Positions 1-64,000 of a stretch of DNA of 64,000 bases are shown here, one piece after another (the stretch's first letter is position 1; each line of letters starts with the position of its first letter). The stretch comes from Anadara kagoshimensis (taxonomy: Eukaryota > Mollusca > Bivalvia > Arcoida > Arcidae). The stretch covers positions 33,206,835 to 33,270,834 of the forward strand of contig CM037869.1 in the NCBI GenBank assembly GCA_021292105.1, in the 5' to 3' direction. Below the pieces are notes generated by a model that was not told the DNA's origin, did not search any database, and saw only the letters and a list, made by a program, of their open reading frames with translations. The translations under genes were made by a program, and so were the position numbers.

Positions 1-57
1 TGAACCCACAACTTCTCACTTACGGAGGGAGCACTCTACCAACTGAACTACCGCAGT
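1..57 (-). mobile_element. SINE-A head fragment at window edge
   Basis: The reverse complement reads like a tRNA-derived promoter region (GGTAGAGTGCTCCCTCCGTA, then AGTTGTGGGTTC). The same head begins the fuller copies at 37600-37942 and 54036-54365. Confidence 0.65.
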
Positions 58-65
58 TACACAGG

Positions 66-262
66 ATTCAGGCGAATCATTACTTGTTCAATTAACAATT
101 CAATTAGCTATTACTTTCTTCCTTAGGTAGCATTTTTCTTACAGGTGATCATTCGGCTAATTTATAATTAGATGGATTAAAAAAGATCACCTATTAAAAT
201 ACTACCTAAGGAAGTTGTCAGCTAATAAAATTGTTAGTCAAGCAAGTAATGGTTCATCTGAA
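66..262. repeat. Hairpin (foldback) MITE
   Basis: Two arms of roughly 80 bp, 66-150 and 185-262, are imperfect reverse complements. The outer ends read ATTCAGGCGAATCATTACTTG and, in reverse complement, ATTCAGATGAACCATTACTTG; the inner stem contains CTTCCTTAGGTAG / CTACCTAAGGAAG and GGTGATC / GATCACC. It lies in a ZC3H13 intron. Confidence 0.75.
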
Positions 263-399
263 TACAATGTAATCACAATTGCATGACAGTGAAAGCCACA
301 TTGTATGAACAGATATTGAATAATAAATGATTATTTTAAGTGTATCTGCATGAATAAAGACAATATTGTGTCATACTCCCAGCCCAAGCATCAGTGTCT

Positions 400-880
400 G
401 TTAACAGAAAACAGTGCCTCTAAGTGACTAATTTCCCCTTTGATGGATCCTAATATTAGAGTTTGTCAGTTTTCTTGTAGAGGATTTGTGGTGTTCTCCA
501 CACACTTTGGTTTCTTACACCTGCCCTGAACTGACCACCTCTTGAAAGAATCATAAATGCTTGTCTGGTTTGTGGTGTTCTCTACCCACTCTGGATTTTT
601 CCATCATTCCAAAAAGGACATCTCTTAAAACCATCATAAATGGTTGTCAGTTTGCTTGCAGAAGGTTTGTGGTATTCTCCAGACACTCTGGTTCCTTACA
701 TCATACCAGAAGTAACAAACCTCTTTAAAGAATCATAAATGTGATGTAAAGCCACATTACTTTACTCTTACTCCACTATTGTGAAGGTTGATGGTGCTCT
801 GGTGTCTTCCACTATCCAAGAACTGACCACCTCTTGAAAGAATTTTAAATCATTCTTATTAGCTAGAAAATTACTAATGA
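400..880 (+). repeat. SINE-C related, internally repeated about four times
   Basis: A unit of about 83-99 bp recurs: TTGTGGTGTTCTCCA, CACTCTGGTT and CTTGAAAGAATCATAAATG near 551, 634, 733 and a weaker copy near 830. It resembles the 3' body of a second SINE family also seen at 11690, 15290, 18170, 32296 and 56065. Confidence 0.5.
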
Positions 881-957
881 TATAAAACCAAACTTTGTCT
901 GAAAATTCTTTAAATGACTGAATGAAAATGACTTGTTTACTTGCATTTTAACTTTAG

Positions 958-1043
958 GTAAGCAGTAGTGACCATGAACATGACAGCAGTCCTGATCATC
1001 ATGGTGATCGTCATGGTAACAAGAAGAAAGGAAAATCACCTCT
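958..1043 (+). CDS. ZC3H13: ZC3H13 exon a (first visible)
   Basis: Acceptor ACTTTAG at 951-957, donor TCT|GTGAGT at 1043. It encodes 28 codons plus two bases, beginning VSSSDHEHDSS, His/Asp/Ser-rich and ending in a Lys-rich run (NKKKGKSPL). The exon opens with GTAAGCAG, so an alternative acceptor a few bases downstream is possible. The upstream coding exons are outside the window. Confidence 0.7.
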
Positions 1044-4000
1044 GTGAGTTTATAATATCTTTATAAATGTAACTGGTACTTAAAGCAGATAAGATATCTG
1101 TTATAACTTGGTTTGTGACAGATAAAAAAGTATTTTGTCCTGAATAGTGAAAAAAACATTAAAACAAGCTTTATGTTACACTTTAACAAAAGGCAATGGT
1201 TGAAATTTCTATCACTATGACAACGTTCCATTTTCAGGATTTTGACCACTATATTAGCTCAATTGGTAGAGTGCTTGCTTTAAATGTGTGAAGTCATGGG
1301 TTCGAACCCCAACTGACCAACACTTAAAAATAGGTAGTTCTTTGGTCAAGCACTCAACATTTAGAAATGAAAGCCACTAGGTCCTTCGGAAGAGAAAATA
1401 AAAAACAAATGCCCTTTGTCAAGGAAGAAGTGGCATGTTAAAGTACTCTCCCTGTACATTTCCCTGAGCACACTGCAAAGATGAAAATTTCTGCCACTTC
1501 ACCTATACCTGGTGATGTCTCCATATAAGTGAAATATTCTTAACTGGGAAGTAAAACCCCATTCAATGAATCAATCATGATTTTCAATATGTTAGATAAG
1601 TTTTGCTTGGACAAACAAAAACAGTTTTATATGTTTTATATCCTGATTTTAAATGTTTTTACTTTGCTTTTGTACTTGTGATTTGAACATGGACTAGAAT
1701 ATTTGTCTTTGATATTTCTTTCATACAGGTTTTAATAAAGTAATTATTAATTGGATTTATCTTTTTTTTTTTAAGGAAAAAGAAAGATAAGAAAAAACAT
1801 AAAACTGGTAAAGAGAAACTTATGAGGTCACCAAGTCCTCCAGCTAAAGAGAAATCAAAGAGGTAGGTACTTTGTCTGTTTTGGGGTGGCTGAGGTGGTG
1901 GCTGGCATGTCGGCAACTCCTCCAGCTAAAGATAAATAAAAAAGAAGGTACTCTTTGTGTTTTGGGTGGGTGGGTGGTGGTGGTGTGATCAAATTTATAA
2001 TATTTGTTTAGAATAAGTCCCACCTCAATGCTCATCAAAATACAGGCTACCATTTCAATGTTAATACATTATTTGGTCTTTGTGTGGTTGCTACTACCGT
2101 AATCCTTCTATGTATTCGGACGAATTTTAATAATTTCATTTTCAAGTGTCCGGGAATTTAGAGGAAATATGAAAATTATACACTTGGAAAAATGGGGGTG
2201 TCCGAATATTTAGAGTTGTCCGATATTTAGGAGCCGATAATATGTCTCGCTGCCCTCCCGGTAATGCAAGACACTATCAAGGACGATACGCACATGGATA
2301 TCATCTATAGTATCAATTTTCAAATAAAGTTCATGTTGAAATTACCTTTTGTGTTGTTTATTTCACAAAAAAAGTCGTTTTTTGAAGTGTTTGTTGACCA
2401 ATAATCATGATCCAATGTGTAATACACATCGAAGGACGCCATTTTTTGTAAGCAAATCGCGTGATTTTTGTCAGTAGTTCCCACCGTTTGAGGTTCACCG
2501 TTACCCCACTTCGTCTTCTGTCACTGTCTACGGTCAAAATTTTTATAATTAATAATGGTCAAGAATATTTTTTTAGTCAAGAAATTCCACAATTTGTACG
2601 ATTAAGAACCAGGACATGTATGAATGGGGTTCGCCGTGATCAATATAGCTTTTGTTTAAAAATCGATGTTATCACTCACAGAACACAATAGTTTACAAAT
2701 CCATTGTTTTAACTCACGTTTCAAACAATTTTAATCTTAGGAAAAACAATAAATACATCGTAATGTCCATCTTCCCGTTTTTAGACAAATGATCGGGAAT
2801 TCCCATAGTTGACATGCACTGAATTAGAAGGGATTCCACAAGTTTCTCATCCAATGAAATTCATTGATAACGTCACTTCCTGAAAAAATGTCTTTGATGT
2901 TGGATTTGTTTGCCGACAGAACTTCTGGTCTCGTACGATGTTTCTTACCCACGATTTTTAATTTCAATCAACTTTCACTTTCAAAGAATATTAAAACACT
3001 TAATACAGGTATGGCTTTATTCAGCTTACATCAAAAACGTAAATACATCGTAAAATACTTGTCCTCAAAGTTACAATCATGACTCCATCACGCAAATACA
3101 CAACGCAACAAACACATAAAAATAACAAATTCTAATGTAAATCAACAACAAAACAACAACATTTCTTCTTGTTTTTATTCAATATTAATTATAAGCAATA
3201 TGTATTGCTTGTTACGGGTGAATTCCGACAAAATCGCGTCCGGATTTAGAGGCAAAAAAAATGCCGTCCGAAATTAGAGGAAATTTGAAAATTATTGAAA
3301 TTTCAAAATTGGGGTGTCCGAAAACATAGAGGGTCCGAATATATAGAAGGATTACGGTAATTCAGTTTAGAAGATATTTCAATCCAGATATGAATGTTTT
3401 ATATCTGTTTGCACTGTGTACGTGGATTGTGGACTGGCTCAGTGGTAGAGTGTCCACCTTGAGAGTGGAAGGTCATACATAAGATTTAAAATCTAAAAAA
3501 CTACTTTCTTGCCTGGCACTCGGTATTAAGTAATTAACAAATTCACTTTGTGTCAGTATAATGTAACTGGGGAAGTGGTAAGCTTGTCTGCAGCTGTGCA
3601 GCATACTGAATCTGAATCAGATGTAACAGCTTAAATTTTGATCATAAATATAAGCTATTTCTTTGTAGGTTATTAAGGTAGAGTACCTATTAAGATTTAA
3701 GACATATCCCTATATAAACTTAATTGTAACATCTTTAGAATAACCATCTGGGCATTCTCTCGTTTATTTTTGTTCTTTTATTTATTATTTATAGACATGA
3801 GATGGACATGGAAGAAAAGGAATCACCTAAAAAGAAACATAAGAAAAAGAAAATGTTAACAGACAAAAGACATGAAATGTCAGAGGAAGAAAGAATGAAG
3901 GAAGTACCAGTGAAGGTCATGAAAAAGAATAAATCACCAAAATATTCAAAATCTAAACATGGTGAACAGAGACCAAAATTAAGTTTTCAGTCAGATGAAG

Positions 4001-7000
4001 ATTATGATGGGGAGCCACTGTTGGCTAAAAAAGGAAGAGATAGGTCAGTGTCAAGCTCTAGGTCAAATTCATATTCAAGGTCAAGATCACCTTCACCAAA
4101 TGATGCTGACAGGTCAAGGTCACGAAAATCCCCAGATGACAGATATGATCAGAGAAGGTCAAATTCCCCAGTTTTAAAGAGGAGTAGGAAAGGTTTAAAA
4201 ACTCCAGCAGATTTAAGAGAAGATTATGGAAGGAAACCAGCCAAAAAGCACAAAGAAACTGCTAAAGAGGAATTCTCTCCTGATCCAAGGTATGACCGAA
4301 GAGAAAGGTCAGCATCTTCATCTTCCAGTTCCTCGTCATCATCATCGTCTTCATCATCTTATGACGAAAAACCGAAATCAAAAAAGAAAACTAAGAAAAC
4401 TGGTAAACATAAGTCAAAACAAGAAGAGTTTTATTCTGATCAAGACGATCCATATGAAAAGGCAAACATGTTATCACCAGTCAGAGGAAAAGAGAGAAAG
4501 AAAAAAGAAGGAAGAGATATGAGATCTCCTGATTCTAGAATGGATAGAGAGAAGGATGCAAGAATATCACATAGAGAACTTTTAGAAGAACATGAACGAG
4601 AAATGGCTCGGGAACGTGAACGAGCAGAGGCCAAGGCAAAATATGGTAAAAGTATGGACCGAAGGATGTACAGTCCGGGACCAAGTAAGGAACGGCCCAG
4701 ATCTGTATCACCAGAACACAGTCAGAAGTCTTCATCAAGACGTGAACATTCACCAGAATCACAGAGAGGCTGGTCAGGGTCCCAGTACCAGCGAAGTAGA
4801 CGGGATGTCTCACCTGGAGAAAGACAGGCTATTGTGGACAGGTATGAACAGAGAGACAGAAGGGACAAGGATGATATCAGAAGGCCTGGTTATTACCCTG
4901 ATGATAGAAGATATGAGAGACCACCACATGAAAGACCACCTCATGAGCAGTACCACGACTTTGAAGGAAGACAGAGTCGTCAAGACAGGTAAGTAAATTA
5001 AGTGAAATGTTCATAGAAGTCATTTCATTTTAGATACTGAGGCTACAAATTGTCTTGTCAAAGAATTTTAAGCCATTTCAGCTGCAAAATTGAGGTATCT
5101 AAGGTCTTGTCCAAGAACAAACAGGGTTGGTACAGGCCTGAAAAAGTCCTTAAATTTTGAGGTTTGCCCTAAAAGACCCTAAAACAAGTCTGATCCTAAA
5201 AAGCCCTTAAATTTATCCTGAAGACCCTAAAAAGCCCTTGAATTTGGCCAATTTAGTGTCCATAGTAAATAGTAGCAAACAGACTGATAAAAAATAAATA
5301 GGTTAATTAATAAGTAACGTTGAAATGAGATATTCTAAGTTACCTGGCCCTCCCGAACACCCAAAATCAACCTCCACTTCAAGTGTCGTTACAATGGATT
5401 TAAGTATGTAAGTAATTGTTTTATTGATTTGTCTTTGCACCAATGTTTTTAGCTAAAATTGTCCCTCTGATTAGGCCTTAAATTTACAAAGGAGACCCTG
5501 AAAAGACCATAAAAAGTCCTTAAATTTAGAGTCCAACTGTCTGTACGAACCCTGACAAAGTAAGTTCCAAATTGTCCATTGGACAGGTATAAATTTTTGT
5601 ACATTTACATGCTAAAAATACAAATAGAATGGGATTGTAAAATGTATTTTCTGTGTTCATGGGTGGTTTTGTTACAAGTCATTAGACTGTCTTCAAAAGG
5701 ATCATTAATTGTCAAGGAAATAATACATGCAAGTATAAAACCCTGCACTGCTACTTTACTTGACAACAATTTATGCGTAAAGTTACCTATATATTGAAAC
5801 CTGGTACAGACAATTTCAATACAATATACATACATTGAAACCAATCTAAACTGAATGCATTCCAGACCAAGGTTTTTGCTTGCTTGGACAAATTTTTCCC
5901 AAAATCCTCCCCAGTCCACTCCAAACTAACCAAACAAAGCACCATTTCATTTAACTTTTGGATATCTATCTTTGATGTCAGGTACAATGAAAGGCGAGGA
6001 GAGCAGTTTGATAATTATGGTGGCAGAAGTAGCAGTAGTTATGGTGACAACCGAGGTTCTTATGATCAGCGAAGTCGACCAGAGAGCTATGATAGAGATA
6101 GAGAAAGATATGATAGATACCGACAGCCACCACCACCTGATTCTAGATATGAAGATGGTTAGAAATTTTTTTTTTTCATATACATGTACTCTAAAACCTT
6201 GATTTATCGTCACAAGTTGATATTACATTAGTTAGGGTTATCATCTTATTTTTACTTGTATAATGTACAGAATGTATAATGTCATAATCCTAGCACAGTT
6301 TTATGTCAGGATTTGACACACTGTATTAAAGTAGATGTTAAAAGTTTGTTAATTGGTGAGCTCTGTTGATTGATATCTGTCATCTCTTGTTTCATTTACA
6401 GCTAGTAAATTTATAGTAATGTAGTTAAACGACCCAAAACTGTTTGTCAAGGGTAATGTTTTTGGCCAGTTTGTCAGTCTGTCATATTTTTGTCTGCTAT
6501 GTACTTCCTACATTCTTACATTGATTTTAATGAAACTTGGTACAAATGTAAACCAGCATGAAAAAAAAAGAACCATTTTAAATTATGTAGTTCAAAGTTC
6601 AAGGTCACAAGGTCAGATCTTAGAATTTTTGCAGGGTCTTTTATGTCTGCTGTGTATCCTTGGTCTGACCAGTTCAGTGTACATTAGGAGAAGCAATAAG
6701 ATTACAATTTGCTGGTCTCTATCTGTATGGTGTCTAGAGCTTTTGGGTCTTTAATTTAGAGTTTAATCTATGCTGAAATTGATCCTTTTCTTCTTTTATA
6801 GCAAGAAAGCCATATGATAGACGAGGACAGCCACCACCAGACTACAGAGAAGGTGGGGGATGGGATAGTAACAGAGGGCGTGGAGGATGGGGGCCACAAG
6901 GATGGGGTCGTGGAGGTCCAGTTGATAGTAAGGTTTATTAAAATAAATAGTTCATGCACTACATATTTGAGTTTTGGGTCATTGACAAACAATGAAAGTG

Positions 7001-10000
7001 ATTTCTGGATTTTTAAATTTTGTTTTATGGAATACATATACTCGATCTTCTCACATGAATGCTGTTTCTCCATAACATGTTCAATTTCATAATTTCAACA
7101 CTGAAAACCTGTCATAATTGTACTCGAACTCATATTATGTTTTCAAGTCTCATTGTAAAAGCCTTGATACTTTCAGTTATCCATAACTGGAAATGAAAAA
7201 TGGTTCTGTCGACTAATTATCAACTACAAAAATAATATGTACATAAGAAATACTGAATTTTTTTATCAGATTGTCCACTTTGTATGAACCTGACTTTTTT
7301 TACCAGGATAAATTACTAATTCTACATATTTCAATTATGATATTGGACTTTCTTAACTTTATATGGGCTCTGCCAAAATAAAGGCAAAAGGTTCTGGACC
7401 TTCAATTACAAAAGATACTTTTAAATCCCTTGTAAGTTGTGTGATGTTTAAAATTTCTGCGTTTAAAGTGATTTGTTTCCTTCCACTAGGGACCAGAAAA
7501 AGTTATTTACAAAGTTCTATCCAAGGCCTTAGCTAGTACAATGATTTGTATTTTTGTTTTCATTGTAGGAGGCAGAGGAAGAGGGAGGGGCTATGTACCA
7601 GATAGATATAATAATGGTAACCAAGGTAATGTCTCGATTTAACTCATTTGCAAATAAAGTTGTGAAAGGGGAAGGGGGGGTTAGAAAAATTAACCTGGCT
7701 GACCTTCCCTACTGTATAATGCTTATATTTTGCTGTAGTTTTAATTCCGCTATATTTGCGGTCCAGTATATATCTGCAAAAATACATGGGTATTACCAGC
7801 CTGTTAATCTTGCAAGAGTTGGTTTCCTTTAATTAGGTAAGACCGTGAAAATATGACACTACAAAAATAAAGCAGTATACATTATATCATATCTTCTATG
7901 TCTATGGATCAATTTTTGTCAAGCTTGCCACAAACATGAGACAATGTGTCATATTCCATTTAGGTGTATAGGTCAAGGGCCAAGGTCACAAGGTCAAATC
8001 AGAAGTTGACCCTAGGTAATTAATTTAACGACTAGTCATTCTTTAGTGTGAAAATAAAATCTTTTGATTTAATATTGGAGTCATTAGTGTTGGCATTGTC
8101 CATATAATCTGCACGTATTTTGAGTAACAGAATAATTTGAAACAGGAATTTAGAAAACAAACATACTAACATGTATTTTGTTTATTAATTTGAACATAAT
8201 TAATCGCCTGTGACATCTGCAAAATATATTATTGCTATAATAGTCATGGTCATAACCTCCCACTGACAAAGCGAGCACTCTACCTACTAAGCTACTGCAG
8301 TGGTACCTATATAAGGATTAGAGTACTTTAAATGGTTAAATCATTACATAGACTACAAACATATGTTATTATCACTCTAAGTTTCAGATTTTACAGTAAT
8401 CATCACAATATGAATATATCTATGTTTCCATTCTTGGTAGGCAAAATTTTCATTGACCACCAATTTCTAAGATATTCTTTCAAAAAATCAATATGCTTTT
8501 CAGGAGAGTGAATCTTTTATGTTCAAATAAGTGTACATTGTACTCATAATTCAATTATTTCATGAAATTTTGTATGTACAGGTCGTTATGATAGTCAAAG
8601 AAGGGATGAGTTTTATGTACCAGAAAGACGGGATTACGATAAACGACCCGACCAGAGAGAGTTTTCACGTGATGATAACAGACGAGATGAGAGACCTGAT
8701 GACAGATACAGGTAATATATAACTAATATTCAACTGATTTTTAATTGCCACAATGATTATGAAATATACATGTACATGTACAAACTTAATAGAATTTATC
8801 TTTTCTTGTGGTACCAGTTATTGAAATCTTAGCCCGAGTTTAAATTTGATACAGAATGGGGCTTGCATATGCATTGAAACAAGGCATAGATTTCCCTCGC
8901 TAGAACCACAAGAAGTAATTCTATTCCTTGTACCAAATCAAGCATGAATTCAATTAAAAATCCATTTTAACATATTATCAACCATTGATTTACCTCAGAT
9001 TTATTTGATATATGTTTGGGGGGTGGGTGGGTTGGTGGAAAAAGTGCATAAGTTATTTGGAAAGGAGGTGCAAAATGGAAATATCTTATACTACTCTTTT
9101 TATAGATTGTTCAATCTGGGATGCAAAATCTTACAATATGATTTCTTGACTGACTTATTGACTTATTTCCATCTCTCCATCTTGAGAATTGGGCCATTTA
9201 CAAGTTCTCTCCATTTTCCTATGTCTGTCGCTACATTTGTTGCCTCTGTCCATGAATTGTATCCCAGCTCTTTTGGTTCTCTTCCAATAGTTTTTCTCCA
9301 AGTTTCTTTGGGTCGTCTTCTTTTCCTTTTCCCCTTAGGAGATATGATTTCTTAGTCTGACATAATTTTGATTTGAACAGATATTCTGTTTATTTATAGC
9401 ATTCTGTCACTTCCATAGGGAGACCCATGGACAAATGATTACGTCCCTGTCTGACTTTTGTAACTAATGCAATCATTCTTTATTAATAATCATTAACAAA
9501 AGACTAACCGTTCTTAATAAAGACTCGAAAGAGGAGGTTTGTGAACTTACTTGCAGACCCTCGACTGCCTATTTTGATTATTTTATGCCTGGAAATTTAT
9601 ACATACTGAAAATGATCATGGCAACATCGGCTAACCAACTACCCATATCAACATTGTGTATATCAAAATAATTGGCCTTACCAATAGAGGTGTGCGGTAT
9701 TACCGGTATACCGGTAAACCGGTCCATTTTAAGTAAACCGGTAGACCGCGGTACACTTTTTGAAATACCGGTACTTCGGCAATTTCCGTAAACACGAATC
9801 TACGGAAATTGACGATCTTATAAAACAACGATTTTCGATTAAGTTAAATCATTTAGAATCATTTCAAATTAATTTACATGCATTTAATGATTTTAATATA
9901 TGATAAAAATACAGATTAAGTAAAATTTCTAATTGTTATTAATCAACTGATATCGTACACGATGCCGTTATTACATACGACTGCTTTATGGCAGATGTCA

Positions 10001-13000
10001 ACATGGGAACTGAAGAATTTGACATATAAACACTTTCGGTGGAAATCTGCCATTTGGAGACATTTCGGTTTAAAAAAGAGGAAAATAGATAGTGTGGTTG
10101 GATTTTCTAGTCAAGTTCTATATTCTAATCAGACAATTTCAGTAGTGATGAGCCTGGTTTATGTTTTAACTTTTATGACATTTGCGACTGTAAATGTGCT
10201 TTGTTCCAGATTTAATTAAAGCTTTTTACAAGATTGCAGTAGTTTGAGTTGCTATATAACAAATTCAACTGTCATCTATCTAACATTAAAGTAGCATATC
10301 AAACATACTAATTCATGTTCAAATCATAAATGTCAAAAAAGAATATAAATTAAATTTCATTTTGTGTTGTTAACTCATCTGGTCAAATTGATTCATATTT
10401 ATGCTCCATTTGAAGTAAGAATTTCCCATTCAAGAATATTGTGGTATACCGTGGTACATACCGCGATACTTGTTAAAATACCGTGGTATACCGCGGTACA
10501 AAATTTTTTGTGGTACCCAACTCTATTTACCAACTACTGCTAAACACATTTATCCCTGTTTAAGGAGTGAAAAATTGAAATAATCAGAAACTTGTATTTA
10601 TTTATTTATCAGGTATGATCGCAGAGATGACAGAAGGGAAAGGGGAGATGAAGTGCGGGATAGAAATGATGATAAACCACGGTTCGAAGGGCGAAGTGAA
10701 AACCCAGATCAAACTGACAACGATAAGAGAGACAGAGATGAAAGTCAAGATCGATCTAGAGATAGGCGAGATTACTCACAAGAACGGAAACGAGATATAG
10801 ATGATAAAGAAAAAGATATCGAAATGAAACAGAAAGAAAAGGATGTTAAAGATGAGGAGAGACAGGACAAAGAAATTGATAAAAATATATCTGATGTAAA
10901 AACAAAAGACAAAGATGTGTCTAGTGACTCTAAAACTAAAGAAAAACTTGATCAAGAAGAACAGAAAGTGAAGAAAGAGAAAAGCAAAGTGAAAGAAGGT
11001 ACTGATAATAAGAGCAAGGACGAAATCACTGCTGACAAAAAGAAGGATAAGATATCAAAGAAGGAAAAAAGGAGATTGAAAAAAGAGAAGGAAAAAGAAA
11101 AGAAAAAAGATCATGATAGTGAAGGAACTAGTAAAGATGGAGACAAGTTAACAAAGGAAGAAAAAGACGATGTAGAAGAGAAAAAGAACAAAAATAAAGA
11201 TGTAACTAGTGATATGGACAATGTTGATGAAGATAAAAACAAAGAGAAACAGAAGGATAAAGATGAAGAAACATCTACAACTGGAGATGATAAAAAAGAA
11301 AATAGGTAAGATTAATACTGTAAAGGGGGAAATTTTCGTGTGTGTAAAATTTTCGCTTATTTCGTGCTAAAGAAATTACCTAGAAAATTTTACCCACATG
11401 AAAATATCTACCATACAGGTTAATATATCACAATATATAGAATATACACCCACTTATGTTGGTTTCATGAAAATTATTGGTTTCATGAAAATTACACCCA
11501 TGCGAAATGCCAGATTTCAGAAATCACAAAATTTTCACCCCGCAAAAATAATCCCCTTTACAGGACTAGATAAATACAGTAAAAAAAACTGCTACAGCAA
11601 CCATATTGTATAAAGACCATCTGTAAATTAGGACCATTTTTTATTATAAAGTCCATGTTTCATAGGTCCTGTTTAATACAGGGGCCTAAGTAACAGTGGT
11701 CTTGAGCACCAAGTTATGGATCTCATTCCCTAGGTTAAAATCCCACTCTGGGCAGATCTTTGTGTGAGAAAGTTGGCCAGTTTCCTCAACCAAGATCAGT
11801 AGTTTTCTTCAAGGACTCACCTGTTAGTTTTCAGCATTCCACATGAAGATGCTTGATCATCTAAAACTATTCAGGTTGGCGCTCATTTTCTGTTGGTCCG
11901 TTGGATCAGCTGCTGATTATTTGTACTGGTCCTTCCAAATTTTCACTGGCCAGTCTAACGGATTAGCGTTATTGTCCAACCCTGATTACCAGAATTATTC
12001 TTCAATATTAGTACAATGTACATGTATTCAAGGTTTACCAACTGTCATTAAATTTTTTTCAGAAAAAGAAACCTAGATAGTGAAAAGGAGAGATCAACTT
12101 CACCAACTCCAAGTAAACGTCCAAGAGACGTGTCTCCGGCACCATCAGCGAGAAGTAGAAGTAGTCTTGGTGATGGAGACAGGGACAGATCGAGGAGTAG
12201 ACACACAGATAGAAATAAGGACAGAAAATCAGGGACAACCAGAGCTAGAAGTCATGATTCCGTGGAGAGAGACAGACACAGTGACAAGTCATATGGAAGA
12301 AGATCTTTGAAAGGTGACGGAGACAGAGAGAGATATATGAGTGTAAGTACATATACAGTACATCTCTGATTTCATTGATAAATCTTTGTACAGGATGGTA
12401 CACTTTTTTATGGATTTTCCATATGGGGTGCAAGATCTTTCTTTCTCACACATGTGACTAGGGAATCTACCCATTTTACCGGTGCTGAATTTCCCTGTCT
12501 CGCCCTGGTTAAGACAGATCACACAAACAATCACCTGTATTAATTGGATCTCTCTGACTTTTAAATCCGAGTCTATGAAAAAATGAAGGGCATTCCGGAT
12601 GAGACATGATCACTTACGGACACTTAATTGATGACATCATAATCATTTTACGTAAGAACGTCAACAATATTCGATGACATCATTTTCAGAAGGCACAGAT
12701 GTTGAAAAATGAACATCTGATGCAGATATTTGTTTACAAATCGCATTTTTATGTTACAAATGTGTGAGAAAAAGAATCATACATTAATAGCAGTGTAAGA
12801 CAGAGATATCTCAAACTCTGATGAATATTTTCAATGTTCAGAAATTGCTAAAACTCGTTCTGTACAGAAAAATATTCATCCTCGTTTGAGATATCTCTAT
12901 CCTACACTGTGTATGATTTTATTGATCTAGTAAGATTACAGATACGGATACATTATCTTGATTATTTTAATTACAGCCATTACATGATGAAAGAAAAAGT

Positions 13001-16000
13001 AGACAGGAACAAGACTCTAACAGAGACCAGGCTAGAAAAAGGTCAAGGTCACCACAGTCCGGGAAAGATGTAGATGTGGAGGATGGTAAAAGGAGAAAAA
13101 TACAAGAGGAAAATATACCAGAAGGTAATACAATTCAAATATTTCTATATAAATTAGGGATGTCAACTCGGATGAAAATCACTAACCGGTACTTGAACAT
13201 CTTTCTGATCGAGTACTCCTTAAACAAAATTATCTCTGCAGTGATTAAATTAAGATTTATTATTTACAAAAAGATACAAATTTATTTAAATGTGACAATA
13301 AAGGAATTTACAATCAAGAACAAAAATAAATGATACTATTTACAGACTGTAGATTTTATATAAAATTTTATTTTAACTACTGTCTGGAGCTTGGCACGTT
13401 CTTGTCATCAATGACTTATGATTTTTATCTCAAACTGATTGCATGGCTTCCATTGAACATGTTAATGATTTTGTCCTTGCAAAAACAACCAATAAATTTG
13501 ATAGGATAGCTGTAGGTTTAATTACTGCCAACCTAAACATAACTACCTATGGTTGAAGCCATATTGATCAAGATTACTCGAGTACTCGTAGGCCAATGTG
13601 CAGAACTCAATTTATCCCCAAACCTTTTACATTGCCAAAATTTGACGTAACATATGGTGTCAATGAATGAAGATTTTACTGTATACATACAGCACACTCT
13701 GTATTCTATGGATGGTAACATTCATAACTCCACCATTTGGGATTTTTCAAGCAGAATGTTTAAATTATCATGTTTATTTTTTCAGGTGATGGTGATAAAG
13801 TAGACAAAACAGATGCTGAACCAGTGAAAGATGAGGAAAAACAATTGGACAGAAAGTCAGGTATGTACATAAAGAAACTGTATGTAAACATCACATAAAG
13901 GACTACTTTAAAGCTGTGTTTCTGTTCCTGATAGCAGAAATCGCCATTGGTTACTAAATTCTGAGGAACTCTTTGAAAAAGTAACCTTTTTTTCTAGCAA
14001 ATTTACAAAACTACTTTTAAAAGGACTATTTTCACAGAGACAGTTTTGAAATTCATAGCTCTGGACCAAGTCTGCTAACTTTTCCTGATAAAATATGTAA
14101 CAATGTCCAAGTCATTTCTAGAAGAATTGATGAAATCAGAGAGCCCAGAAAAAACCATATTGCTTTGATAAGCAAACTGACATATACTCTTTACTATGAT
14201 CTGCCATAGTGTAATTTCTTGCACCCCAGATAGAAAAATCCATAAAAAGAGAGGTACAAGATATTTCCATCTTGTACCCCCCTGTGCAAGATTGCCTACT
14301 AGCCGTTTTTCCCACAAAATTTTATAAACAAAATCAGGTGTATTGGAAGTTGAAATTGATTTTAAATTGAAAAATTGTACTTTCTGATACAAGAATTCGG
14401 CAAGCCTCATTCTGGACCAAATATATTAGAACATCGGGTTGAGATTTCCCTATCTGGCACCACAAGTTGTGATAGATTCTATTAATCCAACACAGGCAAT
14501 GAGAAAATCTGTAAAAGGGCACTTTATCACTCTCTGGAAAAAAGATGTATTAAAATTGTTGTCTTATAAATAAGTCACAGACAGTATTATTGCAATTTGA
14601 GTGGCATACTATTGTTATCCCCACCTTTTCAGTAAAGAGGGAGGATATTAAATTTGAACATCCACCTGTCCTTGCAGACCCTTGTTGTCTGTTGTAATTC
14701 TCTAAAGCACTATTTTAAGAAACTTGGTGCAAAGCATCGACAGTGATAAGAGATGCACATATCATTAACCCAAGTTAATTTGCTCCTTTTCCCTGAAAGT
14801 TATGGCACTTTGAACATAAGTGTAAATCACATAAAGTACTTACTGGTTAGGGATCCTTATTCACAGAATTTGCTTGTGTATTTTTTAGTTCATAGTGAAA
14901 AGAGTAGAAAAAGTAGCCACAGTGAGATGAAATCCCATGGTAGTCATGGTGACGAGGATAAGGGATTTAGTGATTGGTCAGATGACTCAGATGATGATAT
15001 ACTCAATCAGCCACCAGCTACTGATGCTTTACAGGTAGTGTAGTTACAGGATACTAAATATTGATACAGTCAAACCTGTGAATAAAAACTGCCTAAGTGA
15101 ACCAGTAAGTGGTCTTTATGCGAGTTGGCTTTTATATACAGGTTAAATTTATATGAATAAAGAACAATTTGGATACAATTCTACTGGCCTTTATAAGCAG
15201 GTGACCCTTATCCAAGGTGGTCTTCAAGGCAGGTTTGACTGTATATGTATAAAACAGTTCTGAGAAATGTTTGATGGACAAAAACCTACAACTAATCAAG
15301 GGGCTTTAGTTGTGTGTCACAGTATGGATCACAGTGCCTCTCATCACCTTAGTTCAAATCCTGCTCGGGACAGATCCTGTGTGAGAGAGTTTGTCAGTTT
15401 CTTTGTCCAAGGTCAGTGGCATTCTTCAAGCACTCCTGTTTTCTCCACCATACCATAACTGACTTTCTATATAAGTGAAAAAATCTTGAGTGGGACATAA
15501 AACTACTCCACTTCATAAAATAGTTGCAGACAAAATGGCAACCATTCAAGAAAGAAATAATACTCTGTCACTAAAATGAAGCACACCTGTTTCCTCCACC
15601 ATCCCTTAACTGACTCAATATTAGTGAAAAATTATGACGGATGTAAAACTCCAATACTTTACTCAGTTAAATTACTGCAGACAAGACAGCAACTTAAAGA
15701 AATAACAGCTACCTACCTACCTATCTTCTTCGGTCCTAGTGGAGCATAAGGTGAGGTACAGATCTCTTCACTTCGTCCTACTTTAGGCCTCGTTCTCTGC
15801 CGTTCTCCAACTTGGCCAGCCCATATCATTTCTTTCTTTCTTTGTTGTTCTTCTCCAGGTCTCTCTTGGTCTTCCTCTCTTTCTTTTTTCTTCTGGAGCC
15901 CAGGTCAATGCATTTTTTTCATTTTCATAGTTTCCTTTCCTTAATATATGCCCTATATATCTCCATCGCCTTGATTTTATTGCGTTTTCTACTGATGTTG

Positions 16001-19000
16001 TTTGTGTTCTTTCTCTTAGGTCTTCATTTGTTATTTTATTAGGCCAAAAGATCTTTATTCTTCTTAAGCATCTGTTCTGGAATGCTTCTAGCTTCTTTAT
16101 GTCTAGTTTTGTTAATTTCCAACCCTTGGCTCAATAAATCAAGACAGAGATGACATTGCTGTTGAAGATTCTCACTTTAGTTGTTTTACTGTATATGTTG
16201 GATTTCCACACTTTGTTAAGGGCTATGAATGCCTGCCTGGCTTTTTGTAACCTGGCATCAATGTCTTCCGTAGTGCCTCCTTCCTTGTTGAGTTTTGATC
16301 CTAAGTATGTAAATTCAGATACATCTTCTATCTCTTGTTGGTCTAGAAATAACACACTGTCACTAAAATGTAAAACATCAGCTCATATTAAATTTGATGT
16401 TTTTTTTAAAACATTTAGTCGTCTGGTGGAGCAGAACAGATAAAGGCTGAGGATAGTAGACGGAGACGAAGTCCGAGTAGAAGTAGTAGAGGCAGTCGTG
16501 TAAGTCACAGAGAAGAAAAAGGACGTAGACCGTCTACAGACAGCTCTCATAGGAGGGATCACCCGACACGTCATCGCTCCAGGTCACCAGGAAGATCTAG
16601 TAGTAGAGATGAAAAGAGGGATGATTTCAGGTAGGTATTATATGAAAGTTTGAAGGGCAATATTGATGACATTTATTTGGTAATTATAATACAGGAACTG
16701 TAAGGTGGAATATTTTCATGGGATGAAAATTTTTAGATTTCTGAAATTGTGCATTTTGCATGGGTGTAATTATTGTGTAACCAATATAAGTGGGTGTATA
16801 TTCTATATATTGTGATATATTAACCTGCATGGTAGACATTTTCGTGTTAATTTATTTAGCGTGAAATAAGTGAAAATTTACCCATGTGTAGATATTTATG
16901 TGGCAATGTGGATATCTTAGTCAGTTAATTTAGTAATTATAATGATTATGGCTATTTTAGAACATTGATTTTAGCTGTCTAATGTACATGTATATTAGAA
17001 TCATAAGGTAGTTTATACAAGGAAGGGTAAATATTTTATGTCACAGGAATAAGTAAAAAGAAATCTGTTGTAGATTTTTGACATGCCGGTCTCTAGAAAT
17101 GGGACATTATAAGTTATACAGGGCTTTGGCAGGTAACATGGCTCCTTGTACCCCGTCAAAAGATTTATATAGGTGCATTCATCTTTGATGGGGTACATGG
17201 GGCCGTGTAACCTGCCAAAGCCCTGTATAACGTTTTTGTCACCCTTCAAAGCGTTACCAGTTAGATCTTTTTAACTTCCATCTTGTATTTTGCTAGACTT
17301 GCGTACGTTGTCGCCATGTTTGTTTACCGTAACTAGACGTCAGAGATGTACGAGTTACTTCCCTTTTACCACTAAACGTGGCATGCGTTTATGTACCCCG
17401 GCAAATTTCCGAACATAGTTCTATGTACCCTGGCAAGTTAACAAATCGCTACGCGAGAAATTTCTTTGAAGGGTGACAAATTAAGATAAGGCGTTGGCTG
17501 TCTGTGTTTTGCCATCAATGGATCTTTACCAACAATTTATTGGCAAAAATGTAAAAAAAATAACCCACATCTTGTTCTCCCTAGCTGTGCTCTTGTTAAA
17601 CTGTTACATAAATATTTTCTAATTAACTCCTTTACAAATTTATAAACTATTCCATTTCTGACATTGGTTCTTAAATTGTGAAAAAATAGTAACTTTGATT
17701 TAATTGTGTGAATTTTTCTTATTGTTTCACTAGGTCTAAGGCTGATTCTGTTGGAAGCCGGCAGTCTATCACAGATAAATCAGATAATAAAGGGGACTCA
17801 CTTCAGTCTGATGATTTAATCCATAACAAACTAGATGACTCAAAGGGAAAACAAGGTACAATAAATGCCATGTATATTACTAATAAAAGTTGTTAACTCT
17901 TAGATTAATATGAGGCCACGATGACAGAGTTGTCTAAATGTTGCAGATATAGATCACACCTAGCTTCTAATTTTATTTGAGGTACAGTTAAACATAAATA
18001 TAACGAACATGCTTAAAACGAATACATGGATAGAACGAAGTCAATTATTTGACCCGACCGATTTTCTATATAAGTCTTTATACAACAATATATAACGAAG
18101 TCGCTTTATAAAAAGTTAAAAATAGAGTTGCTAGGGCTTCATTATAAACGTGTTTTACTGTAGACCATAGTGTGAGAGAGCTTGTCTGTTCGCTTGCTAC
18201 AGGTTGGTTGTTGTTTCTCCAGACATTCTGGTTTTCTCCATCACTTTTGATCATACATCATAATAATATTCATATACAATGATCCTAGTTAATACATAAA
18301 TGATGCACATTTCCTAATAATGTAGACCAAACATGCACCTTTTTACCCTAAACTTAAATGAACTGATCTGTAATAAATATTAAAATTAAAGGTCAAGTGG
18401 ACAGGTCAATATTATTTGGCTATACATATTTGATGTTATGTCATATTTGTGATTTTATATGTTTGTTGTTTAGATGACCTTGATATGGATGAGGATGACG
18501 ATGACAACATGTCTTATGATTCTATATCCAGTGAAGAGGAAGGCATTCTGGGATTGGATGATGGCGATAACGAGAAAAAACCAAGTAAGTCAAATATGAA
18601 ACTAAGGAATTGAACACACACACACACTTAACTTGTGTATATTGTACATGTACATTACAGTGGTATCTATCAGAATTGAAAACTTGAACTTCTTCACCTG
18701 TATTTTGTACTTACATGTACTTACTTACTAGTATACTCTTAATCCCCACTGGGACATTAGGTACCAACAAGCGTCCTCCATTTGTCTCTGTGGATCACAG
18801 TGTGTTGAACTTGCCCCCAGGTGTATCCCAGCTACTGTAGTTCTACTTAGATGATTCTCCTCCATGTGGTACAAGGTCTACCAGCTTTTTTTCCAGGTGG
18901 TGTCCAATTCAAAGCTGTTTTTGGTATTCTCTCATTTAGCATTCTCATCACATGACCTAACCATCTAAAACATCATTGTTTTATCTGTATGGTGATGCTG

Positions 19001-22000
19001 TTACATTTACTGTATTTTGTATTATTGAAAGATTAAACAATTTTTTTTCAATACTAATTGCTTGAAATGAAAACCCTCGCTGCTTATTTCTGTAATAACA
19101 TTTTATAGGACAATTTAAAGTTGACATATTTTTTTGTAATTCCTTTAGAGCAAGTGACACATCTTGATCTTGAAATAATCTTGACTCATACATTTTATAC
19201 CAATCACTTGAATACTTTGATTACAAGTGGAATACGAATGAAAATGGATGTGTATGGGACTTACAGTTTTAACTGACTTATATATGTAAAAAATAAAGAC
19301 TGAAATTAGATGTCATCTTGCCTAAAGCCTGTCAAATATTCCAAGTGGAAATTTAGTTTTAGGGATTACTTTTTGTAGGCAATAGTGGTAAAATTCAAAC
19401 TTTAAGAAAGAGATGGCCACACACTTAAGCAGGCCTTAGATAGAATTTTTAATTCCACTTGGCACAGTGCCTAGTTGAATAAGAAAACCACTCGGCACTT
19501 GGAAATTTAACTCGGCACAGTCACCACAAGTGTAAAAGATAATATTGTGATATCTTTGACATACTGTACTTTTACAGACGACTGACAAATATATAAACAC
19601 TCGGAACATTGGTTGGATTTTACGTTACACTAAGTGGCTTCCAAATGCAAAACCGTTTGCACATATGATGCAAAAGTTGATTCACGCTTGTAACAGAACG
19701 GCAAGAGCTAAGATCGATACAATTGACCTCAGAGGGGTCACACTAACTTCAATCTTTTTTTCTCCAAAACTTTCGCCAGAACTATTTTTTTCGCCAAATG
19801 TAATTTTTAGGGCCAAAGATATTTTTTGATCTAATTGTAATTTCTAGCGAAAATTTAAGAGAATACAATGCATGTCTGATGACATGAAAAACAACAACAG
19901 TTTTCCTGTTTGATTTTTTTTATATGATGGCAACTTTGGAGCTTTAGCCAAATTCTCCATGTCGTCAGTTAGTTTACGTTTTACCATAATGGTACAATGG
20001 CGATATTGCCAATAATCTGATTTCTTTGACTTCGCATGTCCATTTATAAGTCTATCAATTGGTTGATCGAAGATGAGGCACAAGCGTCGTAATTATCGAC
20101 AAGTGCTCATCTGTTTTTAAGCGTCCAAAGATCTATCGCCAATAATTAATTGTTCTAAATTACCTATGTTTATCCGTAAATGTGCTTGCGATATTACACA
20201 GAAGCCGGTCGCTGCTTGGTTAACACTCGCAGACAACGTTTATTAATCTCGTTAAAGGATTAATACACCTGTAATTAACACCTTCACACGTGGACTTTTG
20301 TTAATGCAACATCATGGGCATGGCTTTGATGACCCAAATAAACACACATTCGAAACTCACTAGATCGATCGTTTGATATACACATAGTCAGAGACGAAAA
20401 CCAGTTGCCTTAACGATTCTCTGCTCATGTCCGTGATGCGCAGTGAACCTGTAAATGTAAACATTTTTTTCGCCATCACTTTCACCTATGTTTAGCTTTT
20501 ATCGCCAAATTTATTTATTTTTCTCATTTTGAAAAAAATGAACGGCAGCGTGAACCATGGCTCAGGCTCCTTATACACGATTTTCCCGACCTACACTAAA
20601 TTTTCTGATAAATTAAACTCGGCACAGTCACGAGTGCAATAAAAACATCACTCGTCCCAGAACACATTTCACTCGTCAGGACGAGTGGACGAGTGAATAA
20701 TCGAAGCCCTGTTAAGTCAGTCCACTATTACCATACAATGAGGCTGACATATACCTTTTATACATCTAAACATCTAACTGGTATCAAAGATATCTATGTG
20801 CGGAAATTAAGGAACTTTAAATGAACATTTCGGAACAAATAAGTCATTTAAGGTAATCTGTGGTATATGAGTTGAGTAATGAATGGTGTTTAATGTCCCA
20901 GTCAAGAATATTTCACTTATATCAAGATGTCATCAACTAAAGGCGATGGTGCAGAAATTTTGCCTGTGCGTTGCACTGATGGCTTTATACAGCAGGGTTC
21001 TTTATCCTGCCACACTTAAGGTAACAAGAGACCTAGTTTATTTTAAGTTCCCATCTGGAAAAAAATATGACTTTCATTTCGTAATGTATAGTGCTTGGCG
21101 AAAGAACAGCCACTGCCTAGTTTCAACTCTTGGGTCAGACCCGGTCGATCCCATAACCTCCCACTTATGGAGCGAGCACACTACCAACTGAGCTACCGCA
21201 GTGGTCTCTATGGTATTTGAGAATAGATGTGTAAGCTATTAAATTCCTACTTTAATAACTTTAAACTTCTTGTATTTGTAGGTATTGTTGATGCTTTAGA
21301 TGTTGATTGGGCCAGTTTGATGAAGGAATCCCAAACTAAAGTTCAGACTGCTGATTCAGCATTACAGAGATTTAAACCAGGAGCCATATTTACAGAGATT
21401 GGTGTTTCCAAGGAACGTGTCGGAGCTGAAATGTTTGAACGAATACAGGCAGTATGTCAGAAACAGTTGGATGGGGAACAAGGAGAAGATAGAGGTTTGT
21501 TTATACTCTTAGATACATACACAGTGTGTATGTACAAACCCCCGTATCAGGTTGAGTCCTTTTTAGTAGTGATACGGCTACTAAAAAAGGTCGAGACCTG
21601 ATACAAAGGGTTGTACATACACACTGTGTATATGATATTTTTATCTTACATTTCCAACTAGATTATTTATACTAATAAAAAACAGCACTTTATGTGAAAA
21701 AAATATATTTTACCACAGAAAAATGCTAAACTATGTTTTGACATATGTTCTGCAGTAATGACATCATTATTTACATTACTTACATGTTTGTATGAAGTCA
21801 GTCAGTTCATGGATGGTGGAGGAAACCTGCTTTGTTTATACTCTTAGATACAAGAGTTTTGTTTTGTTTTGAATTGAGTAGAACGGGGAAGAGTATTGGC
21901 GTATTTCTCCCCAGTCAAGATTCTTTCACTTACATATTTATATGAAGTCAGTCAGTTCATGGATGGTGGAGGAAACCCAAATACCCAGCAAACTTTCTCA

Positions 22001-24562
22001 CACTAGAAACTGCTTTGTTTATACTCTTAAAGTTTTGCTTTGAATGGAGTGGAGTATTGGTGTATTTCTTCTCAGTCAAGATTTCTGTATGAAGTCAGGA
22101 AGTTCATGGATTGTTAGAGGAAACCAGAATACCCAAGATAAAACCACTGGTCTTCAGCAAACTTTCTCACACTAGAATCTCCCTGAGCAGAAAACAAAAT
22201 TCATGTCTAGCCCCACAACATTTTGATGTTTTGTTATGGCTAAAAATTTTTGAAAAATTAACATGCCCAGTATATTCCTTGATAACCACACTACTAGAAA
22301 AAAGCTTTTATGTTCTGCTTCCATTATCAAGGCAAGATTGACTGATTGTATGGGTTTTAATGTCCCAATCAAGAATACTTCACTTATACCAAGCAGTTAC
22401 CAGCTTATGGTGAAGTGGCAGAATTATTTACCCTTGCAGTGTGCTTGGGACAATGTGAAGGAAGGGTTCTTTAGTGTGTCAGGCCTACAGTGAAATGGAT
22501 CGTTGGTTGTTATGGGTCTTTTTAGAAGAACCTGGTGACTTCCATTTCTAAATGTCAGGTGCTTTGCAATATAGGTCCAATATTCAGGTCTAAGTCAGAC
22601 CTGGGTGGGGTTCATACCCTGATATCCCTCATACAGAGTGAGCACTCTATCAACTGAACTACTGTAATGGTACAATGAGTAAGAGAATAAAATGACATGT
22701 ATGTTTGGGTCCTTTGAGTATCTTTTCAACATCTGGAAAAAAAAATTGGTTTCATTATTTTGGTCCAGCACTATTGATGAGGAATTATATTCTGAAACAG
22801 CCATCTAGTGCTGTAAAAATAAAACTTGTATAATATGTAATGTATGAAGTTTTACAATTTAAACAATTTTGTATGCTTTACATAGTAAATTTGTATTTCA
22901 GAACAAGGAGAGGACAATCCTGAAGTGAAAAAGGAAGATGTTAAACCTAAAGTTCAGAAATTTGAATTTCTTAACGATGTTGCCATGTTTCATAGCTCTG
23001 CCTTACGCAAAATACGGGAACGAGAAAACTTGCTTAGAAATGTTGGGCCATTTAGACGTGCTTTATGTGCTAGACGGGACCTTGAAATAAGAAGAAAACT
23101 TTGTCAGGTGGACAGTGTAAGTCTATATATATATATATATATAAACAAAAACAGTTAAGGACCATATTAAGGAAAACATTACTTCATTTTGTAGAACATA
23201 AATCATATCATTTCATTTCACACTTCTCATAATTTCATGAAGGAGATTAAATTTTATGCACAAAACATTTTTGCTTCATAACATCATTTGAAACAACAAA
23301 AGAATATAGGAACAAAATACAGATAGATTTTACATTTTTCTTAAATTTTTTTATATTTTTATTTCAAGGTTTACAATGGTCCCTAACTTTTTTTTGTTGA
23401 GTATATATTTGTGTGGTATAATACAGATTTGCCTTGTTTGAATTAAAAAAACATCTTTTTGTCCGATTGGCAGATAACTAAAAATAGTAAACAGGAGGAA
23501 TGAAATCTGGATAAGGTACATTCAAAAAGCTGCCATTAACACCACAAAAACCAGAATAACAAAACAAAAAAGCATTACTTTCTTGTTTGAAGTGCACATG
23601 TTTTATTTAGTTTGCTAGTGATAAAAATTTTTATTTACTTTTTGAGATTGTGAAAAAATGCATAAAATCAGTGATTATAACATCCACCGACTTTGGACAT
23701 ACCCCTGTCAGACATAGGGGTATCAAGTCGTGTAAGATTAACATGTCAAAACCAAGGATTAAATATCCACCAACTTTGGACATACCCCTGTCGGACATAG
23801 GGTATCAAGTTGTGTAAGATTAACATGTCAAAATCAACGATTAAAAATCCACTGACTTTGGACATACTCCTGTCAGACCTGGGGTAATGATCGGTGTAAG
23901 ATGACATTAAAGGCATGGTTTATGCACAAAACCAAACAAAATAAATTTCTTGTTCTTATAAGTTGGGTGAATTTGTAAGCAGAACAAGTCATTATACTTA
24001 ACCAATATGACAAGACAGTCCTTACTTTCAAGTAATTATGGTAGAACTCTGTTACTATGGCAATAAGCCTACTTATTTATAAGGGCGACATATTTGGCTT
24101 AACAGATTACTGTAAATGGGGAAATTTTTTGTGTCAGTAAGTGTTTGCAAGTATCACCATTTTTCCGCATGTTCACTTACTTTTTATTTTCACATCATTG
24201 GATGTTGTCAGTGCATTTCAAGTACATGTAATTCATATAAAAAAAAAATAAAAATTTAAAGTTTTATTTTCGTGTTTTGTAACTACTGCAGATTTATGTT
24301 GAAATAAATGAAGAACTAAAAAAATTCTGACAGTAATGCAGTGACTGAAAAAAAGTATTTATTTAAATTTTGTTTCTTTTCGTTTTTACAGAATTTGGAT
24401 CACAGTCAAACAGCTTATTCTTCACACATCATAGACAGTGACTTATGTAAACTCAGTATTCAGCTGTTTAAACAATCACAAGTTAAAAACTTAGGTATGA
24501 GGAATATAATAGCTGATGTAGGAATTAAGACAGAAACTCCAGAGGCTGTATCAGTCAAATAA
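958..24562 (+). CDS. ZC3H13: ZC3H13/Flacc orthologue, C-terminal 18 exons (gene-level entry)
   Basis: Exons: 958-1043, 1776-1862, 3795-4988, 5982-6157, 6802-6927, 7569-7625, 8582-8711, 10613-11305, 12063-12342, 12977-13124, 13786-13860, 14889-15034, 16419-16630, 17734-17855, 18474-18584, 21282-21494, 22902-23116, 24392-24562. All introns are GT-AG, all phases close, total 4242 nt (1413 codons plus stop). The protein is Lys/Arg/Ser/Asp/Glu-rich with SR/RS and RD/RE repeats, then a Lys/Glu coiled-coil-like block, an acidic stretch, and a folded conserved C-terminus (DVDWASLMKE, FKPGAIFTEIGVSKE, GPFRRALCARRDLEIRRKL). From memory, these C-terminal blocks match ZC3H13, the MACOM subunit that links WTAP to RBM15 and helps retain the m6A writer in the nucleus. 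The family's N-terminal CCCH finger must lie left of the window. Unknown microexons or alternative exons cannot be excluded. Family call about 0.8 sure; exon chain stronger. Confidence 0.82.
1251..1572 (+). mobile_element. Degenerate SINE-A copy (tRNA-headed)
   Basis: Begins TTAGCTCAATTGGTAGAGTG and has a B-box-like GGGTTCGAACCCC. The body ends with the family phrase TATAAGTGAAATATTCTTAA followed by the GGGA..TAAA tail motif. Diverged from the 37.6-kb copy. Lies in the intron between exons a and b. Confidence 0.75.
1776..1862 (+). CDS. ZC3H13: ZC3H13 exon b
   Basis: A long T tract and TTAAG acceptor end at 1775; donor AAGAG|GTAGGT. It encodes a basic KKKDKKKHKTGK segment then RSPSPPAKEK. It starts with one base that completes a Leu codon and ends with two bases that join exon c as AGA (Arg). 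The phase match supports the splice. Confidence 0.78.
2095..3359. mobile_element. DNA transposon relic with TA-flanked 25-bp TIRs
   Basis: TIRs begin CCGTAATCCTTCTATGTATT at 2097 and its reverse complement ends at 3357 (one mismatch over 25 bp), each flanked by TA, as expected for Tc1/mariner-like insertion. Just inside each end lies a direct repeat of about 65 bp (2145-2215 and 3262-3332; shared TTAGAGGAAATNTGAAAATTA, then GGGGTGTCCGAA). No transposase ORF was recognised in the 1.26 kb. Confidence 0.7.
3431..3525 (+). mobile_element. SINE-A-like fragment
   Basis: GGCTCAGTGGTAGAGTG followed by a truncated body containing GCCTGGCACTCGGTATTA, which matches the CCAAG.ACTCGGCATTACG phrase of full SINE-A copies. 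Confidence 0.5.
3795..4988 (+). CDS. ZC3H13: ZC3H13 exon c, large SR/RS-rich exon
   Basis: Acceptor TTTATTATTTATAG ends at 3794; donor AGACAG|GTAAGT. About 398 codons, low complexity: Lys/Glu-rich start, RSRS runs near 4070-4140, a run of about 16 serines near 4310-4360 written with mixed TCN/AGY codons (so not a pure trinucleotide expansion), then Arg/Glu-rich helices and RPPHERPP-type repeats at the end. The SR-like composition is typical of nuclear RNA-processing scaffolds. Several other-frame ORFs here are shadows. Confidence 0.9.
5122..5554. mobile_element. hAT-like non-autonomous element
   Basis: Ends CAGGGTTGGTACAG and, in reverse complement, CAGGGTTCGTACAG: a 14-bp TIR with one mismatch. 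The interior repeats AGTCCTTAAATTT / GACCCTAAAA phrases on both sides. A clear 8-bp target duplication was not found, so the hAT assignment rests on TIR form. Confidence 0.6.
5982..6157 (+). CDS. ZC3H13: ZC3H13 exon d
   Basis: Acceptor GATGTCAG ends at 5981; donor GAAGATG|GTTAGA is weak. 58 full codons rich in Tyr, Arg, Asp, Gly and Ser (SYDRDRERYDRYR near the end, then QPPPPDSRY). One base at the start completes Arg; one base remains at the end. Confidence 0.85.
6420..6760 (+). repeat. Interspersed repeat fragment with TTCAAGGTCACAAGGTCA
   Basis: Intron 4 contains ATGAAACTTGGTACAAATG and AAGTTCAAGGTCACAAGGTCAG. A similar phrase (CCAAGGTCACAAGGTCAAAT) occurs at 7980-8005. Boundaries are unclear. 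Confidence 0.4.
6802..6927 (+). CDS. ZC3H13: ZC3H13 exon e, RGG/GW-rich
   Basis: Acceptor TTCTTTTATAG ends at 6801; donor GTTGATA|GTAAGG. It encodes ARKPYDRRGQPPPDYREGG followed by alternating Gly-Trp and Arg-Gly (GWDSNRGRGGWGPQGWGRGG), an RGG-like RNA-binding composition. Confidence 0.85.
7569..7625 (+). CDS. ZC3H13: ZC3H13 exon f, small RGRGRG exon
   Basis: Acceptor CATTGTAG ends at 7568. It encodes RGRGRGRGYVPDRYNNGNQ. Two in-frame donors nine bases apart are present: AATG|GTAACC after 7616 and CCAAG|GTAATG after 7625. The second is the better match and was chosen; use of the first would drop three residues (GNQ) without a frame change. Confidence 0.75.
8244..8306 (-). mobile_element. SINE-A head fragment
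   Basis: The reverse complement holds the tRNA-like box A region (AGTAGGTAGAGTGCTCGC) and GGGAGGTTATGACC, but no body. Lies in the intron between exons f and g. Confidence 0.6.
8582..8711 (+). CDS. ZC3H13: ZC3H13 exon g
   Basis: Acceptor TATGTACAG ends at 8581; donor ATACAG|GTAATA. It encodes a charged Arg/Asp segment (YDSQRRDEFYVPERRDY ... DNRRDERPDDRYR). Starts with two bases completing Gly, ends with two bases. Confidence 0.85.
9145..9350 (-). mobile_element. Non-LTR retrotransposon 3' fragment
   Basis: The reverse complement translates to the typical end of a non-LTR reverse-transcriptase ORF: GKRKRRRPKETWRKTIGREP, KELGYNSWTEA and DIGKWRELVNGP. It is 5'-truncated. Lies in intron 7 of ZC3H13. 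Confidence 0.7.
9685..10525. mobile_element. hAT element relic with 8-bp target-site duplication
   Basis: The left end TAGAGGTGTGCGGTATTACC and right end ...TACCCAACTCTA are flanked by CTTACCAA (9677-9684) and TTTACCAA (10526-10533), 7 of 8 identical. Subterminal regions are full of CCGGTATACCGG-type palindromes. Inside, 10000-10090 (+) reads LTYKHFRWKSAIWRHFGLKK, like the BED finger at the N-terminus of hAT transposases (WKHFG core), then decays. 841 bp, non-autonomous. Confidence 0.75.
9962..10219 (+). pseudogene. hAT transposase N-terminal BED-finger remnant
   Basis: An 85-codon ORF inside the hAT relic. Its first half carries FRWKSAIWRHFGLKKRKID, which resembles a BED-type zinc finger start, but the Cys pair and His ligands of a full finger are missing and the rest is unrecognisable. 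It is a decayed fragment, not a host gene. Confidence 0.5.
10613..11305 (+). CDS. ZC3H13: ZC3H13 exon h, Lys/Glu/Asp coiled-coil-like exon
   Basis: Acceptor TTTATTTATCAG ends at 10612; donor AAATAG|GTAAGA. About 231 residues, first Arg/Asp (RYDRRDDRRERGDE), then an extreme Lys/Glu/Asp region with KKEKRRLKKEKEKEKKK near 11060-11105. It probably forms a long charged helix. Base use is A-rich because of AAA/GAA codons. Confidence 0.9.
11318..11565 (+). mobile_element. MITE-1, copy 1
   Basis: TIRs CTGTAAAGGGGG and, in reverse complement, CTGTAAAGGGGATTATTTTTG. The interior has TTCACACGAAAATTTT-type phrases and ATATATAGAATATACACCCAC. A reverse-orientation copy lies at 16690-16915. Confidence 0.65.
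11690..11850 (+). mobile_element. SINE-C copy
   Basis: Contains ATCCCACTCTGGGCAGATC, TGTGAGAAAGTTGGCCAGTT and CAACCAAGATCAGTAG, phrases shared with 15290-15520 and 56065-56205. tRNA-like head degenerate. Confidence 0.5.
12063..12342 (+). CDS. ZC3H13: ZC3H13 exon i, RS-rich
   Basis: Acceptor TTTTTTTCAG ends at 12062; donor ATGAGT|GTAAGT leaves phase 0. It encodes a Ser/Thr-Pro stretch (STSPTPSKRPRDVSPAPSAR) and RSRSRH/DRNKDRKS repeats, ending GDRERYMS. Confidence 0.87.
12590..12935. repeat. Hairpin repeat family H, copy 1
   Basis: Contains TAATTGATGACATCATAATC and an inverted pair: 12791-12832 (AGAGATATCTCAAACTCTGA) against 12868-12909 (reverse complement AGAGATATCTCAAACGAGGA), each followed by GAATATTTTC / GAATATTTT. 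A second copy is at 29420-29680 and partial ones are at 25270-25345 and 56216-56275. Confidence 0.6.
12977..13124 (+). CDS. ZC3H13: ZC3H13 exon j
   Basis: Acceptor TTAATTACAG ends at 12976; donor CCAGAAG|GTAATA. It encodes PLHDERKSRQEQDSNRD, ARKRSRSPQSGKD and a KRRKIQEE basic patch that could act as a nuclear localisation signal (inference). Confidence 0.87.
13140..13785. other. ZC3H13 intron 10: degenerate DNA-transposon sequence
   Basis: Starts with TTAGGGATGTCAACTCGGATG and has CTCGAGTACTCGTAGG near 13578, phrases typical of hAT-like relics, but no paired TIRs could be traced. Otherwise AT-rich with nothing recognised. Confidence 0.3.
13786..13860 (+). CDS. ZC3H13: ZC3H13 exon k
   Basis: Acceptor TTATTTTTTCAG ends at 13785; donor AAGTCAG|GTATGT. 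A short acidic exon, GDGDKVDKTDAEPVKDEEK then QLDRKS. Confidence 0.83.
13861..14617. other. ZC3H13 intron 11, left part: nothing recognised
   Basis: AT-rich intronic sequence. ORFs on the minus strand at 14075-14522 overlap each other and show no family features. A short phrase TTCCTGATAGCAGAAATCGCC resembles one near 47425 (GGTAGCCAAAATCGCCATTGG), so part may be an old interspersed repeat. Confidence 0.3.
14618..14880 (+). repeat. Interspersed repeat R, copy 1
   Basis: TTATCCCCACCTTTTCAGTAA ... GAGGATATTAAATTTGA ... AAACTTGGTGCAAAG ... AGGGATCCTTATTCACAGAATTTGC. A parallel copy at 30358-30610 shares the same order of phrases. It stops within about 10-15 bp of the exon l acceptor. Confidence 0.65.
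14889..15034 (+). CDS. ZC3H13: ZC3H13 exon l, acidic FSDWSDDSDDD motif
   Basis: Acceptor GTATTTTTTAG ends at 14888; donor TTACAG|GTAGTG. Ser/His/Lys-rich start then KGFSDWSDDSDDDILNQ, an acidic Trp motif. An interspersed repeat runs almost up to the acceptor (14618-14880). Confidence 0.87.
15290..15520 (+). mobile_element. SINE-C copy
   Basis: Contains CAAATCCTGCTCGGGACAGA, TGTGAGAGAGTTTGTCAGTT and CAAGGTCAGTGGCATTCTTC, ending with TATATAAGTGAAAAAATCTTG, the same 3' signature that closes SINE-A copies, suggesting a shared tail. Confidence 0.55.
15708..16344 (-). mobile_element. 5'-truncated non-LTR retrotransposon with 10-bp target duplication
   Basis: Flanked by AGAAATAACA at 15698-15707 and 16345-16354. 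The minus strand encodes the reverse-transcriptase C-terminal region: EIEDVSEFTYLGSKLNKEGG, DIDARLQKARQAFIALN, VWKSNIYSKTTKVRIFN, with later frames giving RRWRYIGHILRK-like sequence broken by stops. The 3' end carries a short (TAGG)n tail next to 15708. Inserted about 75 bp before exon m. Confidence 0.8.
16419..16630 (+). CDS. ZC3H13: ZC3H13 exon m, RS domain
   Basis: Acceptor AAAACATTTAG ends at 16418; donor TTTCAG|GTAGGT. It encodes RRRRSPSRSSRGSR, then RPSTDSSHRRDHPTRHRSRS and SPGRSSSRDEKRDDF: a classical RS-rich segment. It lies about 75 bp after a LINE insertion. Confidence 0.87.
16690..16915 (-). mobile_element. MITE-1, copy 2
   Basis: Contains, in order, GGATGAAAATTTTTAGATTT, TGCATGGGTGTAATTAT, GTGGGTGTATATTCTATATA and AGCGTGAAATAAGTGAAAAT, the reverse complement of the interior of 11318-11565. 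Confidence 0.6.
17113..17231. repeat. Strong hairpin, arms about 40 bp
   Basis: Left arm GTTATACAGGGCTTTGGCAG (from 17113) is matched by right arm ...CTGCCAAAGCCCTGTATAAC ending at 17230, then continues inward through GGTAAC / GTAACC and GTACCCC / GGGGTAC, with a loop of roughly 30-40 nt. Confidence 0.75.
17235..17480. mobile_element. 246-bp MITE with perfect 17-bp TIRs
   Basis: TTTGTCACCCTTCAAAG at 17235-17251 and CTTTGAAGGGTGACAAA at 17464-17480 are exact reverse complements. It directly abuts the hairpin at 17113-17231; together they may be one composite element. No target duplication identified. Confidence 0.7.
17734..17855 (+). CDS. ZC3H13: ZC3H13 exon n
   Basis: Acceptor TTGTTTCACTAG ends at 17733; donor AAACAAG|GTACAA. 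It encodes RSKADSVGSRQSITDKSD then SLQSDDLIHNKLDDSKGKQ, a polar linker. Confidence 0.83.
17880..18470. other. ZC3H13 intron 14: SINE-C remnant, otherwise nothing recognised
   Basis: 18170-18260 has GTGTGAGAGAGCTTGTCTGT and TTTCTCCAGACATTCTGGTT, a SINE-C fragment. 17985-18160 has a CATAAATATAACGAACATGC phrase of unknown type. Confidence 0.35.
18474..18584 (+). CDS. ZC3H13: ZC3H13 exon o, acidic
   Basis: Acceptor TTTGTTGTTTAG ends at 18473; donor AAACCAA|GTAAGT. Strongly acidic: DDLDMDEDDDDNMSYDSI and SSEEEGILGLDDGDNEKK. The acidic segment comes directly before the conserved C-terminal domain. Confidence 0.85.
18713..18985 (-). mobile_element. Non-LTR retrotransposon 3' fragment
   Basis: The minus strand reads WLGHVMRMLNERIPKTALNW, GKKAGRPCTTWRR, then after in-frame stops LGYTWG and DKWRTLVGT: the usual end of a non-LTR RT ORF. 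A (TAAG)n-like tail lies at 18713-18735. 5'-truncated and mutated. Confidence 0.7.
19430..20711. mobile_element. 1.28-kb DNA transposon relic with CAGG(G/C)CTT ends
   Basis: Left end CAGGCCTTAGATAGAATT, right end in reverse complement CAGGGCTTCGATTATTCA. Near both ends an ACTCGGCACAGTCAC phrase recurs (19509-19523 and 20625-20639). Each end adjoins TTAA (19424-19427 and 20712-20715), which could be the target duplication. Interior is AT-rich with TCGCCAAA repeats; no transposase recognised. Confidence 0.55.
20872..21206 (-). mobile_element. SINE-A copy
   Basis: The reverse complement starts with the tRNA-like head (AGCTCAGTTGGTAGTGTGCT), continues through GACCCAAGAGTTGAAACTAG-type body and ends AAGTGAAATATTCTTGACTG then GGGACATTAAACACC. 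Located just before exon p. Confidence 0.8.
21282..21494 (+). CDS. ZC3H13: ZC3H13 exon p, start of conserved C-terminal domain
   Basis: Acceptor CTTGTATTTGTAG ends at 21281; donor GATAGAG|GTTTGT is weak. It encodes IVDALDVDWASLMKE, then LQRFKPGAIFTEIGVSKE and MFERIQAVCQKQLDG. Low-complexity composition ends here. The blocks resemble the C-terminal domain of ZC3H13 from memory. A hairpin-forming repeat begins within a few bases of the donor. Confidence 0.88.
21500..21790 (-). repeat. Hairpin repeat P, copy 1 (next to exon p donor)
   Basis: 21513-21565 and 21578-21632 are inverted: ACACAGTGTGTATGTACAAA...GTATCAGGTTGAG against CTCGACC..., GATAC..., TACATACACACTGTGT. The adjoining 21640-21790 matches 40200-40330 in reverse orientation (e.g. 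TTTTACCACAGAAAA, GTTCTGCAGTAATGACATCA). It starts a few bases inside intron 16. Confidence 0.65.
21790..22190 (-). mobile_element. SINE-C tail sequence, repeated about three times
   Basis: GTCAGTTCATGGATGGTGGA...GGAAACC recurs near 21800, 21950 and 22095, each with TTTATACTCTTA and CCCAGTCAAGATTCTTTCAC-like phrases. It looks like a serially duplicated SINE 3' part. Confidence 0.5.
22338..22672 (-). mobile_element. Degenerate SINE-A copy
   Basis: Minus orientation: tRNA-like head at 22625-22672 (AGTTCAGTTGATAGAGTGCT region), body phrases diverged, 3' end GGGACATTAAAACCC-like near 22350. More decayed than the 20.9-kb copy. Confidence 0.6.
22902..23116 (+). CDS. ZC3H13: ZC3H13 exon q, conserved C-terminal domain
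   Basis: Acceptor TTGTATTTCAG ends at 22901; donor GACAGT|GTAAGT followed by a (TA)n run. It encodes FEFLNDVAMFHSSALRK, then ENLLRNVGPFRRALCARRD and EIRRKLCQ. CAG|GTGGAC after 23107 is a possible alternative donor, also in frame. Confidence 0.88.
23117..23677. other. ZC3H13 intron 17, left part: microsatellite, otherwise nothing recognised
   Basis: (TA)n at 23126-23142 follows the donor site directly. The rest is AT-rich without recognisable repeats or ORFs. Confidence 0.35.
23678..23905 (+). repeat. Tandem repeat, unit 82-83 bp, about 2.8 copies
   Basis: CTTTGGACATACCCCTGTC recurs at 23691, 23774 and 23856. Each unit holds an imperfect palindrome TACCCCTGTC-AGACATAGGGGTA and GTGTAAGATTAACATGTCAA. 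Confidence 0.75.
24113..24305 (+). mobile_element. Possible third MITE-1 relic
   Basis: Begins TTACTGTAAATGGGGAAATT like the CTGTAAAGGGGGAAATTTTC end of MITE-1, then diverges. The right end is not clear. It lies 85 bp before the last exon. Confidence 0.3.
24392..24562 (+). CDS. ZC3H13: ZC3H13 last coding exon
   Basis: Acceptor TTTTCGTTTTTACAG ends at 24391. It encodes NLDHSQTAYSSHIIDSDL, CKLSIQLFKQSQVKNL and a short variable tail ending EAVSVK, then TAA at 24560-24562. The AYSSHIIDSDLCKLSIQLFK block matches the end of the family as remembered. Confidence 0.88.
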   Translation, partial: NLDHSQTAYSSHIIDSDLCKLSIQLFKQSQVKNLGMRNIIADVGIKTETPEAVSVK

Positions 24563-25045
24563 GTAGTCGCTTCATTACACAGACTGCCATGGTAAAATAC
24601 CATCCTGTTACAGTCTACCATGGTGAAATGTTTAAGTGAAATTTTATATACCTGTACTGTCGTAATAAGTGTCTGCCCCAGAGAGAGAGAGAGATCGAGA
24701 TCAAATATGTAAATGAAGGGCTTTTTTACTAGCCAGGCGGTACACAGTGTCTTGGTAAAATGAAATTCTATTACAGACTGTCATGGTGAAATGTTTGAGT
24801 GAAATTTTGTTCACTCACCATACATTGTTGTAATTAATATCTGTGCCAGAGAGAGAGAGAGCAAATGTATAAATAAAGGGTGTTTTTACTAGCCAGCTGG
24901 TACACAGATTGATTGTCTTGGTAAAATGCAGTCCTATTACACTGTCATGGTGAAATGTTTTTCATTCAACATTGATGAGTGTGTATGTGTGTGTGTGAGA
25001 GAGAGAGGGGGAGAGACTGAATAAATAAATGATGTAGCTACTAGC
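24563..25045 (+). repeat. ZC3H13 3' UTR with three diverged tandem units and GA runs
   Basis: Right after the stop codon a unit of about 170-190 bp occurs three times. Each holds a phrase like CATGGTGAAATGTTTGAGTG, a (GA)n run (24681-24692, 24849-24862, 24999-25008) and TTTACTAGCCAG. Candidate AATAAA signals are at 24872-24877 and 25020-25025. UTR extent is inferred; no transcript evidence is available. Confidence 0.6.
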
Positions 25046-26284
25046 CTGTCAGTGTAAAAAGTAAATTCGCAAAAAGACTTGATTATTCACCAGAAATTGT
25101 GTATATGTATATCAGAATGGTTAGTTTTAGACTAGACCTTGTATCATTGTGAGAGGAAAGTAGAGTGTGTTAATATATCATGTATCATAAATATTTCTCA
25201 CACATGAGACATGGAAATCCTGCGTTTTTACCCATGTGAGATTTTCACTTTTCTCAACCAACAATTTACTTAGTCACAGTCACTTACACATGCTTAATTG
25301 ATGAAATCATAATCATTTTACGTAAGAATGTCAACAAAAATAGATTACATTTTTACGAACAGGGAAGGACTACTTCCCTGGAAGTATTGGCGTAGGGCTT
25401 AAAAGCGATTCACCAAACAACTACTCTGACTTATCCGTTCGAGAAATGAAATAGTTCGTTAGATGCTTTAATGTCAAGATGTAATTAAAGTGAATTGTGT
25501 TGACTGCAAGGAGTATTTTAGTATCCAAGTAGTAAGAGAGGTCCTCGTTGGTAAAGGCCGATGTTAGTTTTTATTTTTGTATAATTTGCAAGTGTGTATC
25601 AGTGCGGCGCAATAATATTTTGTGTTTGGGATATCCCGACCTGGTTCATTAATATTCATTACGTGATACGTCATTTACGTGATACGTGATTTTCCCGCTT
25701 TCATTTGGTATTAAAATTCCTTCCCGTCAGTTTGCCGGTAGCGAATGCATGACAAAAAAGTAGAAATCAAAGATTATTCCCAAAAAGTGATACGAAACTG
25801 AAAAAAAGAAGTTTATTTACAAGTTCTTTGGCTATGTAGATAAATTATTTGTGACTCGTGTAGGCTATATCGATACCGTAGTTCGTATGCAAATTAGCCA
25901 TGTGTTTGGGGGCATGCCTGCGTTTGATACCCAATGCCCAAGCTTATTATGTATTCACATAGTGTAGCGACTGACCATTTTAGTCCAGTACACCATTGTC
26001 CCTTTTAAAATGATCATGACACCCTGTACATTTCAGTTATCAGTTAAATATCAAAACGACATGCTTTATTCTCGAATATCTGCTACATACTTCCGCACAC
26101 ACTCCACTGCTCACGTGCCATATGTCTCCGAAGACAGATAATTTCATGATCAATGTTCATTTAAATACTATTTCCAGTTCTATAGTTTGAATCAAAAAAA
26201 ATAAATCGACGAGAAAGAACTTGAAATCAAAATCTAAACAAAAGAACTGAAAAAACGATGTTTTAAAACATTCAGATAAAATTT
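25046..26284. other. Intergenic: no gene recognised; possible regulatory patch at 25657-25700
   Basis: 25190-25345 shares phrases with repeat family H (TTAATTGATGAAATCATAATC). 25359-25379 is a small hairpin (AGGGAAG..CTTCCCT). 25657-25700 has a duplicated 16-bp ACGTGATACGTCA/ACGTGATACGTGA phrase followed by TTTCCCGC. Nothing else recognised. Confidence 0.35.
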
Positions 26285-26529
26285 ATTTACCTTGTAAATC
26301 CTTATTAGCAGATCGTTTTTACAGTGGATATCCGATTAAAGTTGTCAGTAGTTTAATCCATGGTTTTTACAACCCTTAATTTCTTTTCATAAAGCCATAT
26401 TACTTTATTTCACATAAAATGAACAAATATGATGTGAACTCTGGACATGCAGGAAAACTAAAACGTTGTGCTTTCTTAAGTTCTTCCGATTTTTAGAGCA
26501 CCATTGGTGTAGTAGAACAGTAACTAAGG

Positions 26530-27245
26530 GCCGATTTTGTGAACTCAACTCCTCTTACAGTTTTTAACCAAAAACCTTGAAACTTCACAGGATGTTTCTA
26601 TATATATTGAGGATGAGCACCTGACTTTATGGAAATATTTCAAGATTTTTTTCCCATTTTTCCAGACTTTGAAACTTAGTTACTTTTTAGCAAGTATTTG
26701 AATGGGGGTACCTACTTAGTGAACCCACTCCTCTTACAGTTTTCAACCAAAAGCCTTGAAACTTCACAGAATGTTTATATATGTATTGAAGATGTGCACC
26801 TGACTTTATGGAAATATTTCAAGATTTTTCCACATTTTTCCAGACTTTGAAACTTAATTACTTTTTAGCAAGTATTTGAATGGGGGTATCTACTTTGTGA
26901 ACTCACTCCTCTTACAGTTTTCAACCAAAAGCCTTGAAACTTCACAGAATGTTTATATATATTGAAGATGTGCACCTGACTTTATGGAAATATTTCAAGA
27001 TTTTTCCACATTTTTCCAGTTTTTGAAACTTAATTAATTTTTAGCAAGTATTTGAATGGGGGTATCTACTTTGTGAACTCACTCCTCTTACAGTTTTCAA
27101 CCAAAACATGAAACTTCACAGAATGTTTATATATATATTAAAGATGTGCACCTGAATTTATGGAAATATTTCAAGATTTTTCCACATTTTTCCAGACTTT
27201 GAAACTTAGTTACTATGTACTGTATATATCAAAAGTTTATCAAAG
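26530..27245 (+). repeat. Tandem repeat, unit about 177 bp, four copies
   Basis: CCTCTTACAG occurs at 26551, 26730, 26908 and 27084. Each unit contains CCTTGAAACTTCACAGAATG, GATGTGCACCTGACTTTATG and GAAATATTTCAAGATTTTT. It lies inside arm 1 only. Confidence 0.85.
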
Positions 27246-27574
27246 ATGTGCACCTAACTTAATGGCAACCCAAACCATCGAGTCTTTGACCCATTTTATT
27301 TGATGAATGTAAGATAAAATACACTTTGAATAAAGTACACCAATTGATTTATATTCCCTTTTCATAAATAATTTTTCTTTAAGTATTTTTTTTTAATTTT
27401 TGGAACAATAAAAAATATAAAATATTATCATCGATCATTTGAAATGGTAAAAATAACATGTAAAATGTAATAATCAATTTTGCAAGTTCATTTTACATTT
27501 TAAACATAACCCCTTCCCCTATTGGGATATTAGAAAATAAACAGTCCCTTTCCATGTGTAAAATTGCCTTTTTA

Positions 27575-29099
27575 GGTCACCCGAGCAACCTCCTGAAGGT
27601 GACCTATAGTGAAAGTTCTTTATCTGTTGTGCTGCCTGCATCATAAACATTTTCAACTTCTCCAGAACCAGTTAACCATTGATTGTGAAAGTGGATATGG
27701 ATGTTCCTTGGGCAAAGTCCTTTTAAGTTTGTGAAAATTGGTTGACCTTGACCTATATTCAAGGTCACAGTAACCTAAAGTAACAAAACCTTAAAGGTCT
27801 TCTTGTCATGAACCAAAAAGGATATAAGCATGAACCAAAGGAGATATGAGCTTGAAACTTCATATATTGCATCAGGACAAAAAGGTCTTCCAACTTTGTA
27901 AAAGTGGTTGACCTTGACCTACATTTAGGTCACGGTGACCTAAAATAACAAGACCTTTAAACATCTTGTCATGAACCAAAAGGACTGACCTTGAAACTTT
28001 ATATATAGCATTAGGACAAAAAAGACCACAAAGTTTGCAAAATTGGTTGACCGTGACCTACATTTAAGGTCACATTCACCTAAAGAAGTAAAAATCTTCT
28101 TGTCATGTATTGAAAGGTCTAGGAGCTTGAAACTTCATATACATGTATATAGCATCAGGGGATAAAGTTTTTACTAAGTTTGCAAAGCTGGTTGACCTTG
28201 ACCTATATTCAAGGTCATAGTAACTTAGTTAAATAACATTGAAAGATCTTATAGCCATGCATTAAAAGGCCTAGGCACTTTGGACTTCATATATGATTCC
28301 AGAACAAGAACCTCTAGTAGGTTGCAAAGCTGATTGATGTTGACCTACTTTCAAGGTCAAAGTGACCTAAAGTAGTAAGAACTTAATGTAAGAACTTAAT
28401 GTCTTCATTTCATGAACCCAAAGGCCTATGAGCGGGAAACAAAAAAGGTCTACCTAGTATTGGAAGCTAGTTTATCTTGACCTATATTCAAGGTCATGGT
28501 GACCTTAAGTAAAAGTTAAACTATAATACTTTGTCATGAGCAGAATGACTAGAATGGTCAAACTTCATATAAAGAATCAGGACATAAAGCTTTACAAAAT
28601 TTGCAAATCTGGTAGACCTTGACCTACTTTCAAGGTCACAGTTGCCAAAAATAAAGACTTGAAACATTTTTTGTTATGAACTAAAAGGCTTTGTCGCTTG
28701 AAACTTCACATACAGCTTAAAACTTCTCATGCAGCATCAGGACATGAAGCTTTTCCAAGTTTGTGAAGTGAATTACCTATACCTACATTGAAGGACCTAA
28801 TGAAATGAAACCTGAAAACATCTTCTTGTCAACAACCAAAAGGCCTTGGAGCTTGAAACTTCATCAGAACAAAAAGTTCTACCAATAATGGGAAACTGGT
28901 TGATCTTGACCTATATTCAAGGTTGTAGTGACCTTAAGAAGTATGCAAAACTTTAAAACGCGTCTTTTTTCATTTAATAAAAAACCATTAAGGCTTTTAA
29001 TTTGATATATAGTACCAGTTCTACTTTGTTTACGAAGTTAATTGACCTTGCGCTACCTTCAAGATCTACTAAGTTGGTTGACCTTAATCTCAGGTGACC
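27575..29099 (+). mobile_element. Minisatellite element type 2 (TGACCT-rich core), + copy
   Basis: Ends GGTCACCCGAG (27575) and CTCAGGTGACC (to 29099) form an 11-bp TIR with one mismatch. A second inverted GGTCACC / GGTGACC pair lies at 27575-27581 and 27598-27604. The core has about nine units of roughly 143 bp with GGTTGACCTTGACCTA, ATTCAAGGTCAC, CTTGTCATGAACCAAAAGG and GAAACTTCATATA. Confidence 0.65.
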
Positions 29100-29419
29100 A
29101 TTGTTGCAACAGCAACCTACCTTTTTGAAATCCTGGCTGGAACACTGGTCTGACTCAACAGTGACAGTTCATATCATCTTATTAACTTTAATGCCTTTAT
29201 AATCTATATTCACATGTTTAAAATATTTAAAAGTTCGTTATTTTGGTCCTTGGGAAGCATTTGGAGAAGAAATTAGAACAATATCTGGGACTGATGTTAA
29301 AATTTAATTGCCTTTCTTTGAATGAATACTTTGAAATTACAAACAATGCAGTTTATTTATAGTAGGATCAAGATCCAATTTCCCTGTTCGGTCAGCACCA
29401 TCAGTGCTTTGATTTTTAG

Positions 29420-29680
29420 AAGGCTCAGATGGTGTGACATGAAAACTGAACATTAGATGCATTTTTTGTTTACAAATCATGTTTTTATGTTGAAAATGTG
29501 CAAGAAAAAGAATCCTACACCAGTAACAGTTTAAGACAGAAGAGATATCTCAAACTCATATGAATATTTTCAATGTCCAAAACTCACTAAAGCCCGTTCT
29601 GGACAGGAAAATATTCATCCTCGTTTGAAATATCTCTGTTTTACACTGTTGCAGATGTAAGATTCAATTAGTCATACTTG
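29420..29680. repeat. Hairpin repeat family H, copy 2
   Basis: Shares with copy 1 (12590-12935): GTTTACAAATC, ATTTTTATGTT, AGAGATATCTCAAACTCATA and its inverse TCGTTTGAAATATCTCTG, with GAATATTTTC / GAAAATATTC inside. Poly-T at 29723-29740 follows. Confidence 0.6.
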
Positions 29681-30357
29681 AATGCATAGTTAAGATCTGA
29701 GAGACAGAGTAAGAAAGAGATCTTTTTTTTTTTTTTTTACACCAAAAATTAGTGTTTTAATTTTTCGTAACAAATTTTGTTTGAAAAGTCTGAATTATTT
29801 CTAAAACAGTGTAAAACATGTTCAAAATAAAGGACTTTTTGCCCGACAAATTCAGACAACTTTTTTCATGTGGAATTGTATATCATTGATGTTTTGTCTG
29901 AAAATCATAGATACTGTAATATTTGTTTGAGAGGGAGAGAGAGAATATTGTGGAAGATTAAAAGAGTTGTTTTACATGTATCAAAAATTCACCTGTTTTA
30001 AAGCTACAGTAAATGCTATGTTATGTTTACCGGACCAGTACAGAAGTTCCTTATTTTATTATATATTTATGTTGTTTTTTTTATGGTTTTTGTTTGTGAA
30101 GATGTTCACAGATGTATGTGCTAGTAATAAAATATCTATCCTACACATTGTTGTATGCTGACTTCATGTGTATATACACCACGATACATATCCAACCCTG
30201 TCTAAACTAAACTTTTGTATTATTATTTGTGTCCGCTCCAAGTCTTTTACATTTCTCAATGCGTTTGCGGACAGCAATCATTTAGACATGCTTTTAAAAA
30301 AAATCTTTTTTGTCCTCAGATTGTGACCCACTTAACTAAACATGCTTATACTGTGCT
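29681..30357. other. Intergenic: nothing recognised
   Basis: AT-rich with a poly-T run near 29723 and a short GA run near 29930. Short ORFs (e.g. 29967-30161) are hydrophobic by chance of T-rich codons; no family features. Confidence 0.3.
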
Positions 30358-30610
30358 CACTTTTTATCCCCGCCTTTTTAAGAAAGAGGAGGATATTAAA
30401 TTTGAGTTTCTGTTTGTCTTTCTTCCGTCAGAAATTCTTGTCTGCACTATTTCACGAAACTTGGTGCAAAGTACTGTACAAGATAGATAGAAGATGTACA
30501 TAATCCAAGTTGGTTTGCTATTTTTCCTATGAGTTTTGGCCCTTTGAACGCAAGATTGAACCTGCTGGCAGGGGATCCTAATCCACTGAATTTGCTTGCT
30601 TGTTTAAAAT
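30358..30610 (+). repeat. Interspersed repeat R, copy 2
   Basis: TTTATCCCCGCCTTTTTAAG, GAGGATATTAAATTTGA, GAAACTTGGTGCAAAG, GGGGATCCTAATCCACTGAA and TTTGCTTGCTTG in the same order as 14618-14880. Confidence 0.65.
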
Positions 30611-30719
30611 CATTGAGAAATGTAGCTACAGATCGGACAAGGCAGTGATGGGCGAACAAAAAAATTCACTGGGACCTAAACGCCATTACTCCACTACACT
30701 CCTCTTTATACAGTTCACT

Positions 30720-31066
30720 TTAGAGTTGAGTTGAGTAATGGTGTTTAACGTCCCAGTCAATAATATTTCACTTATATCGAGACATCGCCAGCTATAGGCG
30801 AAGGTGCAGAAATTTTGCCTGTGTGTTGCGCTGATGGCATTATACAGCAGGGTTCTTTATCGTGCCAAGCCCACCGTGACACAGGACCTTGTTTATTTTA
30901 AGTTCTCATCCGAAAGAACCGTGACTTTCATTTCGTAATACCGAGTGGTTGGCGACAGAACAGTCACTACCCACTTTCAAATCTTTGGTCAGACACGGCT
31001 GGGGATCGAACCCACAACCTCCCACTTACAGAGCGAGCACTCTACCAACTAAGCTACCACAGTGGT
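30720..31066 (-). mobile_element. SINE-A copy
   Basis: The reverse complement begins TAGCTTAGTTGGTAGAGTGC, has GGGTTCGATCCCC, body GTGGGTAGTGACTGTTCTGT, TGTGTCACGGTGGGCTTGGC and ends ATAAGTGAAATATTATTGAC plus GGGACGTTAAACACC. One of the better-preserved copies. Confidence 0.85.
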
Positions 31067-31954
31067 TAATTGACTTTAAAGACAGACAGCTGATGGAAAA
31101 CAAATGTAACTTCATTTTCTGCTTTTCAACTTTTAATGTTGAACTATAGTCCGTCAAAGATCTGATGTCAGAGTGTTTATAAACACAGACAGGTTTAAAT
31201 ACTGCATATATGTGTAAGATGTGTATAATTACAACCATTCACACTTTATTCGTAACAATTAACTTACTATTGGAATCACTCTGTAACAGTGAAATACTCT
31301 TTATTTCCATAGAAAATTTAATAAACTCGAATAAAGATTGATATTTTTTACTTCTATCTAGTCGTAACAGAAAATCTGTATGCGCATCAACTATTATCAT
31401 AGAATATTTCTGCACCTATTAAAATGATGGCGCTATGGGGATTTAACATGTTGAATAACCTGGCAAATGGCTGATCCTGACAAACAGAGCGATTCTAATA
31501 CAGTAATATTAAGAAAGACTGGCTGTATACTTTGCCATCATATCATGGACAACCTATATAGGACATTGGAAGAAGACCAGTGACTGGAGAAAACAAGTAA
31601 ATAGACAAACACTAGGATCTGTCCTTAGTGGTACTCAAACCTAGGTGGTTAGAGGCACTGTTATCTGTAAGCCTACTTTAGACCTCTCAGCCACAGAGTC
31701 TCCCTCTTAGAAAAGTACCTAGCTTATAAAATAGCATTTAGAAAGAAAATTCCAGGTGGCAAATGTTCACACCAACTGCTGATAAAACACGTTTAACACC
31801 AAAAACACATTCCATAATCATCAGTTAGTTCTGGAAATAATTTGATTTACGGGTACTTGTCTCAAATTTCTTTTCATAACAAAGATCTTTGACCTAATGC
31901 ATGCATATTTTGTAAATCATTGATCATTGAAAATCTTGACCCTGTAGCAAGTTG
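31067..31954. other. Intergenic: possible SINE-C/B remnants near 31600-31720, else nothing recognised
   Basis: 31600-31720 has CACTAGGATCTGTCC and CAGCCACAGAGTCTCCCTC, resembling the tRNA-related head of a SINE on the minus strand. Other parts not recognised. Confidence 0.3.
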
Positions 31955-32300
31955 ATTGATTGAATGTTGCTTAACGTAGCATCAGCAATTTTTCAACTAT
32001 TCGCGATAACTATTTTATTAATCTCTGAACAATTTGTGTATGTATGTGAAGTGCAAGTGTGTTGTATGGTCTGCCTTGTACTAGAGCACACTCATGGAGA
32101 CTTTAACATGCTAGCTCACCGAGTCAGTACGCTGCAGACAAGCGTACCACTCCCCCAGTCCATTAAACTGATACCAGGTGAATCAGTAAAGGCCAACAGC
32201 AAGGAAAATTCACTTTCCCACATGTGGTCCGAGGGAGACTCAAACTCACAGCGGTGAGAGATCTTGGATTTGAGACTGACATCTTATCCATCTGTATCGA
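31955..32300 (-). mobile_element. SINE-B copy
   Basis: Minus strand: GATGGATAAGATGTCAGTCT head, CACATGTGGGAAAGTGAATT, CCTTTACTGATTCACCTGGT, ending AAAAATTGCTGATGCTACGT. Same order as 56425-56800 (+) and 44385-44768 (-). Confidence 0.7.
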
Positions 32301-32465
32301 GTTAAGTAATGTTTTATATGCCTCAGTCAAGATTCTTTTACTGTATTGATGCTGTCAGTCCTGGGATGGTGGAGGAAACCAGAATGAACAGAAAACTTTG
32401 GCAAGTGAACTAACAAACTTTTTCAGATTAGGAACTATACCGAGTGGAGTACGAACCTACTGTAT
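32296..32465 (-). mobile_element. SINE-C 3' part
   Basis: GCCTCAGTCAAGATTCTTTT, GGGATGGTGGAGGAAACCAG and AGTTAACAAACTTTTTCAGA-like phrases as in 21790-22190. Adjoins the SINE-B copy. Confidence 0.5.
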
Positions 32466-32570
32466 TTCCACAAATTGAGTGCACACGGAAAATGCAAGAA
32501 TAAAGTTGTACTTTCCAACAAACTTGCAAATTGTCAAAACTCAATACAAAATATACTGATCTAATAGGAA

Positions 32571-34684
32571 ACAAGAGGCCCATGGGCCTTAACGCTCACC
32601 TGTGACCTTGACCTTTGAACCCATGAACTTCATTTAAATATCAAAACGATAATTACGGTAGGCCAATATTCTAATATACATCCCTATACAAAAAGTTTAT
32701 AGTTTTTGAGATCGGTACTTGTTTGTATCTGTGACCTTGACATTTGAACCTATAACCTTCATTCATATATCAAAATGACCATTGTGCCATTACCAACAAT
32801 ATTCTAATATACATGCCTATACAAAAAGTTAATTGTTTTCAAGATAATTAATCATTTAGGTATTCATTTGCATCTGTGACCTTGACCTTTGAACCCATGA
32901 CCTTCATTCATATATCAAAATGATCATTAGGATAATACCTAAATATTCTAATATACATGCTTATACAAAAAAGTTTATAGTTTTTGAGATAAATACTCAT
33001 TTCAAAACTTGTTCACATCTGTGACCTTGACCTTTGAACTCATGACCTTTATTCATATATCAAAATGACCATTGGGCCATTACCTACAATATTCTAATAT
33101 ACATGCCTATACAAAAAGTTCATAAGTTTTGCAGATAATTAACTATTTTGGTAAACTTGAACATCTGTGACCTTGACCTTTGAACCAATGACCTTAATCT
33201 ATATATAAAAATAATCGTTACATCAGTACCAACAATATTCCAATACACATGCCTATACAAAAAGTTTATAGTTTTCAAGATAATTAACAATTTTGGTATT
33301 GCTTTGCTACCGTGACCTTCACCTTTGGACCCATGGCCTTTTTCTATACATCAAAACGATCGTTACATCCATACCAACAATATTCTAATAAACATGTCTA
33401 TATAAAAAGTTTATAGTTTTCAAGATACCGGTAACTAACAATTTTGGTATTGTTTTGCTACCGTGACCTTCACCTTTGGACCCATGGCCTTTTTCTATAC
33501 ATCAAAACGATTGTTACATCCATACCAACAATATTCTAATAAACATGTCTATATAAAAAGTTTATAGTTTTCAAGATAATTAACAATTTTGGTATTGTTT
33601 TGCTACCGTGACCTTCACCTTTGGACCCATAACCTTTTTCTATACATCAAAACAATTGTTACATCCATACCAACAATATTTTAATATACATGTCTATATA
33701 AAAAGTTTATAGTTTTCGAGATAATTAACCATTTTGGTATTGATTTGCTACTGTGACCTTGACCTTTGGACCCATGACCTTTTTCTATACATCAAAATGA
33801 TCGTTGTATCAATACCTACAATATTCTCATATACACGCTTATACAAAAAGTTCATAGTTTTCAAGATAATGAACCATTTCAGAATTCTTTCGCATCTGTG
33901 ACCTTGACCTTTGAACCAATCATCTTAATCTATATATCAAAATGACCTTCGGGCCATTATTTACAATATTCTAATATACATGCCTATACAAAAAGTTCAT
34001 AGTTTTGCAGATAATTAACTATTTTGGTATAGTTGTACATCTGTGACCTTGACCTTTGAGCCCATGACCTTGATCGATATATCAAAATGATCGTCATGTC
34101 AATACCTACAATTAACCAAAAATCCTACGTCATTATCATCAGAAATGTTTAAAAATAGCATTTTTTATTAAAGGTCAAAAACTGGGACATGACTATGACC
34201 TTTGACCTTGACATCAATTAAAGGAAAATCGCAAGACAAGATCAACAGTGAAAACTCCATACAATTATCTTCAGCCGTTATGAAGTTATAACAATAAATG
34301 CCTCATTTTAGAAATTATGTAATTTTACGTAAAAAACATGTAACCTATTTTTCGTCCAATTTTCATGAAAAACATAATTTTAATGTTCCTAGGCATCCTG
34401 AATCCAAAAATCTAATCAAAATTTGCCTGCACCTTTTGGTTTCAGAGAAGAAGATTTTTTTGTCTTTTGGCTATTTATAGTAACGGCAGCCATATTGTTG
34501 GGCGTGGTCAAACCCCGAACACAATTTTGAAAAACTGTTACCCATGCATAATAATCACCAAGTTTCATCAATTTTGGCTCAGTAGTTTTGGAGGAGAAGA
34601 TTAAAATGTAAAGTTTACACACGACGGACGATGATAGATAGCAATAGCTCAACAGGGCCTTTTGGCTCAGGTGAGCTAAAAAAA
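32571..34684 (+). mobile_element. Minisatellite element type 1 (Pearl/HINE-like), copy A
   Basis: 5' end ACAAGAGGCCCATGGGCCTT then AACGCTCACCTG; 3' end GGGCCTTTTGGCTCAGGTGA then GCTAAAAA. The core has about 10-11 units of about 145 bp with TGTGACCTTGACCTTTGAAC, ATGACCTT, TATATCAAAATGA, ATATACATGCCTATACAAAA and AGATAATTAACCATTT. Units at 33300-33620 are nearly identical (recent expansion). A unique 3' part starts near 34150. Confidence 0.8.
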
Positions 34685-35039
34685 TATTTTTCATTCATCC
34701 AAAAGTGAATTTAATTCTGTACATAGAGCAATTTTTGAAGTTTTATCAAAACAACAGATTACTTTAAATGAATGTCATAATCGGAATATTCATGATGATC
34801 ACACCCAGAAAATAACTGAATAACAATGACCTACCTGACACTAAATACCCAGATGAAACTTTGGATGAGGTGCAATTGGTGCTTTAACTTGATCAAATAT
34901 CCTAAATTTCTCTATGTACAGAAAGAATAGAATAATGATGCTTTCATTAAAAATATAATTCCTTTAGGTCTGTGCGTTTTAAATTCATTTTAATGATAGT
35001 TTAATGGCAACATTTTTGATTGAGAGAAATAAATAATAA

Positions 35040-37027
35040 ACAAGAGGCCCATGGGCCTTAACGCTCACCTGAGGAAGAGTACATATCTTATGCAGAGGTT
35101 CAATGGTCAATGACATTATTAAAAGAGAATATCAAAATTTTCAGCAGTAAGGGCCAATAATATGCAAGTATTTTTGCAAATTAATTATAATAATTATTAT
35201 ATAAGTATGCTATATATAACATATTTAAAGTCTAGCTACAATATATTATTTATAAACAGCTAAAACATCTGTATGCCAATACCTACAATATTCCAATATA
35301 CATGCCTATACAAAGAGTTTATAGTTTTTGAGATAATTAACCATTTAAGTATTCGTTTGCATCTATGACCTTGACCTTTAAACCTATGACCTTCATTCAT
35401 ATATCAGAATGATTGTTGTGCAAATGCCTACAATATTCCATTGTACATGCCTATACAAAAAGTTTATAGTTTTTGAGATAATTAACCATTTAAGTATTTG
35501 TTCGCGTCTATGACCTTGACCTTTGAACCTATGACCTTCATTCATATATCAAAATGATTGATAGGCCAATACCTACAATATTCTAATATACATGCCTATA
35601 CAAAAAGTTTATAGTTTCTGAGATAATTAACCATTTAAGTATTAGTTTGCATCTATGACCTTGACCTTTGAACCTATGACCTTCATTCATATATCAAAAT
35701 GATTGTTAGGCCAATACCTACAATATTCCAATATACATGCCTATACAAAAAGTTTATAGTTTTTGAGATAATTAACCATTTAAGTATTCGTTCAATTTTA
35801 TGACCTTGACCTTTGAACCTATGACCTTCATTCATATATCAAAATGATCATTAGGCCAATACCTACAATATTCCAATACACATGCCTATACAAAAAGTTT
35901 ATAGTTTTTGAGATGATTAACCATTTAAGTATTCGTTCGCATCTATGACCTTGACCTTTGAACCTATGACCTTCATTCATATATCAAAATGATCGTTAGG
36001 CCAATACCTACAATATTCCAATATACATGCCTATACAAAAAGTTTATAGTTTTTGAGATGATTAACCATTTAAGTATTCGTTCGCATCTATGACCTTGAC
36101 CTTTGAACCTATGACCTTCATTCATATATCAAAATGATCGTTAGGCCAATACCTACAATATTCCAATATACATGCCTATACAAAAAGTTTATAGTTTTGC
36201 AGATAATTAACTATTTTGGTATTCTTGGACATCTGTGACCTTGACCTTTGAACCCATGACCTTTATTCATATATCAAAATGACCATTGTGCCATTACCTA
36301 CAATATTCAGATATACATGCCTATACAAAAAATTCATAGTTTTGCAGATAATTAACTATTTTGGTATTCTTGGACATCTGTGACCTTGACCTTTGAACCC
36401 ATGACCCTGTTCTATGTATCAAAATGATCGTCATGTCAATACCTACAAATAACTGAAAATCCTACGCCATTATCACAAGAAATGTTAAAAAAATAGGATT
36501 TTTTTATCAAAGGTCAAAAACTGGGACATGACCTTGACCTTCAACCTTGACATCAATTGGAAGAAAATTGCAAGACAAGATCAACAGTGAAAACTCCATA
36601 CAATTATCTTCAGCCGTTATTGAGCTATAACAATAAATGTCTCATTTTTAAAATTACATAATTTTACGCAAAAAACGCGTAACCTATTTTTTGTCTAATT
36701 TTCATGAAAAACACAATTTTAATGTTCCTAGGTATGCTGAATCCAAATATCCAATCAAAATTTGCCTGCACCTTTTGGTTTCAGAGAAGAAGATTTTTTT
36801 GTCTTTTTGCTATTTTTAGTAACAGCGGCCATCTTGTTGGGCGTGGCCAAACCCCGAACACAATTTTGAAAGGCTGTTACCCAGGCATGATAATCACCAA
36901 GTTTCATCAAATATGGCCCAGTAGTTTTGGAGGAGAAGATTAAAATGTAAAGTTTACGCACGACGGACGACTGACGACGATAGATTGCAATAGCTCATCT
37001 GAGCCTTTGGCTCAGGTGAGCTAAAAA
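35040..37027 (+). mobile_element. Minisatellite element type 1, copy B
   Basis: 5' end CAAGAGGCCCATGGGCCTTA, then CGCTCACCTGAGGAAGAGT; 3' hairpin CTGAGCCTTTGGCTCAG followed by GTGAGCTAAAAA. The core holds about eight units of 145 bp, several almost identical at 35790-36200. The 3' unique part (36480-37027) is closely similar to copy A. Inserted in the same orientation. Confidence 0.82.
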
Positions 37028-37599
37028 CATGTGCACTTTTTAATCATGGATATATACAGTAGGTAACGAGAGGCACTGTGATATGTAATTTGGCCCCGGT
37101 TTCACAATCATTCCTTAACCAAGATTTTCCTTAACTTAAATCTTGCAAAGTGTCAAATCTTCATAATTTTATTAATTTTCAAACTGAATATTGCATATAA
37201 AGTTGAACAAATAAAATAACTCAAGTTTTACTGGAGATCTTCATTTAGTCCGCTGTCGACAAAAAAGAGAGATCTGATTTTTACCAAGGCAGTAATACTG
37301 ATTACTCATAGTAAGATTTTTTTTTATATTAACATTGACCAAAACAAGCAATTATGACAAAAATAAACTTTTTATTTAGGTCTCATAATAATGAACAAAT
37401 ATGCAGTTGCGCCGTTAATTTTTCCTAACAATTCTTTAATAATACATAATTAACATTACTACATATTCAAAAGAGCCTTGTTCCCTAGTCAAACCTGCCT
37501 TAAAGACCACCTCTATATAAGGGCCACCTTCTTATAAAGAGTTGTATCCCAATTGTTTTTTATTCATATTATTTTAACCTGTATATAAAGACCACTTGC
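37028..37599. other. Intergenic: nothing recognised
   Basis: AT-rich sequence. 37490-37560 resembles a phrase seen at 15075-15240 (GACCACCT.TATATAAGGGCCACC against ATAAGCAGGTGACCCTTAT), perhaps an old repeat. Confidence 0.25.
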
Positions 37600-37942
37600 C
37601 CATTTACAGCTCAGTTGGTAGAGTGCTCGCTCCATAAGTGGGAGGCCATGGGTTCGAACCCCTGCCGGGTCTGACCCAAGACTTAAAAGTGGGTAGTGAC
37701 TGTTCTTTCGCCAAGTACTCGGCATTACGAAATAAAAGTCACGTTTTTTTCCGATGGGAACTTGAAATAAACAAGGTCCTGTGTCACGGTGGGCTTGGCA
37801 CGCTAAAGAACCCTGCTGTATAATGCCTTCAGCGCAACATACAGGCAAAATTTCTGCACATTCGCCTATAGCTGGGGACATCTTGATATAAGTGAAATAT
37901 TCTTGACTTAGACGTTAAACACCATTACTCAACTCACTCAAC
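37600..37942 (+). mobile_element. SINE-A copy, reference-quality
   Basis: Starts CAGCTCAGTTGGTAGAGTGC, box B-like GGGTTCGAACCCC, body GACCCAAGACTTAAAAGTGG, TGTCACGGTGGGCTTGGCAC, AACCCTGCTGTATAATGCC, end TATAAGTGAAATATTCTTGA and TAAACACCATTACTCAACTC. It lies 175 bp beyond the mTERF copy-1 stop codon. Confidence 0.88.
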
Positions 37943-38116
37943 TCCCTTGGGTGGCCTGTATAGAAAGGTTTGACTGTAATGTATTTATTTTTTGTAATAA
38001 ATAAAAATTATCAATATAAGTGAAAGATTGTTGACTTGGACATAAAACTCCAATACTCCACTCCACTTTGTGATCATCCACAGAATACTGTACAAAAAGA
38101 TTTAATAAAGGCTTTT

Positions 38117-39424
38117 TTATGATACAAATTTCTTTAAAGGGGTAACAACTCCACAAAATTTAAAATCCTTCTCAATTAAATACTGTAAAGCATTTAAATA
38201 TTTATGTTTGTCATTTTGAATGTCTTCCAATAAATTTAATTCCTTGTGATTTTTCAGAATCTCCAGATATTCCTGAAGCGTATTACCACTATGTCCCAGT
38301 AATAATGGACACGATTTTATGTCTTCTATACTAAAACCCTGCTCTATTATAAAATCAAAATTTTCCTGCATTTTTATCCGGTCAGCCTGCCATGAATCCG
38401 GGAGACCGAACAACTGAACTTCATAAACACCGATGTCCAGTAACATTGCTAGCTCCTTGTGAAAGACAAGTTTTTTTGAAAACTTTGGAAAGCGTTTAGA
38501 AGATGGTAAGTTCAGAAAATGAGTTATGGAGAGGCTTTGAATACCAGCCTTCTTAGTCTTTTCAACTACCTGTAACATGGTTTTCATGCCTCTGCTGTAT
38601 AAAACATAAATATGATTTACAATATCATTTGACGGAATGTTGTGTTCTAATAAAAATTCCAGTTTCTCAACTAACAATTTCCTTTGCATTTTCTCTATCT
38701 TGTGAAATTTAGTTAAATGTTTTATGTCAACATCTAACATTCTAGACATAACTTCATAATTGCTCTCACAAAGTTTGTACTTTATGTATTTTTCCTTTTT
38801 TATTTTTAGATCTATTTTATTTTGTTGTTGTACATCTTTCTCTACTTTCTCAGATATTGCACTATCATTTATCGTCTCCGTCTTCAATTGTTGGAGAATC
38901 CATGGCTCCAGTTTAACCCCGGGTGATAAACATTTAAAAAAAGCGATTCTCTTTTGCAGTTCTATTTCAGAATAATCCAACCAAAGATTACTTTTTATTT
39001 GTTCTATAGTAAAACCAGATTTCAGAATTACATGAACTTTCTTCAAAAATTTTGGAATAGACGGCATTTTTTGAAAATATTTTTGCTTGGTTTCATAGTG
39101 GTCAAATTCATCTGTTGTGAGATTAAAAACTGACTGAATTAATTCTCTCTTCTGACTAAATCCAAACATATCACAGATCCAGTTATCTGCTGTCGATTTC
39201 AATCCTCTGGCATCGGTCTCAATAGCGGTAATGATTAAATCAGGGTAAATCACTTCAAAATCAATCTGTTTGAGAGCAGTAATTCCAAACAATAGCTGTT
39301 TATTTGTCATAGTCATCACACTAGGGCACGCTTTAACTTTTTCCACAGAACATCCGCCTTTCTCTAGAAGAAGCAACCTACGATGTGCTAGATAAATCTT
39401 CCTCTGTGTAGGCTTAATACCAGC
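38117..39424 (-). CDS. mTERF copy 1, exon 2 (mTERF domain)
   Basis: Begins AGIKPTQRKIYLAHRRLL just after TATTGCAG; ends ...VVTPLKKFVS, stop at 38117-38119. Repeats of about 30-35 residues with Leu/Ile at helix positions and the LGH/GLP turns typical of mTERF folds. 3' flank (38000-38116) resembles that of copy 2 (ACTCCACTTNNTGATCATNC, CTGTACAAAA). Confidence 0.85.
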   Translation of the reverse strand, partial: AGIKPTQRKIYLAHRRLLLLEKGGCSVEKVKACPSVMTMTNKQLLFGITALKQIDFEVIYPDLIITAIETDARGLKSTADNWICDMFGFSQKRELIQSVFNLTTDEFDHYETKQKYFQKMPSIPKFLKKVHVILKSGFTIEQIKSNLWLDYSEIELQKRIAFFKCLSPGVKLEPWILQQLKTETINDSAISEKVEKDVQQQNKIDLKIKKEKYIKYKLCESNYEVMSRMLDVDIKHLTKFHKIEKMQRKLLVEKLEFLLEHNIPSNDIVNHIYVLYSRGMKTMLQVVEKTKKAGIQSLSITHFLNLPSSKRFPKFSKKLVFHKELAMLLDIGVYEVQLFGLPDSWQADRIKMQENFDFIIEQGFSIEDIKSCPLLLGHSGNTLQEYLEILKNHKELNLLEDIQNDKHKYLNALQYLIEKDFKFCGVVTPLKKFVS

Positions 39425-42400
39425 CTGCAATAGTATAATAGACAGCAGATTTGAATAAAATTTTAACACAAGTTTGAAGAAAAAATATTTTACCTTATGT
39501 TAGTCACATAACACAAGACCATGTAGTTTTCAGAAAAAGACTATAATCAATGTATACATATATCTCTGAAAAAGACTATAATTAATGTATACATACATCT
39601 CTGAAAAAGACTATAATCAATGTTTACATACATCTCTGAAAAAGACTATAATTAATGTATACATACATCTCTGAAAAAGACTATAATTAATGTATACATA
39701 CATCTCTGAAAAAGACGAATTCAAGTCAATTCGCCCCACGGTAAATTCGCCCCGTCTAATTCGCCCCACTTTCATCAAATTCGCTCCCATGTCAAAATTG
39801 CCCCCACTTCTTGTAAATTCGCCCCCGCTGTCATCAAATTCGCCCCATGTCAAAATGGCAGTAGCTATGATATATATATAGAATAATACATATCAGACCG
39901 AGGACTTTAGCCTGAGGTTTGATATTGGTCAAGGTCTGATATGGCATATGATATGGATTTCACAATGTTTTATTCTGTTTATCATAAACTTAAATTTTTA
40001 CCATTTAAAACAAATACTTGCATTAAATACAGACATTTATCTAACATTAGACTAGTTTTTCTATCTGATTTGACGAAATACAAGTTTTATCGAACACGCA
40101 TGTTACAGAATCTTGTATCACCACAGTGTGGTGATACAATATTGGCGGTAAAGTGCACGTGCACTTTCTCATTGTGACGTCATCAGGGAGTCTTCGATTT
40201 GTCATGTCATTACTACAGAACAAATGTCATAACATAGTTCAGTGGTTTTCTGTGGTAAAATGTAATTTTTTCACATAAAGTATTGTTTTTTATTGTTTTA
40301 AATAACCTAATTGGAAATGTTAGATAAAAATACTATATACACAGTATGTATGTACAACCCTTCATATCAGGTCCAGTCTTTTTTTCGTAGCTGTATCACT
40401 ACTCATCGCGCAAGCACTGTGTATATAATATGTATGCACGGTGTATATAATATGTATTTATCAAGAATATAACACAAAAATCAACTTGGCGGCAATTAGA
40501 CTATTTAGACTATTCTAAATGCATTCCTCCAAATAATCCCATTGGCATAATATTCTTCGTTTATTTATAAGGCGTAAGGATGCCATCGAAGAATTTTCTA
40601 ATTAATAAAGTGATTAGATCTATTTGGTCCGAGTAGCCGGTCTGATATTGATGCGGCTTTTTTGACCCGGCACGTGCGGTCGGTGATATGGATAACGTCA
40701 TTTTAGCCGTATCTAGGCATGCAGAAACTACGTACTTACTACAAATTATAATAAATTTCGTTAACACGATGCAAAACTTCCCAGATATGAATACCTGCTG
40801 TCAACCTATGGAGACTCCAAAGAGGGAGATCTCCCCCCTTGACAGTGCTGCTCGGTGGGAGATTTTGCATAACAATATTTTTTGTGTAAAAACCGACTAA
40901 AACACCATTCATACCTCATTCAATTGTTTAATCTTCATCAAATTTTAATAATCTGAACAGAGACCCATTGCATAATGTTTCTTAGAGTTTTAAATACCGG
41001 TAATATTTTCAGAATGGTCATAAGATTGAAATACTACATTGTATATTCACTACTATTGTTCCAGGGAACTTAGATAGTGGCTTTTTGTCAATTAAGGTTT
41101 TATGTTTAATATTTTATATTCAATGCTACACATATTGAATCTAAAATATAAAAGCCCAATTAAATGTCAAAAAATAAGTGTTCTACAGCCCTCTGGTTTT
41201 GCTCTACATACCGAAAATTAGTTGATTTTTAAACACTGCACATATGCCTCTCGTTATTCGTGCCTTGTATGCAAAATTAGAGCATTGCATGAAGGGTAAT
41301 TATTATACATATACATGAGTATGAGTAAAACCCGAACCACACACCTGTAAGACAACCTTGTTTTTACCTGTGTGATAATAATGAGTATGCAGGTCAACCA
41401 GGTGTGATGTACACCTATCTGAGGTACATTTAGGTATATATACAACACATTGATTTTTTCTGTTATGAAAGACGACAAAAGTTTCGGTATACAACTGTTT
41501 TGTAATTCAAGTTCAATTCAGCAAACCTCTTAGGTTTGATAGGTGATATGATTTTATTTACAGGAATATCAAAATAAGTAACAATATTACAATACTTGAT
41601 TTTATATTAAAGATAAATCGACTATCTAAGTTACCTGGAACAATTATTATAGTTACTGCATGTTTACTAAAACCTTTTTTTAAATTTTATTTCACTCTGT
41701 TTATTGTTAAAAGTGCATAATAACTTTATAATAAGCTTCTGATATTTTTCATGTCATAGTTGAGCATGACATTTTTTTATAAATGAATAATTAAAACAAA
41801 TTGTTTGAAAATAAACTAAAGATGAATAAAATTATGTTGTTTAATGTCATAATGATAAATGAATAAATACACCATATTCTAGAATAATGCCAGTCTTACA
41901 TTATTCCTGTCAATGCTGAAAATTCACAATATAGATAGTTCTTTTCTTGTTTGAGTTATCCCCCTTTGGTAAACAACATGGTTTGACAGATGCTCCCCCC
42001 TCCCACTTTTTAGCAATGATTTAACCATTTAACATCGAGCGATCCGATAATGCTTTTATTTATGGATTATTTCGTGAAAAGGGAACATTCTAAGCAGGTC
42101 TGTTACATTATTCAAAAAAAATTGAAGTGCAATGTGCAATTTATGTTACCGGTACCTCCTGTATGCAGTACTGTTTTACCTATGTATACCCGATATACAC
42201 AGGTGTTATTCTAGTACCCGTGCTGTTAATTAACCATTTATGATCAATCATGGGTGGATAGATTAATTAGTGTCTCTATACAAACAATCAACATCTGGGA
42301 TCTTAAAAATTTGAGTAATTAATTCATAAGAGAAGACTTCGAAACAAGAGGCCCAATAGGGCCTGTAACGCTCACCTGGGCCGTTAACAGCACAAAAACA

Positions 42401-45400
42401 CAATAAATACTACATTTAAGGAGCAATAACTCTGATGTGGATATTTAGATATTTATGAAACTTGCTACTCGCATCTGTGACCTTGACCTTTGAACCAATG
42501 ACCATAATCTATATATCAAAATGATGATTGCATCAATACCAACAATATTCTAATATACATGCCTATACAAAAAGTTCATAGTTTTCTAGATAATGAATCT
42601 TTTTGGTATTGTTTTGCAACCATGACCTTGATCTTTGGACCCATGACCTTTTTCTATACATCAAAAAGATTGTTGTATTAATACCTACAATATTCTAATA
42701 TAAATGACTATATAAAAAGTTAATAGTTTTCGAGATAATTAACGATTTTGGTATTGTTTTGCTAATGTGACCTTGACCTTTGGACCCATGACCTTTTTCT
42801 ATACATCAAAATGATCGTTAAATCAATACCTACAACATTCTAATATACATGCCTATACAAAAAGTTAATAGTTTTCAAGATAATGAACCATTTCAGTATT
42901 CTTACGCATCTGTGACCTTGACCTTTGAACTAATGACCTGAATCTTTATATCAAAATGATCGTTACATCAATACCAACAAAATTCCAATATACATGTCTA
43001 TACAAAAAGGTTATAGCTTTCAAGATAATTAACCTTTTTGGTATTGATTTGCTACTGTGACCTTGACCTTTGGACCCATGACCTTTTTCTATACATCAGA
43101 ATGACCGTTGTATCAATACCTACAACATTCTAATATACATGCCTATACAAAAAGCTTATAGTTTTAAAGATATTGATCCATTTCAGTATTTTTTCGCATC
43201 TGTGACCTTGACCTTTAAAACAATGACCTAAATCTATATATCAAAATGATCGTTACATCAAAACCAACAACATTCCAATATACATGTCTATACAAAAAGT
43301 TTATAGTTTTCAAGATAATTAACGATTTTGGTATTGTTTTGCTACTGTGACCTTGACCTTTGGACCCATGACCTTTTTCTATACATCAAAATGATCGTTG
43401 TATTAATATCTACAACATTTTAAAATACATGCCTATACAAAAAGTTAATAGTTTTCAAGATAATGAACCATTTCAGTTTTCTTTCGCATCTGTGACCTTG
43501 ACCTTTACACCAATGACCTGAATCTATATATCAAAATAATCATTACATCAATACCAACAATATTCTAATATACATGCCTATATAAAAAGTTTATAGTTTT
43601 CGAGATAATAAATAATATTAGAAAGGTAAAAAATTAGGTCATGACCTTCATAATTGACCTTGACACCATTTTGAGGGTAATTACAAGAATATGTCAAAAC
43701 TGAAAACCCATGTTATTATCTGGTCATATAGTCAAGTTATAACAATTTAAAAATATTTTACGATTTTTGCAAATTTAAACGCAAAAACGCGTAACCTATT
43801 TTTGAACCAAATTTCATGAAATGAACAAAATTAAAGGTTAAGACTATGTAGAATCCAAATATCACATCAGTTTTTGCCTCCAATGAGTGGTTCAAGAGAA
43901 GAAGATTTTTTTAGGTTTTGTCTATTTTTAGTAACAGCGGCCATCTTGGATATTCGATCGTCATGATTTGAACAAACTATAGTTAGACTCTGTCAAGGAC
44001 CTTCCATGGCAAATTTGGTTTCATTTGGCCCAGTAGTTTCGGAGGAGAAGATTAAAGTTTACTGATGCAAGCACGGACGCACGCACGCACGGACGCACGC
44101 CTCGCCATGCCATAAGCTAACATGGCCTTTGGCCAGGTGAGCTTAAAAGGGAAGTCAAATCAGAAGATTTTAACCTTCGAGCGGGAGAAGCAGTGATTGC
44201 AGGTGATTCCAAAATTTTTGTCTTGATATCGGTAGACTCCCTCTCATATTGGGAGGGTTGGCAGGTATGGATATGAGGAAAATTTATTGGCGTTCACACA
44301 CATGGAATATAAAAATTGATTTTAATGCAGTATTTCACAGATATTGAAACAAATATCAAGTCCAATTTAAATAGTGTTTGTTTGTTGTTGTTGAATGTTG
44401 CTTAACCTCACATCAGCAATTTTTCATCTATTTGCAACAAAAACTACTTTATTAATCTCTGTGTATTAATCTATGAACAAGTTCGTGTATGCATGTGAAG
44501 TGCCAGTATGTTTATGGTCTGCCTTGTACCAGTGTGCACTCTGGGAGACTTTAGGGTGCTACCTCACCGAGTCAGTACACAGCAGACAAGCGTACCGCTT
44601 CCCCAGTCACCTTATACTGACACTGTGTGAACCAGTAAAGGTCAACAGCAAGGAAAATTCACTTTCCCATATGTGGTATGACCATCTGAGAGGGACTCGA
44701 ACTAAACAGTGAGAGACTCTATATTTGTAAACTGAAGTTTTATCCGTTAGGTCACTGTGGCCTCTCTCTGTCAATGTTTTCAAATACATACCACTTGTAT
44801 TATAACCTCACAAAGGTCCAATAAAAAATAAGATCAATTTTCTTGCAGTCGACCGGAAACGAGTTATTCTTCTTAATTTAACCCAAGTACGGAGCCCCTG
44901 AAGGGACACACTTGAAAAAAATATTAAATCGTAATAACGATATACTAAATCGTTATAACGATATATTAAATCGTTATAACGATAAACTAAGTCGTTATAA
45001 CGATATACTAAATCGTAATAACGATATACTAAATCGTTACCACGATATACTAAATCGTTATAACGATATATTTCAACTAATGTAGAAATGGCGGCCGAAG
45101 GGTCTGTCAGCGTACAGGCTCGAGGGTACCGCATACACCAGTGTACCGGACAGACACCAGTGTACCGGAAACGGTCATGTCTAAGTAGTATATGAATTCG
45201 GATAGAGAAAAAGTCGCAGATTTATATATTTACTTGATTGTTTCAGTAATAATGCACTATGTGTTACATTTTATATCTTGCAAATAAAGAAATTCAATGT
45301 CCTATATGCCTTAATGGATACAAAAATTAATTTTTTAATTTATTTCGCCAAATGATCCCTTTGTTAAAGCCTTAGTGAGCTATAATGATCGTTACGTGCA

Positions 45401-48400
45401 TGTTAAAATGTTGATGTTATTGTGTTTTATAGGATATTGAAAATGTTCCTTTCTAAACACACTACTAGATTTAACACTGAAAACATGTTGTATTTTATTG
45501 CTTTATGTTGCTGCTTTCTTCTTGGTTAATGTCCCACCATTTTGGAACTGACCACTTTAGTAAAGATTACAAGTGAAACATGAGGCACATGGACCTTAGC
45601 GCTCACCTGAGGTTGTGTACATCTATCTCATGCAATGCCTTATGGTCAATTTTTTTCATTAAAGAGCATGTCAACACATTTGCCAATGTCCAATTTGAAT
45701 GATCAAAGTGTGGATTCCTATGTTTTAGAGGGCTACTGATCAAATCTACTCGATTTGCCAGTTAAAAATTCATCTTATAGGAACATTTTTTTGCTGCAAC
45801 CAGTGATAGTGCTGTCGAGTGCCATATAACTCTTCTCTCTGTTTCCGCCAAAATTCAGCTGGGCTACTAATGTTTGCATTACAAATGGTTGCCTGGACTC
45901 AGATTATCTAAGCCTGGAAGGTTGAATGTTTTGCATCCCTGTTTGTTGAATTCAGTTATGCAACGTCTGTATCCAGGGATAGAAAAAACATGTCTAGTGT
46001 TGCTTCGTCAGTTGCTTTGCTGATCTGTCCGACATGAGAACGTCAAATATTTGCCAAATATATGATAGGTATTGCTAGGTATATGATGAAAATTGTCAAT
46101 TAAATGTTATTATTATCAAGTATATGATGATAGAGTCAATTACATGTATATGGTGATTACTGCCAAGTGCATGCAGATTCTTGCCAATTTCAATATGGTT
46201 TTTGTAAAGTATATAATGGGAATAGTCAAGTACATGATAGGTTTGGTCAAGTAAATGATGGATATTGTGAAGCAAATAATCCTTTTGTTATGCCATTAGA
46301 TAACAATTGAAAGAATAACTGAAGTCAACATTTTTGTGTTTCTTCTTAGAAATTCTCTTGACTTGCTCTCATTTGAATAATGAAACATTAGTTTTCTTGA
46401 TCTGATGATCGACAATACTTTCAGTTCGATCATGTAGCCCTTTTATGATGAAACTGTTATTTGTCTCAACAGTGATCTGCAGCTATTATTTTAGTTACAA
46501 TTGGTTTTCCACTGGTTTTGTACAAAACACGGTCATGTCTGCTGATTTTATCTATTTCCTGCATTACCGCAATGTTTTTTAACAAACGTTATTGGGCTTG
46601 TGCTCAAGACAACAGACAAATAACTATTACCCAGCTAGCTAATTTTAAATCACAATTTAATATTTTTGCTATATTGCCATATCTCAGAGATGGATCAGTA
46701 TTAATACCTCTAAATATTCTGACCACTTCCAATATATTGGTCAACAGCAATGGCAGGTGCCTGTTGTGGGCAAGAAAACATTTTATCACAGATCTTAGCC
46801 TTGACATGCTTAATCGGTGCAACAGGGTGTGCCTCGGCTTGCCACATTCAACATTAAATAAGTCACAGTTACTTATTCAACATTCGCCTTCCATTTATAA
46901 AACATCCAATAAAACAAATTTTATCACATTTCACGATTAAATGTCACTACCAAGTATGGTTAACCCCAGTGCCTCGGAACACATTGGCTTAAAGTCTCAA
47001 TATAAACCATTACCATCATACAGTATCTATAGACGGAAAGTAAAGTGCCTGAACAAAGTGAAGCTTCACTACCAAGTGTTGTAATCAATGTCTTGGAACA
47101 CATTGGGTAAAACATTCAATAGACGTACTGTAGATTTCATATAGTCGTAAAGTAAACTGTTCGAGCATAGTTAGGTTTATATTGTGGTAAACAGTTGGTA
47201 ACATCGTGTTGATATACTACTCTGAGGCAATGTCACTGTTTCATGTAGTGCTTTGGGACACTTTGACCTAAAGCAGCAATCTTAGCATTTATCATTACAC
47301 AATAAATTTTACATATGTGGAAAGTAAAGGTTCTGGCATGGTGAAGTTTTCACTGCATTGACAATTTGAAATTCAAGTTATATATAAAGTATAAACAATG
47401 TCACTACCAAGTATCTATGTTTCCATTCCTGGTAGCCAAAATCGCCATTGGCTACTAATTTCTGAGGAATTCTTTCAAAAAGTAACCTATTTTAGCAAAT
47501 TTGTGGAAAAATACTTTAAAAAGGACTATATTTTCACAAATTTTGGAAATTTGGCTACTAATTTTTTAAAATTTATGGAAACCTAGAGTATGATTCTCTT
47601 CAGTTTAGTGCCTTGGATCTCATCCATCTAAGCCCTTGGAATATGTATAAAGTAAAATTTTCGGGCAAAATGAAACTTCGACTGTTTGGTAATTTTTGAA
47701 ATACCTTATTGTAACACCTCATGTGGGCATTGTCACTATAAAATAGAAACAGATCTAGGGAACACATTTTGAAAATCAACAAAATATGTATATAAAATAC
47801 GGTATTTTTCTATAACTATAAAAGTACTTGCCATCGTCAAATAAAAAAAAAATAAGGTCAACGCTAAAAATGAGTATCAATACCCTCGGAACACATGTTC
47901 CGGAAGTAACATAGGATGTACCATATATAATATTTTAATAAAACCGAAGAGTAAGGGGTTTAGGTAAACCAACTATTCCATTGTGCCCGGATTTCGAAAG
48001 TGTTATTTTGTAACACTACATTTTGGCAATGCCAATATTCTTGGACCTTTAGAACATATGTTCCGAAAGTAACAAATCGGGTATATATTAAATTACTACT
48101 ACATCCACCACCATACTCGTGTTGTATATCACATACTACAGATCCATACACTACATCCACCACCATACCCGTGTTGTATATCACATAACTACAGACCCGT
48201 ACACTACATTCACCACCATACCCGTGTTAATATCTTAATTGTCTTTTGAATAATTCTTTAGTTTAAAATTAGTTAATATATAAGATACATACATCCATTC
48301 TATGAGTTTAAATGGACTGTTATATGGCTGCACGGTACTTTAAGAATATAATGGAATCCAGACATACATAATTAAAAAATTAATTTTTGTATCCATTAAG

Positions 48401-49165
48401 GCATATAGGACATTGAATTTCTTTATTTGCAAGATATAAAATGTAACACATAGTGCATTATTACCAAAACAATCAAGTAAATATATAAATCTGCGACTTT
48501 TTCTCTATCCGAATTCATATACTACTTAGACATGACCGTTTCCGGTACACTGGTGTCTGTCCAGAACACTGTTGCATGCGGTACCCTCGTGCCTGTACGC
48601 TGACAGACCCTTCGGCCACCATTTCTACATTAGTTAAAATATATCGTTATAACGATTTAGTATATCGTTATAACGATTTAGTTTATCGTTATAACGATTT
48701 AATATTTTTTTCAAGTGTGTCCCTTCAGGGGCTCCGTACCTAAGTAATACACTTTGTTGATATTTATTTGTTGTGCGAGTATTTGACATAGGGGCAGTGT
48801 CTGCCCATGTGACAACAGTAATAATTCGTTCCAATATCCTCCATATTTACCTTTTCCAATAATTCTACGATTTCATCTTCTTTGATGTCCTTGGCTTTTT
48901 TCTTCATGGACTTAGATGCTTTGGTTTCTGATTGTCGTATAACTGCAGCAATGATTTCCACATGGCTCACCTTCTTAGGTGTAGCAGTATTTGTACTTGC
49001 AGCGTCATTACAAAACTTTGAGCATGAGGTTGTCAAATACTTTGACGGGAAGAGCGCCCTTCTTAAATGGGGACCATGTAATAATGACCTCTGTAGACTG
49101 ATGATAAATGTCTTATTCAATTTCTTCATAAACATCGTCTTACATACTCTAAGCGATAAAAACAT
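38117..49165 (-). CDS. mTERF-family mitochondrial protein, copy 1 (two-exon gene)
   Basis: Exon 1 is 48851-49165 (105 codons, phase 0, donor AAAAG|GTAAAT); exon 2 is 38117-39424 (435 codons plus stop, acceptor ACTATTGCAG). Joined product is 540 residues. The first ~50 residues are Arg/Lys/Ser/Leu-rich with no acid before residue 54: a mitochondrial presequence. Exon 2 shows mTERF helical repeats, e.g. KLEFLLEHNIPSNDIVNHI and GFSIEDIKSCPLLLGH. mTERF proteins bind mitochondrial nucleic acid or ribosomes and act in mitochondrial transcription, termination or translation; which subfamily this is cannot be said. The open frame upstream of 39424 starts at GTG and is intronic. The intron is 9.4 kb and full of repeats. 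A minus-strand AATAAA lies at 37984-37989. Confidence 0.82.
39530..39715. repeat. Tandem repeat, unit 35 bp, about five copies
   Basis: CTGAAAAAGACTATAATTAA recurs at 39566, 39601, 39636 and onward, each followed by TGTATACATACAT. It lies in the mTERF copy-1 intron, just upstream of exon 2. Confidence 0.85.
39716..39862. repeat. AATTCGCCCC minisatellite, about seven copies
   Basis: AATTCGCCCC(AC/GT/GC) recurs at short, uneven spacing of about 17-30 bp with CATCAAATTCGC and CATGTCAAAAT between. GC-rich against an AT-rich background; follows the 35-bp array directly. Confidence 0.8.
39885..40450 (+). repeat. Hairpin repeat P, copy 2, with two perfect palindromes
   Basis: The right part (40200-40440) matches 21500-21790 in reverse. 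40113-40139 is a perfect 27-nt palindrome around one central base (TTGTATCACCACA-G-...). 40150-40167 is the perfect palindrome AAAGTGCACGTGCACTTT. TGACGTCA follows at 40175-40182. The left end has AGACCGAGGACTTTAGCCTG and a GTCTGATAT inverted motif. Confidence 0.65.
40451..41055. other. mTERF intron: nothing recognised
   Basis: Moderately GC-rich patch near 40620-40720 (GCCGGTCTGATATTGATGCG, GACCCGGCACGTGCGG) of unknown type; otherwise AT-rich. Confidence 0.3.
41056..41645. mobile_element. Possible MITE, about 590 bp
   Basis: Ends ATTGTTCCAGGGAACTTAGA (from 41055) and, in reverse complement, ATTGTTCCAGGTAACTTAGA: about 22-bp TIR with one mismatch. The interior includes repeated CACACCTG / CAGGTGTG motifs at 41338-41420. 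No ORF. Confidence 0.55.
41646..42342. other. mTERF intron: nothing recognised
   Basis: AT-rich sequence without visible repeats; a GGTACCTCC/GGTGTTATTCTAGTACC neighbourhood near 42150-42220 has no match elsewhere in the window. Confidence 0.25.
42343..44150 (+). mobile_element. Minisatellite element type 1, copy C (variant ends)
   Basis: 5' end ACAAGAGGCCCAATAGGGCC then TGTAACGCTCACCTGG; 3' end hairpin TGGCCTTTGGCCA then GGTGAGCTTAAAA. The core has about eight units of about 145 bp (TGTGACCTTGACCTTTGGAC). The 3' unique part contains GCGTAACCTATTTTTGAACC and (GCAC)n-like GACGCACGCACGCAC. Confidence 0.8.
44385..44768 (-). mobile_element. SINE-B copy
   Basis: Minus strand: GTGGCCTAACGGATAAAACT-like head near 44760, CACATATGGGAAAGTGAATT, CCTTTACTGGTTCACACAGT, end GATGTGAGGTTAAGCAACAT. 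Same order as the 56.4-kb copy. Confidence 0.7.
44881..45345 (+). repeat. Inverted-repeat arm with 21-bp palindrome array
   Basis: Outer end TACGGAGCCCCTGAAGGGAC; then seven 21-bp units TAAATCGTTATAACGATATAC (44924-45072), each centred on palindrome TCGTTATAACGA or a variant; then GGTCTGTCAGCGTACAGGCT and a doubled ACACCAGTGTACCGGA. It is reverse-complementary to 48365-48745. Confidence 0.8.
45573..45770 (+). mobile_element. Minisatellite element 5' end, decayed copy D
   Basis: ACATGAGGCACATGGACCTT then AGCGCTCACCTGAGG, followed by ATGCAATGCCTTATGGTCAA, like the 5' unique part of copy B (35040-35160). No core or 3' end follows. Confidence 0.5.
45771..46039. other. Nothing recognised
   Basis: Unique-looking sequence between the decayed element and the TATATGATG-rich stretch. 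Confidence 0.25.
46040..46290 (+). repeat. Degenerate short tandem repeat
   Basis: Phrases like TTGTCAAGTATATGATG recur about eight times at 25-40 bp intervals (GTCAAGTACATGATAGG, GTCAAGTAAATGATGG, and so on). Confidence 0.5.
46291..46939. other. mTERF intron: nothing recognised
   Basis: Open frames exist on both strands at 46518-46940 (140 codons, + strand, opening at TTG) but show no domain, and the two strands overlap. Treated as chance. Confidence 0.3.
46940..48075 (+). repeat. Highly diverged tandem or paralogous repeats
   Basis: A unit of about 100-150 bp with GTGCCTCGGAACACATTGGC, GGAAAGTAAAG and GTGAAGCTTCACTACCAAG recurs near 46970, 47085, 47250, 47610, 47880 and 48030, each strongly mutated. 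The 47400-47585 part resembles 13920-13990 (AAAATCGCCATTGGCTACTA). Confidence 0.45.
48096..48235 (+). repeat. Tandem repeat, unit 52-53 bp, about 2.7 copies
   Basis: CTACATYCACCACCATACYC starts at 48099, 48151 and 48204, followed by GTGTTGTATATCACATA and an ACAG.CC.TACA phrase. Confidence 0.85.
48365..48745 (-). repeat. Partner inverted-repeat arm, three palindrome units
   Basis: AATTAAAAAATTAATTTTTG, TCCATTAAGGCATATAGGAC, TACTTAGACATGACCGTTTC and three 21-bp ATCGTTATAACGATTTAGT units (48638-48705), then GTCCCTTCAGGGGCTCCGTA. It lies just downstream of mTERF exon 1, in its intron. Confidence 0.8.
48851..49165 (-). CDS. mTERF copy 1, exon 1 (mitochondrial presequence)
   Basis: Starts MFLSLRVCKTMFMKKLNK, continues through SLQRSLLHGPHLRRALFP and a Ser/Thr/Ala linker to a Lys-rich end (ETKASKSMKKKAKDIKED), ending at VELLEK. 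An in-frame Met at residue 11 or 13 is an alternative start. The frame and phase fit exon 2 exactly (315 nt), which supports joining them, though the junction is inferred and not seen in a transcript. Confidence 0.72.
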
Positions 49166-49330
49166 TTTTGTCAGGAGGACAGAACAATAAATCCGAAATC
49201 CGGCATGCCCTCTTCTGGTTACAGAGAAAACGTACCCTACCAGAACGTACCCAAATTTTTACCAAAACGTACCTAATCCCAGAAATACCGGTTGTCAACC
49301 ACACAATGATATATAATTAATTTATTATAT
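49166..49330 (-). promoter_or_regulatory. Putative mTERF copy-1 upstream region with three AACGTACC boxes
   Basis: AACGTACC occurs at 49229-49236, 49244-49251 and 49266-49273 (GGTACGTT on the gene strand), 64-108 bp upstream of the ATG. Clustering before a start codon suggests regulation or a local repeat; no factor is assigned. Confidence 0.3.
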
Positions 49331-49333
49331 ACA

Positions 49334-49361
49334 GTATATATATATATATATATATATATAT
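49334..49361. repeat. (TA)n microsatellite
   Basis: About 14 TA units. Confidence 0.9.
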
Positions 49362-49539
49362 TGTAGTGGAATTAAATAACTGATGATGATGAGACACAAA
49401 CTGATAACCTAGCCTATTTGTAATAAGTTTCATTTAATCGTAATATTTGCGTTATTCACAGCATAACCATATTAGAATTTGTTACTATCCAGTCAGAATA
49501 GTTAAAACAAACTACACACATTTTTACGATATTTGTAAT

Positions 49540-49582
49540 AAATAAATAAATAAATAAATAATAAATAAATAAATAAATAAAA
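49540..49582. repeat. (AAAT)n microsatellite
   Basis: Two adjacent AAAT runs separated by one shifted unit. A short (GA)n run lies at 49640-49656 and another, (GA)n/(AAAG)n, at 50131-50171. Confidence 0.85.
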
Positions 49583-50311
49583 ATCAACAGATATTTACTG
49601 AATTGAAATGCTATTTTTCGATATTTTTTCCGAGTCTGGAGAGAGAGAGAGAGAGATTTTTTGTCAGTTTGTATTGTTTGGGATAAAACATTCATGTTTT
49701 GTTTGGGATAAAACATTCATTTTATGCAATCTGCTGTCTGGGAGTTTGATTATAACATCAGATAAATTAGAGAAATTTTGATAATTTTTGTATGTAAAAG
49801 TGTAATTATTGCATTAATTATTGTATTTTAATTGAGATTAGTGCCTTGGTTTTCTTTTGATTCAGCCATTTACAATATCATCACGGTCGCTGTGAGCTAC
49901 CGTGGCACGACGTATGTAGAATTGGAATTAAAAAAAAAAATACTTGCCGCATCTTTCTTTGATAATTCATTGTGTTATCTATGAAGCTAGTTTAATTCAG
50001 TGTCTAGTTTGTCACCATACACAGTGGCGGACCCAGATTGTAGAGAGGCATATAGAACTGAAGGGAGTAGTTATATACTCTCTGGTTTTGAATTCTATTT
50101 TGATTTAACTCCATGATCTGATGATACCATGAGAGAGAGAGAGAGAAAGAAAGAAAGAGAGAGAGAGAGAGATTATCATGTTACAATTATATTAGGAAAT
50201 AATTTTAATATAAAATTGATGATAAGAAAAGCGAAATTATTAAATTATTTGTATTCTTTGTTTTCACGACTTTCGTATTTGCAGTAAGTGTCGGTTATTT
50301 TCTTCCTATTG
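49583..50311. other. Intergenic: GA microsatellites, otherwise nothing recognised
   Basis: 49660-49720 has a direct duplication of TTTGGGATAAAACATTCAT. No ORF or TIR recognised. Confidence 0.3.
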
Positions 50312-50784
50312 ACGATGGAGCCCAAATTTAAATGTAAAATTGCTTTACAACAATTAAATATTAAAATTGGTCCAAGAAAGAGATATAGAAACCTGTGTGT
50401 CAGTGCAAATATTTACATTTAAAAAAAGAAAGGGAAAAATTGGCATATTTTCTACGTGTTATGATATCCACTAAAAATAATAATCCATGTACTAATAAAA
50501 CATTTTTCCTAACAATTCAAATATATTTATTTTATTTGTCTCAACCTCTTGTACATATTTTTGGACCAAGAACTTCTGATGAGGAACTTTGTTCTGGAAA
50601 GACCACCAGTGCTGCAAAATTAACAAATAGACCTCAAGTAACTAGTTCAATTCACTCGGCTAAGAGATTCTGTATCTTTCACCTCTATAAGTTTGTAAGA
50701 AACGGTAGTACATGCAAAAGGCCACATATATTATTATTGGATGCCGATTGTTTGTTGAAAGACATGTACACTAAAATTATGTAA
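50312..50784 (+). pseudogene. Possible degenerate gene sequence, unknown
   Basis: 50313 opens MEPKFKCKIALQQLNIK then IGPRKRYRNL and stops. 50395-50784 stays open for 129 codons without a clear start codon, including GPRTSDEELCSGKTTSAAKL. The second part faintly recalls the end of a BEN domain, but this is not convincing. The tract adjoins the foldback element at 50882, so it may be its flanking host or a transposon remnant. Confidence 0.2.
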
Positions 50785-50825
50785 TTCGAGAATTTGACAT
50801 AATTTTGGAATGCGATTTTAAGTCC

Positions 50826-50853
50826 CCCCCCCCCCCAAAAAAAAAAAAAAAAA
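50826..50853. repeat. Poly-C / poly-A homopolymer junction
   Basis: About 13 C then 17 A in a row. May be a real simple repeat or a sequencing/assembly weak point. Confidence 0.8.
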
Positions 50854-50929
50854 CACCGTCATTATCGAGTCATTTTTAACCCAGATAGCAGACTAACGTT
50901 GGGCCAACGTTGGTATATTGTTGTATGGT

Positions 50930-51770
50930 TGGCGTTGGCTAAACAATGTTGGGCCAACATTGGACCAACATAGGATTTCTAACGGTTGGTTAAACAACAC
51001 TGGGCCAACATTGGACCAACATAGGTATTCAAACTGTTAATTAAACAACATTGGGCCAACATAGGTATTTTAACTGTTGGTTAAACAACATTGGGCCAAC
51101 ATGGGTATTCTAACTGTTAATTAAACAGCATTGGGCCAACATTGGACCAACATAGGTATTTTAACTGTTGGTTAAACAACATTGAGCCAACATAGGTATT
51201 TTAACTGTTGGTTAAACAACATTGGGCCAACATGGGTATTTTAACTGTTGGTTAAACAACATTGGGCCAACATAGGTATTTTAACTGTTGGTTAAACAGC
51301 ATTGGGCCAACATAGGTATTTTAACTGTTGGTTAAACAACATTGGGCCAACATAGGTATTTTAACTGTTGGTTAAACAACATTGGGCCAACATAGGTATT
51401 TTAACTGTTGGTTAAACAACATTGAGCCAACATAGGTATTTTAACTGTTGGTTAAACAACATTGGGCCAACATAGGTATTTTAACTGTTGGTTAAACAAC
51501 ATTGGGCCAACATGGGTATTCTAACTGTTAATTAAACAGCATTGGGCCAACATTGGACCAACATAGGTATTTTAACTGTTGGTTAAACAACATTGAGCCA
51601 ACATTAGACCAACATAGGAATTCTAACAGTTAGTTAAACAACATTGGGCCAACGTTAGACCAACATAGGTATTCTAACTGTTGGTTAAACAACATTGGAC
51701 CACCATTGAACCAACATAGGAATTCTAACTATTGGTGTGACAACATTGGGCCAATATTAGACCAACATAG
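50930..51770 (+). repeat. 40-bp tandem array
   Basis: About 20 units, exact 40-bp spacing in the centre (51361-51480), with GTTGGTTAAACAACATTGGG and CCAACATAGGTATTTTAACT. Some units carry an additional CCAACATTGGA insertion, giving longer units at both edges. Confidence 0.9.
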
Positions 51771-51896
51771 ATTGCGAGACTAAGATTACATATCGAATAG
51801 AAAAATACCTGCATATTTTTAGAGATCTAGTATATATAGTTGTTTCATGTCATTTAACAGCAACTTATATACAAATAATTTCGATCTTAATTACAG

Positions 51897-52013
51897 AAGC
51901 TGTTAGAAAGAGAGATTATGTGCAAGTTCGACAGAAAATGAAATTGCAAAAACTGCAAAAGTCTGGTTCAGATTTGCATCCGATAGAAATGGTGGCAGAA
52001 AAAACAGGATAAA
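51897..52013 (+). CDS. Possible terminal exon inside the foldback element
   Basis: After acceptor-like CTTAATTACAG, 38 codons stay open in one frame (EAVRKRDYVQVRQKMKLQK, then SGSDLHPIEMVAEKTG) to TAA. Composition looks coding, but no family was recognised and no partner exon with the required phase was found. Could be part of a lost transposase or captured host exon. Confidence 0.25.
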
Positions 52014-52469
52014 CAAAAATAAATCAGATATGTGATTTAGATAATGAAAAAATAACCAAGATCAATAACTGTAGAAATGAGAAAAAGACACTTTCAAAGT
52101 TTTGTGATAATACTTTGTAATGATGTTTTGTTTGGTTCTGTTTGCATATTAGTAAAGTTAAATTTATGTCAAATTTTTGTACCTTAAATTATTGTAAAGA
52201 AATATTGTTAGTATTGAGCCAGCATCTGTGACATTTCTTTGGAGACATTTAATATAATTAGGATAAATATGTTTTCACTGTCTTTGTAATTGTCACTGGA
52301 TCTTACTGGATCATCGTTACTTTTAAAATTCAAAGAAATTAAAAATGATTTTCGCAGATAAACTGGGGCAGTATTGACAGATATTTTATCGCCAACATGT
52401 TTCAAATGTGGATTTATCGCCCTTATATGGCAAACAAAGTTGTCCTAACATATCTTGCCTGTCTGCCCA

Positions 52470-53160
52470 ATGAAGGGCCACCGTTGGCTGCCATCGTTGG
52501 TCCAATGGTGGCAACTTACATTGGGTCATCGTTGGCATTTATGATTGGTACAACGATACCAGATAAATAAGATAACGTTGGCCCAACATTGGCAGGTTAT
52601 GTTGGCCCATTGTTGGCATTTATGGTTGGTACAATGATGGCCCGCTGAGCAAGATTACGTTGGCCCAACCAATGGCAACTTACGTTGGCCCATTGTTGGC
52701 AGTTTATGTTGGCCCATTGTTGGCAGTTTATGTTGGCCCACTGTTGGCATTTATTGTTGATACAACGATGGCCCGAGGCAAGATAACGTTGGCCAAACAT
52801 TGGTAACTTACGTTGGCCCAACATTGGCCAGTTTATGTTGGCCCATTGTTGGCATTTATGGTTGTACACGATGGCCCGATGAGCAAGATTACGTTGGCCC
52901 AACATTGGCAGTTTATGTTTGGCCCATTGTTGGCATTTATGGTTGGTACAACGATGGCCCGATGAGCAAGCTTACATTGGCCCAACATTGGCAACTTACG
53001 TTGGCCCATCGTTGGCAGTTTACATTGGCCCATCGTTGGCATTTATGTTGGGTACAACGTTGGCCCGATGAGCAAGGTAACGTTGGCCCAATGATGGCAG
53101 CTAACGTAGGGCCAACAAACCCAACAACAACGGGCCAACGTTGGCCCAACATATGTTTGC
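52470..53160 (+). repeat. TTGGCCCAAC/TTGGCCCATC array, higher-order
   Basis: Units of about 28-32 bp (ACGTTGGCCCAACATTGGCA, TTATGTTGGCCCATTGTTGG) are grouped into higher-order blocks ending TTGGTACAACGATGGCCCGA then TGAGCAAG, repeated about five times. Confidence 0.85.
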
Positions 53161-53264
53161 TATCTGTGTTCTTACTACAATTTGCATTTTATGTTGAATT
53201 ACTATGAATGTTACACAAGTTTTTCCATTTTGAGTCGCGGAAGTTGAATTGGAAAGATTAAACA

Positions 53265-54035
53265 TGTCCTGAGATAATTAACCATTTCAGTGTGACCTTG
53301 ACCTTTGAACGAATGACCTTCGTTCATATATCATAATAATCTTTAGGCAAATGCTTACAATATTCTGATATAATCTTTATACATGTAGTTCGAGATAACG
53401 AGATTCAACTGCAGTTTTCAAGATAAATAACATTTAAGTATTCATTTGCATCTCTAACCTTGACCCTTGATCTTCATTCATATATCAAAATGACCATTGT
53501 ACCATTACCTACAATATTCTAACAGTCTAATATACGCGCCTATACAAAAAGTTGATAGTTTTGCAGATAATTAACCATTTCCGTATATTTGTGCATCTAT
53601 GACCTTGATTATGACTTTTTTACCCCACAATGATCTATGCATCAAAATGATCGTTATGCCAATACATACAATGTAATAAAGTGAAAATCCCATGCCAAAA
53701 TCAACTGAAATAAATAACAATAAATAGCAAAAACTCCATACAATTATCTTCAGCCGTTGTTAATTTTCACAATTAATGTCTCATTTTACGCAAAAAACGT
53801 GTAATCTAATTTTCGTCCGATTTTCATGAAAAACACAATTTTTATGTTCCCAAATTTTTTGCCTTTTAGCTATTTAAGCAACGACAGCCGTCTTCTTGGG
53901 CATGGCAAAACCCCGAACACAGTTATGAAAGCCCGTTATCCAGGCATGATAATCATCACCAAGTCTCAAATTTGGCCCAGTAGATTAAAATGCAATGTTT
54001 ACACACGACGCACAACAAACGGTGATAGATAGCAA
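53265..54035 (+). mobile_element. Minisatellite element type 1, decayed copy E, 3' end joined to a SINE
   Basis: Three to four worn core units (GTGTGACCTTGACCTTTGAA near 53292) and the type-1 3' unique part (ACGCAAAAAACGTGTAATCT, CATGAAAAACACAATTTT, CCCCGAACACAGTTATGAAA). It ends at GATAGATAGCAATAGCTCA, where copies A and B go on to their 3' hairpin; here a SINE-A begins instead. Confidence 0.7.
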
Positions 54036-54365
54036 TAGCTCAGTTGGTAGAGTGCTCGCTCCGTAAGTGGAAGGTTGTGGGTTCTAACCCCGACCGGATC
54101 TGACCCAAGACTTGAAAATGGGTAGCGACTGTTCTTTCGCCAAGCGTTCGGCATTACGAAATGAAAGTCACGGTTCTTTCGGATGGGAACTAAAAATAAA
54201 CGAGGTCCCGTGTCACGGTGTGCTTGGCACGCTAAAGAACCCTGCTGTATAATGCCATCAGCACAATGCACAGGCAAATTTTTTGCATTTTCGCCTATAG
54301 CTGGCGACGTCTCGATATAAGTGAAATATTATCGACTGGGACTTTAAACACCATTACTCACTCAT
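54036..54365 (+). mobile_element. SINE-A copy fused to element E
   Basis: AGCTCAGTTGGTAGAGTGCT, GTGGGTTCTAACCCC, GACCCAAGACTTGAAAATGG, TGTCACGGTGTGCTTGGCAC, AACCCTGCTGTATAATGCC, ends ATAAGTGAAATATTATCGAC and TAAACACCATTACTCAC. Close to the 37.6-kb copy. Confidence 0.85.
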
Positions 54366-55934
54366 TCACCCGAACCTTTGACCCTTAGATCAATGAGGTT
54401 ACTAGGTCAAATCATAGAAAAACATTGTTAGCCTTCTAGTCACTGCATTTAAATTATTCATCCAACCTTCATCAAACTTATCCAAAATGATCAACATGAC
54501 CAAATTTACGTCTGTTGTATATATAGGTCATTGGGGACAAATTATTGGGACACTAGATAAAATCATTGAAAATAATTGTTAACTCTCTAGTCACCAAAAT
54601 TTTCATCCAACCTTTATCAAACTTACCCAGAATGATCTTCATGACCAAATTCTACATCAAGTGTGTACATGTATATGGGTCATGTTGGGCTAATATGTAG
54701 GTCACTAGGTCAAATCATAACAAATCTTGTGTACCCTTTATACACCACATTTTTCATCCAACCTTCATCAAACTTTCCCTGAATGATCTTCTTGACCAAA
54801 TCTGTATAACGTGTGTTTATGGGTCATCTTTGTTCAATGCGTAGGTCACTAGGTCGAATCATAGAATATTTTCAACCCTCTAGACATCACATTTTTCATC
54901 CAACCTTTATCAAACTTTCCCTGAATGATCTTCTTGACCATATCTTTATGGGTCATCTTTGTTCATTAAGTAAGTCACAAGGTCGAATCAAAGAATGTCA
55001 ACCCTCTAGACATCACATTTTTCATCAAACTTTCCCCGAATGATCTTCTTGATCAAATCTGTATAAAGTGTGTTTATGGGTCATCTTTGTTCATTAAGTA
55101 GGTCACTAGGTCGAATCATAGAAGAATATTTTCAACCCTCTAGACATCACATTTATTCCATTCTTCATCAAACTTTCCCTGAATGATCTTCTTCACCATA
55201 TCTTTATGAGTCATCTTTGTTCACTAAGTAAGTCACAAGGTCGAATCAAAGAATGTCAACCCTCTAGACATCACATTTTTCATCAAACTTTCCCTGAATG
55301 ATCTTCTTGATCAAATCTGTATAAAGTGTGTTTATGGGTCATCTTTGTTCATTAAGTAGGTCACTAGGTCAAATCATAGAATAATATTTTCAACCCTCTA
55401 GACATCACATTTATTCCATTCTTCATCAAACTTACCTAGAATGATCTTTGTCATAATATAGGTCATGTTGGGCCAATAAGTAGGTCACTAGGTCAAATAA
55501 TAATAATTATCTCTCATCACCTCATTATTTATCTATTCTTCATTAAACTTATCCAGAATGATTTTCATGATCACTTCTATGCCAAGTGTGTATATAGGTC
55601 ATGTTAGGCCAATAAGTAAGTCACTAGGTCAAATCAAGAAAAACATTGTTAACCCTCTAGACATCACATTTTTCAGCTAACCTTCACCAAACTTGCCCAG
55701 AATGATCTTCATGACCAAATCTATGTAAAGTGTGTATATGGGTCATGTTGGGCCACTGTTACTGACAGTAGGTAACTACCGGTAGGTCAAATCATAGAAA
55801 AACCTTGTTAACACTACAGAATTCATTTTTATTGAAGAACTGTATTAATCCTCTATGTACATTACATTTTTGGAAAAAAATGTGCATAAATAAATTTATT
55901 CTCAGGTGAGCACCAGGGCCTCATGACCCTCTTG
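54366..55934 (-). mobile_element. Minisatellite element type 3 (AGGTCACTAGGTCA core)
   Basis: On the minus strand it begins CAAGAGGGTCATGAGGCCCT then GGTGCTCACCTGAG, the same 5' terminus as type-1 elements. The core has about ten units of 128-145 bp: on the + strand TAGGTCACTAGGTCAAATCA, CCCTCTAGACATCACATTTT, CATCAAACTT.CC.GAATGATC and GTGTNTATGGGTCAT. The far end near 54366 is not clear. Confidence 0.65.
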
Positions 55935-56064
55935 CTACAGAACCCTGATAAACACATGCTGATTGGTCCTACATTTATGTTTGAGACAGACTGAACTATT
56001 TAAGGAATTATTATCATCTAAGGCTCAGTTGCCAAGTGATAAAAAATGGTAACTTACCAATCAC

Positions 56065-56205
56065 AATGGCTCTTATTGTCTAGGTTTGAACCGCATTCTG
56101 GACATGCTAGTTTGAGAAAGTTTGTTAGTTTGTTTGCCAAAGGTTAGTATATTTCTCCAGCACTGGTTTCACAACTACATGTATCTCTGAACTACTTGCC
56201 TCATT
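56065..56205 (+). mobile_element. SINE-C fragment
   Basis: GGTTTGAACCGCATTCTGGA, GAGAAAGTTTGTTAGTTTG, TTGCCAAAGGTTAGTATATT and TCTCCAGCACTGGTTTC. Confidence 0.5.
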
Positions 56206-56215
56206 GCTGGCTTGG

Positions 56216-56390
56216 ACTAATAGAACCTTACACCAGTAACAGTATCTCAAACTCAATGTCCAGAACTCGCTACATCAAAACGATCATTGTATCAATACTT
56301 ATGATCATTTTGATGTATAGAAAAAGGTCATGGGTTCAAAGGTCAAGGTCACAGATGTGAAACAATACCGAAATGGTTAATTATCTCATG
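56216..56390 (-). repeat. Fragments of repeat H and of one type-1 core unit
   Basis: 56216-56275 holds CTTACACCAGTAACAGTATC and CAAACTCAATGTCCAGAACT from family H. 56276-56390 on the minus strand is a type-1 core unit (TGTGACCTTGACCTTTGAAC, CCATGACCTTTTTCTATACA). Two unrelated fragments are joined. Confidence 0.55.
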
Positions 56391-56424
56391 TGTGATAAAT
56401 AAAACTCCATTGATCCACTCCACT

Positions 56425-56800
56425 TACTAGGAGACCGCGGTGGCCTAATGGATAAGACATCAGTCATCAAATCCAGGGTCTCTCTCCGCTGTGAGTTCGA
56501 TTCCCGCTCAGACCACATGTGGGAAAGTGAATTTTTCTTGTCATTGGCCTTTACTGATTCACCTGGTATCAGTATAATGGACTGAGGGAGTGATACACTT
56601 GTCTGCGGCATACTGACTGTGAGCTAGCATGTTAAAAGTTGCCCTGAGTGCGCGCTAGTACAAGGCAGACCATACAACACGTTTACACTTCACATGCATA
56701 CACAAAAATGTTCATAGATTAATAAAATAGTTCTCGTTGCGAATAGATAGAAAATTGCTGATGATACGTTAAGCAACATTCAACCAACCATCCACTCCAC
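56425..56800 (+). mobile_element. SINE-B copy, best preserved
   Basis: GACCGCGGTGGCCTAATGGA, TAAGACATCAGTCATC, box B-like GTTCGATTCCC, CACATGTGGGAAAGTGAATT, CCTTTACTGATTCACCTGGT, end ATTGCTGATGATACGTTAAG then CAACATTCAACC. The tRNA-derived head is distinct from SINE-A. Confidence 0.75.
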
Positions 56801-56879
56801 TTACTGATCATGCATCCACAGATAACAACAACACTGTACAAAATTGTTTAATGAAGACTTTTATCTGATAAAAATTTCT

Positions 56880-58124
56880 TTATAATCTAAAAATGTTCAT
56901 ATGATCCTTCCAAATCAAATACTGTAAAGCATTTAAGTATTTATGTTTGTCATTTTCATACTGTTTCAACTGCCATCTGTTTTTCCAATTCTCCAGATAT
57001 TTCTCAAGTATATCACCCCTATGTCCCAGTAATAATGGACATGATTTTATGTCTTCTTTACTAAAACCCTGCTCTATTAAAAAATCGAAATTTTTCCTAA
57101 TTTTTTTCGGGTTAGTCCGCCATTTATCGGGGAGACCAAATGAGAGAACTTCATCAGTTCTGATGTTAAGTAACTTTGCTAGCTCCAGGTGTGATACAAG
57201 TCTTTCAAAATAAAAAGTTTCTAATTTCACTAATTGAGTTATGACGCGCTTTTGGACATTAGCCTTCTCTGTCATTTCAACTACCTCTAATATGGATTCC
57301 ATTCTTCCTCTTTTCAAAACATAAATATGATTTACAATATCATTTGATGGAATGTTGTGTTCTAATAAAAATTCCAGTTTCTCAGCTAACCTTTCCCATT
57401 CCATTTTCTTCATCATGTGAAATGTTGTTAAATGTTTTATGTCAACGCCTAAGATTAAAGTCAAAAGATCATATTTATTTTTATTATATACATGTATTTT
57501 TAATTTTTTTATACTTTCATTTTGTAGTTTTTCATTTTTCTTTTCTCCTTCTGGCATTAAAGTAGAATTCATTTTCTCTGTTTCAAAATCCTGGAGAATC
57601 CACGGCCAAAGTTTAACCTCAGGTAATGAAAGTTGAAAAGAATTTATTTTTTGTATTGCTTCTACAGAAAAATCCAACAACCAGAAATTGCTCTTAATTT
57701 CTTTCATTTTAACACCAGATTCCAAAAGTAAATAAACTTTCTTTAAAAACTTTGGAATTTCCGAGATTCCCTGAAAATATTTTTGCTCCTTTTCATAGTG
57801 CTTAAATTCATCTGTCGTGAGATCAAAAACTGCCTGAATTAATTCTCTCCTCTGTCTAAACCCAAACTTATCACAGATCCAGTTATCTGCTGTCAATTCC
57901 AATTCTTTGATAGTAGTCTTAATAAGAGTAACTATGAAATCTGGGTGTATCACTTCAAAATCAATCTCTTTGAGAGCAGTAACTACTTCCAGGAGCTGTC
58001 TATGATTCATAGTAATCAAACTGAGACATGCTTTAGCCTTTTCCACAGAACATCCGCCTTGCACTAGAAGAAGCAAATTACTACGTGCTCTATAAATCTT
58101 CGTCTTTGTAGGCTTGATACCACC
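56880..58124 (-). CDS. mTERF-family protein, copy 2, large exon
   Basis: Acceptor TATTACAG ends at 58125; coding begins GGIKPTKTKIYRARSNLL in the same phase as copy 1 exon 2 and runs 414 codons to a stop at 56880-56882. By eye about half the residues match copy 1, with long identical stretches such as EHNIPSNDIVNHIYVL and EDIKSCPLLLGH. The last ~10 residues differ (KDHMNIFRL) because indels shift the copy-1 tail out of frame. The ORF open from TTG at 58076 is only part of the exon. No exon 1 was found up to 64000, so the gene is incomplete here or lacks its presequence. Confidence 0.8.
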   Translation of the reverse strand, partial: GGIKPTKTKIYRARSNLLLLVQGGCSVEKAKACLSLITMNHRQLLEVVTALKEIDFEVIHPDFIVTLIKTTIKELELTADNWICDKFGFRQRRELIQAVFDLTTDEFKHYEKEQKYFQGISEIPKFLKKVYLLLESGVKMKEIKSNFWLLDFSVEAIQKINSFQLSLPEVKLWPWILQDFETEKMNSTLMPEGEKKNEKLQNESIKKLKIHVYNKNKYDLLTLILGVDIKHLTTFHMMKKMEWERLAEKLEFLLEHNIPSNDIVNHIYVLKRGRMESILEVVEMTEKANVQKRVITQLVKLETFYFERLVSHLELAKLLNIRTDEVLSFGLPDKWRTNPKKIRKNFDFLIEQGFSKEDIKSCPLLLGHRGDILEKYLENWKNRWQLKQYENDKHKYLNALQYLIWKDHMNIFRL

Positions 58125-58734
58125 CTGTAATAGTATAATAAAATATTACTTTAACAAGCAGATCTAAACATTGTACTGAATGTTCCTGAAGTATTTACTT
58201 ACTTGGTAATGTTTATACTGCACTGATGTTTACATAGTTTCTAGACTAGGCACATTTTCAGAAAAGTGGTTGTTTTAGAGGAAAAGGCATTTTTAGTAAA
58301 AGCAAACCATATATCCTTCTTACCTAATTTGGGTGTGCTGAGTTCGAAAATGGTGGATACCAAGCTGAAAAATTGCACTTAGTGGGTCAAAATTAAAACA
58401 CAAAATGGCCACTAAAATCAAAATGCTTTGTTGCACGAAACTTTATATAGAAGTTGTTTTAGTAGCAAGAAACAGCTATTAATCAAAGATTGTAATATTT
58501 CAAGGTTTTACTTGGGTGTTAATGAGCAGAAAATTTAAACTAAAGGCCTATGGGACTTATTGCTCAACTGAAAATATTTGGGAGATTCTAAAATTTTAGG
58601 GGCAACAACACCTTCATTGATTTATTTATCATATACAACATTTGCTACAGAGTTAGATCTTGACCCGCAGCATGTTGATTATTTCTGCGACTTGTATGTA
58701 TTTATCTATAATACTTTAACAAAAACACCAAAAA
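58125..58734. other. mTERF copy-2 intron: nothing recognised
   Basis: Starts with TGTAATAGTATAATA, also found beside copy-1 exon 2 (TGCAATAGTATAATA), so the intron end was duplicated with the exon. Similarity then fades. No exon-1-like presequence ORF on the minus strand. Confidence 0.35.
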
Positions 58735-59019
58735 AATCAAAGCACCAATGATGCTGACCAAACAGGGAAATTGGATCTTGATCTGACTATAAATAAACTG
58801 CATTGTCTGCAATTTCAAAGCATTAAGTCAAAGAAAAGCAATTTAATTTTAACATCAGTCAAAGATCTTGTTCTAATTTCTTCTCTAAATGTTTTTCAGA
58901 GACTAAAAAACAATCTTTATTAAATATTTTAAACATGTGAATATAGATTATAAAGTCATTAATTTTAATGAGATGACATGAACTGTCACTGTTGAGTCAG
59001 ACCAGTGTTTCAGCCAGGA

Positions 59020-60425
59020 TTTCATAAGGGTAGGGTGCTGTTGTAACAATGGTCATCTGAGATTAAGGTCAAAAGGCTTTGCAAACTTAGTAGAGCTTGA
59101 AGGTAGGTCAAGGTCAATTAGCTTTGCAAACTTAGTAGAATTTCATGTCCTGATAATATATATCAAATTTCAAGCCTTAATGGTATTTATTAAATGAAAA
59201 AAGATATTTTAAAGTTTTACATTCTACTTAAGGTCACTTCACCTTGAATATAGGTCAAGGTCAACCAGTTTCCCAAAATTGGTAGAACTTTTTGTTCTGA
59301 TGCCATATGAAGTTTCAAGCTCTAAGGCCTTTTGGTTGATGACAAAAGAAGAGGTTTTCAGGTTTCACTTAATTAGGTCACTGTGACCTTGAAGGTAGGT
59401 CAAGGTAACTCACTTCACAAACTTGGAAGAACTTCATGTCCTGATGCTATTGTGAAGTTTCAAGCTGTATGTGAAGTTTCAAGCAACAAGCCTTTTAGTT
59501 CATAACAAAAAGATGTTGCAAGTATTTACTTTTGGTCACTATGACCTTGAAAGTAGGTCAATGTCTACCATCTTTGCAAATTTAGTAAAGCTTTATGTCC
59601 CGATTCTATATATGAAGTCTGGCCATTCTAGTCATTTCCGCTCATGACAAAGTGTTTTTAGTTTAACTTTTACTTAAGGTCACCATGACCTTGAATAAAG
59701 GTCAAGATAAACTAGCTTCCAATAGTTGGTAGACCTTTTTTGTTTCCTGCTCTTAGGGCTTTTGGTTCGTGAAAAGAAGACATTAAGGTTTTACTACTTC
59801 AGGTCACTGTGACCTTGAATGTAGGTCAAGATCAACCACCTTTGCAACTTATTAAAGCCTTATCTCCTGATGCTTTGTACATGTATATGGAGTTTCAAGC
59901 TCCTAGACCTTTCAATTCATGACAAGAAGATGTTTTAACTTCTTTAGGTCAATGTGATCTTAAATGTAGGTCAAGGTCAACCAATTTTGCATACTTGTGG
60001 TCTTTTTTGTTCTAATGCTTTATATAAAGTTTCAAGGTCATAGTCCTTTTGTTTTATGAAAAGATGTTTAAAGATCTTGTTATTTTAGCTTACTGTGACC
60101 TTAAATGTAGGTCAAGGCCAACCATCTTTGCAAACTTGGTCGACCTTTTTGTCCTGATGCAATATATGAAGTTTCAAGCTCGTATCCCTTTTGGTTCGTG
60201 ACAAGAATATGTTTAAAGGTTTCATTACTTTAGGTCACTGTGACCTTGAAGGTCAACCAATTTTCACAAACTTAAAAGGGTTTTGCTCAAGGAACATCTA
60301 TATCCGCTTTTACTATCAATGGTTCACTGGTTCTAGAGAAGAAGTTGAAAATGTTTATGACGCAGGCAGCACAACAGAAAAACAACTATCACTATAGATC
60401 ACCTTCAGGTTTTTGCTCGGGTGAC
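59020..60425 (-). mobile_element. Minisatellite element type 2, - copy
   Basis: Read on the minus strand it starts GGTCACCCGAGCAAAAACCT (60425 downward), has GGTGATCTATAGTGATAG, and runs through about nine TTGACCTTGACCTACAT... / TTCAAGGTCACAGTGACCTA units. Same element type as 27575-29099. Confidence 0.65.
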
Positions 60426-60570
60426 CAGAAAAGGTAATTTTACACATGGAAAGGGACTGTCTATTTTTTAATATCCCAATGGGAAACGGTGTTATTTCTA
60501 AAATGTAAAATATACTTGCAAAATTGATTGTTACATTTTACATGTAATTTTTACCATTCCAAATGAACCG

Positions 60571-60774
60571 TGATAATATTGTATATTTTTTAATTGTTTC
60601 AAAAATATAAAAAAGATACTAAAAGAAAAATTATCAATGAAAAGGGAATATAAATCAATATGATGTACTTTATGATAATATTGTATATTTTTTAATTGTT
60701 TCAAAAATATAAAAAAGATACTAAAAGAAAAATTATCAATGAAAAGGGAATATAAATCAATATGATGTACTTTA
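60571..60774 (+). repeat. Two identical 102-bp tandem copies
   Basis: TGATAATATTGTATATTTTT starts at 60571 and 60673; the two 102-bp units appear identical by eye, ending GATGTACTTTA. Very recent duplication or assembly artefact. Confidence 0.9.
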
Positions 60775-61061
60775 TTTAAAGTGTATTTTATCTTACATTC
60801 ATCAAATAAAAATATCATTTGCAAATAAAATGGGCAAATAGTTACTTCCCTTTAAGGCATCTATATTTAAACTGTCTACTGGAAATACTAATTCAATTAT
60901 TTAAAGTTTACTTATTATTATTTGGTTACTTTATTAAAACAATGTCAATAATATATCCGAGCATCAGCTTTGTTCTACTACATCAACGGTGCTCTAGAAA
61001 TCGGAAGAACTTCAGAAAGCACAATAACTTGTTTTCCAGCATGGCCACATCATATGTGAAA

Positions 61062-61319
61062 TAAAGTAATATGGCTTCATGAAAAGAAATTAAGGGTTGT
61101 AGAAACCATGAATCAAACTACTGACAACAACTTTAATTGGATATTCACTGTAAAATGATCTAATAGGGATTTACAGGGTAAATACAATTTTAAAGTAATA
61201 TGGCTTCATGAAAAGAAATTAAGGGTTGTAGAAACCATGAATCAAACTACTGACAACAACTTTAATTGGATATTCACTGTAAAATGATCTAATAGGGATT
61301 AACAGGGTAAATACAATTT
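61062..61319 (+). repeat. Two near-identical 129-bp tandem copies
   Basis: TAAAGTAATATGGCTTCATG starts at 61062 and 61191; the units differ by about one base (GGGATTTACAGGG against GGGATTAACAGGG). Confidence 0.9.
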
Positions 61320-61320
61320 T

Positions 61321-62915
61321 ATATATAGTTTTAAGATAATTAACTATTTCAGTATCTCTTTGCATCTGTAACCTTGACCTTTGAACCCATGACCTTCATT
61401 CATATATCAAAATGATTGTTAGTCAATGACTAAAATATTCTAATATACATGCCTATATAAAAAGTTTATAGTTTACGAGATAATTAATCATTTAAGTATT
61501 CATTTGCATCTATGACCTTGCCCTTAGAACCTAAGACCTTAATTCATATATCAAATGATCAATGCACCAATGCCTACAATATTCTAATTTACATGCCTAT
61601 ACAAAATGTTTATAATTTTTTTTATATAATTACCAATTCCAGTATTTTTTGCAACTGTGACCTTGACCTATGAATCCGTGACCTTCATCTAAAAATCAAA
61701 ATGACCGTTAGGCCAATACCTACAACATTCCAATATATATGGTTATACAAAAAGTTGATAGTTTTTTTTAGATAATTAACCATTTAAGTATTTGTTTGCA
61801 TCTATGACCTTGAACTCTGAACCTATGACCTTCATTTATACATCAAAATGATTGTTGTGCAAATGCCTACAATATTCTAATATACATGCCTATACAAAAA
61901 GTTAATAGTTTTCATGATAATTAACCATTTCAGTAATATTTCGTATCTGTGACCTTGACCTTTAAACCAATGACCTTAATCTATATATCAAAATGATCGT
62001 TACATCAATACTAACAATATTCTAATATACATGTCTATACAAAAAGTTTATAGTTTTCAAGATAATTAACCATTTCTGTATTGTTTTGCATCTGTGACCT
62101 TGGCCTTTAAACTCATGACCTTTTTCTATACATCAAAATGATCCTTGTATTAATACCTACAACATTCAAATATACATGCCTATACAAAAAGTTAATAGTT
62201 TTCAAGATAATTAACCATTTCAGTATCATTTTGCATCTGTGACCTTGACCTTTGAACCTATGACCTTAATCTATATATCAAAATGATCGTTACATCAATA
62301 CTAACAATATTCTAATATACATGTCTATACAAAAAGTTTATAGTTTTCAAGATAATTAACCATTTCTGTATTGTTTTGCATCTGTGACCTTGACCTTTGA
62401 ACCATGGCCTTTTTCTATACATCAAAATGATCGTTGTATCAATATTTACAACATTCTAATATACATCCCTATACAAAAAGTTTATAGTTTTCCAGATAAC
62501 AATTAAAATCAGAGGTAAAAAAAAAAATTAGGTCATGACCTTCACAATTGACCTTGATCCCATTTTAAAGATAATAACAAGAATATGTCAAAACTGAAAA
62601 CCCCATGTCATTATCTGGTCAAATAGTAAAGTTATAACAATTTGAAGCTATTTTACGATTTTTTCAAAACTTAACTCAAAAATGCGTAACCTATTTTTTG
62701 TTCGAATTTCACAAAAAGATATGGTAGCCATGGTAACGCCACAAACAAATCTGAATTGCACCGGCCCATATATATTTCTTACCAAGTTTCATTAAAATCT
62801 GTCAGGTAGTTTCAGAGGAGAAGTCGAAAATGTGTGTTAACAACGCACGCACACATGCACACACATACACACGCTGCACTATGCCATAAGCTCACATGAC
62901 CAGATGAGCTTAAAA
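61321..62915 (+). mobile_element. Minisatellite element type 1, copy F (5' end missing)
   Basis: About eight core units of about 145 bp (GTGACCTTGACCTTTGAACC) start directly after the 129-bp duplication, with no AGGCCC terminus. The 3' part has GCGTAACCTATTTTTTGTTC and (ACAC)-rich ACGCACGCACACATGCAC; it ends CATGACCAGATGAGCTTAAA. Most like copy C at the 3' side. Confidence 0.75.
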
Positions 62916-63252
62916 GGCAGAGTAAATGGACTTGGTTAATTTTCTATCATTGCAGAAATTGCCAAATTTTTCTCAGTTAAGCTGGATTATTTGCAATTCG
63001 TTAACAAAATAGATAGCAATCAAACACATCTGACAAGTATTATGCTGATGATACTAAATTTGAAAGTCTAGCAATTTATCTGGATTTCTCCAAGATTCTA
63101 ATGATTTCAAGCATTTCTCTACTGAAGAAAATCATTATTGTTGCACACTGATACTGATGTTCTTATAAATGACGTTCACATACCCGCACTACATTATTAT
63201 AATTTGCGCATAGGTTTGTCAATTGGTTGTTGCATTGCCTGTCCTGGTTTTA
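62916..63252. other. Intergenic: nothing recognised
   Basis: AT-rich sequence between elements F and G; no ORF or TIR seen. Confidence 0.3.
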
Positions 63253-64000
63253 AACAAGAGGCCCAATAGGGCCTGTGATGCTCAACTGGCAGGTAATTTA
63301 CATTTTGGATAAATAACCTGCAAATCTTGTGAAATGGCATTCCCCCTCCTTTTTACAATTGCAACTGGAACCAAAGTGGTTGGAAACCAAATCTGCATTG
63401 GTCTTTCATGTTTTTGCTATGTATAGGAACAGAAGCCACCTTGGAGTTTGGCTGATATGCCATACACAACTTTTAGATTACTGTTACTAAAGGACTTTTC
63501 ATGCTGTATTGGGTTAGAATTGGCCAATTCAGGAGAAAATTTTCAATGATTTGGTTGAAACACACATCTTATTTGTACACTACATAAAAATTGGGTCAAC
63601 AATTTTTTTTCAAGAAAGGTAAAACATTAGGTAATAACCTTCACAATTGACCTTGACCTCATTTTGAAGGTAATTACAAGAATATTTCAAAACTGAAAAC
63701 CCCATGTCATTATCTGATCAAATAATGAAGATATGACAATTTCAGCAATTTTTTGCATCCGTGACCTTGACCTTTGAATCCATAACCTTTCTCTATACAT
63801 CAAAATAGTAGTTGAATTATTATCTACAACATTCTAATATATATGCCTATAGAAAATGTTAACAGTTTTCAAGATAATTAACCATTTCAGTATTATTTTG
63901 TATCTGTGACCTTGACCTTTGAACCCCTGACCTTAATCTATATATCACAATTATCGTTACATCAATACCAACAATATTCTAATATACATGCCTATACAAA
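63253..64000 (+). mobile_element. Minisatellite element type 1, copy G (runs off the window)
   Basis: 5' end AACAAGAGGCCCAATAGGGC then CTGTGATGCTCAACTGG, as in copy C; a unique part, then core units from about 63750 (CCGTGACCTTGACCTTTGAA). The 3' end is beyond the window. Confidence 0.75.

Follow-up and report, generated by a model that had tools for sequence, protein, structure and literature searches.

The type-1 repeats of the window (the whole stretch of Anadara kagoshimensis DNA analyzed here, 64,000 nt) belong to a large group of non-autonomous rolling-circle elements (HINE, non-autonomous Helentron), within which the heads, monomers and tails of different subfamilies occur in mixed combinations. 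The explanation we favor, and consider probable, is that HINE termini are copied by a Helentron and that recombination within the central tandem array joins parts of different subfamilies. The preliminary description of this DNA had proposed an exchange of cores between shared ends; an exchange of parts is seen among the copies it lumped as type 1, but none was found between types 1 and 3 in the loci sampled.

The terminus shared by these repeats, searched as the strict pattern CAAGAGG-(4-8)-GGCC-(4-8)-GCTCACCTG, has 11,564 matches in the whole 1.1-Gb genome (5,874 + 5,690), compared with 0 matches genome-wide for the backward pattern used as a control. Within the window, the CAAGAGG..GGCC..GCTCA terminus is found at 32572, 35041, 42345 and 63255 on the plus strand and at 55934 on the minus strand. 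The shared terminus described earlier is therefore real at all five places, although the starts had been given 1-2 bases early and a single GCTCACCTG terminus does not apply to all type-1 copies, as the copy at 63255 has GCTCAACTGG instead. Overlooked in the same description were the mirrored copy of the repeat at the opposite end (..CTCAGGTGAGCTAAAAA), by which the class is identified, and a further type-1 core and tail that lacks the CAAGAGG end (61324-62915). The type-1 sequences of the window are:

32572..34684, minus strand: type-1 HINE W1a, with a class a head, a mosaic 145-bp array and a T1-type tail; HINE 5' end at 34684 and 3' end at 32572
33162..33891, minus strand: block of five c/g-like monomers in W1a, with four a/b-like monomers to the left and one ambiguous monomer to the right
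35041..37027, minus strand: type-1 HINE W1b, with a class b head, a uniform array and a T1 tail
35046..35057, minus strand: 3' terminal palindrome GGCCCATGGGCC of W1b
35063..35073, minus strand: 3' subterminal inverted repeat of W1b (GCTCACCTGAG on the plus strand)
35275..36448, minus strand: 145-bp tandem core of W1b, 8.1 copies
36993..37021, minus strand: 5' subterminal repeat of W1b with its complementary inverted repeat (GCTCACCTGAGCC-AAA-GGCTCAGATGAGC)
42345..44148, minus strand: type-1 HINE W1c, with a class c head, a uniform c/g-like array and a c-type tail
~53290..54030, minus strand: decayed type-1 core and tail, across SINE-like sequence from type 3 (by eye)
61324..62915, minus strand: headless type-1 element W61, with four a/b-like monomers starting at 61362, followed by four c/g-like ones starting at 61944 and a tail like the c type
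63255..64000, minus strand: type-1 relative with a different head, running past the window edge, with a piece of c-type tail (~63613-63734, 88%) before the core

Assignment of type 1 to the HINE class, first suggested in the preliminary description, is supported by its architecture, its insertion preference and one empty site. Subterminal inverted repeats match exactly over 11 bp in W1b, and over 9-10 bp in each of eight further complete elements of type 1; the length of ~11-15 bp expected of a HINE is reached in full in one of the nine complete elements and nearly in the rest, and the presence of fewer than 11 exact bases in most of them counts against our explanation. The 3' palindromes are GGCCCATGGGCC in W1b and GGCCCTATTGGGCC in W1c (folds of -4.2 and -6.6 kcal/mol), and the 5' hairpin, in which an inverted repeat is complementary to the 5' subterminal inverted repeat (subTIR), has a computed fold of -13.0 kcal/mol in W1b and -9.0 kcal/mol in W1c, with a GTC-rich stretch visible by eye beside it in W1b. 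Relative to the head, the core runs in one direction in 293 of 293 core alignments from 38 loci. This is the layout of the bivalve Cg_HINE, where an inverted repeat to the 5' subTIR is followed by a microsatellite and a one-way array. The longest listed frame in W1b, the copy inspected for coding capacity, is 79 aa, and there is no long frame; type 1 is a very abundant, gene-less element of an already known rolling-circle type.

The insertion sites point the same way. AA lies directly outside the CAAGAGG end (the 3' end; TT on the element strand) at 35 of 38 loci, compared with a nearby AA frequency of 0.14. At locus L023 the element sits in a ~40-bp tandem repeat, and its flanks, once joined, match the intact units beside it through the junction (109 of 120 bases aligned, 92%). 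The alignment contains 3 gap positions, so the junction cannot be placed to the exact base. No target-site duplication is visible at this empty site, the one examined. Cut-and-paste MITEs with terminal inverted repeats would also have inverted repeats near both ends, and DINE-1-like elements have been annotated as MITEs in several genomes (PMC4067079); however, the repeats of type 1 are subterminal, its very ends differ (CAAGAGG vs AAAAA), and the A-rich target and lack of duplication at the single empty site leave a MITE origin very improbable.

We sampled 38 of the 11,564 CAAGAGG-end loci, 30 of which are the first places on one contig. A type-1 core was found at 33 of the 38 (only short pieces at L006-L008), while L001, L002 and L003 match no reference and the sequence at L021 and L034 continues into a second element. 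Beyond the first 34 bp, five head classes have no BLAST match to one another, and all carry one core family. All four combinations of heads a and b with tails T1 and X occur in this sample, one of them once (a-T1 tail, 5; a-X, 2; b-T1 tail, 4; b-X, 1). By leave-one-out monomer scoring, every one of the 27 arrays that belong to classes a, b, c and g is uniform, and mixed arrays are found in W1a, in W61 and in 3 of 3 gATT-headed elements. Both W1a and W61 switch from a/b-like to c/g-like monomers. In W1a the first four monomers score -31 to -38 and the five monomers of the block +20 to +50; the last monomer scores -5, or +2 with only a and c as references.

Several observations weigh against exchange through the array. 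Head a is the mere absence of a spacer and could have been produced many times over from a longer head by deletion, in which case the four head-tail combinations need less exchange. Immediately past the terminus, the heads of g and gATT resemble each other by eye, though BLAST does not join them; the a-X pair (L022 and L023) are near-identical copies, and b-X is a single element (L012) with no scored monomers. The sample is also small in relation to the number of loci and drawn largely from one contig. Finally, inheritance from an older mixed array could account for the mixing, as W61 and the gATT arrays share the order a/b-like then c/g-like. This shared order, together with head a as a repeated deletion, would fit lineage sorting without recombination, in which an ancestral type 1 had both monomer types, its subfamilies retained one or both, and deletions and captures altered the heads and tails. 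We consider such a history rather unlikely. W1a, which has an a head, turns from a/b-like to c/g-like monomers, whereas 6 of 6 other a-headed arrays are uniform, and its T1 tail otherwise accompanies a/b-like cores in the sample. In addition, module X follows two different cores, that of L012 being nearest the b elements and those of L022 and L023 nearest an a element (besides each other and the overlapping L021).

Under the explanation by array recombination, the Rep/helicase/endonuclease of a Helentron would recognize the short ends and copy whatever lies between them, so that mainly the termini would be constrained. The tandem core would offer long in-register homology between copies, and recombination or template switching within the array could fuse the head and initial monomers of one subfamily with the later monomers and tail of another. 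The array is probably the zone where element parts are exchanged, and we infer that the core is less a swapped cargo than the place of this exchange.

The type-3 region of the window comprises:

54366..55934, plus strand: type-3 HINE-like element, with its CAAGAGG end (minus-strand reading) at 55934 and the other end missing
~54030..54366, plus strand: SINE-like sequence with a tRNA-like head, adjoining type 3 (by eye)

Type 3 had been taken for a whole element, but its other end is gone where the SINE-like sequence adjoins, and subterminal repeats are seen at one end only. The 3' end has a fold of -4.9 kcal/mol, and its pairing is not a clean palindrome. Under the Helentron rule, 11 identical subTIR bases define a family and 80% identity over the last 60 bp a subfamily, and subTIRs can be near-identical between otherwise divergent families (PMC4067079). 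By this rule, W1b and type 3 have the 11-mer GCTCACCTGAG in common but agree at 44 of 60 bases, with the 5' subTIR of type 3 unseen. Type 3 is probably a sister group of type 1.

The core swap that had been proposed between types 1 and 3 does not appear in our sample, where no type-3 end carries a type-1 core or the reverse: 12 of 12 sampled type-3 ends, the window copy included, hold a type-3 core (two of the 12 loci, L081 and L084, share a flank and are not independent). Two candidates were rejected on inspection. At L079, where a double core seemed to be present, a type-1 element that has a CAAGAGG end of its own is nested in type 3, and at L034 a second CAAGAGG head lies between the type-1 end and a 31-bp core. 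Perhaps type-1 and type-3 cores are too divergent to recombine.

That these cores differ was correctly noted before, and the similarity of their units is weak. Alignment of type-1 and type-3 units gave a z of 3.8 for one pair (1 of 300 shuffles as high) and 2.5 for another (9 of 300); with the TGACCT/AGGTCA half-sites described below masked, 37 of 200 and 5 of 200 shuffles were as high. Of 200 shuffled units, 1-3 did as well as the HMM matches between them. The two cores may have a common ancestor that has since eroded, as both units are 145 bp long and the alignment with z of 3.8, made with a young type-3 unit, is in register. The same two observations stand against interior capture, in which shared termini repeatedly took up unrelated filler that was later tandemized, types 1 and 3 being independent fillings. 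Closely matching ends around weakly similar cores, and head classes without a match to one another, are what such capture would leave, and it has also been proposed for group 2 of the oyster Cg_HINE (PMC7492417). We regard it as a possible but not a probable origin of the two types.

The two type-2 copies of the window lie in the following repeats:

27294..29417, plus strand: dispersed repeat around the first type-2 copy
58732..60811, minus strand: dispersed repeat around the second type-2 copy, inverted

The ends previously assigned to type 2 are putative. The window copies are homologous past them (27294-29417 vs 60811-58732), and the ends are unproven because the pair lies within this larger dispersed repeat of ~2.1 kb. 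The presumed 3' end barely folds (-1.1 kcal/mol). The outside flank is itself dispersed, with 16 of 40 flank places, the two window copies among these 16, no more than 200 bp from a type-2 match among the matches listed (40 each, of 175 and 140 candidates). Because the flank is repeated together with type 2, we set aside both a third family whose ends are defined and an inverted segmental duplication as readings of the pair. A common origin of all three cores is possible. In unit alignments, 143 of 300 and 9 of 300 shuffles were as high between types 1 and 2, and 184 of 300 between types 3 and 2. The best HMM match between types 3 and 2 was reached by 2-10 of 200 shuffled units, and that between types 1 and 2 by no shuffled unit in all four runs; the latter matches are short (16-71 model positions), with one on the opposite strand, and may stem from shared half-sites alone, since shuffling destroys half-sites.

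TGACCT/AGGTCA half-sites occur at 17.1, 19.4 and 14.2 per kb in the cores of types 1, 2 and 3, compared with 0.81 for the remainder of the window, 1.78 for upstream flanks and 0.14 for loci around autonomous elements. Perfect inverted sites (AGGTCAnnnTGACCT) number 8,897 genome-wide, against 56 for the backward pattern, and of the first 50, 29 are found on the inner side of a CAAGAGG end at up to 5 kb from it (2.4 expected), with 2 on the outside. The bases at half-sites rank among the most conserved positions of the type-1 unit (0-6 of 144 rotations as high) and of the type-2 unit (0 and 10 of 143), but not of the type-3 unit (29-111 of 144). It is conceivable, though we think it doubtful, that the cores are kept as arrays of nuclear-receptor half-sites, which would recruit host receptors, perhaps in the germ line, opening the element for replication and seeding receptor sites. 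If so, more than ten thousand elements would form a reservoir of nuclear-receptor sites. In a quieter alternative, the half-sites may be relatives of the subterminal repeat (GGTCACC/GCTCACC) that serve the transposase. Among the literature matches listed, there was no earlier report of nuclear-receptor sites with Helitrons, satellites or molluscs and no mention of the literal end sequences; the closest analogue listed was HNF4 sites in Alu repeats (PMC3252374).

Helentron-type genes are present in the genome, which has 104 PF14214 matches. A 2,611-aa frame contains Helitron_like_N, PIF1 and an Exo_endo_phos match below the cut-off; in another lineage the Exo_endo_phos match is clear. We found no GCTCACCTG-type end next to autonomous genes in the partial flanks of six groups. 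These groups are five sequence clusters (from 30 loci cut) and one possibly separate group of 2,529-aa frames; flanks were read on both sides for two groups and downstream only for four.

Type 1 shares with Helentrons, HINEs and DINE-1 the TT target, subTIRs, 3' stem-loop and central repeats (PMC4067079). By their descriptions, the bivalve elements Pearl (CvA, CvE, CvG), DTC84 and MgE are likewise non-autonomous with a central tandem array (PMC7492417, PMC11136912). The likeness to Cg_HINE of the Pacific oyster extends to the 5' subTIR with its complementary inverted repeat, the 3' subTIR with a palindrome, the TT target without target duplication, and a one-way central array, with units mostly of 140-180 bp in the oyster, where no autonomous partner has been named either (PMC7492417). 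Related ends with unrelated cores have already been described in Cg_HINE group 2 (PMC7492417). In contrast to Cg_HINE, where one array cluster goes with one specific flank pair (PMC7492417), a single core family here stands behind five head classes, and some type-1 arrays mix two subfamilies. Recombination involving arrays and Helitron components has already been reported from an oyster: in C. gigas, complex loci that combine satellite arrays with parts of Helitrons have been attributed to insertion, deletion, tandemization and recombination (Satovic-Vuksic and Plohl 2021, as cited in PMC11136912).

The arrays within HINEs have been put forward as a source of bivalve satellite DNA, and capture, cut-and-replace and recombination are the options given in the oyster for how ends and arrays come into new pairings (PMC7492417). 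Overall, mosaic arrays and mixed head-tail combinations within one genome point to the array as the site of exchange, and the breakpoints in mosaic arrays are directly mappable.

The preliminary description had type-1 and type-3 repeats, which carry different tandem cores, share a CAAGAGG..GGCC terminus at five places in the window. The terminus was recovered at all five (5/5), with starts displaced by at most 1-2 bases; the exception to strict sharing is the copy at 63255, which varies. The genome searched comprises 1.115 Gb in 36 contigs, with the window on contig C13. The repeats bear a resemblance, no more than that, to ones reported in bivalves. A strict CAAGAGG-end pattern gave 11,564 genome-wide matches and the backward control 0, and the mirror-image pattern for the opposite end of type 1, which is the stricter of the two, gave 3,411 (control 0). 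The 20-base core motif ATACATGCCTATACAAAAAG has 47,015 exact genome-wide occurrences (control 0), a lower bound on the number of monomers.

The architecture of type 1 is illustrated by W1b, one of the window copies.

W1b (35041-37027, minus strand), 5' part: TTTTTA, GCTCACCTGAGCC, AAA, GGCTCAGATGAGC, then a GTC-rich stretch
W1b middle, minus-strand reading: unique tail of ~500 bp, then eight 145-bp repeats
W1b 3' part, minus-strand reading: head of ~230 bp closing with CTCAGGTGAGC, the palindrome GGCCCATGGGCC and CTCTTG; TT next

This is the layout of HINEs (non-autonomous Helentrons) in PMC4067079 and, including the extra IR and microsatellite, that of the oyster Cg_HINE in PMC7492417. The 5' end of W1b folds at -13.0 kcal/mol, and its longest listed frame is 79 aa. 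In nine complete type-1 elements the subterminal repeats have 9-11 exact bases common to both ends, and AA lies directly outside the 3' end in 35/38 sampled loci (nearby AA frequency 0.14). One element (locus L023) sits inside a ~40-bp tandem repeat, where its joined flanks match neighbouring intact units with no duplication visible, in an alignment that includes 3 gap positions.

PF14214 has 104 matches in the genome. One 2,611-aa frame combines Helitron_like_N and PIF1 with an Exo_endo_phos match below the curated cut-off, and in another lineage the C-terminal part clearly matches Exo_endo_phos; the Helentron set consists of Rep, helicase and endonuclease (PMC4067079). No HINE ends were seen in the partly read flanks of autonomous elements (five clusters and one further group). 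The authors of the oyster study likewise could not link autonomous elements to their HINEs (PMC7492417). Helitron-like elements with open frames up to ~2,600 aa are found at L052-L069, L076 and L077. Two Helitron-like copies on different contigs show 100% identity across 1,695 and 806 bp, which suggests that such elements were active very recently.

For type 3, a query of 141 bases was taken from its end, the last ~35 of them core-like, and 40 of the 490 candidates were scored. The type-3 core was present in 12/12 type-3-end loci (L078-L089: eight including the window copy, plus four more), two of which, L081 and L084, share one flank. L079, L080 and L083 depart from CAAGAGG at their ends. In the young copies L086-L089 the repeat units, 145 bp long, are ~68% similar to the window copy. 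By eye, the window copy (54366-55934) has lost its other end and adjoins SINE-like sequence. This SINE-like repeat, at 54030-54366, has a tRNA-like head (TAGCTCAGTTGGTAGAG) and separates type 3 from a decayed type-1 element. The ends proposed earlier for type 2 are not established as transposition termini, because the pair is homologous (27294-29417 vs 60811-58732) and the flank shares the repetition, with 16/40 flank places, among the matches listed, at most 200 bp from a listed type-2 match.

The cores have TGACCT half-sites in common, at 17.1 (type 1), 19.4 (type 2, from two window copies alone) and 14.2 per kb (type 3). Single window arrays have 9-22 per kb vs shuffle means of 0.5-1.1, and the rest of the window 0.81; three other window tandem arrays have 0, where the expectation is low too (0.1-0.5). 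Half-site pairs are direct and one base apart in type 1, direct and mostly three or five bases apart in type 3, and in type 2 both inverted with three bases between and direct with one. The inverted pair of type 2 corresponds to the estrogen-response-element consensus. Conservation of the half-site positions speaks for a putative function in types 1 and 2, not in type 3. Perfect inverted sites number 8,897 genome-wide vs 56 for the backward pattern, counts that are not independent evidence because they largely reflect copy number. Common origin of the cores could explain the motif; in HMM runs of type 1 vs type 2 the best matches were short and were reached by no shuffled unit.

Heads (between the CAAGAGG end and the core) and tails (beyond the core) were compared in 38 CAAGAGG-pattern loci, 8 taken by rare spacing and 30 as the first places on contig C1. 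The type-1 core is present in 33/38 (28/30 of the C1 set), as short pieces only in L006-L008, and L001, L002, L003, L021 and L034 have their own element without it. In L034 a 31-bp minisatellite (12 copies) lies behind a second HINE head, and it is this second head that adjoins a type-1 head. Past the first 34 bp, five head groups (a, b, c, g and gATT) and several single heads can be told apart, and the one cross-match, L006 with gATT, is weak (E = 0.001). Group a has no spacer whatsoever, and g and gATT look similar near the terminus by eye. Module X (~243 bp) replaces the usual tail in L012, L022 and L023, being identical in the latter two and 82% identical between L012 and either. It was also assigned to L006-L008, whose head differs, and to L021 solely from its running into L022. 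Heads a and b occur with tails T1 and X in all four combinations (a-T1 in 5 elements, a-X 2, b-T1 4, b-X 1), and in the element at 63255 a c-type tail piece is located before the core.

Aligned monomers were scored with an a+b against a c+g profile, each array being excluded from its own training, such that negative scores are a/b-like and positive c/g-like. All 27 scored arrays of classes a, b, c and g (27/27) were uniform in sign. In the window element W1a (32572-34684) the first four monomers are a/b-like (-31 to -38) and the next five c/g-like (+20 to +50), while the last is ambiguous (-5; +2 with a and c alone). W61 (61324-62915) changes sign halfway (first four monomers -14 to -26, other four +23 to +34), and in 3/3 gATT arrays the first monomer is negative and later ones positive (one just +6). 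The two monomers of L004 are weakly positive (+13, +5); one monomer was scored in the element at 63255 and none in L012 and L006-L008. Mixed arrays number 5/33 among those with at least two scored monomers. They are most simply explained if subfamilies with different heads and tails recombined inside the arrays, and may instead have been inherited from an old mixed array.

Other repeats lie close by. Two-copy tandem duplications, perfect or near-perfect, are found at 60571-60775 (102 bp) and 61062-61321 (129 bp), near the truncated end of W61. A 1.4-kb repeat pair (38057-39440 and 56791-58140, 75% identity) adjoins the studied elements, and the neighbouring minisatellites at 51006-51770 and 52495-53041, with GTTGG/CCAAC words and units of ~40 and ~81 bp, look related by eye.

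Overall the elements are familiar in kind, and there is a good case that their parts are exchanged via the array.
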